From Sediminicola sp. YIK13 (GTDB lineage: Bacteria; Bacteroidota; Bacteroidia; Flavobacteriales; Flavobacteriaceae), in contig NZ_CP010535.1 of the NCBI RefSeq assembly GCF_001430825.1, forward strand, positions 2,832,501 to 2,896,500: a stretch of 64,000 bases of DNA. The letters run 5' to 3'. A model generated the notes under the pieces. The model had not been told where the DNA came from. It made no database searches and worked only from the letters and a program-made list of their open reading frames with translations. The position numbers were made by a program, and so were the translations under genes. Position 1 is the stretch's first letter, and each line of letters begins with the position of its first letter. Shown here piece by piece: positions 1 to 64,000 of the stretch.

Positions 1-365
1 GTGGCATTCAACAGTTGAAAAATATCTTCGATTACAAAAATGGTGGATAATAAGATGATGATACTCAAGGCAATATTCAGAAAAATGGCCTGGGCAGGAA
101 GGGTTTTAACTTCTTCCAGCCTGCCTGCACCCAAATATTGTGAAATAATTGCGGAAATGGCGCTTCTGGTTTGTCCAAGGACCCAGATCAACATGGATAG
201 AAAGGAGCCCACGATACCTGCTGCGGCAAGGGATTCTAATCCGTCCACGGGAATATTTCCAACAATTGCAGTATCCGTAATAGATAAAATGGGTTCTGCT
301 ATTCCTGCAATCGTTGCGGGAATGGCCAATTTGTTAATGGTCTTAAAATTGACGGCTGTTTTCAA
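1..365 (-). CDS. MATE family efflux transporter, N-terminal part (runs off the window)
   Basis: About 121 residues are visible, from a TTG codon at 365 to the left edge of the window. The protein opens with NKLAIPATIAGIAEPIL, then TDTAIVGNI and GQTRSAISAIISQYLGAGR, all hydrophobic and typical of the first helices of MATE exporters, which expel drugs or metabolites across the inner membrane using a sodium or proton gradient. In this frame a TGA lies nine codons upstream of the TTG and no ATG or GTG lies between, so TTG is the likely start. It begins 11 bp after the GNAT gene ends on the same strand, so the two are probably cotranscribed. The family call is firm; the substrate is unknown. Confidence 0.75.
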   Translation of the reverse strand, partial: MKTAVNFKTINKLAIPATIAGIAEPILSITDTAIVGNIPVDGLESLAAAGIVGSFLSMLIWVLGQTRSAISAIISQYLGAGRLEEVKTLPAQAIFLNIALSIIILLSTIFVIEDIFQLLNA

Positions 366-376
366 ATATAAGGGGA

Positions 377-877
377 TTAAAGTACCATTTCATAGCAGTG
401 AAAATGGTCATCACTTTGTTCGGGGAAATAAATATCACCTAGTTTTTGATAGCCTCTAGTTTCATAAAAAAGCTGATTGCGTTTGTTCTGGCTAAAGGTG
501 TCCAAGCGTATGGAGGCATATTTTTTTGCCCTGGCGTAATTTTCGGCAAAATTCATTAACTCTTGGGCGTACCCTTTTTTTTGGTGTTGCGGATGTACTG
601 CCAATCTGTGGATATATAAATTGTTATCGGATGGTGTCAACCATTTGACTGGTGCGTATTCCGCGTCCATATGGGTAGAAATTACGATGGTTCCTACAAG
701 TTTTCCTTCCACTTCCATAACATAAAGCTCATTTCTCTTAATGTCATTTTCGAAGATACCAATAGTAGGATAGGAAGAGCTCCATTGTAAAATATTGTTT
801 TTGATCAATTGCGCCGCACAGGCTTCTGTGATTGCAATTATGTCGGTCAATTCTCCTAACTTTGCGGTTCGGATCAT
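377..877 (-). CDS. GNAT family N-acetyltransferase
   Basis: A 166-residue protein, the usual size of a single-domain GNAT enzyme, which transfers an acetyl group from acetyl-CoA to an amine. The acetyl-CoA binding signature is visible around residues 90-105 (HRLAVHPQHQKKGYAQELM, the Q/RxxGxG/A region), followed by the C-terminal strand with LFYETRGYQKLGDIYF. The start at 877 gives MIRTAKLGELTDI, a normal GNAT opening. It is followed 11 bp later by the MATE exporter on the same strand. The substrate cannot be told from sequence. Confidence 0.85.
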   Translation of the reverse strand: MIRTAKLGELTDIIAITEACAAQLIKNNILQWSSSYPTIGIFENDIKRNELYVMEVEGKLVGTIVISTHMDAEYAPVKWLTPSDNNLYIHRLAVHPQHQKKGYAQELMNFAENYARAKKYASIRLDTFSQNKRNQLFYETRGYQKLGDIYFPEQSDDHFHCYEMVL

Positions 878-931
878 GTATAGGTTTTATTTTAGTTGTA
901 AATTTAACCTATAAAATTTTAAAACCTTATT

Positions 932-1732
932 ATGAAAAATATTTTGGTTCCAATAGGGACTTCTCCGGAAGCCCACGAAACATTGCAATACGCTGTTGAT
1001 TTTGCTTCTGAATTTTCCTCTCAGGTTTTTGTGATGGAAGTATTTAATGTTAAGGGGACCGGTGCCGGCACATTGGCTAACCTTCAAGAGAAAGTGGCCG
1101 AAAGTAGTAAGGAACGATTAATGGAGGTCATAAATAAGGTTGATGCAAAAAAGGTTGAGATAAAAATTGCCACCTATAATGGAGATTTGGTAGACGGATT
1201 GATATCTATCGACAGTGAATTGGGCATCGATTTGATCATTATTTCACCAAGAAGCAATGATATTAAAGAGGAATTGTATTTGGGCCATACCTCTGGAAGG
1301 GTAGTAAAAAGAACAGATATTCCAACACTAATTGTACCCAAAGGGACCGTTTTTAAACCTTTTAAAACAATTTTGACCGCTTTTAAATCTGGTGTGTTAA
1401 AAAGAAAAAGGATTCTGGATCCTTTAATGGATATCCAAAAAAAGTTTGCCTCAAAAGTGAACCTATTAATGGTGAAAACACCTGGGTATTCCGATGATGA
1501 TCTAAAGATCAATACGGCACTGATGGACATAAGCTCCCAACTTACGTTGACAGAAAATTCTTCTACCTATTTAGGGGTTTTGGAGCATTTTAGATCGCAG
1601 CATCCAGATTTACTCTGTGTATTTAGGAGAAAACGTGGTTTTTTTAAGAATTTATGGGAAAAGAACACAATTCTAAAGTCGGAATTTTTCGCTCCAGTAC
1701 CGGTTTTGGTACTAAGTGTGAAAAAAGATTAA
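932..1732 (+). CDS. Universal stress protein (UspA family), tandem-domain type
   Basis: A 266-residue protein that begins MKNILVPIGTSPEAHETLQYA, the classic start of a UspA domain, and carries the nucleotide-binding segment GHTSGRVVKRTDIPTLIVPKG around residues 123-143. The remaining 120 residues form a second, more diverged Usp-like half ending in VPVLVLSV, so this is the tandem-domain form common in Bacteroidota. Usp proteins are cytoplasmic and are induced by starvation or stress; many bind ATP. The gene is divergent from the GNAT gene (54 bp apart) and is the last protein gene before the tRNA that carries the island. Confidence 0.88.
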   Translation: MKNILVPIGTSPEAHETLQYAVDFASEFSSQVFVMEVFNVKGTGAGTLANLQEKVAESSKERLMEVINKVDAKKVEIKIATYNGDLVDGLISIDSELGIDLIIISPRSNDIKEELYLGHTSGRVVKRTDIPTLIVPKGTVFKPFKTILTAFKSGVLKRKRILDPLMDIQKKFASKVNLLMVKTPGYSDDDLKINTALMDISSQLTLTENSSTYLGVLEHFRSQHPDLLCVFRRKRGFFKNLWEKNTILKSEFFAPVPVLVLSVKKD

Positions 1733-1804
1733 GACAGGTTGTTTTTTGTTGGGGTTGCATTTTGATTCCATGTGAAAATGTATTTTCTTTGCCGCAGCCA
1801 AAAA

Positions 1805-1881
<77 letters not shown>

Positions 1882-1890
1882 GTAACCAAA

Positions 1891-1925
1891 GGGCTTCAAG
1901 AGTTTTTGACTTTTGAAGCTTTTTT
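1891..1925 (+). terminator. Rho-independent terminator after tRNA-Ala
   Basis: A GCTTCAA / TTGAAGC stem is followed directly by a run of T. It sits beyond the att core, so it arrived with the island and replaces the tRNA's original terminator. Confidence 0.7.
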
Positions 1926-1926
1926 C

Positions 1927-1950
1927 ATTTGCACGCAATTTGCACGCAAA
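1927..1950 (+). repeat. Left copy of terminal 24-bp repeat (putative integrase arm site)
   Basis: The 11-mer TTTGCACGCAA occurs twice in tandem here. An identical 24-bp block lies at 25845-25868, just upstream of the integrase start, in the same orientation. Repeats at both ends of an integrated element, flanking the core sites, are what integrase arm-binding sites look like. The binding role is inferred. Confidence 0.6.
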
Positions 1951-2240
1951 ATATGTTTAAAATTAACTTTGATATTCTTTGATCCAAATTGGATCCATAT
2001 GACGCTTCTTCTCTCTTAACAGAATATTTTTTTAAAAAGTTTCATTTCCTTGATCTACTTTTAATTTTCAATATTAGATTGGGGAATTTAAGTCACAAAT
2101 AGGTCAATTAACGATAAGATTTAAAAAGTCGTAAGATTTGACTCCTATGGAAATCTTTACTTCTGGTTATAAACCGTATAATATATTGGCCGTTTTAGGA
2201 GGTTCTATAAGTATTCTTTAATTTTTAAAAAATTATAAAA
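1951..2240. other. Left end of the island, no gene seen
   Basis: AT-rich sequence between the arm-type repeat and the first cassette. I see no credible reading frame and no IntI gene. It contains short echoes such as AAGATTT beside GTCGTAAGATTTGAC (around 2115-2140) and a TAGGAGGT at about 2198. It is the natural place for a leader promoter that would drive the cassette array. Confidence 0.4.
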
Positions 2241-2268
2241 GATATATTGAACATATGTTCGATATATC
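2241..2268. promoter_or_regulatory. Imperfect 28-bp palindrome (operator-like), copy 1
   Basis: The dyad is centred on TGAACATATGTTC with GATATAT-type flanks and has one mismatched position pair. It shares its 13-bp core with the perfect palindrome 39 bp downstream (centre to centre). Paired dyads just ahead of an array suggest a dimeric DNA-binding protein, either a repressor or a recombinase. Confidence 0.5.
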
Positions 2269-2279
2269 CTATATTGGGA

Positions 2280-2307
2280 TGTATAATGAACATATGTTCA
2301 TTATACA
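2280..2307. promoter_or_regulatory. Perfect 28-bp palindrome (operator-like), copy 2
   Basis: A perfect inverted repeat with core TGAACATATGTTCA and arms TGTATAA/TTATACA. It ends 3 bp before the GTTAGGC that opens the first cassette, the position where an attI site or array promoter would be expected. Function unknown. Confidence 0.55.
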
Positions 2308-2329
2308 ATTGTTAGGCAAAATTTAAAAA

Positions 2330-2812
2330 ATGAATTCTTCTTTCAAAAATTATCAAAACCTGAATACGAAGCATAAGAAAACCATTTCTTATATGCTAAG
2401 CGGAGTTCTGATTTTTGCGATTGGAATTGTTGGAATAGGATATATGGATAACGAATTAATTTTGGAGGACGGTCGTTTGGAGATAACTGGATTATATGGA
2501 GCTGAAATACCACTGTCGGACATTCAATTAATTGAATTAACGGAGAAAAGACCTAGTTTGCAAAGAAGAATCAATGGGTATTCATTTGGTAATCGCAAAA
2601 AAGGATTTTTCAGGACAAATGATGGAGAAAGAATTAAAGCCATTATCAATTCTAATGTTTGTCCATGGATTTTAATCACAAAAAAATCTGGTGAAAAAAT
2701 ATACTTTTCCTCAAATGGAAAATCCAACCAGACTATATATCAGGAAATGAGAAAAACTTTGCCTAACATGGGCTATGATTCATTGTGGCATCATACAAAA
2801 TACAAAAAATAG
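2330..2812 (+). CDS. Cassette 1: membrane protein with PH-like domain
   Basis: A 160-residue protein with one hydrophobic helix near residues 20-42, then a domain that looks like a bacterial PH fold: ITGLYGAEIPLSDIQLI, an RINGYSFG turn, KKGFFRTNDGERIKA and a last strand ILITKKSGEKIYFSSN. Bacterial PH-domain proteins are membrane-associated and mostly of unknown function. The reading frame runs into the attC site, so the last 17 or so residues (NMGYDSLWHHTKYKK) are encoded by the recombination site itself. The start lies 19 bp after the cassette boundary. The domain call is moderate; function unknown. Confidence 0.75.
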   Translation: MNSSFKNYQNLNTKHKKTISYMLSGVLIFAIGIVGIGYMDNELILEDGRLEITGLYGAEIPLSDIQLIELTEKRPSLQRRINGYSFGNRKKGFFRTNDGERIKAIINSNVCPWILITKKSGEKIYFSSNGKSNQTIYQEMRKTLPNMGYDSLWHHTKYKK

Positions 2813-2892
2813 AAACAACCAAACGGCCTGATTTCATAAGTGGGAAAGTCTACGACGTTCCCCACAACGAAATCATAGCCTGGGCGTTAGCG
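2761..2892 (+). repeat. attC-like site 1 (class C)
   Basis: The site begins GCCTAAC, the reverse complement of the GTTAGGC that opens cassette 1 at 2311, and ends GTTAGCG, the start of cassette 2. The inner arms GGCTAT/ATAGCC and TTGTGG/CCACAA pair. Same class as sites 10, 12, 15, 17 and 20. Confidence 0.85.
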
Positions 2893-3114
2893 CCAATGGT
2901 GCAATAAAAAACAAAGCATTACGGAGAGTTACGTGGAATGAAAGTTTAGACTAAGGCTCGGGCAAAGCTGATCCTTTTTAAATTGCCTTACCAATCTGTA
3001 CGCAAGCAGAACGCACTCACCTCCTAGTTTGACCTTAAAAAGGCAATTTATAAAAGGTGTAAGAGCGTTAAGTTGTCATATCGCCTTTCACAATGACCTG
3101 GGCAACACCACGGG
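2893..3114 (+). ncRNA. Cassette 2: gene-less cassette body, possible structured RNA
   Basis: No reading frame of useful length exists on either strand. The body contains a long stem: 2973-2989 pairs with 3040-3057 over about 17 bp with one bulge (TAAATTGCCTT / AAGGCAATTTA at its heart), enclosing a 50-nt loop. Cassette 11 is a near copy (about 17 differences over 235 bp) with the stem fully conserved and changes in the loop. It could be a small RNA, a regulatory spacer, or scars of fused attC sites. The RNA call is speculative; the pairing and the duplication are seen directly. Confidence 0.35.
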
Positions 3115-3252
3115 CGCTAACAAGGCCTATAATCCATTGTTTAGCATATTTACTGCAGTTCAAAAGTTTTCGTACTTTAGACCGGCATGATCCCTAGCTC
3201 GATTTGATTGACATCAAATCTCAACAACGGAATCATAGCCAAACCGTTGTAG
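3115..3252 (+). repeat. attC-like site 2 (class D)
   Basis: Begins CGCTAAC, matching the GTTAGCG that opens cassette 2, and ends GTTGTAG. The arms GGCTAT-like and ATAGCC pair, with TTGTTT/CAACAA-type pairing inside. Same class as sites 6 and 11. Confidence 0.85.
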
Positions 3253-3266
3253 GTAATTTTAATTGA

Positions 3267-3785
3267 ATGCAAAAAATACTGATCTTAATTTCTTTATTCT
3301 TCTTTATCAGTTGTCAATCCTCAAAGCAACATTCAGAAATTCCGAAAATATGGTTAGGTATAGTGAATTATGACTCTGGATGGATAAAAGAACGCGGAGA
3401 ATATAATTCAAATTATAAACCCCATCGAGCTAGAATAGGGGTTTGGGAAGAATTTTATGAAAAACTAAAAATAAAAGCAAAGGGTAAATACGAGTCTGAC
3501 TTTTTTGTTCAGTGTTGTATTGGAGGACCCTGTGATATGTACTACAGCTATAAAGTAGGCGAATGGGTATATTATCACACTAATGGTCAAATTAAAGCCA
3601 AAGGGGTGTTTAGAATTCGGAGAAAGAAAATTGAAACAAGTTGTGAGGGTGGTGATTATATTAAGGCAGGTGTTGTGACCGACGCATGGGTGTTTTTTGA
3701 CGAAAATGGCAATAAAACTTCACCTAATCAAGAATTCATTCGAGAAATTGAAGAAAGTAGTTTTATTATTGATTGGGGCACTTAA
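3267..3785 (+). CDS. Cassette 3: lipoprotein with YwqK/MORN-type repeat
   Basis: A 172-residue protein with a lipoprotein signal (ILISLFFFISC, Cys at residue 16), so it is anchored in the envelope. The middle contains KVGEWVYYHTNGQIKAKGVF, a match to the MORN_2 repeat found in YwqK-like proteins, preceded by GVWEEFYEKLKIKAKGKY, a second weaker repeat. YwqK is named as an antitoxin of a Bacillus toxin, but most family members are uncharacterised. The start lies 21 bp after the cassette boundary. Its cassette ends match over 20 bp with only two differences, the best in the array. Confidence 0.75.
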   Translation: MQKILILISLFFFISCQSSKQHSEIPKIWLGIVNYDSGWIKERGEYNSNYKPHRARIGVWEEFYEKLKIKAKGKYESDFFVQCCIGGPCDMYYSYKVGEWVYYHTNGQIKAKGVFRIRRKKIETSCEGGDYIKAGVVTDAWVFFDENGNKTSPNQEFIREIEESSFIIDWGT

Positions 3786-3791
3786 AACTAC

Positions 3792-3986
3792 CTACAACAA
3801 TACCTATAAGCAATGCTGAGTTTGGTGTTTAATCTAAAGTAAGCGTATATTTACTATGTCCGCAAAATCTTTCTGATTTTGCTCTGGCGAAAAAATATAA
3901 ATCAAAACAAAAAGCTTTTGCTACGCGCGAAGACGGAAATAAAAAGTTTCCTTGCCTCCGCACTACTCATAGCTTAGGCGTTGTAA
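3792..3986 (+). repeat. attC-like site 3 (class A, long)
   Basis: Begins CTACAAC, matching cassette 3's GTTGTAG, and ends GTTGTAA. Arms CTATAAG and CTCATAG, and the GCGG-like and CCGC ends, pair. At 195 bp it is longer than the common 131 bp. Sites 8 and 16 are close relatives, all sharing the block GCGTATATTTACTATGTCCG. Confidence 0.85.
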
Positions 3987-4030
3987 TACATTTTAAAAAA
4001 CTAAATCCCTAAAAAAGAACTCAAAAGAAT

Positions 4031-4630
4031 ATGATAAAAATCGGAAGTTTACTATTGGTTTTACTCCTATTCATTTCTTGCGGTTTAAAGAATGAAAAAT
4101 CTGAACAGATCTCTACAACAGAAGATCAAATGAAAGAATTGATAGCAATATTATCTTCAGATTCTAAACCGCATAAAGAAATTGGACCAAAATTATCCGA
4201 TTCTGAAATTCAAGAAGTGGAAAATGCACTTGAATTAGAACTTCCACCTTCCTATAAAATATTTTTAAAAGAATTTGGTAATGGCGCATATTGGCTATAT
4301 ATGAATGCCATAGATGATGTTAAACAAAAAAACTTTTTGAATAAATACCGCAAAGATTTAGGGAAAACGATTCATTTAGTCGGAGGAAAAGAATATGAAG
4401 TGGATTCACTTCTTTGCTTAATGACAGAGGATTCGAACGGCGGAGCTTGGGTTTGGTTGACATCTGAAAATTCAGAAAGCGGAGAATGGCCACTAGCGTA
4501 CTATAGTTTGAGCGATAAAAAACTTCATTACAAAGTTGACAATTTTATCGAATGGTTAAGACTTCTCACGAAGGGTAAATATGAAGTGATTCGTGAACTT
4601 GATCTGGACGGAAAATTAGGCCTAGGCTAA
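4031..4630 (+). CDS. Cassette 4: SMI1/KNR4 (SUKH) family lipoprotein
   Basis: A 199-residue protein with a lipobox (LLLFISC, Cys 17). Residues 60-170 show the SMI1/KNR4 pattern: LSDSEIQEVENALELELPPS, YKIFLKEFGNGAYW, then a late strand LAYYSLSD and NFIEWLRLL. SUKH-superfamily proteins are common immunity proteins against contact-dependent and polymorphic toxins. A lipoprotein form would act in the periplasm, where an incoming toxin might be met. Immunity is an inference from the family; no toxin gene is adjacent. The start lies 44 bp after the cassette boundary. Confidence 0.8.
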   Translation: MIKIGSLLLVLLLFISCGLKNEKSEQISTTEDQMKELIAILSSDSKPHKEIGPKLSDSEIQEVENALELELPPSYKIFLKEFGNGAYWLYMNAIDDVKQKNFLNKYRKDLGKTIHLVGGKEYEVDSLLCLMTEDSNGGAWVWLTSENSESGEWPLAYYSLSDKKLHYKVDNFIEWLRLLTKGKYEVIRELDLDGKLGLG

Positions 4631-4662
4631 TAATTTTCTTGAAAAGGGAAATGAAAAACGTA

Positions 4663-4793
4663 TTACAACAACGTGTATAATTAATTGCTGCGGAATTTCC
4701 TCGCAGGAAATTCACTTGAATTAATTAACTTGCCAATACGTTGGGAAAATCCTAACGGATTTCCCGCAACTAACCATACACGAACCGTTAGCT
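4663..4793 (+). repeat. attC-like site 4 (class B)
   Basis: Begins TTACAAC, matching cassette 4's GTTGTAA, and ends GTTAGCT. Arms CGTGTAT/ATACACG and TGCGG/CCGCA pair. At 131 bp it belongs with sites 5, 13, 14 and 19. Confidence 0.85.
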
Positions 4794-4805
4794 ACAATTT
4801 GAGAA

Positions 4806-5627
4806 ATGACGAAATACATTCAAATTTTCATACTTTTTTTAACCATATCTGCTTGCGGACAAAAAGCAACTGAAATGAAAACACCAAAAACTGCTAATGA
4901 GCAGTTTGCAGAATTCATTGCGAAGAAAAAATTTGTTGAACAAACCTATCCGAATTATTATCAAGGAATCACAGATGAAAAAATGCGACCAATTTTAACA
5001 GAGAAAATCAACCAAATTGCATCTGACTTTAAAAACGTTGCGGAATCTGAAAATCAGACTGACCAAGATTATCAAGAACAAATTGGAATTGGACTTTCAA
5101 GATTTAGAGAAAACTATCTGGAATTAGATACCAAAGACCGAGAAATGGTTTGTGTTTATATTGAGCAATTAATGGATATTGTCGGACTGGAAAGTTCGAA
5201 TGGACAGTTGAATAAATTTATGTACGGATTTGACCCAATGGAAATGGAAAAGGAAGAAAGATGGACTGACGAACACGGGAACGTCTTTATCCAAAAAGGA
5301 AATGAAGTTTCCATAATTCCAGCTAAATACGAGAAAACTGGAAAAACATACAAGGTGTTTATTTTCAATGAGACCTCAAATGAAATTCAAGTTTCAGAAA
5401 GGCTTAAAATACAACCGAATGAATTTAAAGTTTTCAATATGGTGGACACAGACACGCTTGAATTAAATAATGGCGTAAAATTTTTGTTTGGAGAAACTTA
5501 TGGACTAGAAATAGAGGACAAAAAATCACAAGTCAGCGGACTTGGAGCCGAATTTCTGGTAAAATACGGAGTTCCTGACGAAGCTGAATGGGCTTTTGTG
5601 ATTGTCCCGGAAGGCCAAGGAGATTAA
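4806..5627 (+). CDS. Cassette 5: lipoprotein resembling DUF4844 proteins
   Basis: A 273-residue protein with a lipobox (LFLTISAC, Cys 17). The N-terminal 130 residues are helical, with FIAKKKFVEQTYPNYYQGI and YIEQLMDIVGLESSNGQLN, which resembles the DUF4844 family of Bacteroidota. The C-terminal half is beta-rich and may be a small separate domain. No enzyme motif is seen and function is unknown. The start is 12 bp after its cassette begins; the gene is followed 13 bp later by the attC site. Confidence 0.7.
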   Translation: MTKYIQIFILFLTISACGQKATEMKTPKTANEQFAEFIAKKKFVEQTYPNYYQGITDEKMRPILTEKINQIASDFKNVAESENQTDQDYQEQIGIGLSRFRENYLELDTKDREMVCVYIEQLMDIVGLESSNGQLNKFMYGFDPMEMEKEERWTDEHGNVFIQKGNEVSIIPAKYEKTGKTYKVFIFNETSNEIQVSERLKIQPNEFKVFNMVDTDTLELNNGVKFLFGETYGLEIEDKKSQVSGLGAEFLVKYGVPDEAEWAFVIVPEGQGD

Positions 5628-5640
5628 AAATAAAAACTGT

Positions 5641-5771
5641 AGCTAACAACGTGTAAAAATAATTGCTAGGTCACCGTTCATCGGAAAGTCCTGCGGACTT
5701 TCCTTCCGTATTTTTCCTTTTGCTATATTGAGGGCTTAACCACGCAACTATCTTTACACCAACCGTTGGCA
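5641..5771 (+). repeat. attC-like site 5 (class B variant)
   Basis: Begins AGCTAAC, matching cassette 5's GTTAGCT, and ends GTTGGCA. Arms GTGTAAA/TTTACAC pair. Its centre holds a separate small hairpin, GGAAAGTCC/GGACTTTCC. Confidence 0.82.
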
Positions 5772-5780
5772 ATAATTTAA

Positions 5781-6230
5781 ATGACTAATAAACTCAATAT
5801 TTACGAAAAGTTATTTTTTTACCTTTTCACCTCGACCACACGGACTAATAAGTCAATACCTAAATGGTCAACAACAATTTTCTTAGCGACTGTTACTGCT
5901 CTTTATCTGCTAGCATTTGGGATTTTTTCGCCTTTTGATATGAAAATTCTCGGACGGAATGGATTCATGCTTTTCATGGGTACAAGTATTGCTATTCATT
6001 GGTTGTATTTCCTAAAGGACAACAGGATTTTAAAAAAGTTTGAGAGGACAAAGCCTCGCACGCAAATGATTGGAAAAATCCTTACTGGACTTTATACTTT
6101 TGGCGGATTTGCAACTCTATTTTATTCCCTAGGAATTGATTGGATATACACGCTATTTCTAGGCATGCTTTTTGGAGTTTTAGAATTTTCAGCCAAATGG
6201 TTGGGGACTGACCCAATAAAATTTGAATAA
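5781..6230 (+). CDS. Cassette 6: small polytopic membrane protein, unknown
   Basis: A 149-residue protein with about four hydrophobic segments (roughly residues 28-50, 58-78, 100-120 and 122-140) separated by basic loops, so an inner-membrane protein. I do not recognise a family. The start lies 9 bp after the GTTGGCA box, and the coding region ends 6 bp before the attC site. Confidence 0.7.
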   Translation: MTNKLNIYEKLFFYLFTSTTRTNKSIPKWSTTIFLATVTALYLLAFGIFSPFDMKILGRNGFMLFMGTSIAIHWLYFLKDNRILKKFERTKPRTQMIGKILTGLYTFGGFATLFYSLGIDWIYTLFLGMLFGVLEFSAKWLGTDPIKFE

Positions 6231-6236
6231 AACTAT

Positions 6237-6373
6237 TGCCAACATTGGCTATAATCCATTGTTTAGCTTATTTACTACAATTCAAAAGTTTTCGTACTTT
6301 TAACCGGCATGATCCCAGCTCGATTTGATTAACATCAAATCTCAACAACGGAATCATAGCCTAACCGTTAGCT
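6237..6373 (+). repeat. attC-like site 6 (class D)
   Basis: Begins TGCCAAC, matching cassette 6's GTTGGCA, and ends GTTAGCT. Nearly identical in its body to sites 2 and 11 (blocks AAAAGTTTTCGTACTTT and GGAATCATAGCC). Confidence 0.85.
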
Positions 6374-6415
6374 ACAATGACCTAAAAACTCACGTATAAA
6401 AATTAAAAACCACAA

Positions 6416-7288
6416 ATGTTGAAAATATCATTCGTACTTTTTATCACACTACTCTTACCTATTGTAAGTACAGCACAGGAAAATAAAGTAACTACAGGAA
6501 ATGAAAATGGGACACTTATAGCGATTGGTGGTGGAGATATTGGACACACTAATATTATGAAAGAATTTCGGAAACTGGCTGGCGGAGATTCTGCGAAAAT
6601 AGTAGTTATACCAACAGCATTTGTGAGGGACAATGAAATAGATACATTGTTATTAAAAAGAAATTTCAGGGAATATGGAATACCTAATTTTACTGTTCTA
6701 CATACAAATGATTCTACTGAGGTAAATACAGATGATTTTGTGAAACCGATTAAGGAAGCTACAGGTATTTATTTTACAGGTGGTAGACATTGGAGAATAG
6801 CGGATAGTTATTTAAATACCAAAGTACACAAGGAACTATTAAAATTATTGGACAGAGGTGGCGTAATTGCAGGTTCGTCAGCAGGCGCAACTATACAAGG
6901 TTCCTATTTAGCAAGAGGAGATACGAAAAACAATCAAATAATGATGGGAGACCACGAAATTGGATTCGGATTTATTTCAAATATTGTTATTGACCAACAC
7001 GTGTTAAGCCGAAATAGACAGTTTGATATGTTTACAATCCTAGAGAAAAAACCTGAACTTTTGGGTGTCGGAATTGATGAGAGTACAGCTATCGTGGTCA
7101 AAGGAGATACTTTGCAAGTTATTGGAGAAAGTTATGTTATTATCTATGACAAATCGTTCTGGTCAAATGAACATAATCCATTCGATGAGGAAACTCAAAA
7201 AAAACTTCCAAATAAAAACCAATTATTCTATTTTTTGAAAAGTGGAGATAAATATAATTTAAGAGACAGAAAAGTCATTCGGAATTAA
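6416..7288 (+). CDS. Cassette 7: secreted cyanophycinase-like peptidase (S51 family)
   Basis: A 290-residue protein with a signal peptide ending near STAQ. It shows the cyanophycinase layout: LIAIGGGDIG near residue 40, IYFTGGRHWRIADS near residue 119, the nucleophile elbow GVIAGSSAGATIQG with catalytic Ser near residue 154, and GIDESTAIVV near residue 221. Family enzymes cleave cyanophycin or related dipeptides, but secreted Bacteroidota members probably act on other beta-aspartyl-type peptides. The coding region starts 43 bp after the cassette boundary. The fold and catalytic Ser are clear; the substrate is not known. Confidence 0.85.
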   Translation: MLKISFVLFITLLLPIVSTAQENKVTTGNENGTLIAIGGGDIGHTNIMKEFRKLAGGDSAKIVVIPTAFVRDNEIDTLLLKRNFREYGIPNFTVLHTNDSTEVNTDDFVKPIKEATGIYFTGGRHWRIADSYLNTKVHKELLKLLDRGGVIAGSSAGATIQGSYLARGDTKNNQIMMGDHEIGFGFISNIVIDQHVLSRNRQFDMFTILEKKPELLGVGIDESTAIVVKGDTLQVIGESYVIIYDKSFWSNEHNPFDEETQKKLPNKNQLFYFLKSGDKYNLRDRKVIRN

Positions 7289-7308
7289 ACATTGTGCATA
7301 ATCACTTT

Positions 7309-7504
7309 AGCTAACAACGTATATAGCTCATAGCTAATCAGTTGCTTAATCGAAGTTAAGGTATATTTGGAAAGTCGCCAAATTTTTAAATTTGACGATT
7401 TCCTACAAAAAAGATAAATAGTAAAATTTAAAAATCTGGCTTGTGCTCAATCCGAAATTAATCGCTAATTAACACGCTACGAGCCATACACAAGACCGTT
7501 GTAC
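7309..7504 (+). repeat. attC-like site 7 (singleton class, long)
   Basis: Begins AGCTAAC, matching cassette 7's GTTAGCT, and ends GTTGTAC. Arms CGTATATAGCTCATAGC-like and GAGCCATACAC-like ends pair imperfectly. At 196 bp, its body is unlike the other sites. Confidence 0.78.
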
Positions 7505-7513
7505 ACAAGCTAA

Positions 7514-8230
7514 ATGAATATAAGAAGAGTTATTATAAATAGAATCCTATTCCGTTTAGTCCCTATTATTGGTTTATTAATTGCAATAGTATACTTCAAA
7601 GGAATTACCCTTGGTAATATTCTGCATAAAATTTCTATTTGGGATATACTTCTTTTGGGAGTATTGGGCTATTTTTTTTATGACCTAATTAGACACTTTA
7701 AAAAAAGGGCCGAAAGAAATAAAACACTTAAAAATGCTAAGCTCTATGATTACCCAACCGATATAAAAATACCAAGAAGATTAAACTTCTTGGACAAACG
7801 GATCAGTTTTAATGAGAGAAGTATTGATATTACATTCAAAAACAATGTGATCTTGTATTTAAATAAAGACAAGAAAAAATTAGAATTGAAAAAGACCTTT
7901 GGCAAGAAAAACTTGAGCTTCAATGATATTCAATTCATATTCCTTGAATACAACCAGTATGAAAAGGACACTTTGGTCGACCTTTTTTCTTACGGTTCTT
8001 CATTTGATAAAAACATTTGGAACAATGCTATAAGGGCTCAACTAAGAAATGGGGAACAAATTACACTTTTTGAGGCGCAACTTGAAGAAACTAATAATGA
8101 GGCAATGGTCAACTATCAAATTTCTGGAAAACATGAAGAAAAATCTTATTTGGAAAATGGAATTAATTTAATTGGATTGTTTAGTTTTTTTATGGAAAAA
8201 AAATACTTAATAATTGATAATAGAATATAA
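7514..8230 (+). CDS. Cassette 8: membrane-anchored protein, unknown
   Basis: A 238-residue protein with two hydrophobic segments at the N-terminus (about residues 10-30 and 40-58), then a basic linker and a cytoplasmic domain of about 165 residues with alternating strands (ILYLNKDKKKLELKKTFGKK, FNDIQFIFLEYNQYEKD). The strand pattern faintly recalls the PH-like proteins of cassettes 1 and 10, but I would not assign a family. The start lies 10 bp after the GTTGTAC box. Confidence 0.68.
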   Translation: MNIRRVIINRILFRLVPIIGLLIAIVYFKGITLGNILHKISIWDILLLGVLGYFFYDLIRHFKKRAERNKTLKNAKLYDYPTDIKIPRRLNFLDKRISFNERSIDITFKNNVILYLNKDKKKLELKKTFGKKNLSFNDIQFIFLEYNQYEKDTLVDLFSYGSSFDKNIWNNAIRAQLRNGEQITLFEAQLEETNNEAMVNYQISGKHEEKSYLENGINLIGLFSFFMEKKYLIIDNRI

Positions 8231-8239
8231 AAAGCCTGT

Positions 8240-8434
8240 GTACAACAATACCTATAAGTAATGCGGAGTTAGTGTTTAATTTAAAGTAAGCGTATATTTA
8301 CTATGTCCGCAAAATCTTTTCGATTTTGCTCTGGCGAAAAAATATAAATCAAAACAAAAAGCTTTTGCTACGCGCGAAGACAGAAACGAAAATGTTTCCT
8401 TGCCTCCGCACTACTCATAGCTGAAGCGTTATGC
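8240..8434 (+). repeat. attC-like site 8 (class A, long)
   Basis: Begins GTACAAC, matching cassette 8's GTTGTAC, and ends GTTATGC. At 195 bp it is nearly identical to sites 3 and 16. Confidence 0.85.
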
Positions 8435-8457
8435 CTTATTGACAAAAAGAATAAAGA

Positions 8458-10284
8458 ATGGATATAATCGAACAAATAGAAATTAAAAATTTCCGTTCTT
8501 TTGGTAACAGGAAAAAAGAGTCTTACAAAGTATTAAAATGCCAATCATTAAATATTATTTCAGGAGCTAACGACTCTGGAAAATCAAATATTTTAAGAGC
8601 ATTAAACTTATACTTCAATAAAAAAACTGATTTAAATAATTTTTTTGATTTCAATAAAGATTTCTTCAAAAAAGAAGACCTAGATGAAAATGAAATAAAA
8701 GAGGAATTAGTTACAATTAAAATCTGGTTCTACAATCCAAAAAACTTTGGGAAAAACAAAGAAAAAACTACAAATATTTATTTGCCAGAAAAGTTCTGGG
8801 TAAGTAGAAAATGGAAGAAAACATCAGAATTTAGTCAATTTGACCAATTATCAAGCATTGAAAAAGATTTTGAAATTGAAAAAGGTTCTGACTTTGATTA
8901 CTTTTTGGAAGACAATATTGATGGAACCAAATCTCTAAAATCAAATGCTCGAGCAAGTCTTCAAAAGCAATTAACTGACTTTATCAATTCTATTCAGTTC
9001 CACTACGTTCCTGCAATAAAAGACAGTAGCTATTTCTCCCACCTATACGGTGAATTGCAACAAACTTTATGGAAAACTAAAATATCTACAGTAGAAGATA
9101 AGAAAAATGAATTTGAAAAAGCAATACAAGTTGAGACAGATATTTTGATGTCTGAGTTTAAAAATTCAATTTCTATTAACAGTGATATAAAACCTGTCTT
9201 TCAACTACCTTCGGATTTGATTAATTTGTTTAGAGCATTAGTAGTCCAAACAGGAAGTGTGGATTTGACCTTAAGAGGAGATGGATTTCAAGCAAAACTT
9301 ATTCCTGAAATACTCAATTTCATTGCAATTAAAGAACTTTCATTTACTGCCAAAAGTATCAAGTCAGACTATAAAGCAAAAAAATATTTTATATGGGGGT
9401 TTGAAGAACCTGAGAATTCTTATGAATACAGAAATGCTCAAATATTAGCGGAAAAATTTAAGGAGATATTTTCTAAAAATGCTCAAATATTTATTACAAC
9501 CCACTCTTTTAATTTTCTATCACTAAGAGGTGAAAACATTGGCATATATAGAGTCTGGAAAGACAACGAAATTAAAAGGTCTAAAATAACTAAGTTAAAA
9601 TTTGATAGTAAAGGAAAAATAAAATTCGACTCATCTGCTTTAAATTCTGATTGGGATTTATTGCAAGAAGAATTAGGCTTTTTCTATTTAAATGAAGAGC
9701 TAAATCATATATATGAGGAGAAACAAAAACAACTAGACATAATTAAAAACAAAGCAGAGCAAATAGATAAGCCAATTATTTATTCAGAAGGTTATAATTA
9801 CAAGTATCTACAAAAAGCCAAGGATATTTATTTACCCGAAATAGATGTAGACATAAAAGATTGTGGAGGAAAAAATGAATTACAAAAATTATTTAAATTA
9901 TTTGTGAAAACAGATTTTGACAGATTTAAAATATTTTTCATTTTCGACTGTGATGCTAGAGGTTCATATTCGGACTGTAAAAGCCTTAAAACAAAAGATT
10001 TAGTTCCATATATTTTCGAGAAAAACCCGAATAATCAAATTGAAGAATTACAGTCAGGCATTGAAAATCTATTTGACTCTGAAATAATTGAAATTAAAGA
10101 CGAGTCCTATTTATTTGATGTTACCACTATTGATAGAAATGGTGTTATTCAAAGTAGAAATCGAAAACTTAGAAAAGATAATTTTGAGAAGTATATTCTT
10201 GAAGAAAGACTAATAGATGAAGATTTTTATAGATTTGAATCCCTATTTGAATTAATAAAAGAAAAGTTAAATAACAAGGCATAA
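8458..10284 (+). CDS. Cassette 9: OLD-like AAA ATPase with TOPRIM nuclease domain, putative phage defence
   Basis: A 608-residue protein. The N-terminal SMC-like ATPase has Walker A GANDSGKSN (residues 36-44), Walker B FIWGFEEPEN (about 310-319) and an H-loop TTHS near 347. The C-terminal part looks like a TOPRIM fold: YSEG near 441 supplies the first acidic residue and FDCDARG near 496 the DxD pair. This is the order of OLD-family nucleases, which cut DNA and are known from phage exclusion and as GajA of Gabija. No UvrD-like GajB partner or reverse transcriptase follows, so it would be a stand-alone class 1 OLD. The stop codon overlaps the first box of the attC site. Defence is inferred; the domains are visible. 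Confidence 0.82.
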   Translation: MDIIEQIEIKNFRSFGNRKKESYKVLKCQSLNIISGANDSGKSNILRALNLYFNKKTDLNNFFDFNKDFFKKEDLDENEIKEELVTIKIWFYNPKNFGKNKEKTTNIYLPEKFWVSRKWKKTSEFSQFDQLSSIEKDFEIEKGSDFDYFLEDNIDGTKSLKSNARASLQKQLTDFINSIQFHYVPAIKDSSYFSHLYGELQQTLWKTKISTVEDKKNEFEKAIQVETDILMSEFKNSISINSDIKPVFQLPSDLINLFRALVVQTGSVDLTLRGDGFQAKLIPEILNFIAIKELSFTAKSIKSDYKAKKYFIWGFEEPENSYEYRNAQILAEKFKEIFSKNAQIFITTHSFNFLSLRGENIGIYRVWKDNEIKRSKITKLKFDSKGKIKFDSSALNSDWDLLQEELGFFYLNEELNHIYEEKQKQLDIIKNKAEQIDKPIIYSEGYNYKYLQKAKDIYLPEIDVDIKDCGGKNELQKLFKLFVKTDFDRFKIFFIFDCDARGSYSDCKSLKTKDLVPYIFEKNPNNQIEELQSGIENLFDSEIIEIKDESYLFDVTTIDRNGVIQSRNRKLRKDNFEKYILEERLIDEDFYRFESLFELIKEKLNNKA

Positions 10285-10409
10285 CAATGTATATAAAAAA
10301 TAGGCGAAATAGTAATATAATCAAGTGTTTCGGCTCGAATCAAACTTTGTGCTTAACCAAAAGTTTAGTGCTTCGAAACCACCTGCTTTTCATATACTAA
10401 ACGTTGTAC
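10279..10409 (+). repeat. attC-like site 9 (class E)
   Basis: Begins GCATAAC, matching cassette 9's GTTATGC and overlapping the stop codon of its gene, and ends GTTGTAC. Arms TGTATAT/CATATA and TAGGCG/CGCCTA-type pairs. At 131 bp it is near-identical to site 18. Confidence 0.85.
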
Positions 10410-10432
10410 AACATTTACAAAACAAGACGAAA

Positions 10433-10915
10433 ATGAATATCTACAGAAGTAAAAGCTCATTTTTTGTTAAAATAATTACCTTGATTGCAATGATTTTAAT
10501 GTCATTTGTTGCTCTGACTCTGTTAATTACAAACAAAAATTACGGACTGCTTGGAGGAACAGTTTTGAGTTTGCTGACAATTGGAACCATACTTTACTTC
10601 TTTGCGAACTCTCTGAACAGAGTGATTCTGGAAAAAGACAAGGTCATTTTAAAAAAGACTTTTGGACAAATTGCTATTCCGTTTTCGGAAATAAAAGAAA
10701 TTAAAAAACTGGAATATTCTAATCTGACGATGACTTATGGAAGTAGAGGAGTTTTTGGGTTTATTGGAAATACAATGGACGATTCGATTAGTTTTGTTAA
10801 GGACAGAAAGCAAATGTTTCAAATTATAACTGACAATAAAAAATATGTCTTGAGTTCTGAAAACTCAACTGAACTAATAAATGAAATAAAAAACGTTGTA
10901 CAACAAGGGCTATAA
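10433..10915 (+). CDS. Cassette 10: membrane protein with PH-like domain
   Basis: A 160-residue protein with two hydrophobic helices at residues 12-60 and a PH-like domain after them: NRVILEKDKVILKKTFGQIAIP, FSEIKEIKKLEYS, a glycine-rich turn, then ITDNKKYVLSSENSTELINEI. Same length and general plan as cassette 1. I chose the ATG at 10433 because the longer frame from 10325 would begin inside the attC site of the previous cassette. The last codons (VVQQGL) lie in the next attC site. Function unknown. Confidence 0.75.
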   Translation: MNIYRSKSSFFVKIITLIAMILMSFVALTLLITNKNYGLLGGTVLSLLTIGTILYFFANSLNRVILEKDKVILKKTFGQIAIPFSEIKEIKKLEYSNLTMTYGSRGVFGFIGNTMDDSISFVKDRKQMFQIITDNKKYVLSSENSTELINEIKNVVQQGL

Positions 10916-11028
10916 TTCATTGTGGCAGTATGCAAAAAACAATAATAGAAACCATCAAACGGCCTGATTTCATAAGTAGAAAAGTCTACGACGTTTTCCA
11001 CAACGAAATCATAGCCTTGGCGTTAGCG
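10898..11028 (+). repeat. attC-like site 10 (class C)
   Basis: Begins GTACAAC, matching cassette 10's GTTGTAC, and ends GTTAGCG. Arms GGCTAT/ATAGCC and TTGTGG/CCACAA. Confidence 0.85.
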
Positions 11029-11249
11029 CCAATGGTGCAATAAAAAACAAAGCAGTACGGAGAGTTACGTTGAATAAAAGTTAAGACAATGGCTCGGGCA
11101 AAGCTGATCCTTTTTAAATTGCCTTACCAATCTGTACGCACGCAGTACGCACTCATCCCCTAGTTTGACCTTAAAAAGGCAATTTATAAAAGGTTTAAGA
11201 GCGTTAAGTTATCATAACGCCCTCACTATGGCCTGGGCAACACCACGGG
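11029..11249 (+). ncRNA. Cassette 11: second gene-less cassette, near copy of cassette 2
   Basis: It differs from cassette 2 at about 17 positions over 235 bp and has the same private ends (GTTAGCG, CGCTAAC). The 17-bp stem (11109-11125 with 11176-11193) is unchanged, while the loop and the flanks vary. A palindromic GTTATCATAAC lies near 11207. The only frame here, starting at 11165, continues straight through the attC site and is not conserved in cassette 2, so I do not call it. Possible RNA element. Confidence 0.35.
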
Positions 11250-11387
11250 CGCTAACAAGGCCTATAATCCATTGTTTAGCGTATTTACTACAAATCAAAA
11301 GTTTTCGTACATTAGACCGGCATGATCCCAAGCTCGATTTGATTGACATCAAATCTCAACAACGGAATCATAGCCTAACCGTTGGCA
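11250..11387 (+). repeat. attC-like site 11 (class D)
   Basis: Begins CGCTAAC, matching cassette 11's GTTAGCG, and ends GTTGGCA. Same body as sites 2 and 6. Confidence 0.85.
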
Positions 11388-11418
11388 ACAATTGGATAAT
11401 AAAATATAATAATTAAGA

Positions 11419-11667
11419 ATGACCTGTAACAAATGTGGCTCGAATAAGATCATTAAAGGAGCGCGAGTTGTAGATTATGGACATGGGAATGTCAAAAAAA
11501 ATCTATCAGTTTATATTCAAAAAACAGACAATGTATTTTTTAATAAGTTTGAGCAGGGTGAGTTAATCGCTCAAATTTGTTGCTCTTGCGGCGATGTAGA
11601 ATTTACAATAAGTAATGTGGATGGCCTTTGGGAGGCGTATACCAAATCCAAAAAAACGGAAAATTAA
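11419..11667 (+). CDS. Cassette 12: small zinc-ribbon protein
   Basis: An 82-residue soluble protein with two CxxC knuckles, CNKCGSNKI at residues 3-11 and CCSCGDVEFTI near residue 56, the spacing of a single zinc ribbon. The middle is a beta-rich insert. There is no signal peptide. Such small ribbons bind nucleic acid or protein; nothing more can be said. The start lies 32 bp after the box GTTGGCA. Confidence 0.7.
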   Translation: MTCNKCGSNKIIKGARVVDYGHGNVKKNLSVYIQKTDNVFFNKFEQGELIAQICCSCGDVEFTISNVDGLWEAYTKSKKTEN

Positions 11668-11679
11668 ATAATAAACTGT

Positions 11680-11810
11680 TGCCAACAGGGGCTATAATTC
11701 ATTGTGGCATCATGCAAAAAACAATAACATTAACCCCAAAACGGCCTGATTTCATAAGTGGAGAAGTCTTCGACGTTCACCACAACGAAATCATAGCCTA
11801 GGCGTTAGCC
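11680..11810 (+). repeat. attC-like site 12 (class C)
   Basis: Begins TGCCAAC, matching cassette 12's GTTGGCA, and ends GTTAGCC. 131 bp. Confidence 0.85.
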
Positions 11811-11871
11811 TTCATTATCTAAAATCTCGCTATCAACTTAATTACCATACCTTTAGATAAACTAACCATCA

Positions 11872-12918
11872 ATGATAAAATTCTTTAGGAAAATTCGCCA
11901 AAAATTATTAGACGAAAATAAATTGAGTAAATATCTTCTTTACGCCATTGGAGAAATTATACTTGTTATAATTGGAATATTAATAGCGCTTTTTATAAAC
12001 AATAAAAACGAAGTTCGAATGGTTGAAAATAAATTCATTACAAACCTTTTACAGGTTCAAAAGGAACTTGAGTTAAATATTGAAAACACAAACAGCAGCA
12101 TAAATTATTATTTAACCAAGGACAATCTTATAGCATCTGTAATGGCTGATTCTTTGACTACTGAAGATTACTATTCAGATATGAAGAACATAAACATAAA
12201 GCCTTCAAAAGGCCAAGGGTTGTGTTATATAATCTTCAATACAACACAAGTAAATACTCTAAATAATCGTGTTGTTAAGTTGAATCAAAATACTGATAAG
12301 CTACCCAATGAATTTTATCCAATTCTTGAAGAAATAAATAAAATTTATTCTCAATTTAGAACTATAGTAATGGATTGGAATGCAAAAATGCTCACTTTAG
12401 AAAACTCAAATATTGCCAAGTTTAGTGATAATTACAATTGGTTTAACAAGGTTTATTATTTTGAAAAATCAAATTCAGAAGCATTTGAGTACTTTGTAAA
12501 TGACCCAATATATAAAAACTTAGTATCACAGTATTCCTTTTTATCCGAAGAACATTTTAAATCCATAAAAACTTTTAGAAATGAGGGAATCAAATTACAC
12601 ACAGCCATTTCTGACTTTCTGAGACTGGAAGCTAAAACAGATTCAATATCTAATAAATTTATTCTAGATAAAGAATTATTAGACTGCTACGCTGGAAAGT
12701 ATTCATTTGGTTCTGACTCGTATTTTGAAATAACAATAAAAAACAATAAATTATTTTTATCCTATGAATTTGAAAATCTGGAACTTACAGATATATCTGA
12801 AACTAAATTTGTAGGAGTTGATAATGATTTCTCAATAACATTTGAGAACACTAATAATTGTATTTCCAATAGTTTCATTTTTCAGCAAGACGGAGTGTCT
12901 TACAAATTTATTAAATGA
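11872..12918 (+). CDS. Cassette 13: DUF6090 family membrane protein
   Basis: A 348-residue protein. Its N-terminus, FFRKIRQKLLDENKLSKYLL followed by YAIGEIILVIIGILIALFIN, is the hallmark of the DUF6090 family: a short amphipathic arm, then one transmembrane helix. The rest is a helical extracytoplasmic domain to about residue 255, followed by a beta-rich end. DUF6090 proteins are abundant in Flavobacteriaceae, often in many copies, and uncharacterised. The start lies 61 bp after the cassette boundary, the second-longest leader among the gene cassettes. Confidence 0.82.
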   Translation: MIKFFRKIRQKLLDENKLSKYLLYAIGEIILVIIGILIALFINNKNEVRMVENKFITNLLQVQKELELNIENTNSSINYYLTKDNLIASVMADSLTTEDYYSDMKNINIKPSKGQGLCYIIFNTTQVNTLNNRVVKLNQNTDKLPNEFYPILEEINKIYSQFRTIVMDWNAKMLTLENSNIAKFSDNYNWFNKVYYFEKSNSEAFEYFVNDPIYKNLVSQYSFLSEEHFKSIKTFRNEGIKLHTAISDFLRLEAKTDSISNKFILDKELLDCYAGKYSFGSDSYFEITIKNNKLFLSYEFENLELTDISETKFVGVDNDFSITFENTNNCISNSFIFQQDGVSYKFIK

Positions 12919-12937
12919 AATAAAAATAATAACGAAA

Positions 12938-13069
12938 GGCTAACAACATGTATAATTAATTGCTTGTGCAAGTGCTTATTCGGAAAATTCCTATGGAATT
13001 TTCCGAGACAGTTATTGTTTACTAAATTAGGTGCTGACCACCGCACTAATCATACACAAACCGTTGTAA
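12938..13069 (+). repeat. attC-like site 13 (class B)
   Basis: Begins GGCTAAC, matching cassette 13's GTTAGCC, and ends GTTGTAA. The private match here has one extra base on the left arm. Arms TGTATAATTAAT-like and ACTAATCATACAC-like ends pair. Confidence 0.83.
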
Positions 13070-13075
13070 AACATC

Positions 13076-13645
13076 ATGAAAAAAACTCTGATAATATTAA
13101 TAATAGTTCTGACTTCGCATTTAGCTGAAGCACAGTTTATAAAAGAAAAATCAATAAACGCTCAAATTGGATATGGTATCAGTGTGCCATATAATAGTAT
13201 CGACGAAGTTGCCGATGGTGGCTTTTTTGCACAAGGAGAATTGGTTTTAAATGTCGCTTCATGGTTTGAATTAAGACCTTACGCAGGTTTTATTTTAACA
13301 AATTCTAGCGGAAAAGATTTGAATAACAATCCTACTAATGAAAAAGCTGAATCAAAAGCCTTTTTACTTGGAGGAAAAGCAAGAGTTCGTGCACCAATTG
13401 CTTGGGTTGCACCATATGTTGAAATTGGAATAGGAACTTCAATTGGAAAATTTGAAACATTAACAGCTTTTGACAATATTGATAAAGGAGGAATAATTTA
13501 TCACATACCTTTTTCAATTGGTCTAGAATTAGGGAAAAATAATAATGTTGATTTAGGGTTTACTTATTATTTTCAACCATCAGTTCAGCAGTTCGTTGGA
13601 GCATTTGCAGTTGGAATTACATTTCCACTGAATAATAAAAAATAA
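13076..13645 (+). CDS. Cassette 14: outer-membrane beta-barrel protein
   Basis: A 189-residue protein with a signal peptide ending near AEAQ. The mature part is built of amphipathic strands with glycine and aromatic girdles (FFAQGELVLNVASWFELRPY, IAWVAPYVEIGIGTSIG, NVDLGFTYYF) and ends in a strand AFAVGITFPL. It is a small porin-like or OmpW/opacity-like barrel. The start codon is only 6 bp past the GTTGTAA box, so the box probably forms part of the ribosome-binding region. Confidence 0.75.
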   Translation: MKKTLIILIIVLTSHLAEAQFIKEKSINAQIGYGISVPYNSIDEVADGGFFAQGELVLNVASWFELRPYAGFILTNSSGKDLNNNPTNEKAESKAFLLGGKARVRAPIAWVAPYVEIGIGTSIGKFETLTAFDNIDKGGIIYHIPFSIGLELGKNNNVDLGFTYYFQPSVQQFVGAFAVGITFPLNNKK

Positions 13646-13649
13646 CGTT

Positions 13650-13782
13650 TTACAACAATGTATAAAAATAATCGCTCAATTTTGGGCTTAACGAAAGGTC
13701 GTTGCAAGTTTACTACGTCTGATTTTCCTGCGGAAAATCCTCGCATGTAAACCCGCAACTATTCTTATACGAACCGTTGGCA
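13650..13782 (+). repeat. attC-like site 14 (class B variant)
   Basis: Begins TTACAAC, matching cassette 14's GTTGTAA, and ends GTTGGCA. Arms TGTATAA/TTATAC and CGCTC-like/CCGC ends. The centre holds a GATTTTCC/GGAAAATC hairpin. Confidence 0.82.
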
Positions 13783-13800
13783 ACAATTAAAACATAAAAA

Positions 13801-14439
13801 ATGAAAAATATATTATTAATTATCCTTTTGGTAGTCGCTAATTATTCAATAAAGGCACAAACAGATACTTATCCTAAAGGAAGTTACATGAATTTCCAAG
13901 AAATATTGGATAAAACCCCATCTGAAAACTTTTCTGTTGAGCTCGAAAAACGGAGTAAAGGAAAAATAAAAATGAATGGCGGAAATGATTATCAACTAAA
14001 CCCAATCGATGAAAATATTAAAAATAATGTTTTAAAAAAGGAAGTCTATGCATACTCTGACGGGAATGATTTGTATTTAAACAGCTTCCAACACGAACTA
14101 CAGTTTTGGTATAGTAAAGTTGATGGTGAAAATGATAATTATTTCGTTTTTAATGCTGGTATTCCAATGAACATGAAAAGATATGGAATGAAATCTTCTG
14201 ATATTTCATATATGTTTGGAGGGATTATTGCAGGATTTAGTGCGGCCAAAAGAGCATTAATCCGCTTGCCTTACTTAATGAACAAAAATACTCAAGAAGT
14301 AATATTAGTATCCGAAAAAAATATTAGAGATTTAATGAATGGATCAACGGAGCTGATTGCGGAATATGAAAAAGAAACTGAAAAAGATAACGTTGAGACA
14401 TTGAACAAGTACCTTATAAAATGGGTATCTGAAAAGTAA
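13801..14439 (+). CDS. Cassette 15: secreted protein, unknown
   Basis: A 212-residue protein with a signal peptide (MKNILLIILLVVANYS, cleavage near KAQ). The mature region has PKGSYMNFQEILDKTPSENF, which resembles the opening of small flavobacterial secreted proteins that carry a conserved K-G-x-Y-x-s/t-f-e-e-i-l motif, and a hydrophobic glycine-rich stretch FGGIIAGFSAAKRALIRLPY near residue 140. No function can be assigned. Confidence 0.68.
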   Translation: MKNILLIILLVVANYSIKAQTDTYPKGSYMNFQEILDKTPSENFSVELEKRSKGKIKMNGGNDYQLNPIDENIKNNVLKKEVYAYSDGNDLYLNSFQHELQFWYSKVDGENDNYFVFNAGIPMNMKRYGMKSSDISYMFGGIIAGFSAAKRALIRLPYLMNKNTQEVILVSEKNIRDLMNGSTELIAEYEKETEKDNVETLNKYLIKWVSEK

Positions 14440-14446
14440 GAACTGT

Positions 14447-14577
14447 TGCCAACAAGGGCTATAATTCATTGTGGCATCAAGCAAAAAACAAAAATATTAA
14501 CCACCAAACGGCCTGATTTCATAAGTGGGAAAGTCTACGACCTTCCCCACAACGAAATCATAGCCTAGGCGTTGTAA
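14447..14577 (+). repeat. attC-like site 15 (class C)
   Basis: Begins TGCCAAC, matching cassette 15's GTTGGCA, and ends GTTGTAA. 131 bp. Confidence 0.85.
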
Positions 14578-14590
14578 CCAATTTAACAAA

Positions 14591-15280
14591 ATGAAATTTG
14601 TTCAGGTATTATTCTTCATTACCATAATAGCTTTTAACTCTTGTAAGCAAGGTAAAAAATCCAATTCTGAAGAGATTAAAATTAATGTTGAGCTAAAAGA
14701 TAAACTAGAATCAATTTTATTAAAAGATCAAGGAATACGAGAAATAGTAGATGGAAATTTAAATCATGAAAGAAGGGTTTTCTTGTTAAATGAAATGCAA
14801 TTGAATGAAACGGATATAGAAGGGAACAAAAAATTTGACTTAATGGATGAAATTGATAGTATCAATTTACTCGAAACCGAAAACATTATAAAAAATCATG
14901 GCTACCCGAGTAAATCTTTAGTTGGCGAACCTGCTAATAAAGCTGTTTTTTATGTCATTCAACACTCTAATAAAATAGAGGAATACTTACCTCTAATTAG
15001 AAAAGCTAGCCAAAATGGAGACATCGCTAAAACCTCATTAGCAATGATGGAAGACAGGAATTTAATGAATAAAGGAATTGAACAACTTTACGGGACCCAG
15101 ATAAAAGGACAAACCAATAAAAAAGGTGAATGGATTTACTTCCTCTGGCCAATTAAAAATGCTGATTCAATTAATATTTGGAGAAAAGAAATTGGATTTA
15201 AACTAAACGTAGAGGAATATGTAAAGGAAATGGGAGTTGAATTTAGATTATATCAAATCAACGAATTAAGCGATTTATAA
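14591..15280 (+). CDS. Cassette 16: DUF6624 lipoprotein
   Basis: A 229-residue protein with a lipobox (IIAFNSC, Cys 18). From about residue 40 it follows the DUF6624 pattern: a DLMDEIDSINLLETENIIKNHGYPS segment, LVGEPANKAVFYVIQHS, ASQNGDIAKTSLAMMEDR and IEQLYGTQI. The family is widespread in Bacteroidota and uncharacterised. The start lies 14 bp after the box. Envelope location follows from the lipobox. Confidence 0.78.
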   Translation: MKFVQVLFFITIIAFNSCKQGKKSNSEEIKINVELKDKLESILLKDQGIREIVDGNLNHERRVFLLNEMQLNETDIEGNKKFDLMDEIDSINLLETENIIKNHGYPSKSLVGEPANKAVFYVIQHSNKIEEYLPLIRKASQNGDIAKTSLAMMEDRNLMNKGIEQLYGTQIKGQTNKKGEWIYFLWPIKNADSINIWRKEIGFKLNVEEYVKEMGVEFRLYQINELSDL

Positions 15281-15288
15281 AAAACTGG

Positions 15289-15485
15289 TTACAACAATAC
15301 CTATAAGTAATGCGGGGTTGAGTATTTAACTCAATGGTTTGCGTATATTTACTATGTCCGCAAAATCTTTTGGATTTTGCTCTGGCGAAAAAATATAAAT
15401 CAAAACAAAAAGCTTTTGCTACGTGCGAAGACGGAAACGAGAAAGTTTCCTTGCCTCCGCACTACTCATAGCTTAGGCGTTAGGC
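15289..15485 (+). repeat. attC-like site 16 (class A, long)
   Basis: Begins TTACAAC, matching cassette 16's GTTGTAA, and ends GTTAGGC. 197 bp. Body as in sites 3 and 8. Confidence 0.85.
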
Positions 15486-15490
15486 AACAT

Positions 15491-16294
15491 ATGAAAAAGT
15501 TAATTCTGATAGTCACTAGTATTTTCTTAATGTCCAACTTATCTGGACAAGAATGTGAATATGAGGAATATTTTCGGTTGACAGATTTGGCTAAAAAAGA
15601 GTTTTCTGAACAAAATTTTAATGGGGCTAAACGGAACTTCCAACTTGCCTTTGCCAAAACCGACATTCCCCTCGGACATGATTTAAGCTATGCCTTGGTC
15701 ACAGCTAATGAAACAAAGGACAATGAATGGGCTGAACATGTGGCAGAAAAGTTGGCAAAAGGTGGTACGCCATTAAGGTATTTTGCAAAATTCAAAAAGA
15801 AGAAGTGGTACAATAAATTTAAATCAAATTTTGAACTACATGCTAAATATTACGTAGACCATTTTAATATAGAAATGCGAAATCGATTCTTAGAAATTTC
15901 ACAAGACGATTATGAATTTACTAATAAATACCACCAGTGGAGAGAACGAAAAATAGAATTGACATTACAAGAATTAATTGACGGAGCAACAAAGATACTA
16001 ACGGACTTTAAGGATTTCAACGAAAAATATGGGTTTCCAAATGAACAACATATGGGATACAATTATGTTCGTCATAAAAATAGAATTGAACCATATCATG
16101 TTGATGTTATTATGATACATAGTAATCAATGGGGTGTGTTAACATATGAAGATAAAATACATGACCTTGTCTGCACAGGGGGTATTCACCCGAGTTTTGA
16201 AAAATCATTAAAAGGGATTCGTGGATATGGCAATAGCACTGGAGTTGAACAAGAAATGCAAGCCAGATATGCAAAATACAGAGGGACAAAATAA
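15491..16294 (+). CDS. Cassette 17: secreted protein with TPR-like N-terminus, unknown
   Basis: A 267-residue protein with a signal peptide (MKKLILIVTSIFLMSNLSGQ). Residues 25-80 look like one or two tetratricopeptide-like helix pairs (YFRLTDLAKKEFSEQNFNGA, DNEWAEHVAEKLAK). The C-terminal part has GYNYVRHKNRIEPYHVDVIM and a GIHPSFEKSL segment, and is unassigned. I chose the ATG at 15491, 6 bp after the box; the same frame is open back to 15377 but that stretch is the preceding attC site. Confidence 0.7.
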   Translation: MKKLILIVTSIFLMSNLSGQECEYEEYFRLTDLAKKEFSEQNFNGAKRNFQLAFAKTDIPLGHDLSYALVTANETKDNEWAEHVAEKLAKGGTPLRYFAKFKKKKWYNKFKSNFELHAKYYVDHFNIEMRNRFLEISQDDYEFTNKYHQWRERKIELTLQELIDGATKILTDFKDFNEKYGFPNEQHMGYNYVRHKNRIEPYHVDVIMIHSNQWGVLTYEDKIHDLVCTGGIHPSFEKSLKGIRGYGNSTGVEQEMQARYAKYRGTK

Positions 16295-16302
16295 AATACG
16301 TT

Positions 16303-16433
16303 GCCTAACATTGGCTATAATTCATTGTGGCATCATGCAAAAAACAAAAATAATAACCGTCAAACGGCCTGATTTCATAAGTGGGAAAGTCTACGACGTT
16401 TCCCACAACGAAATCATAGCCTAGGCGTTGTGT
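16303..16433 (+). repeat. attC-like site 17 (class C)
   Basis: Begins GCCTAAC, matching cassette 17's GTTAGGC, and ends GTTGTGT. 131 bp. Arms GGCTAT/ATAGCC, TTGTGG/CCACAA. Confidence 0.85.
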
Positions 16434-16482
16434 GTCAGTTTAACAGAACAGCAATTAGAAGATTAGAAATATAAAGTTTACA

Positions 16483-17925
16483 ATGAAAAAGAAAATTATA
16501 TGGATTTTAATTGCGATACTGATAGTTACAATTGGTTATTTAGCTTCATTGTCTGACCCACCAGAAGATGAATCAATAAGGTTTGTTGACATCAATAATT
16601 ATATATCAAAGGAAGAAATGTTTTTTGATATTGATAGCTTAACAAGCACCTTTGAGAAGATTCACCCTAATCCATATAGATTTTTCCAAAAAACCAATCA
16701 CCAATCAAAGGTCGACTCTATAAAACTACAGCTTCCAGATAGTTTGACTATTATAAATTTTTGGCGAATTATTGATCAAATTGTCATTGGCTATAACGAT
16801 GCTCATTCAACTGCACATGATAGTTATGTTCTCACAGATTATGTAAAAAAGGAAAAATTATTCTTTCCCCTTTCGGCAAGAATAGTTGAAAATAAAATAC
16901 TTGTTTCGGTTAGTGAAAGTCAAGAGCAGATTTTGCCAAAAAATACAGAAATAATAAAAATAAACGGGAAGACATCCGAGGAATTGATTAAAGACTTACT
17001 CAACCATGCTACAAGAGAAGCGCAATCATTGAAACTTTTGGAAATATCGGATGATTTCCGGTTCTATTTATGGAAAACCTACAATTGGGAGGAAGATTTT
17101 AACATACATTTTAAAACAATTGAAAGTTCAAGTGCAGATTCAATGCTTATAAACGGCATTAAATGGGAAAATCGAGAAAAATTAACGAAAAATGAAACTC
17201 AATCATATAATTTCAACATATTGGAAAACCAAGTTGGCTATATGAAAATCTCAGACTTTAATAGTGATGAAAAAGAAATTAAGAACTTTTATAAACAGTC
17301 CTTTAAATCATTAGTAGAAAATAATTCATCACATATAATCTTAGATTTTAGAGGTCACAAAGGAGGAGCTGATAGCTTTGGAGAACATTTAGCTAAATAT
17401 TTTGCCAAAGAACCATTTAGAAAATTATCAAAAGCATATTGGAAAATAACCCCTGAGTTTAAAGAAGCCTTTGACAGAAAATTTATCCCTATTAGTATCC
17501 GTTGGTTTAAACCAGTTTATCTGGTTAATGGATATTCAAGCATTTTTTATGGAGCGAAAAAAAATGAATTGGTAACAGTCAATTATGAAATGAATAAACC
17601 TTTATCCGAAGAAGAGAGATTCCTTGGAAATGTATATTTGATAACAGACCATAATACTTTTTCAGCAGGGTCAATTTTCGCAGAAATGTTTAAGTTTTAC
17701 AATATGGGGAAAATAGTTGGCCAACCAACAGGTAATTTGTACTCTTTTAATGGTTTTGCGCTTACTAATTTCACGCTACCCTATTCAAAATTATCATTTC
17801 AAGTTTCTTCGGTTTATAATATTGCAAATAACGAATATGAAGGAATGAAATCTGTACAGCCTGACGATATTATTGATTTAAAAGAAAACCCTGTGGATTA
17901 TATTATTGAAACATATATCCGATAA
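16483..17925 (+). CDS. Cassette 18: S41 family peptidase-like protein
   Basis: A 480-residue protein with an N-terminal membrane anchor or signal (IIWILIAILIVTIGYLASL). It has the S41 order: an N-terminal helical bundle, a PDZ-like LSARIVENKILVSVSESQ region with IIKINGKTSEEL near residue 165, then the catalytic fold with HIILDFRGHKGG near residue 285 and the nucleophile region DHNTFSAGSIFAEMF near residue 390, Ser in SAGS. S41 enzymes (C-terminal processing and tricorn-like proteases) act in the envelope. The Ser motif is intact; the substrate is unknown. Confidence 0.85.
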   Translation: MKKKIIWILIAILIVTIGYLASLSDPPEDESIRFVDINNYISKEEMFFDIDSLTSTFEKIHPNPYRFFQKTNHQSKVDSIKLQLPDSLTIINFWRIIDQIVIGYNDAHSTAHDSYVLTDYVKKEKLFFPLSARIVENKILVSVSESQEQILPKNTEIIKINGKTSEELIKDLLNHATREAQSLKLLEISDDFRFYLWKTYNWEEDFNIHFKTIESSSADSMLINGIKWENREKLTKNETQSYNFNILENQVGYMKISDFNSDEKEIKNFYKQSFKSLVENNSSHIILDFRGHKGGADSFGEHLAKYFAKEPFRKLSKAYWKITPEFKEAFDRKFIPISIRWFKPVYLVNGYSSIFYGAKKNELVTVNYEMNKPLSEEERFLGNVYLITDHNTFSAGSIFAEMFKFYNMGKIVGQPTGNLYSFNGFALTNFTLPYSKLSFQVSSVYNIANNEYEGMKSVQPDDIIDLKENPVDYIIETYIR

Positions 17926-17955
17926 TTAGAAAATTAACATAGAAGAAAACCGAAC

Positions 17956-18086
17956 ACACAACAATGTATATAAAAAATAGGCGAAACAGTAATAAATTCA
18001 AGGCTTTTGGCTCGTTTCGAAATTTATGCTTAACCGAAAGTTTGGTGCTTCGAAACCGCCTACTTTTCATATACTAAACGTTGTGC
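17956..18086 (+). repeat. attC-like site 18 (class E)
   Basis: Begins ACACAAC, matching cassette 18's GTTGTGT, and ends GTTGTGC. 131 bp. Near-identical body to site 9. Confidence 0.85.
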
Positions 18087-18100
18087 AACATTTAAATCAA

Positions 18101-18871
18101 ATGAAGAATTTCCTAACTATAATCAGCTTTTTATTTTCAATTCTTGCCGTTTGTCAATCCAATCCCATGGATTTGTACAATACTGGCAACGCAAATTTTA
18201 AAGCTGGAAACTTCGAAAAAGCAATCGAAAACTATACGGAGTTAATGGAAATCATTGAAGAACCTACTGTCCAAAAAACCTGTTTTATCAATCGAGGTCT
18301 TTCATACGACAGACTTAAAAAATATGACTTGGCAATTGCGGACTTCACAACTGCAATAAAAATGGACAGCACGGACATGGCGTCATATATTGACAGAGGA
18401 ATTTCAAAAATGCATTCTGGCAATCTTGAAAAAGCAATAATGGACTTTAATCATGTCATTCGATTGAAAACCAATCAAAGAATGACAGAAAACGCTATTT
18501 ACTGGAAAGCCAAAATTCATTACTCGCAACAAAAGTTTGAAGAAACCGTAGCTGATTGTGACCAGTACTTTCTTATAAACCCAAAAGACCCGGAATTGTA
18601 TTTTATTCGTGGCTCAGCGAATGGAATGTTACGGAATTTCGAGGAGGCGATTAAAGACTATGATAGGGCAATCGAATTGAATCCAAATTACTACCAGGCA
18701 ATTGCCAACAGGGGAACAACAAAAATCAACCTTCTGACTGGAAATGGAAAGCTACAGCCAAGTAAGAGAGAAACAAGAAATCCATGTAAGGACCTAAAAA
18801 AAGCCAAGGAATTGGGAGATAACTCTGTGGACGACTTAATTTACGTTTACTGCGACAAAAAAAGAAAATAA
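18101..18871 (+). CDS. Cassette 19: TPR repeat lipoprotein
   Basis: A 256-residue protein with a lipoprotein signal (FLFSILAVC, Cys 18). At least five tetratricopeptide repeats follow: LYNTGNANFKAGNFEKAIEN, FINRGLSYDRLKKYDLAIAD, YIDRGISKMHSGNLEKAIMD, IYWKAKIHYSQQKFEETVAD and YFIRGSANGMLRNFEEAIKD. TPRs make protein-protein contacts; no partner is evident. I chose the ATG at 18101; the upstream extension of the frame falls in the attC site. Confidence 0.85.
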   Translation: MKNFLTIISFLFSILAVCQSNPMDLYNTGNANFKAGNFEKAIENYTELMEIIEEPTVQKTCFINRGLSYDRLKKYDLAIADFTTAIKMDSTDMASYIDRGISKMHSGNLEKAIMDFNHVIRLKTNQRMTENAIYWKAKIHYSQQKFEETVADCDQYFLINPKDPELYFIRGSANGMLRNFEEAIKDYDRAIELNPNYYQAIANRGTTKINLLTGNGKLQPSKRETRNPCKDLKKAKELGDNSVDDLIYVYCDKKRK

Positions 18872-18878
18872 AAACGTT

Positions 18879-19009
18879 GCACAACACGGTGTATAATTAA
18901 TTGCGGGCGGAATTTCCAATTGGAAATTCCTGCAATCAATTATCTTTAATGTCAGGCGGACATTTTCCGTTGGAAAAGTCCGCAACTAATCATACACGAA
19001 CCGTTACCT
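18879..19009 (+). repeat. attC-like site 19 (class B)
   Basis: Begins GCACAAC, matching cassette 19's GTTGTGC, and ends GTTACCT. 131 bp. Arms GTGTAT/ATACAC and TTGCGG/CCGCAA. Confidence 0.85.
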
Positions 19010-19031
19010 GCAAGCTGAAAACAAATCTGGA

Positions 19032-19583
19032 ATGTATAAAAACTTAGAAACTGATAGACTAATAATCCGACCAATCAACTTGACAGACTCAAAGTTTATT
19101 ATTGAATTGGTTAATTCTGATGGATGGTTGAAGTTTATTGGAAATAGGAATATATCTGACAAGAATGATGCTGAAAAGTATATTCAAAAAATACTTGATA
19201 GTCCAAACTTTTATTATAGCGTTTTCCAATTAAAAACCACAAAAGAACCTGTCGGAATAGTCACATTTTTAAATCGTGCGGAACAAAAATTCCCAGACAT
19301 TGGATTTGCAATGTTACCTGAGTATGAAAAAAACGGATACACATTAGAAGCAAGTAGAAAATATTTAGATGAAATAATTAAATCTAATAAATATGAAAAC
19401 ATTATAGCAATTACTATTCCCGACAATCAAAAATCTATTAAATTACTTATGAAACTCGGACTTGAGTATGAATCTGATTATGTTGGAGATAATGGCACGT
19501 TATCTATATTTAGTTTGAGTCCTGAAAAAAAGCCAGCAGGTAACAATGGCTATAATTCATTGTGGCAGTATGCAAAAAACTAA
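19032..19583 (+). CDS. Cassette 20: GNAT acetyltransferase (RimJ/RimL type) with attC-encoded tail
   Basis: A 183-residue protein that opens YKNLETDRLIIRPINLTDSK, the typical start of RimJ/RimL-type GNATs, and has IGFAMLPEYEKNGYTLEAS as the acetyl-CoA region and NQKSIKLLMKLGLEYESD as the C-terminal signature. Such enzymes acetylate protein N-termini, antibiotics or small molecules. The last 14 residues (NNGYNSLWQYAKN) are encoded by the truncated attC site, just as in cassette 1. No signal peptide is present. Confidence 0.83.
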   Translation: MYKNLETDRLIIRPINLTDSKFIIELVNSDGWLKFIGNRNISDKNDAEKYIQKILDSPNFYYSVFQLKTTKEPVGIVTFLNRAEQKFPDIGFAMLPEYEKNGYTLEASRKYLDEIIKSNKYENIIAITIPDNQKSIKLLMKLGLEYESDYVGDNGTLSIFSLSPEKKPAGNNGYNSLWQYAKN

Positions 19584-19622
19584 AATAGAAACCACCAAAC
19601 AGCTTGATTTCATAAGTGTAAA
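19538..19622 (+). repeat. attC-like site 20, left half only (class C, truncated)
   Basis: Begins AGGTAAC, matching cassette 20's GTTACCT, and follows the class C body as far as CTTGATTTCATAAGTG, then similarity stops. The right arm (CCACAA...ATAGCC...GTT) is absent, so the array was cut here when it joined the mobilisation module. Confidence 0.75.
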
Positions 19623-19639
19623 GGCTAATCTATAACTTT

Positions 19640-19700
19640 TGTAAACTATGTATCTTAACGAACACCCGGTACGATAAAGGCACATAGTTTACACTTTTTT
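19640..19700 (+). terminator. Large inverted repeat followed by T-run
   Basis: TGTAAACTATGT (19640-19651) pairs perfectly with ACATAGTTTACA (19682-19693) around a 30-nt loop and is followed by CTTTTTT. It could end transcription of the array or be a boundary structure. Confidence 0.45.
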
Positions 19701-20125
19701 AGTTTATAATTTGAGATCAAAATTAAATTATTGTCCCTTGTAAAAGTTTCTTCAAGTAATACTTAGTTATCAAATAACACTTCAAACAATCCAATTTTAA
19801 AGATCTGACTTTTTTCCTGTTAAAATTTCCCTATTCCTTGGATTTCAATTGTTGATAACCTAGAATTACCTTCTATATAGGAAACATTGCCAAGATAGAA
19901 AATGGTTTCATTCAGTATCTTATGAAACCAAATAAAATTTATACTTTATAAACATAATCTCATTTGGTCCGTTTTGATATAATATACTGTATATCAATTA
20001 TTTGTGGATAACTCCTTACATCGTTCCATAGGGCTGTTCGCCTATTTTCATACATTTATCCAATACCAATATTGAAAGAAAACAAAAGCGCTTTTGTTCA
20101 TTTCACATCCTTAAAAAGAAATAAA
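19701..20125. other. AT-rich spacer between cassette array and mobilisation module
   Basis: No gene or convincing site is seen over about 425 bp. The sequence changes abruptly from AT-rich to GC-richer after 20126, which marks the junction of two modules of different origin. Confidence 0.5.
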
Positions 20126-20395
20126 ATGGACACAATTTTAATACTCGGACGGCTGGACCGTTTGGAAAAACTTTTGATGGCGAAGAAAGAGGTACTGACC
20201 TTTGAGGAGACCTGTGATTATACAGGGATATCCAGAAGTTACCTGTAAAAACTTACCGCTGCGGGGACCGTTCCGCACTCCAAGCCCAACGGAAAACTTA
20301 TTTTTTTCGAAAGGAAGAAAATTGAGGGCTGGCTGCTCCAGAACGAACGAGAACCCATAGAGGAAATCGAAACGATAGCGAAGCCTGTTCGTTAG
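20126..20395 (+). pseudogene. Helix-turn-helix (excisionase-like) gene interrupted by an in-frame stop
   Basis: One frame runs from ATG 20126 to TAG 20395 (89 codons plus stop) except for TAA at 20246-20248. The halves read LTFEETCDYTGISRSYL then KLTAAGTVPHSKPNGKLIFF and ERKKIEGWLLQN, the MerR-like winged-helix of small excisionase/HTH_17 proteins that normally precede the helicase and primase in such elements. The stop replaces the residue between SYL and KLT, where relatives have Tyr; a single C or T to A change would create it. Excision or replication control may be lost. Confidence 0.75.
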
Positions 20396-20467
20396 GCGAC
20401 CGTATATCCAAACTTTTCAAATTTCATTACACCTTGGGAATCCCCTAGGTGTTCAAAACCCTATACT

Positions 20468-21673
20468 ATGAAAAAAGTACCGTACTTACGGGTGGGCACC
20501 TCGTACTATAAACTGGTGCAGGCACCGACCATCGCAGGCCATTTCAACGAGATCTTGGTCCATTGGAACATCGAGACCATCCGCCAGGACCATGGAAAGG
20601 ATTACCTGAGCAAGGTTCCAAAGTATGATGGCTTCACATGTATCCCCAGCCACGTCGATTTTAAACAGGAGTACAAAGGGTTTTATAATACCTATTCCCC
20701 GTTGCCCGCAATCCCCAAAGAAGGGGATTGTAGTACGTCATTAAGTTTCCTTGAACACATTTTCGGCCAGCACTATGAACTGGGATTGGACTACCTTCAA
20801 CTGTTATATACGAAACCGGTCCAGGTATTGCCAATCCTGTGCCTGGTCTCCAAGGAACGATCCACGGGCAAGAGCACCTTTTTGAAATGGCTGAAGGCCA
20901 TCTTCGACAACAACATGACCTATCTGACCAATGACAGTTTCAGCAGCCAGTTCAATGCGGACTGGGCGAACAAGCTGCTCATCTGTATAGATGAGGTTCT
21001 GTTCAACAAAGAGGAATTGACCGAACGCATCAAGTACCTGAGCACGACCAATATCAACAAGTTGGAGGCCAAGGGAAAGGACAAACGGGAAGTGGAGTTC
21101 TTTGGCAAGTTCATCCTGTGCAGCAACAACGAGGACAATTTTATTAAGATAGACGGGAACGAGACCCGTTTTTGGGTGCTGAAAATACCGGTACTTAAAA
21201 AGGAGGAGACCGATTTCCTGTATCACCTGAAATCGGAAATACCGGCTTTTCTGCATTTCATGCAACAGCGGCAGCTATCGAGCGAGCACAGCACTAGAAT
21301 GTGGTTCACCCCAAAACAGATTAGAACAGCAGCGTTAAAAAGGTTGGTACAGAACAATAGGAACCGGGTGGAGAAGGAGCTGGCCAGTATCCTGTTCAGT
21401 GTCATGGAAAAGTTCGAACTGGAGGAGATACATCTCTGTCCCATCGATGCGCTGCACCTGTTGAACAAGACCCGCGTCAAGACCGACCTGACACAGTTAC
21501 GGAAATTGCTGAAGAATGATTGGAAACTTGTCAACCAGGACAACTCCAACAAATACCAAAAAGTGACCATTTGGAGCGATGGGGATATAAACCTGACCGA
21601 TGCCAAGGGAAGGTACTTTACGGTGGCAAAAGACTTTTTGGACAAAAATTTTGATGATACGATGACGGAATAG
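20468..21673 (+). CDS. VapE-like / DUF5906 primase-helicase ATPase
   Basis: A 401-residue protein. An N-terminal region of about 100 residues leads to a P-loop ATPase with Walker A SKERSTGKSTFLKW (about residues 127-140), Walker B LLICIDEVLFN (about 175-185), and FILCSNNEDNFIKIDGNETRFWVL (sensor region, about 215-238). This is the SF3-like helicase layout of VapE/DUF5906 proteins in phages and integrative elements, used to replicate the excised circle. It lies upstream of the iteron-like repeats and primase. The GC content is clearly higher than in the cassettes. Confidence 0.82.
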   Translation: MKKVPYLRVGTSYYKLVQAPTIAGHFNEILVHWNIETIRQDHGKDYLSKVPKYDGFTCIPSHVDFKQEYKGFYNTYSPLPAIPKEGDCSTSLSFLEHIFGQHYELGLDYLQLLYTKPVQVLPILCLVSKERSTGKSTFLKWLKAIFDNNMTYLTNDSFSSQFNADWANKLLICIDEVLFNKEELTERIKYLSTTNINKLEAKGKDKREVEFFGKFILCSNNEDNFIKIDGNETRFWVLKIPVLKKEETDFLYHLKSEIPAFLHFMQQRQLSSEHSTRMWFTPKQIRTAALKRLVQNNRNRVEKELASILFSVMEKFELEEIHLCPIDALHLLNKTRVKTDLTQLRKLLKNDWKLVNQDNSNKYQKVTIWSDGDINLTDAKGRYFTVAKDFLDKNFDDTMTE

Positions 21674-21701
21674 GGCGGGGCCAATGTTTACGGGGCCTAG
21701 G

Positions 21702-21846
21702 CTGTCATCAAACTGTCATCATTCTGTCATCAAAAAAAATAATGATGACGGAAAACACTTGGAAAAAACGAAGAACGATGACGTGATGACAAAACGATGA
21801 CAGGGGAAACCTAACACTGTAGGGGCCTTAGAGGGTGTTGTCATCA
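21702..21846. repeat. Iteron-like cluster, possible replication origin
   Basis: The core TGTCATCA occurs as CTGTCATCA at 21702, 21713 and 21724 (exact 11-bp spacing, one helical turn), then in inverse orientation at about 21743, 21776, 21784 and 21795, and again forward at 21838. It lies in the non-coding gap between the helicase and primase genes, the usual place for an origin. The origin role is inferred from arrangement. Confidence 0.5.
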
Positions 21847-21880
21847 TATCATCAAAAAAACAGCTAAAAGCATTTGGCTT

Positions 21881-22837
21881 ATGAAAGAAAAAAGAACAAC
21901 AGGATTATCGTGTGAAAGAGCCCGAACTTTTCCCATCGAAAAAGCGCTGGCAAAACTAGGGCACTTTCCGACCACGACAAACGAAAAAGAAGCTTGGTTC
22001 CTGAGCCCGTTCCGCTCAGAGGCCCAAGCCTCTTTCAAGGTGTCCAAGAGACTTAATAGATGGTACGACCATGGAGAAGGAACCGGTGGAAATGTTATCG
22101 ACCTGGTATGTAAAATGAGACAATGCACCGTAAAAGAAGCTTTACGAATAATCGGAGAGGATAAGAACTCTTTTTTATTTCAACAGCAGCCCAGTTTTAA
22201 AGTGGAACAACAGGATAAAATCTTTGTAAAAGAAGTCAAGGAACTTACCCATTATGCTTTGCGAGGTTATTTAAGTTCCAGATCTATTTCAACCACAACC
22301 GCGAAGAAATACATTAGTGAGGTCCATTATAGTTTTAAGAATAAGAACTACTTCGCCATCGGTTTTAAAAACGATTCCGGAGGATGGGAACTTCGTAACA
22401 AATATTATAAGAACTGTAGTTCTCCCAAGGACATCACCCACATCAAAAAAGGAAATAAAAAACTTATGGTTACCGAAGGCGTGTTCGACTTACTATCCCT
22501 TCTTAGCTATAATGAAATTTTGGAAGAAGATTGTGATTTTTTAGTCTTGAACTCAACTGCCTTCGTTTCAAAAGCTACGAAAATCATACAGGATTATTTA
22601 ACTATAAATCTCTATCTGGACAACGATTCAAATGGAAAAAGGACGACCCAAAAAATGATAAAAAATTCCATTAACTGCCTGGACAGATCAATGCTATATG
22701 AAGGGTTCAAGGACATGAACGAATGGTTGATTGGAAATGCTAGAAAGGGACTTGGTCAGGAAGCGCGAGATGTGTCTTTGTTGCCACAAAAACAAACTCG
22801 CTTTACTCCCGATGGTCGCAAAGTAAAAAAGAAATGA
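21881..22837 (+). CDS. TOPRIM-domain DNA primase of the element
   Basis: A 318-residue protein. The N-terminal half has the CHC2-like primase pattern without the cysteines: PIEKALAKLGHFPTTTNEKEAW, FLSPFRSEAQASFKVSKRLN and RWYDHGEGTGGNVIDLV. The C-terminal half has a TOPRIM fold: LMVTEGVFDLLSLL near residue 196 (acidic Glu) and LYLDNDSNGKRTTQKM near residue 246 (DxD). It is typical of the small primases of Bacteroidota mobilisable elements. Its stop overlaps the start of mobC by 4 bp, so it is translationally linked to the mobilisation genes. Confidence 0.88.
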   Translation: MKEKRTTGLSCERARTFPIEKALAKLGHFPTTTNEKEAWFLSPFRSEAQASFKVSKRLNRWYDHGEGTGGNVIDLVCKMRQCTVKEALRIIGEDKNSFLFQQQPSFKVEQQDKIFVKEVKELTHYALRGYLSSRSISTTTAKKYISEVHYSFKNKNYFAIGFKNDSGGWELRNKYYKNCSSPKDITHIKKGNKKLMVTEGVFDLLSLLSYNEILEEDCDFLVLNSTAFVSKATKIIQDYLTINLYLDNDSNGKRTTQKMIKNSINCLDRSMLYEGFKDMNEWLIGNARKGLGQEARDVSLLPQKQTRFTPDGRKVKKK

Positions 22838-23136
22838 AACGTACGTACATCAAATTCCGTTGCTCCATCTACGAGAAAAAACTGCTCCGGAAAAGGGCGG
22901 AACGGGCAGGACTTTCCCTCTCCGAATATTGCCGCAGCTCCGCTTTCGGCAATACCGTCATCGAGCGGTTGACCGAGGAACAATTGGCCCATTATAAAAT
23001 GCTGGTGAAGTACAAGAGCAACTTTACCCGGATCGGCAATATGTTCAAGAAGCACAATCCAAGACTGGCCGGCGAGGTTGAGCAATTGGCGGAGGAAATA
23101 CGGACACACCTTTATAATTTCAAAAGAACAAAGTAA
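22834..23136 (+). CDS. MobC-like mobilisation protein
   Basis: A 100-residue basic protein. RTYIKFRCSIYEKKLLRKRA with GLSLSEYCRSSAFG is a ribbon-helix-helix-like N-terminus, and RIGNMFKKHNPRLAGEVEQL is the conserved MobC tail. MobC accessory proteins bind near oriT and help the relaxase open the DNA. The gene overlaps the primase end by 4 bp and touches the relaxase start (shared base at 23136), a tight operon. Confidence 0.85.
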   Translation: MKRTYIKFRCSIYEKKLLRKRAERAGLSLSEYCRSSAFGNTVIERLTEEQLAHYKMLVKYKSNFTRIGNMFKKHNPRLAGEVEQLAEEIRTHLYNFKRTK

Positions 23137-24005
23137 TGATAGGCAAGGGAACGTCCATAGCGCATACGGGTACAAGTATCGATTACGGTTGGAACCAGGA
23201 GAAGGATGCGGAAATCGTATTCAGCCAACATTTGGCTGGCAACAGTCCCCAAGAGATCACCGAGGAGTTCAGGTTGATACAAGAAGAGAATATCCGCTGC
23301 CAAAAGAATACCCTTAGCTTTATACTCAGTCCGACACAGGAAGACGGCAGAAACCTTTCCAAGGAACAATTAGGGGAACTGACACAAAGGTTCGTCAAGC
23401 AAATGCAGCTGAAGGAACGGCAGGCCATCGCCTTTGTCCATAGGGACAAGGCACATACCCATGTCCATTTATACGTGAACCGGATCGGTTTCGATGGAAA
23501 GGCCTACAACGATAGTTTTATCGGGAAACGAAGCCAGCTTGCAGCCGAAAATGTTGCCAAGGAAATGGGACTGACCACGGTCAAGGAAGTACAACGGGAA
23601 AAGGAACTGGATACCATAAAGGTCCGGCTAGAAATAAAGGACATCCATCAAAGAGTAATGGAAAGCGAAAGGCCAAAAACATTGGACAGTTATATCCAGA
23701 TCATGAAAGAAAGAAAAGTGCAAGTCATCCCGACCATTAATAAAGCGAACAGGTTACAGGGATTCAGGTTCCAATATGAAGGCCATAACTTCAAGGCCAG
23801 TGAGGTAGACCGCTCCATGTCCGGAGGAAGGATCATGGCACAACTTTCCAAGAACAAAGGGATTGCAAAACCAAAAGAGGTCGGCAAATCGGTCCAGCTA
23901 CTAGGGAAAACTTTGGAGTTGAGTACTAATCTTGCAACTAGCATCGCCAAGAACATCATCAAAAAAACGATCAAAAAGGCCATCGATACAGGAATCGGAT
24001 ATTAA
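23136..24005 (+). CDS. Relaxase/mobilisation nuclease (MobB-like)
   Basis: A 289-residue protein. The relaxase three-histidine motif is visible as DKAHTHVHLYVNRI near residues 103-116, preceded by LSFILSPTQEDGRNLS and AIAFVHR. A candidate catalytic tyrosine is Tyr 17 in SIDYGW. Relaxases nick one strand at oriT and pilot it to the recipient. The protein is shorter than plasmid relaxases but normal for Bacteroidota mobilisable elements. No coupling protein or type IV secretion genes are near, so it would borrow these. Confidence 0.88.
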   Translation: MIGKGTSIAHTGTSIDYGWNQEKDAEIVFSQHLAGNSPQEITEEFRLIQEENIRCQKNTLSFILSPTQEDGRNLSKEQLGELTQRFVKQMQLKERQAIAFVHRDKAHTHVHLYVNRIGFDGKAYNDSFIGKRSQLAAENVAKEMGLTTVKEVQREKELDTIKVRLEIKDIHQRVMESERPKTLDSYIQIMKERKVQVIPTINKANRLQGFRFQYEGHNFKASEVDRSMSGGRIMAQLSKNKGIAKPKEVGKSVQLLGKTLELSTNLATSIAKNIIKKTIKKAIDTGIGY

Positions 24006-24017
24006 AAAAAAGAAGCT

Positions 24018-24491
24018 ATGGGATACAAAAAACTGGACGAGGTGATGGAACTTCTGAACGACGAGCTGGATGGGTTCAACCAGGCCATCGGTAGACTGGA
24101 ACGGTTGACCCAAAATACGGACAATATCAAAGTAATACCCGATACCACCGAATTTGAAAGATTGCTTAGAGAACATCTAAACTACGAGAAAGTCAAAAAT
24201 TCAGAGCTTCGGCAGTCCGTTGAAGATATTGGAAGTCAGATTTCAAAGGCAAGATTGATTTCAAAAACACAACTATGGTTTCACTATTGGATTTGGTTCG
24301 TTTCTTTGGTCATCATAGGCTATCTGACCTTTAAAGTTTCACAAATAGATGATGTTCGGGAACGTGCATTCAATAAAGGTGAGCAAGAAGTAATCTCAGA
24401 CCTGAGAGACTATTTTGACCAATATCCACAGCACTACAAATCCTACCAAAAATGGGTAAAGGAAAAAGAGAGCGTTCCAAATCAAAAGTAG
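24018..24491 (+). CDS. Mobilisation-module membrane protein, unknown
   Basis: A 157-residue protein. The first 90 residues are helical and probably coiled coil (VMELLNDELDGFNQAIGRLERL), then a single transmembrane segment near residues 95-115 (FHYWIWFVSLVIIGYLTF), then a charged C-terminus. It lies 12 bp after the relaxase gene on the same strand. Similar small coiled-coil membrane proteins follow relaxase genes in related elements; the role is unknown. Confidence 0.75.
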   Translation: MGYKKLDEVMELLNDELDGFNQAIGRLERLTQNTDNIKVIPDTTEFERLLREHLNYEKVKNSELRQSVEDIGSQISKARLISKTQLWFHYWIWFVSLVIIGYLTFKVSQIDDVRERAFNKGEQEVISDLRDYFDQYPQHYKSYQKWVKEKESVPNQK

Positions 24492-24498
24492 AATGCAC

Positions 24499-24554
24499 CC
24501 TATGGAATTTTTGCTTGACGCTTATCTTCCGGAACGCTACAAAAATTCCACAGG
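24499..24554. repeat. 15-bp imperfect inverted repeat in the gap between mob genes and integrase
   Basis: CCTATGGAATTTTTG pairs with CAAAAATTCCACAGG with one mismatch around 26 nt. No T-run follows, so it is not an ordinary terminator. It may be part of oriT or a convergent-gene boundary; function not determined. Confidence 0.4.
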
Positions 24555-24606
24555 ATCCATGCGCAAAGTTTTGAGGTAAGATTTGGGGGTAATCTAAAAT
24601 CCAATA

Positions 24607-25824
24607 TTATAATTCAACCAATTTCTTATTGTAATCATCTAATATCTCACTTGGCAATGATTTAAGGTATATCTGAGTGGTTGATAAGCGATTGTGACCG
24701 AGCATGGCTGAAATAGCTTGCAAAGGTACATCCTGCAACATGGCCTGAGTAGCAAAGCTATGGCGAGCCACATATGATGTTAGCCTCTGCTCAATATTGC
24801 ATTTAGCAGCAATCTCTTTCAACCCTTTATTATATCTCTTTCGAGCCCATAATACATCCTTATACTGAAGTTCAAAGGTGTCTCTTTTCACTATTGGAAA
24901 TATAAAATCTGATTTGTGTTTGTTTTTGAGATAAAATGAAAGTATCTCCTTTAATTGGGGTGTTATATTAATATCATAGGGTTTGGATGTCTTTTTTCTC
25001 TGGAACTTAATACGGTTGTCAATGATATTTTGAACTTTTAAAAAAGCTAAATCCATATAGGAAATACCATAGAGCATATAAGATGCTAAGAAGAAGTTTC
25101 TGTAATGGAACAAGCTATCCGTTTCTTCCAGTTTCAAAAGCATTATAGATTTGATGCTCCCGATATCAAGTGCTCTTTTTTCTGTTGGAGTTGTTTTAAT
25201 TCTATAATGAGTAAACGGGTAAGCATCCCTCGAAACGACATCAGACTTAATAGCCTTATTAAAAATAGCCTTTATTGTTCTCATGTAAGCTGAAAGACCG
25301 TTTACAGAATTACCTCTTGAAAAATGCCAACTTTCAAATCTTTTAAGAAAGTCGTAATTAACTTCATTGAATTTGATATCATTTCCACCAGTAAATTTTT
25401 CTAACACTTTTATTACAGCATAGTAAGTGTTAGCATTTCCAAAACGTTCCGAATGTCTTAGCTCATTTACGATATCCTTACTATATTCAAAAAATGATTC
25501 AAATGAGGCGGTTTTTACGATTTTCATCTTGAGTTGTTGAATGGATAAAAAGTTAAGCTCATCTTTCTCGTGCAGGTCATTAATTATGTCCACAGCTCTG
25601 GTCTTTTCCTTCAAAAGCTGATTATTCAATTTACTAACTGATGAAGTACCTATGAAAGCTCTTTTTATCTTTTCGTTTTTATTATCCCAAAACTCTTTTT
25701 GCACAGATAGGCCTAAACTTATTGAAGTCGTTTTACGAAAATGGGTCAATCGTAATATAACAGGATAAGAGGCATCTTTTTTCTGCCTGCGTGTATCCAA
25801 AGAAAGTTTTACATTGGTGCTCAT
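24607..25824 (-). CDS. Tyrosine recombinase/integrase of the island
   Basis: A 405-residue protein from the ATG at 25824. The N-terminus NVKLSLDTRRQKKDASYPVI is the arm-binding domain of Bacteroidota integrases, followed by a SAM-like core-binding domain and the catalytic domain. Arg II and its neighbour are in YVARHSFAT (R354), then GHNRLSTTQIYLK with His 377 and Tyr 386 as nucleophile. The Arg I position (SYMLYGISYMDLAFLK) shows no arginine, as in CTnDOT-type IntDOT. The longer frame to 25881 would translate the terminal repeat, so I prefer 25824. It is unlike IntI: there is no IntI-specific insert, and the element carries tRNA-type att sites. Confidence 0.9.
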   Translation of the reverse strand: MSTNVKLSLDTRRQKKDASYPVILRLTHFRKTTSISLGLSVQKEFWDNKNEKIKRAFIGTSSVSKLNNQLLKEKTRAVDIINDLHEKDELNFLSIQQLKMKIVKTASFESFFEYSKDIVNELRHSERFGNANTYYAVIKVLEKFTGGNDIKFNEVNYDFLKRFESWHFSRGNSVNGLSAYMRTIKAIFNKAIKSDVVSRDAYPFTHYRIKTTPTEKRALDIGSIKSIMLLKLEETDSLFHYRNFFLASYMLYGISYMDLAFLKVQNIIDNRIKFQRKKTSKPYDINITPQLKEILSFYLKNKHKSDFIFPIVKRDTFELQYKDVLWARKRYNKGLKEIAAKCNIEQRLTSYVARHSFATQAMLQDVPLQAISAMLGHNRLSTTQIYLKSLPSEILDDYNKKLVEL

Positions 25825-25844
25825 CCTAATCAAAGGTAAAAAAA

Positions 25845-25868
25845 ATTTGCACGCAATTTGCACGCAAA
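25845..25868 (+). repeat. Right copy of terminal 24-bp repeat (putative integrase arm site)
   Basis: Two tandem copies of TTTGCACGCAA, identical to 1927-1950, sit 20 bp upstream of the integrase start codon, between it and the right att core. Besides integrase binding, it could autoregulate the integrase promoter. Confidence 0.6.
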
Positions 25869-25972
25869 TACTTGGTTTCATTTGAATTCAAAATAGTTTA
25901 TAATAAATTAAAATACTGATATTCAATTAAATACATACTATTTTATATTGTTTTGATATGCTAATCCTATTT

Positions 25973-26015
<43 letters not shown>

Positions 26016-26045
26016 AAACCATCACTGCAGAGTGATGGTTTTTTC
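26016..26045 (+). terminator. Terminator, formerly that of tRNA-Ala
   Basis: AACCATCACT/AGTGATGGTT around GCAG, followed by TTTTTT. It directly follows the att core, so before the island inserted it terminated the tRNA. Confidence 0.8.
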
Positions 26046-26052
26046 TTTTAAT

Positions 26053-26095
26053 GAGGTCGCCGTTTCCCCCGACGCTTCGGGGCGGTATTCTCCAC
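26053..26095 (+). repeat. Second, degenerate tRNA-Ala 3'-end remnant
   Basis: GAGGTCGCCG at one end and CGGTATTCTCCAC at the other match the tRNA variable loop, T-stem and acceptor, but the T-loop is replaced by a GC-rich hairpin, CCCCGACGCTTCGGGG-like. It is followed by its own terminator. This looks like a scar of an older integration at the same tRNA. Confidence 0.55.
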
Positions 26096-26099
26096 GATC

Positions 26100-26122
26100 A
26101 AACGCAATTGAGATTGCGTTTT
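26100..26122 (+). terminator. Terminator after the older tRNA remnant
   Basis: AACGCAAT/ATTGCGTT around TGAG with short T-rich flank. It repeats the pattern of tRNA end plus terminator. Confidence 0.6.
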
Positions 26123-26136
26123 AAAACTAAGGAAAG

Positions 26137-26164
26137 CCACCGAATTTATTCGAGTGGTTTTTTT
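26137..26164 (+). terminator. Third hairpin terminator in the tRNA-Ala tail
   Basis: CCACCGAA/TTCGAGTGG (one bulged A) around TTTA, followed by seven T. Confidence 0.6.
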
Positions 26165-26286
26165 GTTTTAAAATGCCCATGAAGATAGGCATCGACCATT
26201 GCATTTGCACTCAAAAAAGAGTATTATTTAGGCTTGGTGTAATTCCATATTAATCCGTTTCTGTATTCCCTAGTTCGGTATAAAAC

Positions 26287-27192
26287 TTAATTCAACATTC
26301 GAAACTCGTTGGGAGAATACCCTACTTTCTGTTTAAACAGGCGGCTGAAATGCTGTGGATATTTAAACCCAAGTTCATAGGCTATTTCGCTTAGGGATTT
26401 ATCGGCATCGAAGATTTTTTGCTTGGCTATCTCAATCAACTGGTCCTGAATATGGTCATTGGCGCTTTTCCCGGTTTCCTTTTTGACCAGATCGCCGAAA
26501 TAATTGGAAGACAGATTTTGTTCCTCCGCAAAATAGCTGACCGAAGGGGTTCCCAGCTCCCTGCCTTTTCCTGATTGGATATAGGAATTCAAGGAAATTT
26601 CAAACCGTTGGATCACGCCAAGATTTTCCTTTTCCCTTGTAATGAACTGCCGGTCGTAGAACCGCTTACAGTATTTCAAAAATAGTTCGATAGTGGCAAC
26701 TGTGACTTCTTTACTGTGCCTGTCTATTCCTTGGGAAAGTTCCCTCCGTATCGTATCAAAAAGGTCCAGCACCAATTGCCGTTCCTTTTTTGAGATATGG
26801 AGTGCTTCATGGGATAGATAGGAAAAAAATGAATACTCGGTCATTGTTTTTGCCAAGTGGGTACCCCATAGCAGATCGGGATGAATCAAAAGCGCATGGC
26901 CGGACGGTTTAAAACTAGCATCGATATGCCCAACATGCACTACTTGTCCAGGTGCCAAAAACACCAAGGTGCCATCTTGGTAATCGTAGTTCTGACGGCC
27001 ATATCTTAAAACACAGCCCTCTCCTTGTTTCAGGAAAATACCGTAAAAATGATAGCGGACGGCTTCGGCATTTCCCTTTCCATCCAAGGTGCCTTCCGAA
27101 AGGTCATGAACGCTGACCAGTGGGTGCAAGGTAGGTAGATTGAATTTGGAGCAATAATCATCCACTTTTACCAAATCTTTAATTGACCCCAT
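26287..27192 (-). CDS. AraC family transcriptional regulator
   Basis: A 301-residue protein. The C-terminal ~100 residues are a double helix-turn-helix AraC domain: YFGDLVKKETGKSANDHIQD, KIFDADKSLSEIAYELGFKY, PQHFSRLFKQKVGYSPNEFR. The N-terminal part is a cupin-like sensor (YHFYGIFLKQGEGCVLRYG, LVFLAPGQVVHVGH). It is divergent from two tandem NTF2-like genes 220 bp away, which are its likely targets. The ligand is unknown. Confidence 0.9.
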   Translation of the reverse strand: MGSIKDLVKVDDYCSKFNLPTLHPLVSVHDLSEGTLDGKGNAEAVRYHFYGIFLKQGEGCVLRYGRQNYDYQDGTLVFLAPGQVVHVGHIDASFKPSGHALLIHPDLLWGTHLAKTMTEYSFFSYLSHEALHISKKERQLVLDLFDTIRRELSQGIDRHSKEVTVATIELFLKYCKRFYDRQFITREKENLGVIQRFEISLNSYIQSGKGRELGTPSVSYFAEEQNLSSNYFGDLVKKETGKSANDHIQDQLIEIAKQKIFDADKSLSEIAYELGFKYPQHFSRLFKQKVGYSPNEFRMLN

Positions 27193-27411
27193 AAATGTTT
27201 TCCTTTATTCGAATTTAGTTAAAGTTGTGTAAATAAGACTAATAGCATGTCAAAATCAGTAAAAATGGTAGGTAATTCAGTAAATAGGGTAACTGATCTG
27301 TCTTAATTAATTCTTAGGTTTGATAAGAAGAAAAATATTAGCTACAAAAGGAACTTTAGGTATAAGGTCTAAAATTAAAAACAGGCATTAGTAACTCTTA
27401 AACATATAAAA

Positions 27412-27867
27412 ATGAAAAATCTAGTATTTGGAATCTTGTTGGTATTAATCAGTGCTTCATCTTTCGCTCAAAGTGCCGACATAGAAGAGGAAATCAAGGA
27501 ACTTTCCAAGCAAAAATGGCAATGGATGGCCGATAAAGATGTCGATAAACTGGCCAACCTTTTCCATGATAAATCAAAATTTGTGCATATGAGCGGTTCC
27601 TGGAAAAAGGACAGGGAACTGGAAATTATCAAATCCGGAAGTATTTGGTACAAAAATGCGGAGGTACATGATGTAGCAGTGGAAGTTTTTGGAGATGACA
27701 CTGCCGTGCTCTGGAACCGTATTACACTTACGGCCCATGTAAGGGGAAATGATGTTTCCAATGAATTTACAGTAACAGAATTCTATCAAAAGGAAGGGCA
27801 GAATTGGAAATTATTGGACCTGACCTTTAGCAGTGTAAGGGATACCCACGAAATAGAACATGAATAG
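27412..27867 (+). CDS. Secreted NTF2-like (SnoaL/DUF4440) protein, copy 1
   Basis: A 151-residue protein with signal peptide MKNLVFGILLVLISASSFAQ. The mature domain has the cone-shaped NTF2 pattern: WQWMADKDVDKLANLFHDKS, FVHMSGSWKKDRELEIIKSG, AVLWNRITLTA and the last strand WKLLDLTFSSVR. The family includes small enzymes and ligand-binding proteins. The downstream gene is clearly a duplicate. Expression is probably controlled by the divergent AraC regulator. Confidence 0.83.
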   Translation: MKNLVFGILLVLISASSFAQSADIEEEIKELSKQKWQWMADKDVDKLANLFHDKSKFVHMSGSWKKDRELEIIKSGSIWYKNAEVHDVAVEVFGDDTAVLWNRITLTAHVRGNDVSNEFTVTEFYQKEGQNWKLLDLTFSSVRDTHEIEHE

Positions 27868-27892
27868 ACTTCTAACCTTAAAACAGTGGATC

Positions 27893-28342
27893 ATGAATCT
27901 AAAAGCAACAATTTTTGGACTCCTTGTCTTTTTTACGTGTGGACAAATAGCCTTGGCGCAATCCATGGAAATAGAAAAAGAAATCACCGAGCTATCAAAG
28001 CAAAAATGGCAATGGATGGCCGATAAAAATGCCGATAGCCTAGCCGTACTTTTCCATGACAAGGCAAAGTTCGTACATATGGGTGGTACGTGGGGAAAAG
28101 ACCGGGAAGTGGACATCATTAGAAGTGGATTTATCCATTACAAAAAGGCGGATGTCCATGAAGTCATGGTCGAGGTGCTAAACGAAACTACTGTGATTCT
28201 TTGGAACCAAATTACACTATTGGCGGTCGTTGGTGACAATGAGGTCACCACGCCCTTTATGGTCACTGAAGTCTATGTGAAGCAAGATGACGAATGGAAA
28301 TTGGCCGATTTAACCTTCAGCAAACTAATGACCCGCGATTAG
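27893..28342 (+). CDS. Secreted NTF2-like (SnoaL/DUF4440) protein, copy 2
   Basis: A 149-residue protein from ATG 27893 (NLKATIFGLLVFFTCGQIAL signal peptide); the upstream in-frame ATG at 27860 overlaps the previous gene and would add residues before the signal peptide. ELSKQKWQWMADKN is shared word for word with copy 1, and the rest matches along its length, so this is a tandem duplication with divergence. FVHMGGTWGKDREVDII and WKLADLTFSK are the NTF2-like landmarks. Confidence 0.8.
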   Translation: MNLKATIFGLLVFFTCGQIALAQSMEIEKEITELSKQKWQWMADKNADSLAVLFHDKAKFVHMGGTWGKDREVDIIRSGFIHYKKADVHEVMVEVLNETTVILWNQITLLAVVGDNEVTTPFMVTEVYVKQDDEWKLADLTFSKLMTRD

Positions 28343-28443
28343 AATAACTCGCTTTCATGAAATTTGCGGTCTGTTCATCTTCTTTGGCTTGTCTTAAAAG
28401 AAGGCAGAAGAGCAGAAAGGATGCGATTAATTCAAAAAATTAA

Positions 28444-28496
28444 AAAAAGAAGGCCTTTACAAGTTTTACTGTAAAGAACTTCTTTTAAAAAAAGGG
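28444..28496. terminator. Bidirectional terminator between convergent genes
   Basis: AGAAG..CTTTACA pairs with TGTAAAG..CTTCT, with A-run before and T-run after, so it can end transcription from both sides. Confidence 0.7.
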
Positions 28497-28509
28497 AATC
28501 TAGTAAATG

Positions 28510-29067
28510 TTACTCTACTGCAATATTAAAAGTAGCTGTAATGTCGGTTTCTCCACCAGCATCGGCTAAGGTACCATCATTAGGTTTTTTGGGTTCGTGG
28601 CGCAGGGTGAAGGTAACCGTACCCGAGCTTGCAGCCCCAGCTGTTAATGAAAATTCCGTTCCCAATGGGTTGCCGTTTCCATCAAAGTTTTCGTAGGTAG
28701 TGGTTACGTCAAGGCCGCCACCTATGGTATAGAAAAATTGGTGCTCGTTACTTTCTTCTTCCACCTCCTCGGTAATGTTCTCGGCTGGGGATACCGTTTC
28801 GTTCAACACAGATAAACTTCCGTTATATACCGCACCGGCCATTAGATTTCCAGAAACTGTTACAACTGGCGGATTGGGACCGTCCCCGTCAAGATCCTGC
28901 GTCTGTAAGGTAATATTGGTTCCGCCTCCCACTGGGGAAAGGGTCACATTGAGGGTGGTAATCACTTCTTCCTCATTAACTGCTATAGGCGCATCGTTAT
29001 CATCAGAACAGGCAGTAAATACCATTCCAGCTAACATAAGGGTACATAAAAATCTCATCTTTTTCAT
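28510..29067 (-). CDS. Lipoprotein of the TonB-receptor operon, unknown
   Basis: A 185-residue lipoprotein (LAGMVFTACSDD, Cys near 20). The mature part is beta-rich with acidic segments (TEEVEEESNEHQFFYTIGGG) and ends in LRHEPKKPNDGTLADAGGET, DITATFNIAVE. Proteins of this type sit behind the same TonB receptor in many flavobacteria. It is the last of three minus-strand genes, 16 bp after the receptor, and is probably an outer-membrane or periplasmic partner of the receptor. No solved function is known to me. Confidence 0.75.
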   Translation of the reverse strand: MKKMRFLCTLMLAGMVFTACSDDNDAPIAVNEEEVITTLNVTLSPVGGGTNITLQTQDLDGDGPNPPVVTVSGNLMAGAVYNGSLSVLNETVSPAENITEEVEEESNEHQFFYTIGGGLDVTTTYENFDGNGNPLGTEFSLTAGAASSGTVTFTLRHEPKKPNDGTLADAGGETDITATFNIAVE

Positions 29068-29083
29068 TGTCTTGATTTTAAAA

Positions 29084-31483
29084 TTAATAATTGAATTTAA
29101 GGTTTAACAAAAAGTTTCTGCCCAAATCGTCGGCGTAATAGCGCAGTCGGTTCAGGTAATTCCGGTAGGAGGTATCCAAAAGGTTGGATACGGTGACCCC
29201 TATTGTAAGTTTAGATTTATCGACCTTATATAGATCAATACTAGAACTGAATTTTAGCAGATGATAGGCCTCTGGTGGGGTGCTCACATCTACGGTCTCC
29301 AAGGTTTGTGTTTCTGGGACAAAGACCTCAAAATTATTGTCCGGAAATTCGTTCTGGCGAAACATATATTCACTCTGTATGGCCAATTTTAAATTGCGCA
29401 AATTTTTATTTTGATAGACCACACCGTTTTGTGTAGTCACGGGAGGCATATTGATCAAGGCCTCGTTGCGGTTACGGTCATACCCCTTTACCATAGAGAA
29501 CTGGTGGTTGAAACGAAAATTCTTTGCAAAGGCCCAGGAGGCATCCACATCTACACCCAAGAGTTGCGCCTTGGTCTGGCGGTATTCCCAGACCTGAAAA
29601 TTACCCCTTACCGTTTGTTGTACGTCTGTAGGCTCTATAACCATAAAATCTCTTATGGTATTGATATACGGATTCACAGAAAAACCAAAGGTGGTATTTT
29701 TCCGCTGGAAGGTCAGGGCCAGTTTATTGGATATTTCGGATCCAAAGCGCAAATCGCCCAACTCTATTCGGGAAGCGGAATGATGCAGTCCCTCACTAAA
29801 AAGTTCTGAAGGGTTGGGTGGGCGTGAAGCCAAGGAATAATTAAAAAATAGGTTGTATTGCTCGTTAAAGGAGTACGTGGCCCCGGCAGTGGCAGAGGTA
29901 TTGTAAAAATCCAATTGTGGATTGGTGAGTATCTGGTTGCCGAGCTCCTCTACCACGATCTCAGGGAACAGCTGATCATAGTTGCGCGCTTCCCACAAAG
30001 AGGTCCTGTAAAATTTAAACACGTCCATATAGCTATAGTCAAAACGCACCCCAGCCTCCAAAACCAGCTTTTCTTTAACCCTGTAATCGGCAATGGCATA
30101 AACCCCTAGATCATATTTGTCGTAATCGGGTATTAAACGTCTTACCCCGGTAGTTGGGTCAGCAAAATTACTCTGGTATCGTGCCATGGCACCTAGTTTT
30201 ATAGAGCCGGTATCAAAAAGGTCTCCGTCCAAGTCCAGCATCAGGGTATGGGTGTCTAGTTCAAGGTCCAGGGAGGCCTTATCTGCATCGTCACCACGAC
30301 GGATATCGAATTCTTGACGGCTGTTGCGCTGAAAATCATACTGAAGGCTAAGTTTGCCAAGACCATCAATACGTTGGAATATTTTTAACCGTGCCAAATG
30401 ATGGGTTACTTCCTGTCTTGGGTTTCCTATGTTGTAGGTGAAATCCCTGATAATCAGTGGCCTGTTGCTGCTGATTGCACGGACCTGATCTTGTGCGCCC
30501 CCTAGATGGGACGCCCGTAAGATGCCAATATCATTTTTAAAAAGTGAATAGTAGCCTTCAATCCCATATTCCAGGCCGTTTAGGCCAAAGCGTAAAGAAG
30601 CGTTGCGCTCAAAAGCACCCGTATTACTGAGTACGTAATCTGGGGTTTCAAAATCGCCATACCGCTTTATGGTCCCCTGAAGGGAACCGTACCAACCACT
30701 CTTGTAGCTTTTTGTAAGTTGGGAAGATACCGAAGAGCCCCTACCGTTAGATGAGGCACTCCAGAGCGTTTTACCAAATAGGGTGTCCTTTTTGGCCACT
30801 TTGGGGGCTTCGGCTACGATAACACCCCCTACGGCATCACCCCCATACCGAAGCGCTCCCGCCCCTTTGATCAGGGTAAGGCTGCCTGCGGAATTGACAT
30901 CAACATTTGGTCCGTGTTCCGCACCCCATTCCTGATCTTCCATACGCACACCGTTGTTGACGATGACTATCCGGCTGCTATGCAGGCCATTGATCATGGG
31001 CTTTACCACGGTATTGCCTGTATTTAGGGAAGAGACTCCACTAATGCTGTTTAATGCATCACCAAGGGTACCATTACTGAAATCTTCCAACTGGGCATTG
31101 GATATCTTGCTTTCAAAAAGGGTCTTGGTCTGGTTCCTATAGGCTTCTCCTTCTAGGATCACTTCATTGAGCTCCTCCAAATGGTGTTCTAAAAGGAAAT
31201 TACTCTTGGTATCGCCGTTTACTTTTATGGTAAACCCCTTGGATAGGCAGTAGGGATGGGAAACCTGAATGGCATAGGTACCCTCACAAAGGCCGGTGAA
31301 CATATAGTTACCGTCCAGATCGGATAGTACCGCTTGTTCTGTGCCCGCAAGAATAAGCGTGGCACCCGCTAAAAGGGAACCATCATGCAAATCTTTGACA
31401 GATCCAGAAAGGGTATAGTTACAATCTTGTGAAATAGAAGAGATACTGCTCAATAGCAATGCCAATAGGACATATAAACGCAT
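29084..31483 (-). CDS. TonB-dependent outer-membrane receptor, putative metal uptake
   Basis: A 799-residue protein with signal peptide, then a carboxypeptidase-regulatory-like domain (YTLSGSVKDLHDGSLLAGAT, residues 22-100), a plug (LGDALNSISGVSSL, IKGAGALRYGGDAVGGVIVAE) and a 22-strand barrel ending YYADDLGRNFLLNLKFNY with a C-terminal aromatic. Such receptors import chelated metals, vitamins or peptides through TonB energy. The upstream gene encodes a small His/Cys-rich protein, which points to a metal, perhaps zinc or copper; this is an inference from context. Confidence 0.88.
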   Translation of the reverse strand: MRLYVLLALLLSSISSISQDCNYTLSGSVKDLHDGSLLAGATLILAGTEQAVLSDLDGNYMFTGLCEGTYAIQVSHPYCLSKGFTIKVNGDTKSNFLLEHHLEELNEVILEGEAYRNQTKTLFESKISNAQLEDFSNGTLGDALNSISGVSSLNTGNTVVKPMINGLHSSRIVIVNNGVRMEDQEWGAEHGPNVDVNSAGSLTLIKGAGALRYGGDAVGGVIVAEAPKVAKKDTLFGKTLWSASSNGRGSSVSSQLTKSYKSGWYGSLQGTIKRYGDFETPDYVLSNTGAFERNASLRFGLNGLEYGIEGYYSLFKNDIGILRASHLGGAQDQVRAISSNRPLIIRDFTYNIGNPRQEVTHHLARLKIFQRIDGLGKLSLQYDFQRNSRQEFDIRRGDDADKASLDLELDTHTLMLDLDGDLFDTGSIKLGAMARYQSNFADPTTGVRRLIPDYDKYDLGVYAIADYRVKEKLVLEAGVRFDYSYMDVFKFYRTSLWEARNYDQLFPEIVVEELGNQILTNPQLDFYNTSATAGATYSFNEQYNLFFNYSLASRPPNPSELFSEGLHHSASRIELGDLRFGSEISNKLALTFQRKNTTFGFSVNPYINTIRDFMVIEPTDVQQTVRGNFQVWEYRQTKAQLLGVDVDASWAFAKNFRFNHQFSMVKGYDRNRNEALINMPPVTTQNGVVYQNKNLRNLKLAIQSEYMFRQNEFPDNNFEVFVPETQTLETVDVSTPPEAYHLLKFSSSIDLYKVDKSKLTIGVTVSNLLDTSYRNYLNRLRYYADDLGRNFLLNLKFNY

Positions 31484-31522
31484 AAAAATTCTTTAATTAA
31501 AATAAAACCAGGCTTGGGTCTT

Positions 31523-31855
31523 TTAACTAAGAAAATACGGCGGTGCCCTTAATTGGGTATTGGTTTTTTTAAAGGAACTACATAAGGGGTTCGAAAATTG
31601 AGATTCCACCTTGTCCAGGAAGGGGGGCAGCAAAACCACTGTGCTATTGCACAAACTATAATTGTAAGTGGACAGGTGAAAATGACAGATTTGGCAATCC
31701 GCAGGTTGTGCATGCACGTGTTCCACTTGATCAAGGCATACCACGTGTTCGTGCCCTTGGAAAACATGTGATAGTTGAACAGCATTGGGCAGCAGTAATG
31801 CTGATAGAAGCACTAATGCCGTGAAAGCACGTAAAATCTGTTTTTCAATTCCCAT
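31523..31855 (-). CDS. Small His/Cys-rich exported protein upstream of the TonB receptor
   Basis: A 110-residue protein from ATG 31855, starting with an uncleaved or cleaved signal (ILRAFTALVLLSALLLPNAV). The mature part carries HVFQGHEHVVCLDQVEHVH and DCQICHFHLS, a dense set of His and Cys that would bind a soft or borderline metal, and ends in RAPPYFLS. It is the first gene of the operon, 39 bp before the TonB receptor. A metal-binding role is inferred from composition. Confidence 0.72.
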   Translation of the reverse strand: MGIEKQILRAFTALVLLSALLLPNAVQLSHVFQGHEHVVCLDQVEHVHAQPADCQICHFHLSTYNYSLCNSTVVLLPPFLDKVESQFSNPLCSSFKKTNTQLRAPPYFLS

Positions 31856-32909
31856 AAAGCTGTTCTGCTTTCGCTGTAACCACCGATTGTAGCGCAAAGA
31901 TAAAAAACAATTTTGACAATTAATCTTAATGAAGTTTATTTGGAATATATGGTCCTGGCGTCACCAATAAGGTTATCCGCTTCGTTCATCCTTTTTACAC
32001 ACCTGCAGAAAAGGGTAAAATCTGTTCCCAACATAATATTTGGGTTCCATCCAGGGCAGTTAGCGATATCCCTTGGGCGCTAGGAGATTTATAATCGTAT
32101 ACATTGGTTTAAAACCTTATATTGGAGACAAAACAAAGATAGTCCACCAAGGCAAGGCCTCAGTAAACTATCTTAAATCATAACCTTGTCTAACAACTCA
32201 ATAACTTTTTATGGTATCCAATTGTTATTTTTACTTCTCGATTTAAAAATATGCATAAATCTTCACAAAAAAATGTCAATTGCGTTGTTTTTTGCATAAA
32301 AAATAGTGATACACAAAAATAAATCGATTTCGGTTGATAACTTTTACAATTTAATGGTATAGATGATCCTTTGAAAAGGAAGTTGTTACAATTTCATCTG
32401 AAGGTGCCACAAGGCTGCGGAATCTTTTACATAGTTCTTAAATTTTTAAAAATTATCCTATATTTACGACTATCGGAACTTTTATTTTTACTTCTCTCCT
32501 AAAAGTTTTGATAAGGACATGCTTGTCAAAATAGTAATGATTTATTTTACTATGAAGCAAAGGCGCAAACTTGGTTTCTGGGATATCTTGGAAACAAGCT
32601 TTGGTTTTGTTAGAATCCATTATGGATTTTTTCAAATGAACGACAATACGTTTCATTTTTTTAGGGTCACTAGGATATAATATTGATGTTATTCCAATTT
32701 TAATATTGGTCGCTCAGGGGTCCGAATGGTTTGTACCATTATTTATGGTCATCTAAGTGAAGGGCCAATGACGAAAAGAGAAAAAGAAAGGCGTTAACTT
32801 ACTATTATTTGTCAACGAGGTTTAGCGTCATACTAAAAAAATAACGTCATTAAATGATGTATATTGAGTACAGGAAATAATATATAGCGCAACTAAACCG
32901 AATTAAATT
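31856..32909. other. Long intergenic region before the glucan operon
   Basis: About 1 kb without a convincing gene. A 67-codon frame on the minus strand (32453-32656) has no recognisable features and I do not call it. A small palindrome AAATCGATTT lies at 32321-32330 in an AT-rich stretch and could be an operator. The region presumably holds the promoters of the divergent metal-uptake and glgE operons. Confidence 0.45.
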
Positions 32910-34847
32910 ATGTTAAGACAACATCGTGTAATAATAGAAAATGTAGCACCACAATTGCAATGCGGCAGTTTTTTCATCAAAAGGGTCGTTGGAGAAACGG
33001 TCAAAGTTACAGCCGATGTGCTTCCCGATGGACACGATATTATTCAAGTGGAAATTCTATGTAAACATGAAAAGGATAAAAATGCCTCAATCATCCATAT
33101 GAGGCATTTAGGAAACGATGTATATACCGGCTCATTTAAAGTAGAAAAACAAGGATTTTACGAGTATAGTGTAAGAGGCTGGGTAGACTATGCCCTAAAC
33201 TGGCAGCACGGAATTGAGGCCAAGATAAAAGATGGGCAGTACGTAAAAAGCGAGTTGTTGGATGGTGTGCAGTATCTAGCGTATATTTCAGAAATGGTAC
33301 CTTCAGAAGAGAAGGAACAGGTACTTACATGGATAAGAGAGTTCGAAGATGAACATTCTTATGACAGCGCTGTGAAAACAGCTACCTCTAAAAAGTTGTG
33401 CAGAATGTTTATAGAACATCCACAGCGCTTGTTTGCCAATACCAGTAAAACCCTACAAGTTTATGTAGATCGTAAAAAAGCGAATTTTAGTACCTGGTAT
33501 GAATTTTTCCCTAGATCTGCAGCTTCAGAACCGGGAAAGCATGGAACCTTTAAAGATTGTGAACGTTTACTGCCACGAATAGCAGGAATGGGGTTTGATA
33601 CACTTTATTTTCCTCCGATACATCCTATAGGTGAAAAGAACAGAAAAGGCAAGAACAATGCTACCAATGCCAAAGAAGGGGATTCTGGTGTGCCTTGGGC
33701 CATAGGTTCCCACTTGGGAGGGCATAAGTCTATTCATCCAGAGTTAGGTACAGAGGACGATTTCAAGAACTTAATACAACAAGCCAACAATCATGGTATA
33801 GAAATAGCCATGGATCTGGCCTTCCAGGCGGCACCGGACCATCCCTATATCACGGACCATCCTGAATGGTTCAGAAAAAGGCCGGATGGCACCATGCAGT
33901 ACGCCGAAAACCCACCTAAAAAATATCAGGATATTGTCAATTTTTATTTTGAAACCAATGCGTACAAGGAATTATGGGAAGAATTGCTCAGCGTTGCCCT
34001 ACATTGGGTCAATTGTGGGGTAAATATTTTTAGGGTAGACAACCCCCACACAAAACCCTATTATTTTTGGGCTTGGTTAATTGATGAGGTAAAAAAGAAA
34101 CACCCGGACGTATTATTTCTTGCCGAGGCATTCTCACGGCCTAAGGTAATGCAGCAATTGGCCAAACAAGGCTTTTCACAATCCTATAGTTATTTTACAT
34201 GGAGAGTGGACAAAGGGGAGCTAATGGAATATTTAACTGAGCTGACACAGTCGGATATGAAGGAATATTACCGTGCTAATTTTTGGCCAAACACTCCAGA
34301 CATCAATCCCTATCATTTACAAGGCGCTAATGAAACAATGCACCTTATTAGATACGTTCTTGCGGGAACCCTTTGTGGTAACTTGGGAATTTACGGTCCC
34401 GTATTTGAATACATGGTCTCTGATGCCATGCCAGGGAAAGAGGAGTACATTCACTGCGAAAAATACGAAATAAGGCACTGGGATTGGTCGATAGAAAACA
34501 AAATCACCTATCTCATTACCAAGATAAACGAAGCACGTAAGACACATTCGTCCCTTCAGCAAACCAATAATATTCAATTTTGCCATATTGAAAATCAAAA
34601 TATAATTGCCTTTTACAAGTGGAGTGATGATAGGTCCGATGAGACGTTGACAGTTATCAGTTTAGATTCACACCATACGCAACAAGGTTTTGTACAATTG
34701 CCATTACAGGCGTTGGGTATAACTGCGGGTCATCACTTGACAATGAAGGATGCAATAACAGAAAACAGTTACAATTGGAGCACAGAATGGAACTACGTAG
34801 AATTGAGCCCTACCTTACCTTTCCATATATTCCACCTAAATAAGTAA
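32910..34847 (+). CDS. glgE: Alpha-1,4-glucan:maltose-1-phosphate maltosyltransferase GlgE
   Basis: A 645-residue GH13 enzyme that extends alpha-glucan using maltose 1-phosphate. GlgE signatures are present: STWYEFFPRSAASEPGKHGT near residue 195, TLYFPPIHPIGEKNRKGKNN near 233, and the catalytic Asp in FRVDNPHTKP (about residue 378) and acid/base Glu in FLAEAFSRPK (about 405). The N-terminal 100 residues form a beta-sandwich. It is the first of three genes (gaps of 4 and 8 bp) ending with the branching enzyme, so the operon makes branched glycogen-like glucan from maltose phosphate. Confidence 0.92.
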   Translation: MLRQHRVIIENVAPQLQCGSFFIKRVVGETVKVTADVLPDGHDIIQVEILCKHEKDKNASIIHMRHLGNDVYTGSFKVEKQGFYEYSVRGWVDYALNWQHGIEAKIKDGQYVKSELLDGVQYLAYISEMVPSEEKEQVLTWIREFEDEHSYDSAVKTATSKKLCRMFIEHPQRLFANTSKTLQVYVDRKKANFSTWYEFFPRSAASEPGKHGTFKDCERLLPRIAGMGFDTLYFPPIHPIGEKNRKGKNNATNAKEGDSGVPWAIGSHLGGHKSIHPELGTEDDFKNLIQQANNHGIEIAMDLAFQAAPDHPYITDHPEWFRKRPDGTMQYAENPPKKYQDIVNFYFETNAYKELWEELLSVALHWVNCGVNIFRVDNPHTKPYYFWAWLIDEVKKKHPDVLFLAEAFSRPKVMQQLAKQGFSQSYSYFTWRVDKGELMEYLTELTQSDMKEYYRANFWPNTPDINPYHLQGANETMHLIRYVLAGTLCGNLGIYGPVFEYMVSDAMPGKEEYIHCEKYEIRHWDWSIENKITYLITKINEARKTHSSLQQTNNIQFCHIENQNIIAFYKWSDDRSDETLTVISLDSHHTQQGFVQLPLQALGITAGHHLTMKDAITENSYNWSTEWNYVELSPTLPFHIFHLNK

Positions 34848-34851
34848 GATA

Positions 34852-36483
34852 ATGGGAAAAGAAAAGAAAGATACCATAGCACAACCCCCTTATACATTTG
34901 ATACTCCCTGGGAATCCTTAATGGAGGATGAAAGGTTCACCAAGGCCTTTTTATCCGATGTGCTAGAGAAATATATAGTACAGCAGCGCTGGTACGGAGG
35001 TAAGTCCAGCAAGTTGAAATATATTGAACTTCAGAAATATTTTAGGATACAACAAAACGAAGAGGTCTATTATGGGTTGTTGTTGGAAGTGAATTTTGAA
35101 GAAGCTTTTTTTCAGCATTATTTTTTACCCATTGCCTTTATTTCTGACGGGAGCTTTGATGAGAAAGAACGGATTTTGCCATTGTCCATTAAGAACCAGG
35201 AAGGTTTTATCGTGGATGCACTTAATTTAGAGGCATTTAGAAAACTTGTTTTTGAACGGATAGTGAACTCTGTTCCCAATGACACCACCAAAGTAAGGTA
35301 CCATAAGAGTGTTAATTTCCAAGATACCGAGTATGTTTCTTCCCGATTTATGGGTCTGGAGCAGAGCAACACTTCCATTATTATCAATGATAGATCGGTC
35401 ATCAAATTCTTTAGGCGTATCTATTCTGATAAGAACCCGGATTATGAAATGAGCTGTTTCCTTTCGGAGATTAAAGGGTTTAAAAATACACCTGCCTATC
35501 AAGGAAGCATCAATGTGGTGGAGGACGACTTTAACATCACCGTGGCCCTAATGCAGGAACTAGTTCCAAATCAGGGAGATGCTTGGGAGTATATGTTGAA
35601 AGAGGTGAAAAAGGTCTTTGGCAATCTGGAGTATAAGAATATAAATATTGACATGTTGCCAGAAGTGCCCATTTTCGAAAGTCTTGGGATCAACGATGTG
35701 CCTCATCAGATCATTGATTGGGCCGGACTCAATGTGTTCCTAAAATTACAAATATTGGCCAAGCGTACGGCAGAAATGCACATTGCCCTAGGATCGGAAC
35801 ATGGGGACACAGCATTTACTCCAACCCATTTTAATGGGGATTACGAGGTATGGCTAAAGAATAGATTGCTTTATCAATTCCAGAACAGACTAAATATTGT
35901 AGAGAACAACATGCATCGGTTAGAGGGGCTTTCCTTGGACCTTGGAAAGGAGTTCTTAGAACGGAAAAATGAAATCCGAAAGCGGTTCATTAATTTTGAT
36001 TGGACCAAGCTAAAGGGAGAACGGATTCGAATCCACGGAGATTATCACTTGGGACAGATTTTGGTGAAGGATGATGATTTTTACTTGTTGGATTTTGAAG
36101 GGGAGCCAGAGAGTACTATTAGGGACCGAAAAGTGAAACAGCCTCCACTAAAGGATGTGGCCGGTATCTTCCGTTCCTTTCATTATGCCATATATTCAAC
36201 TATATTTAGCCATGGGGAAGAATTTCCATATAGCCAAAAAGAATTATTCAAGGCAGGAGAAATTTTGTACCGCTACTTTATAGGGGTATTTATGGGTACT
36301 TACGTTGGATTGGTAAGGGAGCACAATTTGAATATTGGATACTCCCAGGAACGCATCTTTATTTTAAAATACTGCATGTTGGAGAAAGCGGTATACGAAT
36401 TGGGATATGAAATGAATTCAAGGCCCCAATGGGCGGTAATTCCCCTACAAGGGATAATGAGTATAATTAACGAGTCAAATTAG
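34852..36483 (+). CDS. Maltokinase (Mak/Pep2-like)
   Basis: A 543-residue protein. The opening WESLMEDERFTKAFLSDVLE with YIVQQRWYGGKSSKLKYIEL is the maltokinase N-terminal cap, and the C-terminal half has the aminoglycoside-kinase-like fold: IRIHGDYHLGQILVKDDDFY then LLDFEGEPESTI with the catalytic and Mg-binding Asp residues. It phosphorylates maltose with ATP to maltose 1-phosphate, the GlgE substrate, consistent with its place between glgE and glgB. In many bacteria it is fused to trehalose synthase TreS; here no TreS domain is attached or adjacent. Confidence 0.87.
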   Translation: MGKEKKDTIAQPPYTFDTPWESLMEDERFTKAFLSDVLEKYIVQQRWYGGKSSKLKYIELQKYFRIQQNEEVYYGLLLEVNFEEAFFQHYFLPIAFISDGSFDEKERILPLSIKNQEGFIVDALNLEAFRKLVFERIVNSVPNDTTKVRYHKSVNFQDTEYVSSRFMGLEQSNTSIIINDRSVIKFFRRIYSDKNPDYEMSCFLSEIKGFKNTPAYQGSINVVEDDFNITVALMQELVPNQGDAWEYMLKEVKKVFGNLEYKNINIDMLPEVPIFESLGINDVPHQIIDWAGLNVFLKLQILAKRTAEMHIALGSEHGDTAFTPTHFNGDYEVWLKNRLLYQFQNRLNIVENNMHRLEGLSLDLGKEFLERKNEIRKRFINFDWTKLKGERIRIHGDYHLGQILVKDDDFYLLDFEGEPESTIRDRKVKQPPLKDVAGIFRSFHYAIYSTIFSHGEEFPYSQKELFKAGEILYRYFIGVFMGTYVGLVREHNLNIGYSQERIFILKYCMLEKAVYELGYEMNSRPQWAVIPLQGIMSIINESN

Positions 36484-36491
36484 AAGGATAC

Positions 36492-38387
36492 ATGGGAAAA
36501 GTCATACCACATAGTTTATTTTCAGAATTCGATATAAACTTGTTCAAGGCAGGTAAACACTATAGGTTATATGATAAATTAGGGTCGCACCCCATTGAAG
36601 TAAACGGAGAAAAGGGTACTTATTTTGCCGTCTGGGCCCCCACGGCCAAATCGGTCTCTGTGGTTGGAGATTTCAATTACTGGCTAGAAGGTGACCATAA
36701 ATTAAACGTGCGTTGGGACGGCAGCGGGATTTGGGAAGGATTCGTTCCCAATGTTGGCCAAGGTGCCGTCTATAAGTATAAAATACATTCCCATAACTAT
36801 GACATGAAAACCGAAAAGGCGGATCCCTTTGCAAGATCTTGCGAGCATCCACCAAAGACCGCTTCTGTGGTATGGGAGGACGACTATAAATGGAAAGATT
36901 CGGCCTGGATGGGCTATAGGGAGGATAAGAATGGGTTGGACAGGCCGTATGCCGTTTACGAGGTACATTTAGGGTCTTGGAAAAAGAAAAATGACAAGGA
37001 ATTTTTAACCTATACGGAGATGGCAGATGAATTGGTCGCCTATGTAAAGGAAATGGGCTTTACGCATGTAGAGTTCATGCCCATCATGGAATTTCCATAT
37101 GACCCTTCTTGGGGATACCAGCTTACAGGATATTTTGCCCCGACCAGTCGTTTTGGGAGTCCAGCAGAATTTAAATTATTGGTAGATAAAATGCACCAGA
37201 ACGATATTGGTGTCATTTTGGACTGGGTACCGTCCCATTTTCCAGAAGATGCCCATGGCCTTGGTTTTTTTGATGGGTCCCACTTATACGAACACCCCGA
37301 TAGAAAAAAGGGCTACCACCAAGATTGGAAGAGCCTTATCTTTAATTACGGAAGAAATGAGGTGAAGGCCTTTTTGATCAGCAATGCCCTTTATTGGCTA
37401 GATCAGTATCACGTAGATGGTTTAAGGGTAGATGCCGTGGCCTCTATGCTTTATTTGGATTATTCAAGGGAAGATGGGGAATGGGAGCCCAATATGTATG
37501 GAGGGAACGAAAATTTGGACGCCATCGCCTTTATTAAAGAGCTTAATGAGGAGGTGTACAAGAGTTTTAAAGGAGTTCAGACCATTGCTGAAGAATCAAC
37601 AGCATTTCCAGGGGTTTCTAAACCTATAAACTTAGGTGGACTAGGATTTGGAATGAAGTGGATGATGGGATGGATGCATGACACGTTGACCTACTTTAAA
37701 AACGAACCCATCTACAGGAAGCATCATCAGAATGATATTACCTTTAGTATGACCTATGCCTTTACTGAAAATTTCATGCTCCCCTTTTCACATGACGAGG
37801 TGGTGTACGGAAAGCAGTCACTTCTATATAGGATGCCAGGGGATGAATGGCAGCGTTTTGCCAACCTAAGGTTATTATTGGGCTATATGTATACCCATCC
37901 AGGGACTAAATTGTTGTTTATGGGGGCAGAATTTGGACAGTCTTCGGAATGGGATTTCGAAACAAGCTTGGATTGGCATCTACTTCAATATAAGGTTCAT
38001 TCTGGGGTACAACAGATGGTAAAGGATTTGAATGCTATTTATAAAAGCTATCCGGCACTTTATGAGAAGCAGTTCAGTCCCGAAGGCTTTCAGTGGATAG
38101 ACTATGGGGATCATGAACATTCTGTGCTTACCTACACCAGGAAAGGACACGACAAAAAGAACGATCTTTTTATTGCCTGTAATTTTACCCCGGTTCCTAG
38201 GGAGAATTATCACATTGGAGTTCCAAAATCTGGAAAGTTCAAAGAAGTCTTTAACAGTGACGACGAAAAATATGGGGGAAGTGGCATGCTCAATACAACG
38301 ATAAAAGCATCAAACACCCCATGGAATGGACAGGAAAAGTCGGTAAGAATAAACATTCCCCCTCTTGGGATCGTTATTTTTCAGTAG
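36492..38387 (+). CDS. glgB: 1,4-alpha-glucan branching enzyme GlgB
   Basis: A 631-residue GH13 enzyme that makes alpha-1,6 branches. An N-terminal CBM48 module (FAVWAPTAKSVSVVGDFNYW, residues 42-62) precedes the barrel. Landmarks are VEFMPIMEFPYDPSWGYQLT, the nucleophile Asp in GLRVDAVASMLYLDY (about residue 312), the acid/base Glu in AEESTAFPGV (about 366) and FSHDEVVYGK (about 433). It lies 8 bp after the maltokinase gene. Length and motifs are normal for the family. Confidence 0.95.
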   Translation: MGKVIPHSLFSEFDINLFKAGKHYRLYDKLGSHPIEVNGEKGTYFAVWAPTAKSVSVVGDFNYWLEGDHKLNVRWDGSGIWEGFVPNVGQGAVYKYKIHSHNYDMKTEKADPFARSCEHPPKTASVVWEDDYKWKDSAWMGYREDKNGLDRPYAVYEVHLGSWKKKNDKEFLTYTEMADELVAYVKEMGFTHVEFMPIMEFPYDPSWGYQLTGYFAPTSRFGSPAEFKLLVDKMHQNDIGVILDWVPSHFPEDAHGLGFFDGSHLYEHPDRKKGYHQDWKSLIFNYGRNEVKAFLISNALYWLDQYHVDGLRVDAVASMLYLDYSREDGEWEPNMYGGNENLDAIAFIKELNEEVYKSFKGVQTIAEESTAFPGVSKPINLGGLGFGMKWMMGWMHDTLTYFKNEPIYRKHHQNDITFSMTYAFTENFMLPFSHDEVVYGKQSLLYRMPGDEWQRFANLRLLLGYMYTHPGTKLLFMGAEFGQSSEWDFETSLDWHLLQYKVHSGVQQMVKDLNAIYKSYPALYEKQFSPEGFQWIDYGDHEHSVLTYTRKGHDKKNDLFIACNFTPVPRENYHIGVPKSGKFKEVFNSDDEKYGGSGMLNTTIKASNTPWNGQEKSVRINIPPLGIVIFQ

Positions 38388-38570
38388 ATCCCGATGGTTG
38401 TGAACCAACCAAAAAATAAATTATTATATGGCCCCTCCAGTTTTTTCCGTTGTAATGGGATTAATTGTACGGGGCTCTTTTTTTGGCTTGCATTTCATTT
38501 AAGAAAACAATAACGCCGAACATTTTTAATTGATCGGCCGTAATTATAATTTCACGAAAAAGAAACAGAT

Positions 38571-39284
38571 ATGATCAATTTAAAGAATAAAGTAGCGTAT
38601 ATCACTGGTGGTTCAAAAGGAATTGGTTTTGGAGTTGCAGAACAATTGCTCAAAGCTGGAATGAGGGTAGCCATTAGTGGGCGTAATATGGAAACAGTAA
38701 AAAAAGCTGCCAACGATTTGGGAACACCTGACAATGTTTTGGCAATAGCATCGGATGTCACCAAACACGGTGATGAGTCATCAGCTGTAAAATCCATACT
38801 CGATAAATGGGGGCAACTGGATGTTGTTTTGGCGAATGCAGGGGTTGGACATTTTGCGCCTGTAGATGAGCTCTCCGAGGAAGATTGGCACCAAATGGTA
38901 GATACCAATCTAAATGGAGTCTTCCACACTTTAAAAGCATCTGTAGAAGCGCTAAAGGCATCTAAGGGATATTATATTACGTTGGCAAGTTTGGCGGGTA
39001 CGAATTTTTTTGCCAGTGGGGCAGGGTACAATGCTACAAAATTTGGCGTTGTTGGTTTTACCCAAGCCGCAATGTTGGATTTGCGCAAATACGATATTAA
39101 AGTATCGACCATAATGCCGGGTTCTGTAGCATCCCATTTTAATGACCACGAACCTTCAGAAGCCGATGCTTGGAAGATTCAGCCAGAGGATATTGGGGAA
39201 TTGGTATTGGACCTTTTAAAAATGAATCCAAGGACCTTACCAAGTAAAATTGAGGTAAGGCCAACAAGGCCGGATTTAAAATAG
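38571..39284 (+). CDS. SDR family oxidoreductase
   Basis: A 237-residue classical short-chain dehydrogenase. The NAD(P) motif is TGGSKGIGFG (residues 12-21), NAG at about 90-92 (LANAGVGHF), and the catalytic Tyr/Lys in GYNATKFGV (YxxxK, about 151-155). The basic residue in SGRNME after strand 2 suggests NADP(H). The substrate is unknown. It is a single gene, convergent with the AddB-like gene 2 bp away. Confidence 0.9.
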   Translation: MINLKNKVAYITGGSKGIGFGVAEQLLKAGMRVAISGRNMETVKKAANDLGTPDNVLAIASDVTKHGDESSAVKSILDKWGQLDVVLANAGVGHFAPVDELSEEDWHQMVDTNLNGVFHTLKASVEALKASKGYYITLASLAGTNFFASGAGYNATKFGVVGFTQAAMLDLRKYDIKVSTIMPGSVASHFNDHEPSEADAWKIQPEDIGELVLDLLKMNPRTLPSKIEVRPTRPDLK

Positions 39285-39286
39285 GA

Positions 39287-42037
39287 TTAAATCTCTTTTT
39301 CTATAAAGGGAATGTCCGGATTACAAATCTCCAAAATGAGGGTTTGTAGGGCAGTGTCAAATAGGGCAATCGTTTCTTGGGTAATCAAAGTATCCTTGTT
39401 GCGATCGCCCTTTTTTGGTTTAGTGGCAAAAAGGAGAAGCCCTTCCCTCAGATTTTTAAATGATATAATTCCCGCTTCCAACTTTTGAATGGGTTGTTTG
39501 CTATTGTACATTAGGGCATAACAAAGTAATTGAAAGGCCTTGCTAAAGTCATAGTTGGTTATCAGTTCATCCCAGTCGTACACTTCCACATCTTTAGATG
39601 TTACCTTTCCCGTTTTATAATCGATGATCCTGAGAATGCCATCCCTTTCATCAATACGGTCCAATTTTCCCTTTAGTGTTACCGGAAAATTTAATCCTTT
39701 TATGGCCAACTGTGTGTTCCAACCTTCTTCAAGACCCAAAATCTTAATTTGATGGCCTTTAATATCTTCGAGTTCAGATTTGATAAAATTCTCAATGTAT
39801 TGGAGCACTACATTGTAGGCTATTAAGTTTTTACCCCTGCTGATATCTCCATCGGCATAATTTAGCACAAAATGTTTTTTTACGACACCTTTGATCAATG
39901 GAAACATAGAATCAAGAGCTTCCTTGGTCAGGTTCTGGCCGATATAAGGAATATAGAGTTCTTCCAAGGTGTCGTGGACAATAGTTCCAAAGGTATTGGC
40001 TGCCACGTTTTCTTCCACTTCATTGACATCATCGATCTTTAATATACTCCGTTTGTAAAAATCGATGGGGTTGCGGATATAGTTGGTGAGGGATGATGGC
40101 GAAAACCCCTTTTCTGCCAGTACCTTAATTTTTTGCATTAAGCCTCCATCTTTTTGGATGGTACAGACCTTTTTTATCGAAGACTTTATCTCTGGAGCGG
40201 CCACCAGTTCTGTAATATCCTTGCTTCTATTCTTGTCCGTAAGTAACTGGGCTATCAGTCTACTTTTTTCACCCCCTTCAAGCACGTCGGGCTCGGTATT
40301 GTACAAAATATAAACGTGTTTGGCACGCTGCAATAATCGGTAAAAATGGTAGGTGTACACGGCGTCCTTTTCCTTATAGGTGGGTAGTCCAAAGGCAATT
40401 TTTAAATCAAATGGCAAGAAGGAATTGTTGCTTTTTCCAGAAGGGAGGATGCCCTCATTGACCGACGTTAAGATCACTGTCTCAAAATCGAGGTTCCTAC
40501 TTTCCAGCATACCCATAATCTGAAGCCCTTTTAACGGCTCTCCCCTAAAGTCCAGCGTTTGCGATGACAGTAATTCCCTATACAGACTTATAAGTGATCT
40601 TAGATCGGATATATATGGGTATTGCCTTACCAATTCGTTCAATTGGTTGAACAATTCATGGAATCGGTATAAATATTCCATCCCTAAGTCTTGTGACCCT
40701 GTTTTAAAGGGGTCTTTTAAACCCAGAATGACTTTTGAGCAGATATCCAGAAACGATGATACGGAAACATTCTCTTTAAAAAAGAGATTATGGATGTTCG
40801 TAATTTCTGATGGTATGACCGAATTGATCTTATCGTGACTTACGTACGACCAATTTTTGGTTTTTATGGCCTCACTCAATACATAAGAGCCATCAACACC
40901 CTCCTGAGTCAAATAGATTTTTGTGTATGGATGGGATAGAAAATTAAGCAGATCTTGAAAGTACCAGCCTTGAGGGTCCTTATTTAAGTAAAGTTCAAAG
41001 AACTGGGTAAAGAAACTTGCCAAGGGGCTATTGTGCAAAGGATACCCCATGGTAATATTGACCCCTTCAACGGCTTCTGGCACGGAATTCATGATGGGGT
41101 TGAGCAAATTCTCGTCCCCTAACACCACAGCGGTATTCTTTAGTGATTCTTTATTTGATGCCTGAATCTTTTCTAAAAGATGTCCTACGTATTTGGCCTG
41201 GGTAACGTTTTTGGGTAGGCCCACGATTTGGATATCTTTCTTTTCAAGATAATTTTCCTTTACCCCTTTTTTGGGCTGGTTCAGGAGACAGTTCCAGGTT
41301 TTAAAATGTTGTCGAATAAAATGTCCGGCATCATGGATGTTGTCCTCTAAAAAATAGGGATCAATATCCCAATGTATTTCACTGGGGGTGGTTTCCAAGA
41401 TCTCCTGTATTATATTGGACTCTGCCGTATTCAGGGCATTAAAACCTATAAAAACATGGATTGCCCCTGGCTTTGTCCCCAAATAGGTTTTCAATTGTTC
41501 AGTTGCCCTTCGGTATACCAAGCCTTGATGGCCAAGGCCTTTTTCCAATAAGGAGGTATTGAATGTTTCGTACAGGCGTGGTAGATTGTTCCAGAACTGT
41601 AAATAGTCCGTAATCATTTTGGTCTTCCCCTCTTGCAAGGACCAATGGTTGATTTCTTTGATTGCGGAGAGATGGGAAAAAATAGCTTTTGAATCAACGA
41701 GGTACCTATCTATCTCATTGAAATCCTGTAAAAGGGTTTGGCCCCATTTAGAGAACGCATAAAAATTTTCGGGCTCATCCTGGGTGGTTTTAAGGTAGCT
41801 TTCGTATAGGTGAAATAATTGCTCGGTATTATTTGCATAACCCAGGTTGGCTATCTTTTCAATAAAGGTTTCAATGCTATAGATTTCAGGGGCAAAGGAG
41901 GTCTTGGAGGCTATTTTTCCAATACTGTTTCTCAAAAAGGTTCCGGCTCTTTTGCTGGGTAAGACAAAGATAATTTCCTCAAGCGAGCCATATTTCAGTT
42001 GGACCTCTTCAATAACTTCTTCAAGAAAACTCTTCAT
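39287..42037 (-). CDS. AddB-like protein with PD-(D/E)XK nuclease domain
   Basis: A 916-residue protein. The N-terminal part is a UvrD-like inactivated helicase fold (IIFVLPSKRAGTFLRNSIGK), and the C-terminal ~200 residues are a RecB-type nuclease: GTIVHDTLEELY near 690, LKGKLDRIDERDGILRIIDYKTGKV near 800, with Asp and the DYK lysine visible. It would act with the AddA-like helicase-nuclease encoded upstream on the same strand to process double-strand breaks. The pair is separated here by ompA-like and kbl genes. Confidence 0.83.
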   Translation of the reverse strand: MKSFLEEVIEEVQLKYGSLEEIIFVLPSKRAGTFLRNSIGKIASKTSFAPEIYSIETFIEKIANLGYANNTEQLFHLYESYLKTTQDEPENFYAFSKWGQTLLQDFNEIDRYLVDSKAIFSHLSAIKEINHWSLQEGKTKMITDYLQFWNNLPRLYETFNTSLLEKGLGHQGLVYRRATEQLKTYLGTKPGAIHVFIGFNALNTAESNIIQEILETTPSEIHWDIDPYFLEDNIHDAGHFIRQHFKTWNCLLNQPKKGVKENYLEKKDIQIVGLPKNVTQAKYVGHLLEKIQASNKESLKNTAVVLGDENLLNPIMNSVPEAVEGVNITMGYPLHNSPLASFFTQFFELYLNKDPQGWYFQDLLNFLSHPYTKIYLTQEGVDGSYVLSEAIKTKNWSYVSHDKINSVIPSEITNIHNLFFKENVSVSSFLDICSKVILGLKDPFKTGSQDLGMEYLYRFHELFNQLNELVRQYPYISDLRSLISLYRELLSSQTLDFRGEPLKGLQIMGMLESRNLDFETVILTSVNEGILPSGKSNNSFLPFDLKIAFGLPTYKEKDAVYTYHFYRLLQRAKHVYILYNTEPDVLEGGEKSRLIAQLLTDKNRSKDITELVAAPEIKSSIKKVCTIQKDGGLMQKIKVLAEKGFSPSSLTNYIRNPIDFYKRSILKIDDVNEVEENVAANTFGTIVHDTLEELYIPYIGQNLTKEALDSMFPLIKGVVKKHFVLNYADGDISRGKNLIAYNVVLQYIENFIKSELEDIKGHQIKILGLEEGWNTQLAIKGLNFPVTLKGKLDRIDERDGILRIIDYKTGKVTSKDVEVYDWDELITNYDFSKAFQLLCYALMYNSKQPIQKLEAGIISFKNLREGLLLFATKPKKGDRNKDTLITQETIALFDTALQTLILEICNPDIPFIEKEI

Positions 42038-42130
42038 AAATACATCGCTTAAAATAGGAGTATAAATATAGGGATATAAAAGAGTTATTTGGGTATGAAC
42101 ACGTGGGTGTTCATAGGGGTACTAAACAAA

Positions 42131-42156
42131 AAAAGCTCCGCAATTGCGGAGCTTTT
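42131..42156. terminator. Bidirectional terminator after the OmpA gene
   Basis: AAGCTCCGCA/TGCGGAGCTT hairpin with A-run on one side and T-run on the other, just past the stop of the OmpA-like gene. Confidence 0.82.
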
Positions 42157-42181
42157 AATTATGATTGAGAAATGATCTTGA

Positions 42182-43522
42182 TTACTTGATCAAGTTAATT
42201 TCAACTCTTCTGTTTTGAGTTCTACCAGCTCTTGTATTGTTGGTAGCAATTGGCTTGTCTTCACCATATCCGATAGCCGTTAACCTGTCAGCTCCAATTC
42301 CTTCTTTGATCAAGAAATCTCTTACAGAGTTTGCTCTGGATTCAGAAAGCTTTTGGTTCAAAGATGCACTACCAACACTGTCAGTGTGACCTTCAACAGT
42401 AAACTTAGCTGTTGGATATTCTTTCAAGATCAAGATGATATCTACCATTACAGCAGTAGATTCAGCTTTGATAGAAGATTTTCCAGTGTCGAACAAGATA
42501 GTTCTTGCGTAGTCGTTCAATTGTTTCTGAACTTCTTCAGTTACTTCAGGACAACCTTTGTTAGCAACAGTTCCAGCTACTTCAGGACAAGCATCATCTT
42601 TATCCAATACTCCGTCTCCGTCAGTATCAGGCCAAGGACAACCTTTGTTTTCAGCAGGACCAGCTTCGCTAGGACAAGCATCATCTTTATCAGCAATACC
42701 GTCACCGTCAGCATCAGGACAACCAGCTAAAGCAGGAAGACCAGCTTCGTTAGGACAAGCGTCATCTTTATCAGCAACACCGTCACCGTCAGCATCAGGA
42801 CAACCGTTCATTTCTTTAGAACCAGCTTCGTTAGGACACTCATCTTTGCTATCTTCGATTCCGTCACCGTCAGTATCAGGACATCCGTTGAAAATTGCAA
42901 GACCAGCTACCTCAGGACAGGCGTCGTCTTTATCATAGATTCCGTCACCGTCAGTATCAGTTCCACCAAATTTAATGGCGATACCTGCTAAGTGTTGGAA
43001 ATGTTTTACTCCGTAATCTTCGAAAGCGTGCTTGTAAGATGTCTGTACAGTTAGACCGATATTATCGGAAAACCAGTAGTTAACACCTACACCTCCGTTA
43101 ACAGTACCAGCACCAATTTCGTTAACCCAAGTATAACCACCACCGATTTCAACGAAAGGGTCTAGCTTAGTGTTTTTCAAAAAGGCATATTTTATAGTAC
43201 CGTCAGCTGCGTAGTGAGAAAGATCATCTACACTAACATCACCTAATTTGGAAATTCTGTTCAATGAACCTCTAACTCCAATTGAAAATCCGTCACCAAC
43301 ATATTTGGATACAGAAACGTAGGAAATAGATGGAAGAATGTTCCAGTGGTCGTTTACATTAAAATATTCGTTTCCAAATGAGCTTACATCACCAGTTGGA
43401 TAAACGTCAATCGCGTTAACACCAAAACTAACCTGCCATGGGTTGTTTTCGTCCTGCGCGTGTAAGTTGTTTAATCCTACAGCAAGTAGGGCCACAACTA
43501 ATAATTTGCTAAGATGTTTCAT
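42182..43522 (-). CDS. OmpA family outer-membrane protein with thrombospondin type 3 repeats
   Basis: A 446-residue protein. A signal peptide ([17 protein letters not shown]) is followed by an eight-strand-type barrel to about residue 195, then five or six calcium-binding type 3 repeats of the form CPDxDGDGIxDxxDxCP to about residue 315, then an OmpA/MotB peptidoglycan-binding domain ([43 protein letters not shown]). It links the outer membrane to the cell wall. It ends in a strong terminator; high expression is likely. Confidence 0.93.
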
Positions 43523-43636
43523 GTATTAAAATTTAAGTTTAAGTGTTTATTAGCTGCAAATGTAAGTTGTTAAAAATTATTAACAAAATCAATTTCCTAT
43601 TTTTTTTAACTCATTTACTTTAGGGCAATTGGCTTT

Positions 43637-44830
43637 TTAAACTACGTCCAAAGCCTTGCCAACCTCCGTAAACGCTTGGATTGCTTTATCCAGGTGCTCA
43701 ATTTCATGTGCAGCAGAAAGTTGTACGCGTATTCTTGCTTTCCCTTTTGGGACCACAGGAAAGAAAAAACCGATCACATAGATGCCTTTCTCCAAAAGCA
43801 TATCTGCCATTTGTTGGGAGAGTTTTGCATCATATAACATGACCGGAACAATTGCAGAATCTCCGTCTATGATATCAAAGCCAGCTGCTTTCATTCCTTT
43901 CTTAAAGTACTCCGTATTTTCCTGAAGTTTATCCCTCAACGAGGTATTCTTATCCAACATGTCAAATACCTTTATAGAGGCACCTACTATTGTAGGGGCC
44001 AAGGAATTGGAGAAAAGGTAAGGTCTGGATCGCTGCCTTAAAATTTCGATTATTTCCTTTTTACCTGTAGTGTAGCCGCCCATAGCGCCTCCTAAGGCCT
44101 TACCCAGTGTTCCTGTGATAATGTCAATTCTGTCCATGACCCCTTTCTCTTCAAGGGTGCCTCTGCCCGTTTCCCCAATGAATCCTGCAGAATGACACTC
44201 ATCTATCATTACCATAGCATCATACTTATCTGCAAGGTCACAGATCTTGTCCAAAGGCGCTAAAAGGCCGTCCATGGAGAAGACCCCATCGGTGACTATA
44301 ATCTTAAAACGGGAGCCGTCTTTATTGGCCTGTTTCAATTGGGCCTCTAGATCTGCCATATCATTGTTGGTATAACGGTATCTCTTTGCCTTGCATAAAC
44401 GAACCCCATCTATAATGGAAGCATGATTAAGCGAATCAGAGATTATAGCATCTTCTGGTCCCAATAGGGGTTCAAAGACCCCGCCATTGGCATCAAATGC
44501 TGCGGCATATAATATGGTATCCTCTGTGCCATAGAAATCTGCGATCTTCTGTTCCAGTTCTTTATGTATATCTTGGGTTCCACAGATAAAACGTACCGAG
44601 GACATCCCAAACCCATGGCTATCCAAGGTATCCTTGGCTGCTTTTACTACTTCGGGATGTGCAGAAAGCCCCAAATAATTATTGGAGCAAAAATTTATGA
44701 CCTCTTGACCTGTCGAAATTTTGATCACCGCTCCTTGGGGTGATGTTATGATGCGTTCCTTTTTATAAAGACCGTCATCCTTGATGTTTTGTAATTCTTC
44801 TTGTAAATGTTGTTGAATACTTCCGTACAT
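43637..44830 (-). CDS. kbl: Glycine C-acetyltransferase (2-amino-3-ketobutyrate CoA ligase)
   Basis: A 397-residue PLP enzyme of the alpha-oxoamine synthase family. [16 protein letters not shown] near residue 46, [15 protein letters not shown] near 208 and the PLP-lysine motif [14 protein letters not shown] near 240 are all present. It splits 2-amino-3-ketobutyrate with CoA to glycine and acetyl-CoA in threonine catabolism, or runs in reverse. It lies 12 bp after the AddA-like gene on the same strand. Confidence 0.92.
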
Positions 44831-44842
44831 ATGATTAAGGTA

Positions 44843-47800
44843 TTATATGAATTCTGGTGTTATGGTATCATTAATATAAACGATAATTTTATTTTTGACA
44901 GTGTAGTTCATGGCTTCCATGGCCGATGCATAATCATTCACCTGCGTATGGTGGGCAGAACTCCTTGTTCCTGTTTTGTAATCAATGATTGTTGCTGCTT
45001 TTTCTTGTAGCACAATCCTATCTGGTCGCAAAATTAACCCGATTTGGGTAATTATATCCCTTTCATTCCAAACAATTGTATCCGAATGGAAAAATTCTTC
45101 CAATTCTGGGTGACGGACAATCTTTAAAAGGACCTCTTTAAGGGAGTTGGTTTCTTGATGGGTAATTTGGCCATTTCTCTGCATTAGGGTTAGAGCTTGC
45201 CCAATATCGGCTTCAGTTTTTATATAGCTCAACAATTGATGCAATACATTTCCTTGTTCCATGGCAAGTTCTGCCCCTGAGTCCCAAAGAGATCCCGAGG
45301 TGGTGATGAGATTAAAACTTGGCCTATCCTTATAAGTAAGCGCATAAGGGACGGATAACTGATCCATCATCTCTTTTTGATGCTTCTCTGCAAATTCGAG
45401 CGCACCAAATACATAGGTTTGCTTTGAAAGATCCCAATGCCCCTTTTCCTTTAAATAATGTATGAACAATCCAGAATAGAAATCCGTTTTGTGATCCCCG
45501 TTGCTTTTGAGGTCTTTCTTGGTAAGTATATAAAGTGCATCTACAGCTCTTGTTAGTGCAACATATAAGACATTGAAGGCGTCCAATTCCAATTTATGCT
45601 GCTCTTCCTCGTAGAGTACACTGGCCGTTTCTCCATACGCTACCACCTCTTGTTTCTTATTCACTAAAAGCGCCTCAAAACCGTTGAACGAATCCGCATC
45701 TACAGGGATCCATAATTTTGCATCTATTTCTTTATAGAGCTGTTCATTGGCATAAGGGAATATTACTATGGGAAATTCCAGTCCTTTAGACTTGTGAACG
45801 GTCATAATCTGAATGGCGTTCACACTTTCTGGAGCTGTTATGCTTAGCTTGCCTTTTTTCTTTTCCCAATAGGTCAGAAAGGAATGGGGGCTGCTCCCTT
45901 CTTTTTGTTCCACCTCCAGGACCGTATCCATTAAATAGGTAATGTAGGCATCAGAACCTTCTATTAAATTGAATTGCTTTATGGCGTGTTCCAGACCGTC
46001 ATAAACCGAGTGTTGTTTTAAATATTTGGTATCAAATTCATATTTATCTTTTAATAGAGCCCCAACTCCCTCCAAATGTGATGCTATAAAATTATGATCG
46101 GTGCCTTTGTCCCCAGAAAGAAAATAAAGTATATCAAAAGCAGTTTCCTTATTATTGGGGTCAATGGAATAGTGTAGGAGGGCAATTAAAAATTGAACTT
46201 TTGGGCTGCTGTTCAATAAAAGGGTTTCTGAGGAAATAATGGGGATTCCTTCTTTCATTAGAAAATCGGCCACTATAATCCCGTGTTTGCGACTACGCGT
46301 AAGGATGCAGATATCCTTAAGGCCAAAATTCTTTTTCCTTACCTCTTCAATGGAATTAAGTATCTGCGCACAATAATGCTCATCTTCGGTCATGTCCTCC
46401 GATTCCTCAACAAAGCCAATTGTCACCAAACCACCCTTTTTGGAATTGTACTCCTGCTTGTTCCCCTCAAGAAACAATTGATTGTAGGCTACATTATTTA
46501 AAAAGGGACTGGCAATGGTAAAGAAATCATTATTGAATTTGATCACCTCTTCACAACTCCTATAATTGGCAGGTAAATTTTTGGTATCCGGGGAAAGTAC
46601 AAATGGATTTTTTTCTAGGTTGATAAGGTTTGAAAATTGTTCTGCTTTGCCACCGCGCCATCTGTAAATGGCCTGCTTGGCATCACCAACTAATAATAAG
46701 GACCCTTTTTGCCCAAGAAGATCCTCACTCTCTAGGGCATTTCCTATTAAGGGGATGAGATTGTTCCACTGCATCTCCGAAGTGTCCTGGAACTCATCAA
46801 TGAAATAATGCCGGTACTTTTCGCCCAGCCTTTCGTAGATAAAGGGAGCAGGCTGATTTTTAATTTCTTTCGAGATGATGCGGTTAAAGGAAGTGATGGG
46901 CAATTGGTCCCTTTCCAATTCCAGGGCTTTCACCTCTTGCTGTATGGCATTAAGAACTGTGAGGGGAACAATGTTGCCATATGCATTTTTAAGGAACAAT
47001 AATTCTACTGCCTTTTCTTTGATATTATGGAAGAGTTGAGTGAATTGGGGGTGGAGCGAATCTAAAACAGCCTTTGTAGCATCGGGACATGCTTTTGTAT
47101 AAAGCGGGTCGCTTGCAAAATTTTGTTTCCATCCTGCCTTAAAGTCCATCACGTAATTTTTGTCGGCAATTTTGGCAATGAATTTTGGGAAATAGCCCGA
47201 CTTAAAATCGCTGAATTCTAAACCGTTGTTATTGATAATTTCCAATATTTCCTTTGCGGTAGAAAACAATCCCTCTTCATTCTTGGCGATATTGGACTGG
47301 ATTTTTTTCTTCAAGACCAAAAAATCACCTATTTCCTTATCTGCAATCTGCTTCAGGTGGTCAGCATGATTTTCATCAAATAGCAACTTCCCAATTTTGG
47401 CCAAATCCAGACTTATATCCCAACTCTTGTCCTCATTGGCTTTTTCCAGGGCAAAATCCAACAATACTGAGGTGAGTTTTTCATTTGTCCCCGCCTTGTT
47501 GATGAGTCGGGCTATGGCCTCATCCAAAAGAAGGGCGGTGTCCAGAATCACCTCAAAATTTTGCGGTAGCTTTAAGTCCTTTGCAAAGGTGCGAATAAGA
47601 CGATGCGTAAATTTATCTATGGTAGACACATCAAAAAAAGCATAATTGTGCAAAATCTCTTTTAGCGTTTTTTTTGCCTTTTTTTGAAGGTCTTCAGCGC
47701 TCATCTGCAGCTCTTCCGAAATGGTAAGGAACATGGGAGATGCGTCTTTTAAAGAATTGGTCTCCCCAAATTCGAACAGACTGCCCAAGATGCGTTGTTT

Positions 47801-47977
47801 CATTTCATTCACGGCCTTGTTCGTAAAGGTAATGGCTAGTATTTGCCGAAAACTACGGTTGGAAGTGGAAGCAAGAATAATTTTAAGATACTCCTTGGTT
47901 AGGGTAAAGGTCTTGCCCGAACCGGCAGAGGCATTATATATTTTGTAGTTGGCGTTCTGCACTAATTTTATTTGCAA
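44843..47977 (-). CDS. AddA/RecB-like UvrD helicase with nuclease domain
   Basis: A 1044-residue protein. SF1 helicase motifs: Walker A YNASAGSGKTFTLTKEYL (residues 15-32), TFTNKAVNEMKQRI, YFIDEFQDTSEMQWN (motif II), LLVGDAKQAIYRWRGG (motif III), MTVHKSKGLEFPIVIFPY and VLYVALTRAVDALYIL. The C-terminus has RPDRIVLQEKAATIIDYKTG, the RecB-type nuclease core. With the AddB-like protein it would repair double-strand breaks. It lies divergent from sod. Confidence 0.88.
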   Translation of the reverse strand: MQIKLVQNANYKIYNASAGSGKTFTLTKEYLKIILASTSNRSFRQILAITFTNKAVNEMKQRILGSLFEFGETNSLKDASPMFLTISEELQMSAEDLQKKAKKTLKEILHNYAFFDVSTIDKFTHRLIRTFAKDLKLPQNFEVILDTALLLDEAIARLINKAGTNEKLTSVLLDFALEKANEDKSWDISLDLAKIGKLLFDENHADHLKQIADKEIGDFLVLKKKIQSNIAKNEEGLFSTAKEILEIINNNGLEFSDFKSGYFPKFIAKIADKNYVMDFKAGWKQNFASDPLYTKACPDATKAVLDSLHPQFTQLFHNIKEKAVELLFLKNAYGNIVPLTVLNAIQQEVKALELERDQLPITSFNRIISKEIKNQPAPFIYERLGEKYRHYFIDEFQDTSEMQWNNLIPLIGNALESEDLLGQKGSLLLVGDAKQAIYRWRGGKAEQFSNLINLEKNPFVLSPDTKNLPANYRSCEEVIKFNNDFFTIASPFLNNVAYNQLFLEGNKQEYNSKKGGLVTIGFVEESEDMTEDEHYCAQILNSIEEVRKKNFGLKDICILTRSRKHGIIVADFLMKEGIPIISSETLLLNSSPKVQFLIALLHYSIDPNNKETAFDILYFLSGDKGTDHNFIASHLEGVGALLKDKYEFDTKYLKQHSVYDGLEHAIKQFNLIEGSDAYITYLMDTVLEVEQKEGSSPHSFLTYWEKKKGKLSITAPESVNAIQIMTVHKSKGLEFPIVIFPYANEQLYKEIDAKLWIPVDADSFNGFEALLVNKKQEVVAYGETASVLYEEEQHKLELDAFNVLYVALTRAVDALYILTKKDLKSNGDHKTDFYSGLFIHYLKEKGHWDLSKQTYVFGALEFAEKHQKEMMDQLSVPYALTYKDRPSFNLITTSGSLWDSGAELAMEQGNVLHQLLSYIKTEADIGQALTLMQRNGQITHQETNSLKEVLLKIVRHPELEEFFHSDTIVWNERDIITQIGLILRPDRIVLQEKAATIIDYKTGTRSSAHHTQVNDYASAMEAMNYTVKNKIIVYINDTITPEFI

Positions 47978-48080
47978 AATAAGGATTCTTGAACAGTTCT
48001 TAACAAATTATTAATGGAAATTGCTTCTTAAAACCTTAAATTTGAGAAACAGAAATAATTAACTATAAAACACTATAATT

Positions 48081-48689
48081 ATGGCTTTTGAATTACCTAA
48101 ATTACCATATGCATACGATGCATTGGAACCTCATATTGATGCAAAAACAATGGAAATACACCATACAAAGCATCACAATGGATATACCAACAACTTGAAT
48201 AACGCTATTGAGGGAACCGACCTTGCCGGGAAATCCATAGAGGATATCCTGCACAATTTGGACATGTCCAATACTGCCGTAAGGAACAATGGAGGTGGAT
48301 TTTACAATCACTCCTTGTTCTGGGAAGTAATGTCCCCAAAAGGTGGAGGTGAACCCAGTGGAGAAGTGGCTGATGCCATCAATTCCGCGTTTGGATCGTA
48401 CGATAGTTTTAAAGATGCCTTTGCAAAGGCTGCAGGTACAAGATTTGGTTCCGGTTGGGCATGGCTATGTGTTCATAAAGGAGGGAAATTGGAAATTTGC
48501 TCCACACCTAATCAGGATAACCCATTAATGCCAGATGTTGGATGTGGTGGATTCCCAATTTTGGGACTGGATGTTTGGGAGCATGCGTATTACCTAAATT
48601 ACCAAAATAGAAGACCTGACTATATTACACATTTCTATAATATTATCAACTGGAATAAAGTTGCAGAACTTTACAAAGCCAACAAATAA
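48081..48689 (+). CDS. Superoxide dismutase (Fe/Mn family)
   Basis: A 202-residue protein. Metal ligands are in [17 protein letters not shown] (His near 27), NHSLFWEVM (His near 77) and [18 protein letters not shown] (Asp near 163, His near 167). It converts superoxide to oxygen and peroxide in the cytoplasm. [18 protein letters not shown] is normal. The sequence does not settle Fe versus Mn. It is followed by a terminator and by the four-copy hairpin element. Confidence 0.95.
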
Positions 48690-48710
48690 CAATTAAGCCT
48701 TTAGGGTTGA

Positions 48711-48742
48711 AACCATCTTACTCTTGTAAGGTGGTTTTTTTT
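48711..48742 (+). terminator. Rho-independent terminator of the sod gene
   Basis: AACCATCTTAC pairs with GTAAGGTGGTT around a 4-nt loop and is followed by a T-run. Confidence 0.8.
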
Positions 48743-48849
48743 TGTGCTATGAAGTAGGTGAAATTGAAGCTTTCAAATAGGGTAATGATCTGATATTGAA
48801 AAGTATGACATGGAAAGTTGATTTGGAAAATAGAGCGGGAAAAATAGAA

Positions 48850-48917
48850 AAGGGTGGAGAAGTCTCCACCCTTTTCATCCCAAATCTTACCATAAACTTA
48901 ACCTACTTATGCTATGG
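48850..48917 (-). ncRNA. Repeat element copy 1, candidate small RNA with terminator
   Basis: On the minus strand this reads CCATAGCATAAGTAGG, a conserved middle ending GATTTGGG, then the hairpin GGGTGGAG/CTCCACCC and T-rich sequence. Upstream on that strand lies TTG, 19 nt, then TAATTTAG, close to the Bacteroidota promoter (TTG / TAnnTTTG). It is one of four tandem copies; the RNA is inferred. Confidence 0.5.
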
Positions 48918-49040
48918 CGGTACTAAATTACTGGTATTGTGAGAAATAACAAAGAAAAATGAATAAATTTTCGAAAGAATGAATTGGGATTTTTTTGTTT
49001 TAAGATATGTTGAGCGCTATTGATTTGATTATCAGAAATA

Positions 49041-49110
49041 AAAAAGGCGGAGTTTCCTCCACCTTTTTTCCCCAAATCTTACCATGAACTTAACCTACTT
49101 ATGCTATGGT
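49041..49110 (-). ncRNA. Repeat element copy 2, candidate small RNA with terminator
   Basis: Conserved core as in copy 1, hairpin GGTGGAGG/CTCCGCC with T-run on both sides. Upstream on the minus strand is the segment TACCTATTGCCCTACTTTCG, shared with copy 3. Confidence 0.5.
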
Positions 49111-49247
49111 CTTTCGAAAGTAGGGCAATAGGTATAAACGGAACAATCTTTTAGACTAAGCCCTTTTAAAATGGGTTGAAATGCTTTTTTATCGATGAGT
49201 GGCAATTGGAGAGAAATTCTAAATATTGGGGTAGAGGTCGTAAAAAT

Positions 49248-49316
49248 AAAAAGGTGGAGTTTCCTCCACCTTTTTCCCCAAATCTTACCATGAACTTAAC
49301 CTACTTATGCTATGGT
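49248..49316 (-). ncRNA. Repeat element copy 3, candidate small RNA with terminator
   Basis: Core identical to copy 2; the flanking 100 bp are also alike (a CTTTTTTATCGATGA block), so copies 2 and 3 are the youngest duplication. Confidence 0.5.
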
Positions 49317-49454
49317 CCTTCGAAAGTAAGGCAATAGATAGTACTGAAATAATATTTTAGACTAATTCCTTTTAAAAGGGGATGAAACGCTTTTTTATCG
49401 ATGAAGGGACACTTGAAGGGATGTTGAATTATTGGGTATATCGGGTGGTTAAAA

Positions 49455-49527
49455 TAAAAAAGGTGGAGAAGTCTCCACCTTTTTTGCCCCAAATCTTACC
49501 ATGAACTTAACCTACTTATGCTATGGT
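49455..49527 (-). ncRNA. Repeat element copy 4, candidate small RNA with terminator
   Basis: Conserved core with hairpin GGTGGAG/CTCCACC; the hairpin loop resembles copy 1, so hairpins were exchanged or compensated while the core stayed constant. Confidence 0.5.
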
Positions 49528-49587
49528 AGCCATAAAAATACTTGTGGATGGTCCGATTTAAATTATAAGACCGCTAAAATGCGATTA

Positions 49588-49627
49588 TTATCGATGAAAT
49601 ACACAAAATTGTGTATTTCATCGATAA
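49588..49627. terminator. Perfect 19-bp stem inverted repeat behind the purF-like gene
   Basis: TTATCGATGAAATACACAA pairs with its exact complement around two A. It lies 5 bp after the stop of the purF-like gene on the minus strand. No T-run follows, so it may protect the mRNA 3' end rather than terminate. Confidence 0.5.
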
Positions 49628-49632
49628 TTTTG

Positions 49633-51531
49633 TTAATATGCGCGTTGGTTCTTGCCTTCAAAGAAATTGATAAAGGCTCTGTTAACGACTCTATTCCCAC
49701 CTGGCGTAGGATAATCACCTGTAAAATACCAGTCTCCCAAATTTTTGGGGCAGGCCTGGTGTAAACTTTCCACTGTCTGATAAATAATCTCTACTTCAGC
49801 CTTTATTCCATCAGGACATAACAATTCCCCTATTTTTTTAGAAATCTCTTCTGTGGTAAACGGTGAATAGAATTCCTTAACGTAGTTGATGATGTCACTA
49901 TCTGGGTTGCTGACCTGATCTAAACATTTCTTGTAGATCCCCTCAACCAAATGCATGGTGTTTTTTTCTTGGTGTAGCGCTAGTGCTGCCCTGAAAGCAA
50001 TAAAGTCTTCCAATTTAGCCATATCTATACCATAACAATCAGGATATCGTATTTGTGGTGCTGATGATACCACGATTATTTTTTTAGGCAACAATCGGTC
50101 TAGGATGCCAAGAATACTTTTCTTCAACGTAGTACCCCTAACAATACTATCATCGATAATAACAAGGTTGTCCCCTTCCTTTACAGATCCGTAAGAAATG
50201 TCGTAAACGTGTGCTACAAGATCATCCCTGCTGCTGTCCTGTGTGATAAATGTTCTAAGTTTGGCATCTTTAATTGCTACCTTCTCTATTCTAGGGCGCA
50301 CCTCCAAAATCCCATGTAACTCTTCTGATGTAATTTTGGAGCCAATAGCCAAGATTTGTTTTTCCTTTTGCCTGTTAAGATCGTTTTGGGCCTCCTTTAC
50401 CATTCCGTAAAATGATGTTTCCGCAGTATTGGGAATGTAAGAGAATACTGTATTTTTGATATCACCATCTATCGACTTCAGTATTTGGGGATAAAGCAAT
50501 TTCCCCAATTCCTTTCGTTCCTGGTATATTTCTTTGTCACTACCCCTTGAAAAGTAAATGCGCTCAAAAGAACAGGCCTTACGCTCTTTTGGTTCCAATA
50601 TTTGTTTGAGCATAACTTCACCATTTTTCTTTATGATGATCGCCTTCCCTGGATCCAATTCTTGAATATCCTCATACCTCACATTAAAGACGGTTTGTAT
50701 GGCCGGTCTTTCAGAAGCAATGGCAACTACTTCATCATCTTGATAAAAATATGTAGGTCTTATCCCGGAAGGATCTCTAAGGACAAAGGAGTCCCCATGG
50801 CCTAACAAGCCTGCCATGGCATAACCTCCATCAAAGTTCTTTGCTGCTTTTCTCAGTATTTTGGCAACATTGAGCCGTTCAGCAATTATAGGGGATGCTT
50901 CGCGTTTGCTGAAACCTTCCTTTTTTATTTGCTTATATAGTTTTGCTACAGCGTCATCTAAAAAGTGACCTATCTTTTCCATTACTGTAACAGTATCGGC
51001 AAGTTCTTTAGGATGCTGTCCAATGCGGATGAGGTTGTCAAAGAGTTCGTGAACATTGGTCATGTTGAAATTACCGGCAACAATAAGGTTACGGTGCATC
51101 CAGTTATTCTGTCTAAGAAAAGGGTGTACACTCTCTATACTATTTTTCCCAAAAGTGCCATAACGAACATGGCCTAGTAGGACCTCCCCTATATAGGGTA
51201 TGTGTTTTTTTTGCTGTGCCACATCATCCTTATATTCTGGATGCTCCAATAAACTGGTATTGATACGATCGTTAATTTGTGCAAAAATATCCTGAATGGG
51301 TTGTTGCGCAATTGAGCGGACCCTGCTCATATATCGTTCCCCGGGTTCCATATCCAATTTTATACTGGCAAAACCAGCACCATCTTGCCCACGGTTGTGC
51401 TGCTTTTCCATCATGAGGTACATTTTGTTGACCCCATAAAAGGCAGTACCATACTTCTCCTTATAGTACTCTAAAGGTTTCAATAATCTAATAAGGGAAA
51501 TTCCACATTCGTGCTTTATAGCGTCACTCAT
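49633..51531 (-). CDS. Amidophosphoribosyltransferase, long paralogue
   Basis: A 632-residue protein, longer than the usual 480-510. The N-terminal nucleophile hydrolase domain begins HECGISLIRL (Cys 9 would be exposed by processing), with NRGQDGAGFAS and HVRYGTFGKNS. The PRPP-binding motif is NLVIIDDSIVRGTTLKKSI near residue 472. The family transfers the glutamine amide to PRPP, the first step of purine synthesis. Two insertions (about residues 60-105 and 180-215) set it apart from canonical PurF. Because it clusters with purN, a purine role is likely, though a second canonical purF may exist elsewhere. Confidence 0.83.
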   Translation of the reverse strand: MSDAIKHECGISLIRLLKPLEYYKEKYGTAFYGVNKMYLMMEKQHNRGQDGAGFASIKLDMEPGERYMSRVRSIAQQPIQDIFAQINDRINTSLLEHPEYKDDVAQQKKHIPYIGEVLLGHVRYGTFGKNSIESVHPFLRQNNWMHRNLIVAGNFNMTNVHELFDNLIRIGQHPKELADTVTVMEKIGHFLDDAVAKLYKQIKKEGFSKREASPIIAERLNVAKILRKAAKNFDGGYAMAGLLGHGDSFVLRDPSGIRPTYFYQDDEVVAIASERPAIQTVFNVRYEDIQELDPGKAIIIKKNGEVMLKQILEPKERKACSFERIYFSRGSDKEIYQERKELGKLLYPQILKSIDGDIKNTVFSYIPNTAETSFYGMVKEAQNDLNRQKEKQILAIGSKITSEELHGILEVRPRIEKVAIKDAKLRTFITQDSSRDDLVAHVYDISYGSVKEGDNLVIIDDSIVRGTTLKKSILGILDRLLPKKIIVVSSAPQIRYPDCYGIDMAKLEDFIAFRAALALHQEKNTMHLVEGIYKKCLDQVSNPDSDIINYVKEFYSPFTTEEISKKIGELLCPDGIKAEVEIIYQTVESLHQACPKNLGDWYFTGDYPTPGGNRVVNRAFINFFEGKNQRAY

Positions 51532-51574
51532 GATAAATAGGTATTAAAAAAGCCCTGAATAGACAGGGCAAACA

Positions 51575-52501
51575 TTATTGTAATTCAATATCAAACTGTG
51601 TCAATTCTTTGAATTGCATCAGTCGTTTGGTAACATCTTTCCTTTCAAGATTTTTCATTCTTTCAGTACCAAACTTTTCAACACAGAAAGATGCAAGATT
51701 AGAGCCATGGATGATGGCGCTTTTCATATTGTTAAAGGAAATGTTTTTTGATTCAGCGAGATAGCCTGCGAACCCTCCGGCAAAGGTGTCTCCAGCTCCT
51801 GTTGGATCAAAAACTTCCTCTAAGGGCAGTGCGGGTGCAAAAAACACATTGTCATCCTTAAACAAGAGGGCTCCGTGCTCCCCTTTTTTAATTACGACAT
51901 ATTTTGGTCCTAATTTATGGATGGCTGCCGCAGCTTTTACCAAGGAGTATTCCTTGGTCAACTGTCTTGCCTCTTCGTCATTGATGGTAATAACATCTAC
52001 ATGTTTAATTACGTCCAGCAATTCGTCCAGCGCATTGTCCATCCAAAAGTTCATGGTGTCAAGAACAATAAGCCTAGGCTTGGTTTCCATTTGTTCAATA
52101 ACACTTTTTTGGACGCTCGGGTGAAGATTGCCAAGCATAACCACTTCTGCATTCTTGAAGTTTTGTGGTACCACGGGTGAAAAGTTGGCCAGCACATTAA
52201 GTTCTGTCGCCAAAGTATCCCTGGAGTTAAGATCATTATGGTATTTGCCTTTCCAGTAAAAGGTTTTGCCGCCTTCTACTATTTCTATAGCCGAGATATC
52301 TATGTTCTTACTAGATAAAAGATCTAAGTATTCTTGTGGAAAATCGTCCCCTACTACAGAAACAATCGCTGAATCCAAGTCAAACTGTGATGCGGCAAGA
52401 CCGATAAAGGTAGCTGCTCCCCCAAGAATTTTATCTGTTTTTCCGAAAGGTGTCTCAATAGCATCGAAGGCAACGGTGCCCACAATCAGTAATTTGCCCA
52501 T
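51575..52501 (-). CDS. PfkB family sugar/nucleoside kinase
   Basis: A 308-residue protein. GGAATFIGLAASQFDLD (residues 27-43) is the PfkB N-terminal glycine motif, and FDPTGAGDTFAGGFAGYLAE near residue 231 contains the catalytic Asp of the GAGD anion hole. It could phosphorylate ribose, adenosine or a related sugar. Its place 43 bp upstream of the purF-like gene suggests a nucleoside or ribose substrate. Confidence 0.87.
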   Translation of the reverse strand: MGKLLIVGTVAFDAIETPFGKTDKILGGAATFIGLAASQFDLDSAIVSVVGDDFPQEYLDLLSSKNIDISAIEIVEGGKTFYWKGKYHNDLNSRDTLATELNVLANFSPVVPQNFKNAEVVMLGNLHPSVQKSVIEQMETKPRLIVLDTMNFWMDNALDELLDVIKHVDVITINDEEARQLTKEYSLVKAAAAIHKLGPKYVVIKKGEHGALLFKDDNVFFAPALPLEEVFDPTGAGDTFAGGFAGYLAESKNISFNNMKSAIIHGSNLASFCVEKFGTERMKNLERKDVTKRLMQFKELTQFDIELQ

Positions 52502-52605
52502 TTATTAAAAATTTGCTGCAAATATAAGGGTAACTTTCCAAGAATTTATTGAAGTTTCAAAAAGATTGCCTTGACGAATATGAGCTATGGAATAAAGTCT
52601 ACGCC

Positions 52606-53082
52606 TTAATTTTTTAAGGAATCCTCAAAGCCTTTGTCGGCAGGAAGATTCAATTCTTTGGAAGCCTCAACGGCCAATTGATCGCATCGTTCATTTTGGC
52701 GGTGATTGTTGTGTCCTTTTATCCATTTGAAATGGACTTGGTGTTTTCTGTATTCCACAAGGAAGAGTTTCCACAGATCGGGATTCTTCTTGTCCTTAAA
52801 ATTGGTCCGTTCCCAACGATCCAGCCATTTTTTCTCTACAGCATCAACCACATACTTGGAATCGGTAAAAACGGTAATTTTAAGACCCGGTACTTTAAGT
52901 TTTTTCAGGGCTTCTATGACCGCCAATAGTTCCATTCTATTATTGGTCGTATGCCTAAACCCTTGTTTGAATTCTTTTCTATAAGGTTTTCCCACCCATT
53001 CCATCACTATGCCGTATCCGCCGGGACCCGGATTTCCCCTTGCCGCCCCATCGGTATAGATATGTACATCTGCTTTATCCAT
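52606..53082 (-). CDS. rnhA: Ribonuclease HI
   Basis: A 158-residue protein. All catalytic acids are visible: IYTDGAARGNPGPGGYG (Asp 10), NRMELLAVIEALK (Glu 51), FTDSKYVVDAV (Asp 73) and WIKGHNNHRQNERCDQLA (His and last Asp near 137). It removes RNA from RNA-DNA hybrids. Its start overlaps the end of purN by 8 bp. Confidence 0.95.
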   Translation of the reverse strand: MDKADVHIYTDGAARGNPGPGGYGIVMEWVGKPYRKEFKQGFRHTTNNRMELLAVIEALKKLKVPGLKITVFTDSKYVVDAVEKKWLDRWERTNFKDKKNPDLWKLFLVEYRKHQVHFKWIKGHNNHRQNERCDQLAVEASKELNLPADKGFEDSLKN

Positions 53083-53641
53083 ACAAGAGGGAATCTATTA
53101 TTTTAGGAAAATGTTCATATTCCAGGGCATGTACCTTTTCTGCTACACTCTTTGCAGTGTCGGAAGGGGTAACTTCAGTTTTTGCCTGATGAATAATAGC
53201 GCCTTCATCATAATTTTGATTTACATAGTGTATGGTGATGCCCGTTTCTGTTTCTTTATTTTGAATAATAGTCTCGTGAACTTTCATTCCATACATGCCT
53301 TTTCCGCCATATTTTGGCAAAAGAGCAGGGTGTATGTTGATTATTTTATCTGAAAAGTGAAAAATTAATGCATCAGGAATTTTCCATAAAAAACCGGCCA
53401 GGACAATTAAATCGGGGTTCATTGCTTTGAGAATATCCAACACACAATCACTTTCCAAAAAGGCTGTCCGATTAAAATAAAGCGCATTGATCTTTAGTCT
53501 GTCGCAGCGTTCCAAAACCTTCGCATCCCTTTTGTTTGTTAGCACCGCAGAAATAGTCACCTTAGGATTATCCTTGAAATAATTAGCGATGTTTTCAACA
53601 TTGGATCCAGATCCAGAGGCAAATAGGACGATACGTTTCAT
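53075..53641 (-). CDS. purN: Phosphoribosylglycinamide formyltransferase PurN
   Basis: A 188-residue protein. LFASGSGSNVENIANYF near residue 6 binds phosphate; the catalytic set is NIHPALLPKYGGKGMYG (Asn and His near 102-104) and TGITIHYVNQNYDEGAII (Asp near 144). It formylates GAR with 10-formyl-tetrahydrofolate in purine synthesis. It is the first gene of the minus-strand cluster purN-rnhA-pfkB-purF and is divergent from acpP. Confidence 0.94.
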   Translation of the reverse strand: MKRIVLFASGSGSNVENIANYFKDNPKVTISAVLTNKRDAKVLERCDRLKINALYFNRTAFLESDCVLDILKAMNPDLIVLAGFLWKIPDALIFHFSDKIINIHPALLPKYGGKGMYGMKVHETIIQNKETETGITIHYVNQNYDEGAIIHQAKTEVTPSDTAKSVAEKVHALEYEHFPKIIDSLLYG

Positions 53642-53798
53642 GAATTTAATTTTCTTTCAGGCGGGTAAAATAGTTGGGCTAAATTAACACTCTTGAATTT
53701 AAATTTATTAAATTGTTCTACATTTTAACGGCAAATAGTGTAATTAATCTAAAGTTTTTTATTTTTGCCATCAATTAAATATTTAAACAAGAATAATT

Positions 53799-54032
53799 AT
53801 GTCAGACATTGCATCAAGAGTAAAGGCTATCATCGTTGATAAATTGGGTGTTGATGAAAACGAAGTGGTTGCGGAAGCAAGCTTTACTAACGACCTAGGA
53901 GCAGATTCATTGGACACTGTTGAATTGATTATGGAATTCGAAAAAGAATTCGATATCCAGATTCCAGACGATCAAGCCGAAAATATAGCAACAGTTGGTC
54001 AAGCAATTAGTTATATAGAAGAGGCAAAGTAA
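53799..54032 (+). CDS. acpP: Acyl carrier protein
   Basis: A 77-residue acidic helical protein with the phosphopantetheine serine in [19 protein letters not shown] (Ser 38). It carries growing acyl chains in fatty acid synthesis. It is followed by a terminator and then fabF. Confidence 0.97.
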
Positions 54033-54060
54033 TTTTATGATATCTTGAATGAGATTTTTA

Positions 54061-54101
54061 AAATATCCATGTGGTAATAGTGTCGCATGGATATTTTTTT
54101 T
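54061..54101 (+). terminator. Terminator or attenuator between acpP and fabF
   Basis: AATATCCATG pairs with CATGGATATT around a 14-nt loop, followed by a T-run. It would let acpP be made in excess over fabF. Confidence 0.7.
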
Positions 54102-54143
54102 TAATTTACACTTGTCTTAGATACTAAAATAAAAATTGGTTCA

Positions 54144-55394
54144 ATGCAATTAAAACGAGTTGTGGTTACTGGATTGGGAGCGTTAACCCCCATAGGCAAT
54201 AATATTCAGGAATATTGGGAAGGCTTAAAAAGCGGGAAGAGCGGTAGTGCACCAATTACATATTACGATACTGAAAAATTCAAGACAAAATTTGCTTGTG
54301 AACTAAAGAATTTCAATGCGGAAGACTACTTCGATAGAAAAGAGGCCCGTAAACTTGATAGGTTTGCGCAGTATGCCTTGGTTTCTTCTGACGAAGCAAT
54401 AGTAGATTCCGGATTAGATCTTGATAAGATAGACAAATTTCGTGTAGGCGTAATTTGGGGAGCAGGAATAGGAGGCTTGGAAACATTTCAGAACGAAGTG
54501 ATGAATTTTGCCGCTGGAGATGGTACCCCAAGGTTCAATCCGTTCTTTATCCCAAAGATGATCGCCGATATTGCTCCTGGAAATATATCCATAAAGCATG
54601 GTTTTATGGGACCCAACTATACAACGGTCTCAGCTTGTGCCTCCTCGGCCAATGCCATGATCGATGCCCTGAACTATATCCGTTTGGGCCATTGTGATGT
54701 TATTGTCACCGGTGGTAGTGAAGCAGCTGTAACCATTGCAGGAATGGGAGGGTTTAATGCTATGCATGCCCTGTCTACCTTAAATGAAAGCCCTGAAACC
54801 GCCTCTAGGCCATTTGATGCCACGAGGGATGGTTTTGTGCTGGGTGAAGGCGCTGGAGCCTTGATTCTTGAAGAGTACGAACATGCCAAGGCAAGGGGAG
54901 CAAATATATATGCAGAAATTGTAGGTGGTGGGATGTCCAGTGACGCATACCATATGACTGCACCACACCCAGATGGTATTGGGGTAGTTCGCGTTATGGA
55001 AAACTGTTTACGTGATGCCGGCCTAAAGCCGGAAGATGTTGATGCAATCAATACCCATGGTACATCCACTCCCTTGGGGGATGTGGCAGAGTTGAAAGCT
55101 ATTACCAAGGTATTTGGCGCACATGCAAAAAATATAAATATTAATTCTACCAAGTCTATGACCGGCCACCTCTTGGGAGCCGCCGGGGCCATAGAGGCCA
55201 TTGCCTCCATATTGGCAATGAAACACAGTTTGGTGCCACCAACCATCAACCACACTACGGTAGATGAGAATATTGACCCTAACCTGAACCTTACGTTAAA
55301 CAAGGCCCAGAAGAGAGAGGTAAATGTGGCAATGAGCAATACGTTTGGCTTTGGCGGACATAACGCCTGCGTTGTTTTTAAAAAAATAAGTTAA
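54144..55394 (+). CDS. fabF: 3-oxoacyl-ACP synthase II
   Basis: A 416-residue condensing enzyme. The catalytic triad is Cys in VSACASSANAMIDAL (about residue 165), His in NTHGTSTPLGD (about 306) and His in STKSMTGHLLGAAGA (about 343). It elongates acyl-ACP with malonyl-ACP. It is followed 7 bp later by rnc, a conserved pairing in this phylum. Confidence 0.96.
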   Translation: MQLKRVVVTGLGALTPIGNNIQEYWEGLKSGKSGSAPITYYDTEKFKTKFACELKNFNAEDYFDRKEARKLDRFAQYALVSSDEAIVDSGLDLDKIDKFRVGVIWGAGIGGLETFQNEVMNFAAGDGTPRFNPFFIPKMIADIAPGNISIKHGFMGPNYTTVSACASSANAMIDALNYIRLGHCDVIVTGGSEAAVTIAGMGGFNAMHALSTLNESPETASRPFDATRDGFVLGEGAGALILEEYEHAKARGANIYAEIVGGGMSSDAYHMTAPHPDGIGVVRVMENCLRDAGLKPEDVDAINTHGTSTPLGDVAELKAITKVFGAHAKNININSTKSMTGHLLGAAGAIEAIASILAMKHSLVPPTINHTTVDENIDPNLNLTLNKAQKREVNVAMSNTFGFGGHNACVVFKKIS

Positions 55395-55401
55395 ATAGCG
55401 A

Positions 55402-56142
55402 ATGAATTTTCCTTCCAATATATTCAATTCCCATCCTAAAGAGGATGGGGATTTTTTTGGGGGAATGACTAGAATACTTGGATTTAAGCCCAAGAAATTA
55501 GACATCTACAAAAAGGCATTTCTTCACCGCTCCGCTAACGTAAAAGACGCCAAGGGGAACCCTATGAACTATGAGCGACTAGAATTCTTGGGGGATGCCA
55601 TGCTCGGCACCATAATATCACGTTACCTCTACAATGAAGTTCCGGAAGGAGACGAGGGATACCTTACCAAAATGCGCTCAAAGATTGTAAGTAGGGAACA
55701 TTTGAACGAGTTGGGAAAGGACCTAAACCTTATTGATTTTGTGGAAAGCAGAATTCCAAGATCCCACTTTGGGGACAATATCCATGGGAATGTTTTTGAG
55801 GCTTTGGTAGGGGCTATTTATTTGGATAGAGGGTATAAATACTGTGAAAAATTTATCAATTCCAGGGTGATTATCCCATATGTGGATATAGAACAACTGG
55901 AGGGTAAGGTTATCAGCTATAAGAGCTTGGTCATAGAATGGTGCCAAAAACAGAAAAAGACCTTTAATTACAACGTATATGAGGATACAGGCAAGGATGT
56001 CCTAAAACATTTTGCTGTTAAGCTCACCATCGGGAACAATGTTGTTGCCAAAGCTAGAGCAACCTCTAAAAAAAAGGCAGAGGAAAGGGCTTCCAAGAGG
56101 GCGTATTTTGCATTACAGAACAAAATTGATAAAACCGAATAA
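55402..56142 (+). CDS. rnc: Ribonuclease III
   Basis: A 246-residue protein. The RNase III signature NYERLEFLGDAMLGTIISRY (about residues 53-72) contains the metal-binding acids, with the second set in GNVFEALVGAIYLDRG (about 133-148). A double-stranded RNA-binding domain fills residues 175-240 (ARATSKKKAEERASKRAY). It processes rRNA and mRNA duplexes, so it is also relevant to the many hairpins in this window. Confidence 0.95.
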   Translation: MNFPSNIFNSHPKEDGDFFGGMTRILGFKPKKLDIYKKAFLHRSANVKDAKGNPMNYERLEFLGDAMLGTIISRYLYNEVPEGDEGYLTKMRSKIVSREHLNELGKDLNLIDFVESRIPRSHFGDNIHGNVFEALVGAIYLDRGYKYCEKFINSRVIIPYVDIEQLEGKVISYKSLVIEWCQKQKKTFNYNVYEDTGKDVLKHFAVKLTIGNNVVAKARATSKKKAEERASKRAYFALQNKIDKTE

Positions 56143-56248
56143 ATCTACCCCAACTCAATCGTTTTCGTTGATTTAAAGGCTCTTAAACCTTTTGGAGGGT
56201 TATGTTTCTTGCGTTATAAATCCTATATTTACGTTTTGCATACAAGTT

Positions 56249-56713
56249 ATGGCGGCCATACATAAAATTTCCGAAGACTTTTTTGAGGATTCGTATACAT
56301 TGATCGCATTGCACAGTAGTTTGGAAGATCACGCATTGGTTTACGCCCTAAATATGTGTCTTAAATCAAAACTAAAAAGGTCTAAAGACGATTTGGATAT
56401 TTCCAAAGACATTTCTTTCCCTATATTCGAATGGAAAGACATTGCACATGATGCCATTTGGACACTCATAACAAATTACAGTATTAAGGAAGAAAATTTA
56501 GGTCAAGAAGACCTATTTGGGAATGAGCCCTCCTACAGGACCCATTACCTGGTGCCCGAATACAGGGATGTGGATTACTTTTTAAAGGTAGATATGGATG
56601 AGGTAGGTGATTGCGAAACAATTGTAAGGGAGATCTTGAAGATTCCTAAGGTAATCACTGCTTATACCGTGGATAACAAAAAACTAAAATCAAAAAATAA
56701 TTTAATATTTTAA
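56249..56713 (+). CDS. IPExxxVDY family protein
   Basis: A 154-residue protein from ATG 56249; the longer frame from 56192 adds an unlikely leader. The family's name motif appears as LVPEYRDVDYFLKVD near residue 108. It is a Bacteroidota-specific family of unknown function, almost always beside pyk, which starts 5 bp later here, so the two are surely cotranscribed. Confidence 0.88.
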   Translation: MAAIHKISEDFFEDSYTLIALHSSLEDHALVYALNMCLKSKLKRSKDDLDISKDISFPIFEWKDIAHDAIWTLITNYSIKEENLGQEDLFGNEPSYRTHYLVPEYRDVDYFLKVDMDEVGDCETIVREILKIPKVITAYTVDNKKLKSKNNLIF

Positions 56714-56717
56714 AACA

Positions 56718-58154
56718 ATGCCAAGCAACAAGAAGACAAAGATAGTCGCAACCCTAGGGCCTGCCACTAGCAAGAAAGAGGTGCTGAGAAAAATGATCGA
56801 GGCTGGGGTAGACGTCTTTAGGATTAATTTCTCCCATGCAGATTATAAGGATGTTTCGGAACGTATTAAAATGATCCGTGAACTAAATGATGAGATGGGA
56901 ACCAATACTTCTATTTTAGGTGATTTACAAGGCCCAAAACTTAGGGTTGGTGTAATGGCAGGAGAAGTAGTGGTAGCGCCAGGAGATGAGATTACCTTTG
57001 TAACAGGAAAACCTTTTGAAGGGAATGCGGAAAGGGTATACATGAACTACAGCACTTTTCCCCAAGATGTTAATCCGGGAGAAAATATATTATTGGACGA
57101 CGGAAAGTTGATGTTTGAAGTGATGACGACCAATAGAAAGGATGAGGTTCGCGCCAAAGTGATTCAAGGTGGTCCATTGAAATCAAAGAAAGGGGTAAAC
57201 CTTCCAAACACGAATATTTCCCTACCTGCCTTGACAGAAAAGGATATTAAGGATGCCATTTTTGCCGTTAAGGAAAAGGTAGATTGGATTGCTCTTTCAT
57301 TTGTTCGCTTTAGCCAAGATTTAATTGATCTTCAAAATTTGATCGCGGAACATTCCGATGTAAAAATACCCATCATTGCTAAAATTGAAAAGCCAGAGGC
57401 TGTTGAAAATATAGATAAGATCGTTGCCTATTGTGATGGGTTAATGGTTGCCAGGGGAGATTTGGGTGTGGAAGTTCCTGCACATGAAGTTCCTTTAATT
57501 CAAAAGCAATTGGTTTTAAAGGCTAAAAAAGCAAGGATCCCCGTGATTATTGCTACGCAGATGATGGAGACGATGATAACCAGTCTCACGCCTACTAGAG
57601 CCGAAGTAAACGATGTTGCCAATTCAGTTATGGATGGTGCCGATGCAGTAATGCTATCAGGGGAAACTTCTGTTGGTAATTATCCTGTACAGGTAATTGA
57701 AAAAATGACCAGTATCCTGAAAAGTGTTGAAGGATCCAATCTAATTAAGGTACCTCAAGATCCGCCACAGATCCGTACCAAGAGATATATTACCAAGTCC
57801 ATTTGTTATCATGCCTCCTTAATGGCCAATGAGATCAAGGCCAAGGCAATTTCAACCTTGACGAATAGTGGATATACTGCCTTTCAAATATCAGCTTGGA
57901 GACCTAGCGCACATATTTTGGTTTTTACTTCCAACAAAAGAATTTTAACCCAGTTAAACCTTTTATGGGGTGTTAAGGCATTTTATTATGACAAATACGT
58001 TTCAACAGATGAAACTATTGAAGATGTCAACAGACTTGCTGTTGAAAAGGGCTTTTTGGAACCTGGAGACATGCTAATTAGTTTGGCTGCCATGCCGATT
58101 AAGGATAAAGGGATGGTAAATACCTTAAGGGTATCGGAGATAGAAGCGCTCTAA
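56718..58154 (+). CDS. pyk: Pyruvate kinase
   Basis: A 478-residue protein. TKIVATLGPATSKKEVLRKM opens the barrel, FRINFSHADY carries the substrate Arg and Asn, IIAKIEKPEAVENIDKI the catalytic Lys, and VARGDLGVEVPAHEVP and ATQMMETMITSLTPTRAEV follow. It makes pyruvate and ATP from phosphoenolpyruvate and ADP at the end of glycolysis. It ends in a clear terminator. Confidence 0.96.
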   Translation: MPSNKKTKIVATLGPATSKKEVLRKMIEAGVDVFRINFSHADYKDVSERIKMIRELNDEMGTNTSILGDLQGPKLRVGVMAGEVVVAPGDEITFVTGKPFEGNAERVYMNYSTFPQDVNPGENILLDDGKLMFEVMTTNRKDEVRAKVIQGGPLKSKKGVNLPNTNISLPALTEKDIKDAIFAVKEKVDWIALSFVRFSQDLIDLQNLIAEHSDVKIPIIAKIEKPEAVENIDKIVAYCDGLMVARGDLGVEVPAHEVPLIQKQLVLKAKKARIPVIIATQMMETMITSLTPTRAEVNDVANSVMDGADAVMLSGETSVGNYPVQVIEKMTSILKSVEGSNLIKVPQDPPQIRTKRYITKSICYHASLMANEIKAKAISTLTNSGYTAFQISAWRPSAHILVFTSNKRILTQLNLLWGVKAFYYDKYVSTDETIEDVNRLAVEKGFLEPGDMLISLAAMPIKDKGMVNTLRVSEIEAL

Positions 58155-58174
58155 GCTGTATTATCTTATATAAG

Positions 58175-58206
58175 AAAGCCCCAACTATTATTAGTTGGGG
58201 CTTTTA
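58175..58206. terminator. Bidirectional terminator after pyk
   Basis: AAGCCCCAACTA/TAGTTGGGGCTT around TTAT, followed by TTTATTTT. It lies between convergent pyk and the PAS gene. Confidence 0.85.
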
Positions 58207-58223
58207 TTTTTTTTAAAATTGTA

Positions 58224-58766
58224 TTAGGCAACCTCCCGCTCATAGGCGATGAAGTTGACCATCTTTCCATTTTGGTCAAAAAGTGGCTGGGCTTTTATGT
58301 CACACCAATATTCACTTCCATTTTTTCTGTAATTTAAAACACGGGCTTCAAAAGGTAATTGGTTTTTTACGGCCTCAGAAATAGCTGCTATTGTATTTTT
58401 ATCAGTATCCTTACCTTGGAACATTTTAGGTCTTTTTCCAACAATTTCGTTCAAGGTATAACCGTTCATGTCAAATATATTTTTGGTGGCATGTACAATT
58501 TTAAGCGTAGCATCCGTAACTACAATAATTTGTTCCTTTTCTTGTAATTCCTTCTTAAACTCAGGCTGTAAAGCCCAGCTGTTGTTTTTTGCAATAGCAT
58601 CTAAGGTGTCAATGTCATTTTGGTATTTACAGTAATTGCCAAAGTTTGTCAGAGAAAAATCCCAGGAAAGCAGGGGGATGGGATTAAGTTCAAGAGACCT
58701 ATGGAATTTAGAGATTGCATTTTCGTAGTGTTTCATTGTAATATCATTAATCTTATAGCAATTCAA
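58224..58766 (-). CDS. PAS domain protein
   Basis: A 180-residue protein with one PAS domain at about residues 70-175: IIVVTDATLKIVHATKNIFD, TLNEIVGKRPKMFQGKDTD, FEARVLNYRKNGSEYWCDIK, FDQNGKMVNFIAYERE. The arrangement resembles LOV domains, but the flavin-binding Cys of GxNCRFLQ is replaced (GKRPKMFQ), so blue-light photochemistry of the usual kind is unlikely. No output domain is present. It may be a small sensor or a partner for another protein. Confidence 0.85.
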   Translation of the reverse strand: MNCYKINDITMKHYENAISKFHRSLELNPIPLLSWDFSLTNFGNYCKYQNDIDTLDAIAKNNSWALQPEFKKELQEKEQIIVVTDATLKIVHATKNIFDMNGYTLNEIVGKRPKMFQGKDTDKNTIAAISEAVKNQLPFEARVLNYRKNGSEYWCDIKAQPLFDQNGKMVNFIAYEREVA

Positions 58767-59036
58767 CCTCCTTTAATTAAAATTTCTTTGGTGGGGGGCC
58801 ATAGAATTAAAAGATTGGGTTTGAGAATTTTAGATCGAAATTAGAAAAAGTTTTACTTGTTGGAAAATTTTAGGGCCTGATTAACAAATTTGTTTAATAA
58901 ATGAACATTTTAAATCCGTTTGCAACCTTAAATATTCAACAGAATAGTGCTGTAAGTACGGTAATATTGAAGGTTTCAGGGGTTATTTAAGTGTGCTCGG
59001 TTGAATATAGAAGATAGATTTGTTTTGAGTTTGGGC

Positions 59037-60134
59037 TTAAAAGTCAAACTGAAGTTGTATGGAAATCACCTCATTCTCTAGTCTTGCTTTTTTTTCAGTG
59101 TTCAGATTTGACAGCGAAATACCCAGTAGCCTAACGGAATTTTCTAATTTTTCTTGATACAGCAGTTCTTTTGTGGTTTCCAATATAAGCGAATGGTCAG
59201 CAACAAAAAATGGCAGGGTTTTGCTTCTGGTTTGTAAAGAGAAATCACTGAACTTAATTTTTAAAGTAATTGTCTTCCCTGCGATATTGGATTTTTTCAA
59301 TCTTTTTTCGAGCTCTTTGGCAATGTTGTCCAAACGTTCCAGCATAAAGATTTCACTACTCAAATTTTCATTAAATGTCCGCTCTGCTCCGACCGATTTT
59401 GGGATTCTGTTGGGCTTTACAGGGCTGAGATGTACACCCCGAACAACGTTGTAATAGAAGGTCCCACTTTTCCCAAAATGTTCTTCCAGAAAGTCCAGGG
59501 ATTTGGTTTTGAGGTCCAACCCCGTAAAGATACCCAAACTGTACATTTTATCTGCTGTTACCTTACCTACCCCATAAAATTTTCTTATTTCCAGGCCTTC
59601 CAGAAAGGAGATTACTTCTTCGGGATTTACGGTTTTTTGACCGTTTGGCTTGTTGATATCACTTGCAATTTTGGCGATAAATTTATTGATGGAAATACCG
59701 GCAGAAGCATACAGCTTTAATTCATCATAGATTCGTTGTCTGATTTCCTGTGCAATCAGTGTGGCTGAGGGGTTTCCTTTTTTATTGACCGTTACGTCCA
59801 GATATGCCTCGTCCAGGGACAGTGGTTCCACAAGATCTGTGTAGTCCAAAAAGATGGTTCTTATTTTTTGGGAGATTTCTTTATATCTCGCGAATCGGGG
59901 TTTCACAAAGATAAGATCGGGGCATTGCTTCTTGGCAAGATAGCCGCTCATGGCACTGCGGACGCCATATTTTCTGGCCTCATAACTCGCAGCGGCCACT
60001 ACCCCCCTTGTTTCCCCGCCACCAACGGCTACGGGTTTGCCCTTTAGCTCCGGATTGTCCAACTGCTCCACGGAAGCGTAGAAGGCATCCATATCTACAT
60101 GGATTATTTTTCGCAATGGGAAATCATAGGACAT
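59037..60134 (-). CDS. dinB: DNA polymerase IV (Y family)
   Basis: A 365-residue protein. Catalytic motifs IIHVDMDAFYASVEQL (residues 11-26) and PLSLDEAYLDVTVNKKG (about 101-117), YASAGISINKFIAKIASDIN, then the little-finger domain to the end. It is an error-prone polymerase for lesion bypass. The C-terminal LENEVISIQLQFDF lacks the usual clamp-binding spacing but QLQFDF could serve. It is divergent from the Rossmann gene. Confidence 0.93.
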   Translation of the reverse strand: MSYDFPLRKIIHVDMDAFYASVEQLDNPELKGKPVAVGGGETRGVVAAASYEARKYGVRSAMSGYLAKKQCPDLIFVKPRFARYKEISQKIRTIFLDYTDLVEPLSLDEAYLDVTVNKKGNPSATLIAQEIRQRIYDELKLYASAGISINKFIAKIASDINKPNGQKTVNPEEVISFLEGLEIRKFYGVGKVTADKMYSLGIFTGLDLKTKSLDFLEEHFGKSGTFYYNVVRGVHLSPVKPNRIPKSVGAERTFNENLSSEIFMLERLDNIAKELEKRLKKSNIAGKTITLKIKFSDFSLQTRSKTLPFFVADHSLILETTKELLYQEKLENSVRLLGISLSNLNTEKKARLENEVISIQLQFDF

Positions 60135-60162
60135 AGTACAAAATTAAGCTATATTTATCTGG

Positions 60163-60831
60163 ATGAAAACAAAAGATAAAACGGCAATTATTCTGGGAGC
60201 TACCGGCTTAACGGGGGGGTATTTACTTAATTTGCTCTTATCAAATGATCACTATAAAAAGGTAATTCTTTTTTCGAGATCCACAGTGGGCCACACACAT
60301 CCGAAGTTGGAAGAATATTTGATCGATCTTTTGGAATTGGAGACACACGCCGATAAATTCAGGGCAGATGAGGTGTTCTGCTGTATAGGGACCACCAAAT
60401 CAAAGACCCCAAACAAAGAAATCTATAAAAAGATAGATTGCGGCGTCCCGGTGAGCGCCGCAAAACTTTGTAAAAAAAATGGCATCTCCACTATTGTCCT
60501 GGTATCAGCCTTAGGCGCAAATGTCAATAGTTCTATATTTTATAACCGTGTAAAAGGTGAAATGGAGCGGGATGTATTGAACTATAATATTCCCAAAACA
60601 CACCTAATGCAACCTTCTCTCATTGGCGGAAAAAGAGAGGAAAAAAGGGTAGGAGAATGGATTTTTAAACAATTGTTCGGACTGTTCAATTTACTACTGG
60701 TAGGTCCGTTGGAGAAGTATCGATCTATTGAGCCCGAGACTATAGCAAAGGCCATGGTCTGGTTGGCCAACCATGAATATGATAAAACAAGAATTGAATC
60801 TGACGAGATACAAATAATTGGAAATAAATAG
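60163..60831 (+). CDS. NAD(P)-binding Rossmann protein (HTATIP2/TIP30-like)
   Basis: A 222-residue protein with the atypical SDR motif ILGATGLTGGYLL (residues 10-22), DEVFCCIGTTKSKTPNKE near 70, and FYNRVKGEMERDVLNYN with YxxxK-like Tyr/Lys near 126. It resembles the HTATIP2-like branch of extended SDRs. The substrate is unknown. It is followed 17 bp later by the CYTH gene. Confidence 0.83.
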   Translation: MKTKDKTAIILGATGLTGGYLLNLLLSNDHYKKVILFSRSTVGHTHPKLEEYLIDLLELETHADKFRADEVFCCIGTTKSKTPNKEIYKKIDCGVPVSAAKLCKKNGISTIVLVSALGANVNSSIFYNRVKGEMERDVLNYNIPKTHLMQPSLIGGKREEKRVGEWIFKQLFGLFNLLLVGPLEKYRSIEPETIAKAMVWLANHEYDKTRIESDEIQIIGNK

Positions 60832-60848
60832 CTGCTTAGAGAGAATTA

Positions 60849-61322
60849 ATGATAGAAATAGAGCGTAAATTTTTAGTGGTCTCCAATGATTATAAGAAGG
60901 AGGCGCATAAAAAAAATAGAATAGTCCAAGGCTTTTTAAATACCGATCCTTTTAGAACTGTTAGAATAAGGGTGAAGGAGGACCAGGGATATCTGACCGT
61001 TAAGGGAATGGGGAGCGAAAATGGTACGACACGTTTTGAATGGGAGAGGGAAATACCGGTCAAAGAGGCAGAGGCCTTGCTTAAACTGGCAGAGCCAGGG
61101 GCCATAGATAAAATGAGGTATGAAGTACAAGTAGGCGAACACTTATTCGAAATTGACGAGTTTTTTGGAGAAAATGAAGGGCTTGTGGTGGCGGAGATTG
61201 AATTGACAGATGAGGATGAAAGCTATGAAAAGCCTTCTTGGTTAGGGGAAGAAGTCACAGGGCAGCCCCAATATTACAATGCACAATTAAGTAAAAATCC
61301 GTATAAAAAATGGCAGCACTAA
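60849..61322 (+). CDS. CYTH domain protein (triphosphate tunnel metalloenzyme)
   Basis: A 157-residue protein. The defining ExExK motif is IEIERKFLV at residues 2-10, followed by RIRVKEDQGYLTVKG, TRFEWEREIP and FEIDEFFGENEGLVVAEIEL. Family members hydrolyse inorganic triphosphate or nucleoside triphosphates in an eight-strand tunnel. Its end overlaps the next gene by 13 bp. Confidence 0.92.
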   Translation: MIEIERKFLVVSNDYKKEAHKKNRIVQGFLNTDPFRTVRIRVKEDQGYLTVKGMGSENGTTRFEWEREIPVKEAEALLKLAEPGAIDKMRYEVQVGEHLFEIDEFFGENEGLVVAEIELTDEDESYEKPSWLGEEVTGQPQYYNAQLSKNPYKKWQH

Positions 61323-61810
61323 AACTATGGGGGACCTTGGTCTTAATGGCGTTTGTAGTTTCCTGCAAAGATCTGAAGGAACCTTTGGCTCCAAAGGACA
61401 ATGGGTTGGATGTTGATAAGCCTTCCATTTCCCAAATTAAAAAGCAATTGGATGCTAAAGGATTTCAAACCTTTGATTATATAGATGAGAAAACCAAGGA
61501 TACGGTATTGATGCAGCAGTACTTTATTGCTTTTTTAAAGACAGGACCCAACAGGGGACAAAGTGAAAAGGAGGCAGACAGTTTGCAAAAATTACATTTG
61601 GAACACTTAGGAAGAATGTATGAATTGGGATATGCAGATATCTCAGGACCATTTGGGGACGAGGGAGAAATACGTGGTATTACGATCTATAACGTACCAA
61701 CGCTTCAAATAGCGGACAGTCTTGCCCACTTGGACCCAATGGTTGCTGCGGGCAGATTGGCAATAGAATTACACCCCTGGTGGGCAGCAAAAGGATTCTC
61801 CCTGAGATAA
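61310..61810 (+). CDS. YciI-like lipoprotein
   Basis: A 166-residue protein with a lipobox (LMAFVVSC, Cys 19). Residues 65-160 follow the YciI fold: YFIAFLKTGPNRGQSEKEAD, KLHLEHLGRMYELGYADISG, ITIYNVPTLQIADSLAHLDP, AGRLAIELHPWWAAKG. YciI proteins are small dimeric, ferredoxin-like; few have a known reaction. It overlaps the CYTH gene by 13 bp. Confidence 0.82.
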   Translation: MAALKLWGTLVLMAFVVSCKDLKEPLAPKDNGLDVDKPSISQIKKQLDAKGFQTFDYIDEKTKDTVLMQQYFIAFLKTGPNRGQSEKEADSLQKLHLEHLGRMYELGYADISGPFGDEGEIRGITIYNVPTLQIADSLAHLDPMVAAGRLAIELHPWWAAKGFSLR

Positions 61811-62206
61811 TTATTTTGCCAAGACCCCTTCTTTATCGATAATTGGAATGTTGATGAGGTTTTGTTCGTTCACGGTATTTCTATCAAAGTTGTATCGCCG
61901 TTCATATAATTTATCATCGGCAAAAAATGTGACAAAAAATTCATTGTCCAACGCCAATACATCTTCTTGGACCATTTCTATTTTTTCATAGGATTTGGCA
62001 CCCACTAAGCCAATACCATGTCTCATGGTAGAGGTTTTCTTATCCTTATCATGTCCTTTGGATACGATAAGAACCATGTCTATTGGGGTGTTTCTATTAT
62101 TAATGATGTAGGCGTTCCAGTCCTTGGAGAGGAATTCCTCGTTCCATTCGTGTACAATTGCCACAAAAACTTCTTTGGCAATGGGGATTTCGATATCTTT
62201 TTTCAT
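61811..62206 (-). CDS. Conserved hypothetical protein downstream of pheS
   Basis: A 131-residue soluble protein with no signal peptide. IPIAKEVFVAIVHEWNEEFL and LDNEFFVTFFADDKLYERRY NFD are its recognisable stretches. Relatives sit near pheS in other flavobacteria; no function is known to me. It lies 62 bp after pheS on the same strand and its stop abuts that of the YciI gene. Confidence 0.72.
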   Translation of the reverse strand: MKKDIEIPIAKEVFVAIVHEWNEEFLSKDWNAYIINNRNTPIDMVLIVSKGHDKDKKTSTMRHGIGLVGAKSYEKIEMVQEDVLALDNEFFVTFFADDKLYERRYNFDRNTVNEQNLINIPIIDKEGVLAK

Positions 62207-62268
62207 CGATTGGTGTAGCGAATTAATATAAAGGAGGATTGAAAAACATACTTACGTATTTACGAGCA

Positions 62269-63288
62269 TTAAAAGGAGCTTTTAAATTGCTCCAGGAAGC
62301 GAATGTCGTTCTCACTAAGCAAACGAATGTCTGAAATTTGGTGCAATAAAAGTGCAATCCTGTCGATACCCATTCCAAAAGCGAATCCTGAATACTCGTT
62401 AGGGTCAATTCCACAGTTTTTCAACACATTGGGATCTACCATACCGCAACCCATAATTTCTAGCCAACCTGTTCCTTTGGTCATTTTATAATCGGTCTCT
62501 GTTTCCAATCCCCAATAGACATCTACCTCTGCACTAGGTTCGGTAAAAGGGAAATAAGAGGGTCTCAGGCGTATTTTAGACTTCCCAAAAAGTTCTGTGG
62601 TAAAGAATTGAAGGGTTTGTTTTAAGTCCGCAAAGGAGACGTCTTTGTCTATATAAAGTCCTTCAACCTGGTGAAAAAAACAATGGGAACGGGCAGAAAT
62701 GGCTTCGTTCCTATAGACTCTACCAGGTGAAATGGTCCTAATGGGCGGTTTGTTGTTCTCCATGTATCTAACCTGTACCGAAGAGGTATGGGTGCGTAAT
62801 AGGATATCAGGATTGGTCTGTACGAAGAACGTATCCTGCATATCCCTCGCCGGGTGGTATTCAGGGAGGTTCAGGGCGGTAAAGTTGTGCCAGTCATCTT
62901 CAATTTCAGGTCCTTCGGAAACGTTGAATCCAATTCTCGAAAAGATATCGATTATTTGATTTTTAACAATGGATATGGGATGTCTGGCCCCAAGCTCAAT
63001 AGGCTCACCTGGTCTTGTAAGGTCACCGTAAATACCCGTTTCCATAACGCTATTTTCGAGGAGTTCTTTTAGGGAATTGACCTTGTCGGTGGCGGCATTT
63101 TTAAGTTGGTTCACAACCTGTCCAAATTCTTTTTTCTGGTCGTTGGGCACATTTTTGAACTCTGCAAAGAAATGGTTCAAGATACCCTTTTTCCCTAAAT
63201 ATTGGATACGGAAAGCTTCAATTGCTTCTAGGTTGTCGGAAGAAAATTTTTCTACTTCCGAAATATGTTGCTTCAGTTGATCTATCAT
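62269..63288 (-). CDS. pheS: Phenylalanine-tRNA ligase alpha subunit
   Basis: A 339-residue protein. An N-terminal coiled coil (LKQHISEVEKFSSDN to about residue 90) precedes the class II core: HPISIVKNQIIDIFSRIGF, LPEYHPARDMQDTFFV, HTSSVQVRYM, GRVYRNEAISARSHCFFHQV (motif 2) and GFAFGMGIDRIALLLHQISD (motif 3). It charges tRNA-Phe as an alpha2beta2 enzyme; the beta gene is not in the window. Confidence 0.96.
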   Translation of the reverse strand: MIDQLKQHISEVEKFSSDNLEAIEAFRIQYLGKKGILNHFFAEFKNVPNDQKKEFGQVVNQLKNAATDKVNSLKELLENSVMETGIYGDLTRPGEPIELGARHPISIVKNQIIDIFSRIGFNVSEGPEIEDDWHNFTALNLPEYHPARDMQDTFFVQTNPDILLRTHTSSVQVRYMENNKPPIRTISPGRVYRNEAISARSHCFFHQVEGLYIDKDVSFADLKQTLQFFTTELFGKSKIRLRPSYFPFTEPSAEVDVYWGLETETDYKMTKGTGWLEIMGCGMVDPNVLKNCGIDPNEYSGFAFGMGIDRIALLLHQISDIRLLSENDIRFLEQFKSSF

Positions 63289-63497
63289 GGTTTTTCTAAT
63301 GGCTTATGGAGATTAATGGTCTCGCATTACCGATTGCAATGTGTTCGTCCTATTTCTTAATAAACGGTCAAACGGAACACAGAGCAACTAGTGATTGTAA
63401 TTTTAGTTCTAAAATAATCCCGATGCAAGCCGTTTGCTTGGGCAGGCAAATTTAAAACTTTTATTACAGTACATATAGCATAATCGAGCAAGTTTGT

Positions 63498-64000
63498 TTA
63501 AATATTATTGTTGTTGTTGTTTTTTATAAAGGCAATACAATCATCAAATGATTTGAAAATGTGCTCTTTAGGAATTAAATCAGGGATAATATCAATGCGT
63601 TCCATCATATACCTTGGTTGTTTTAGAACGTTGACCAAGAGCACATTTATATTTTCTTTTTTTAGATCTACCAGCACATCTTCCATGGCGTAAAGACCGG
63701 ATTGGTCCATATAGTGCATTCTTCCCATCCTGATGATTACCGTAGAGGCCGAATTTGGTATTTGTTTGGCCAATTGCTGAAAATCGTTGGTGGATCCAAA
63801 GAACAATGGACCTTTAATATGTTTGATAAATACTTTTTCCAATAATTCTTTTGGAAAATTATCTTCATCAGCCCACGCTTTTTCCTTCGACAATGTTTTA
63901 ACGTTGGATCTTTCTGCAGTTAGATCCCCCATTTTTTTCATGAACATCAGGGAGGCAATGATCAAACCAATGCCCACAGCATATACCAAGTTCCATAAGG
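63498..64000 (-). CDS. SulP family anion transporter, C-terminal part with STAS domain (runs off the window)
   Basis: About 167 residues are visible. LWNLVYAVGIGLIIASLMFM is the last transmembrane helix of a SulP transporter, and FIKHIKGPLFFGSTNDFQQL, VIIRMGRMHYMDQSGLYAME and LVDLKKENINVLLVNVLKQP make the cytoplasmic STAS domain. SulP proteins move sulfate, bicarbonate or other anions. The N-terminal portion lies beyond the right edge. Confidence 0.88.
   Translation of the reverse strand, partial: LWNLVYAVGIGLIIASLMFMKKMGDLTAERSNVKTLSKEKAWADEDNFPKELLEKVFIKHIKGPLFFGSTNDFQQLAKQIPNSASTVIIRMGRMHYMDQSGLYAMEDVLVDLKKENINVLLVNVLKQPRYMMERIDIIPDLIPKEHIFKSFDDCIAFIKNNNNNNI

Follow-up and report, generated by a model that had tools for sequence, protein, structure and literature searches.

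The window, by which we mean the whole stretch of DNA analysed (64,000 nt from Sediminicola sp. YIK13, NZ_CP010535.1 positions 2,832,501 to 2,896,500, forward strand), very probably contains an integron array of 20 cassettes, complete with an attI, on a mobilizable element at a tRNA-Ala gene, and the likely mover of its cassettes is a tyrosine recombinase outside the IntI clade that is encoded elsewhere. Comparison of sequences suggests that the array represents an integron lineage built on a non-IntI recombinase and common in Flavobacteriaceae.

Cassettes and attC sites of the window array

The array at 2311-19622 consisted of 20 cassettes in one direction, with 19 complete attC-like sites and a truncated site in the 20th cassette. 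The leading GTT box of each cassette begins at the first position of its row in Table 1. In all 20 cassettes the leading box was the reverse complement of the box at the end of its own gene over 8-10 nt. The mean match was 9.65 nt with the cassette's own box vs 4.03 nt with the boxes of other cassettes, and 0 of 100,000 permutations reached the observed sum of matches, for box pairs that had been picked by own-end matching itself. Because these pairs were located by searching for the match, shuffled sequence was the fair control. A chain finder written for this analysis, which combines self-matched boxes with complementary arms, scored the array at 294; none of 60 dinucleotide shuffles exceeded 49. 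The opposite strand was rejected as a control because the box and arm pattern is symmetric; the comparison was made instead with shuffled sequence, upstream flanks and other loci. Together, the self-matched boxes and the shuffle and permutation controls confirmed the 20-unit, one-direction array of integron type described in the first-pass annotation. The pairing of each box with its own cassette end, not with that of a neighbour, points to cassettes that once existed as circles.

The finder was also run on positive controls. It recovered 7 to 10 sites in each of four canonical IntI arrays, and 4 of 10 canonical IntI loci but neither of two class 1 integron stretches scored over 52. Because many positive controls fell below this value, a miss by the finder is weak evidence. 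The misfit of most boxes to GTTRRRY, earlier taken as characteristic, was present (18 of 20 boxes) but not distinctive, since 23 of 30 boxes in the four canonical arrays did not fit either; it was rejected as a mark of the lineage.

The 19 complete sites were about 125-191 bp long. When they were joined as in a circle, the folding z of the bottom strand was -3.0 to -6.8 in 19/19. As in integron attC, the minimum-energy fold contained both R and L stems in 17 of these sites; of the remaining two, s12 formed the R stem only and s17 neither. Across the family of related arrays, 95.3% of L stem cells were paired, with 376 double-change cells vs 134 in shuffled sequence, and the bottom strand gave the stabler fold in 114 of 120 sampled sites. 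Thus folding on one strand was supported by bottom-strand z and stem pairing; the sites were structured, and the case of ordinary terminators without such folding was not seen. Site length was 112-125 or 176-190 bp in 511/556 family sites, within a finder range of 55-240. The finder requires 8 of 9 own-box matches at positions 1-9; beyond these, own boxes matched at positions 10, 12, 13 and 14 in 71, 87, 89 and 75% of 398 family cassettes, vs 38, 66, 44 and 41% for the boxes of other cassettes. The base preceding GTT was C in 359/384 family sites vs 6/30 canonical IntI sites.

Table 1. Features of the window and locations of the two further arrays (C1, contig handle)
Feature	Position	Strand	Details
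tRNA-Ala (GGC)	1805..1881	+	element insertion site; ARAGORN, Rfam
Element left end	1837..1879	+	43-bp exact direct repeat of tRNA 3' end
attI	2209..2310	+	91.6% identity to sequence behind A2 recombinase (DNA-level match)
Cassette 1	2311..2885	+	gene 2330-2812, attC 2761-2885
Cassette 2	2886..3245	+	+ strand without a complete 60-aa ORF; attC 3115-3245
Cassette 3	3246..3979	+	gene 3267-3785, attC 3792-3979
Cassette 4	3980..4786	+	SUKH-like gene 4031-4630, attC 4663-4786; 100% copy in A1
Cassette 5	4787..5764	+	DUF4844 gene 4806-5627, attC 5641-5764
Cassette 6	5765..6366	+	gene 5781-6230, attC 6237-6366
Cassette 7	6367..7497	+	Peptidase_S51 gene 6416-7288, attC 7309-7497
Cassette 8	7498..8427	+	gene 7514-8230, attC 8240-8427
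Cassette 9	8428..10402	+	AAA_15 ATPase gene 8458-10284, defence-like; attC 10279-10402
Cassette 10	10403..11021	+	bPH_5 gene 10433-10915, attC 10898-11021; 95.6% copy in A2
Cassette 11	11022..11380	+	+ strand without a complete 60-aa ORF; attC 11250-11380
Cassette 12	11381..11803	+	gene 11419-11667, attC 11680-11803; 99.3% full-length copy in A2
Cassette 13	11804..13062	+	gene 11872-12918, attC 12938-13062; 99.7% full-length copy in A1
Cassette 14	13063..13775	+	OMP_b-brl-like gene 13076-13645 (under Pfam cut-off), attC 13650-13775
Cassette 15	13776..14570	+	DUF6563 gene 13801-14439, attC 14447-14570
Cassette 16	14571..15478	+	DUF6624 gene 14591-15280, attC 15289-15478
Cassette 17	15479..16426	+	gene 15491-16294, attC 16303-16426
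Cassette 18	16427..18079	+	Peptidase_S41 gene 16483-17925, attC 17956-18079
Cassette 19	18080..19002	+	TPR gene 18101-18871, attC 18879-19002
Cassette 20	19003..19622	+	GNAT acetyltransferase gene 19032-19583; attC cut at about 19622
DUF5906/VapE-like gene	20468..21673	+	replication-type, mobile element
CHC2/Toprim primase-like gene	21881..22837	+	mobile element
NikA-like mobilization protein	22834..23136	+	
Relaxase	23136..24005	+	MobA/VirD2-like
DUF6730 protein	24018..24491	+	mobile element
Element integrase	24607..25881	-	Arm-DNA-bind_5, Phage_int_SAM_5; outside cassette-recombinase family
Element right end	25973..26015	+	second 43-bp tRNA repeat copy
Array A2	C1:2430250-2449204		recombinase-attI-array
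Array A1	from C1:63489 down to about 46.9 kb		recombinase-attI-array

Further arrays, cassette sharing and attI

Two further arrays, A1 and A2, were present in the genome, each directly behind a tyrosine recombinase. The earlier statement that no integrase accompanies the array thus held within the window, where no integrase of the cassette-recombinase kind was present and the element integrase is of another type, but not for the genome. A site model derived from 15 sites of the window gave 56 matches in this genome among the 150 candidates scored (of 2124 first-look candidates), and 55 of these lay in the three arrays or in the stretch downstream of A1.

Cassettes recurred end to end between arrays at 99.7%, 99.3% and 100% identity in changed order, with differing neighbours and breaks at GTT, and the same right neighbour was found in 0 of 18 shared pairs. 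Close copies of cassette 2 were found in cassette 11, A1 and A2, and cassette 11 sits between two cassettes whose A2 counterparts adjoin each other. Identical order without shuffling, which the first-pass annotation had named as the observation that would count against its reading, was therefore not seen within this genome. Self-matched boxes and full-length sharing mark the cassettes as discrete mobile units, which would have passed through circles. If the array were no cassette array but a usual gene island whose genes are separated by repeated terminators or by REP-like palindromes, sites that are palindromic and intergenic, two of 19 with another minimum-energy fold, would be expected; however, a terminator would not pair with the far end of its own cassette, and neither the recurrence of whole cassettes with breaks at GTT nor the two narrow length classes favours this reading, which is extremely improbable.

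The attI block, by alignment to A2, begins about 20 bp inside the 3' end of the A2 recombinase gene, and in the window it contains a 28-bp palindrome 3 bp ahead of the first GTT. An attI palindrome was present in 12/16 main-clade loci. A search of 42 loci, 33 of which had a usable array, placed the cassette-1 attI box behind the recombinase in 24/33, A1 and A2 included. As in integrons, attI adjoins the recombinase gene and cassette 1 starts there. The idea that the attI arm copies the attC arm of its own host was rejected: it matched own arms at 8.79 and other arms at 8.69 of 22 positions, and likeness to the own arm was greater in only 13/23 loci.

The recombinase and its relation to known integrons

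The search of the genome for an IntI-like recombinase, proposed in the first-pass annotation, yielded the two array-linked recombinases, neither of which belongs to the IntI clade. In the tree, nine canonical IntI formed one clade (100/100) with the array recombinase family outside it, and the family and IntI grouped apart from XerA and Xer with support of 100/97. The IntI-specific insertion in the catalytic domain was absent, HMM and PDB 2a3v matches being split in two around it. Against TIGR02249, with its cut-off of 265 bits, the highest whole-protein score in the genome was 207 bits; by tree and profile the recombinase is not an integrase of the IntI clade, as known integrons have. The recombinases scored 230-231 bits with NF040815 (cut-off 220). 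They share their core fold with XerA and XerC-XerD (NF040815, PDB 5hxy, 4a8e), but differ in grouping with IntI, in being array-linked and in carrying at the N-terminus an additional domain of about 100 aa, whose profile had no significant match among PDB sequences (best E 0.045). The gene is transcribed toward the array, and in the main clade it has a divergent partner gene, whose protein had no Pfam match above cut-off.

Among 80 sampled loci, an array lay downstream of the recombinase in 23 of the 41 with at least 3 kb there and upstream in 0/75; in 39/80 loci the contig stopped no more than 3 kb beyond the recombinase, and in 5/80 no more than 3 kb ahead of it. This directional pairing, with a recombinase that falls outside the IntI clade and lacks the insertion, supported the proposed divergent integron lineage resident in Bacteroidota. 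In another sample, 29/40 loci had an array score above 52, the top of 200 shuffles. A site model applied to 33 loci gave 123 matches, all in 9 recombinase loci and 0 in the 24 others, and arrays accompanied two subclades of the family. The chain finder detected no array on a Pontibacter kalidii plasmid with a recombinase 39.6% identical.

The array-linked recombinase is therefore, on sequence grounds, inferred to be the cassette mover. That it is a bystander, with XerC/XerD or another host recombinase moving the cassettes, is highly unlikely: its activity on cassettes is inferred and certain arrays, such as that of the window, have no close recombinase, but the pairing is directional, attI is placed between recombinase and array, two subclades bear arrays, and no arrays were found near the genome's two other Xer-like genes. 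It is also improbable that the window holds an ordinary CALIN, a canonical integron whose IntI is lost or elsewhere. Its sites do obey attC logic, the chain finder picks up canonical IntI arrays too, and other classes of the phylum often have canonical IntI (84/296 genomes over the TIGR02249 cut-off). However, only one of these genomes belongs to the same class and none to the same order or family, the host proteins fall short of the cut-off, and A1 and A2 lie directly behind a non-IntI recombinase, A2 sharing its attI block with the window. With 19 complete attC (a CALIN has at least two) and no cassette integrase nearby, the window array fits the definition of a CALIN, but it retains a recognisable attI, rides a mobilizable element and has two matching recombinase-bearing arrays in the genome.

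Like IntI integrons, the flavobacterial system has tandem single-gene cassettes in one direction, a GTT core, attC whose bottom strand folds into R and L stems, attI adjoining the recombinase gene, cassettes that recur reordered between arrays, and arrays on the chromosome or on mobile elements. It differs in the clade of its recombinase, the missing insertion, the extra domain, the partner gene, a recombinase that reads toward the array, the attI palindrome, C before GTT and conserved G.T wobbles. Class 1 integrons of plasmids and transposons likewise place arrays on mobile elements, but the flavobacterial carriers are mobilizable elements at tRNA genes, one of the two without the cassette recombinase. 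Archaeal integrons (PMC9668308) likewise lie outside the classical hosts, are reported to be mostly CALINs and have integrases judged to be IntI by the IntI-specific domain; that insertion is absent from the flavobacterial recombinase. Integron surveys detect systems through IntI and its extra domain (e.g. PMC2426708), so that a lineage with another integrase would go unseen and its arrays would be filed as integrase-less or missed. Among the papers listed on integrons in Bacteroidota, Flavobacteriaceae and marine genera, with bioRxiv and most subscription journals outside the scope, none was recognised as describing the system.

In the mechanism we propose, a cassette would exist as a circle whose bottom strand folds to a hairpin, with both ends of that cassette brought together in the R box. 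G.T wobbles, whose top-strand counterparts are A.C mismatches, would favour the bottom strand. The recombinase would join the hairpin at GTT to attI, giving insertion, or to another attC, giving excision and shuffling, perhaps aided on the hairpin by its extra domain. The window array probably came from an integron whose head lost its recombinase part, leaving attI and cassettes, and the A1 and A2 recombinases would now act on it in trans. The relaxase and integrase of the element could carry whole arrays between cells. The chances seem evenly balanced for a fuller account, a second integron family in Flavobacteriaceae and other Bacteroidota: an IntI-sister recombinase without the insertion, an XPB-DRD/HARP-like domain that reads bottom-strand hairpins, G.T wobbles that set the strand, a treble-clef-like partner, an attI palindrome, and tRNA-targeting mobilizable elements, some with cassettes and attI only.

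An insertion-free relative of IntI would offer a route to asking what the IntI insertion does, and the lineage bears on the origin of integrons from Xer-like recombinases, as well as on recognition of a folded single strand. Flavobacteriaceae are major degraders of marine polysaccharides, and would gain a gene-capture platform that is partly on mobilizable elements.

Mobile elements carrying the arrays

A 24-kb mobilizable element (1837-26015), bounded by 43-bp tRNA-Ala repeats, carries the window array as cargo. No conjugation genes were found among the six main ORFs scanned at 20468-25881; together with the tRNA direct repeats, integrase and relaxase, this is the composition of an integrative mobilizable element. 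Relatives of the element were not seen to be general carriers of arrays in the stretches examined. There were 30 other relaxase matches, and 20 stretches around 11 of them in 8 genomes, some one-sided, gave array scores of at most 34; the attC site model, applied to 19 of these 20 stretches, had no match. A sister element in the same genome as the window, inserted in tRNA-Arg with 24-bp repeats, carries the complete integron A2. The attI, the surrounding mobilizable element and the non-IntI integrase are additions to the first-pass annotation.

Array and sites of the window

The first-pass annotation had described 20 integron-like cassettes without an integrase at window positions 2311-19622, and this array was recovered with 20 GTT boxes (GTT-starting sequences at the cassette start), 19 complete intergenic attC-like sites and a truncated 20th. 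The box pairs were located by searching for complementary matches, which made a shuffle control important. The leading box was complementary to the gene-end box of its own cassette over 8-10 nt, unlike the boxes of other cassettes (mean 9.65 vs 4.03), and none of 100,000 permutations reached the observed value. Such pairing is the remnant expected once a circle with one joined site opens at GTT. The array was also scored with a purpose-made chain finder, in which we set the limits (arm score, box match 8 of 9, site length 55-240); it scored 294, and the highest of 60 shuffles scored 49.

Single-strand folding of the attC kind, also proposed earlier, was confirmed, as all 19 sites folded on the bottom strand (z -3.0 to -6.8). 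As in attC, this fold consisted of an R stem, a small asymmetric loop, an L stem (17 pairs in the site consensus) and a variable end, and both stems were present in the minimum-energy fold of 17 of the 19 complete sites. In the sequence tests of this analysis, the array behaves like an integron. Its cargo included SUKH-like, peptidase, TPR, GNAT and DUF genes, as well as an ATPase gene of defence-like character. This ATPase, of the AAA_15 type, is encoded in cassette 9 (8458-10284), is 608 aa long and matched AriA, GajA and Old-like proteins in PADLOC.

Recombinase-linked arrays in the genome and family

The window belongs to a 3.57-Mb contig. A search of 60 genomes, including its own, with a class-C site (one of the site classes) showed that the proposed lack of an integrase held for the window but not for the genome, in which more copies adjoined two tyrosine recombinase genes and formed arrays A1 (at least 14 cassettes) and A2 (at least 20). 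A covariance model built from 15 window sites was used to search the whole genome, with 150 of 2124 first-look candidates scored. It gave 56 matches, 55 of them within the three arrays or, downstream of A1, in the stretch that spans the contig ends, and a lone match at 2101058 (E 6.3e-4). Site matches repeated with equal spacing at C1:1-10500 and in the last 10.5 kb before 3569807 (offset about 10.5 kb); this seems to be a circular contig left untrimmed at its ends.

Features of the integron arrays and their elements (C1, genome contig; other positions relative to the window)
Feature	Position	Strand	Size	Description
A1 recombinase	C1:62371-63489	minus	372 aa	array A1 starts about 40 bp behind
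A2 recombinase	C1:2430250-2431395		381 aa	array A2 starts about 80 bp past stop codon
Element ends	1837-1879 and 25973-26015		43 bp	exact repeats, tRNA-Ala 3' end
tRNA-Arg mobilizable element	C1:2429562-2455770		26 kb	complete integron of same type; backbone inverted vs window's element

Among 199 Flavobacteriaceae genomes, a recombinase match at E 1e-40 was found in 125, short homologues counted, and near full-length copies of at least 54% identity in 32, including the genome of the window. In contrast to the integrases of IntI integrons, this recombinase fell outside IntI in membership tests. Of 296 genomes of the phylum, 84 had a canonical IntI above the cut-off; one of the 84 belongs to the same class and none to the same order or family.

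Forty recombinase loci, picked by score and room on the contig, were scored for an array over the whole locus. The score was above 52, the highest of 200 shuffles, in 29 of them, and no array above this mark was found in L078, L079, L085, L090, L092, L094, L095, L096, L100, L102 or L107 (exactly 52). As positive controls, 10 canonical IntI loci and two class 1 integron stretches were scored; 4 of the former and none of the latter passed, so the chain finder undercounts arrays. We also analyzed 80 named loci (Maribacter, Zobellia, Winogradskyella, Arenibacter, Lacinutrix, Gelidibacter and others). An array lay downstream in 23 of the 41 with at least 3 kb there, and upstream in 0 of 75. Less than 3 kb of contig followed the recombinase in 39 of the 80 loci and preceded it in 5, which matches the tendency of assemblies to break at repeats. 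Outside Flavobacteriaceae, three of eight homologue loci passed (L157, 59; L158, 121; L162, 110). The recombinases of L168, L169 and L170 (306-313 aa) lacked the full N-terminal domain, and arrays nearby scored 193, 72 and 95. In 397 cassettes of the array family (median length 826 bp), the longest ORF was forward in 360 and reverse in 18, and 19 had none of 60 aa.

The divergent Bacteroidota lineage suggested by the first reading was supported by same-type arrays with a non-IntI recombinase across Flavobacteriaceae. As judged from its sequence, the window array is part of a lineage of integrons that is widespread in this family and whose recombinase is not IntI. In the parts of the literature cited here, IntegronFinder 2.0 gives Bacteroidetes as formerly In0 only, plus a single complete integron, from Salinibacter ruber (PMC9024848), a review names Bacteroidota as integron hosts (PMC8618304), and an early survey picked intI genes by presence of the extra domain (PMC2426708). 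In the same parts, no Bacteroidota are among the taxa named for taxon-specific attC models (PMC8352920), and a source was assignable for about 10% of attC in macroalgal biofilms (PMC10963911). Among the papers listed for integrons in Bacteroidetes or flavobacteria, none was recognisable as a description of this recombinase-attI-array system.

attI, site pairing and the partner gene

A block with two palindromes lay directly behind the A2 recombinase, the last palindrome (28 bp) ending 3 bp ahead of the first GTT. Its counterpart (91.6% identity over 107 bp) preceded window cassette 1; this attI block starts some 20 bp within the 3' end of the recombinase gene, and no recombinase is present there. 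In the main recombinase clade, a stem of 9-14 bp, varying in sequence between genomes, stood 3-6 bp before GTT in 12 of 16 loci with attI found, and L079, L080, L084 and A1 had no stem by the same measure. The attI of the second clade (L095-L111) differed from this palindromic form: ATATAACNAGTT separated the recombinase from the first cassette, with an exact copy in 9 of 17 loci and near variants in some of the rest. In 24 of 33 loci, the leading box behind the recombinase agreed with the first tail box (42 tried, 9 without a usable array set aside).

In an alignment of 150 sites that had been fitted to the structure, 95.3% of L-stem cells were paired, with 376 double changes vs 134 in shuffles. 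Of 146 distinct sites, 144 had G.T at one pair and 115 at another. Across 398 cassettes, own boxes matched at position 11 in 3%, owing to an A that faces C on the top strand, equivalent to a T.G wobble on the bottom strand; positions 12-14 matched again (87, 89 and 75% own vs 66, 44 and 41% between cassettes). The bottom strand was stabler than the top in 114 of 120 sampled sites (mean difference 3.2 kcal/mol), and G.T wobbles may help to set strand choice.

Upstream of the recombinase lay a divergent gene whose product, of about 134 aa, shows a CxxC...C...CxxxC-like pattern. A relative was present in 75 of the 80 named loci, always on the opposite strand (75/75). The distance, by a measure that places the recombinase start at locus position 10001, was 62-247 bp in 62 of the 75. 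Among main-clade loci, 20 of 23 had the gene upstream, and among second-clade loci, 1 of 17. The 199 genomes contained 49 high-scoring relatives, of which 44 lay no more than 300 bp from a recombinase, each of these 44 on the strand opposite to it; a weaker paralogue occurred in most genomes (any match: 169).

Carrier elements and cassette movement

Between the tRNA-Ala repeats lay attI, the array, replication genes, a NikA-like protein, a relaxase and an integrase. A sister backbone, inverted and 94.5% identical over 4.76 kb, was found at the A2 end; its integrase is not that of the window element (24% identical). Repeats of 24 bp in tRNA-Arg enclosed the partner gene, recombinase, attI and array of A2. 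From these contents and bounds, the window array is an attI-bearing, integrase-less integron array carried as cargo on a mobilizable element, and the other such element carries a complete integron, A2. Of the 30 relaxase matches elsewhere, 11, in 8 genomes, were covered by stretches of flanking sequence, and no array was found in these. On Pontibacter kalidii plasmid pls1 (L142), typed mobilizable, a recombinase was 39.6% identical to the array-linked family; several small same-direction genes followed it, yet no array was detected.

Window cassette 13 matched A1 cassette 2 over its full 1259 bp (99.7%), and A1 also held a copy of window cassette 4 (100% over 807 bp). Window cassettes 12 and 10 matched A2 cassettes 9 (99.3% of 423) and 8 (95.6%), which are adjacent in A2 and separated by cassette 11 in the window; both A1 and A2 held copies of window cassettes 2 and 11. 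Shared copies started and ended at GTT, and the fixed cassette order named at first as evidence against an integron was not seen, since shared pairs sat beside other neighbours. Among 626 cassettes of 80 arrays, 18 between-array pairs covered 90% of both members (8 in this genome, 10 across genomes), and the right neighbour was kept in none. A cassette of about 359 bp (window 2886-3245 and 11022-11380), with no complete plus-strand ORF of 60 aa, had four copies distributed across the three arrays and conserved at 91-94%.
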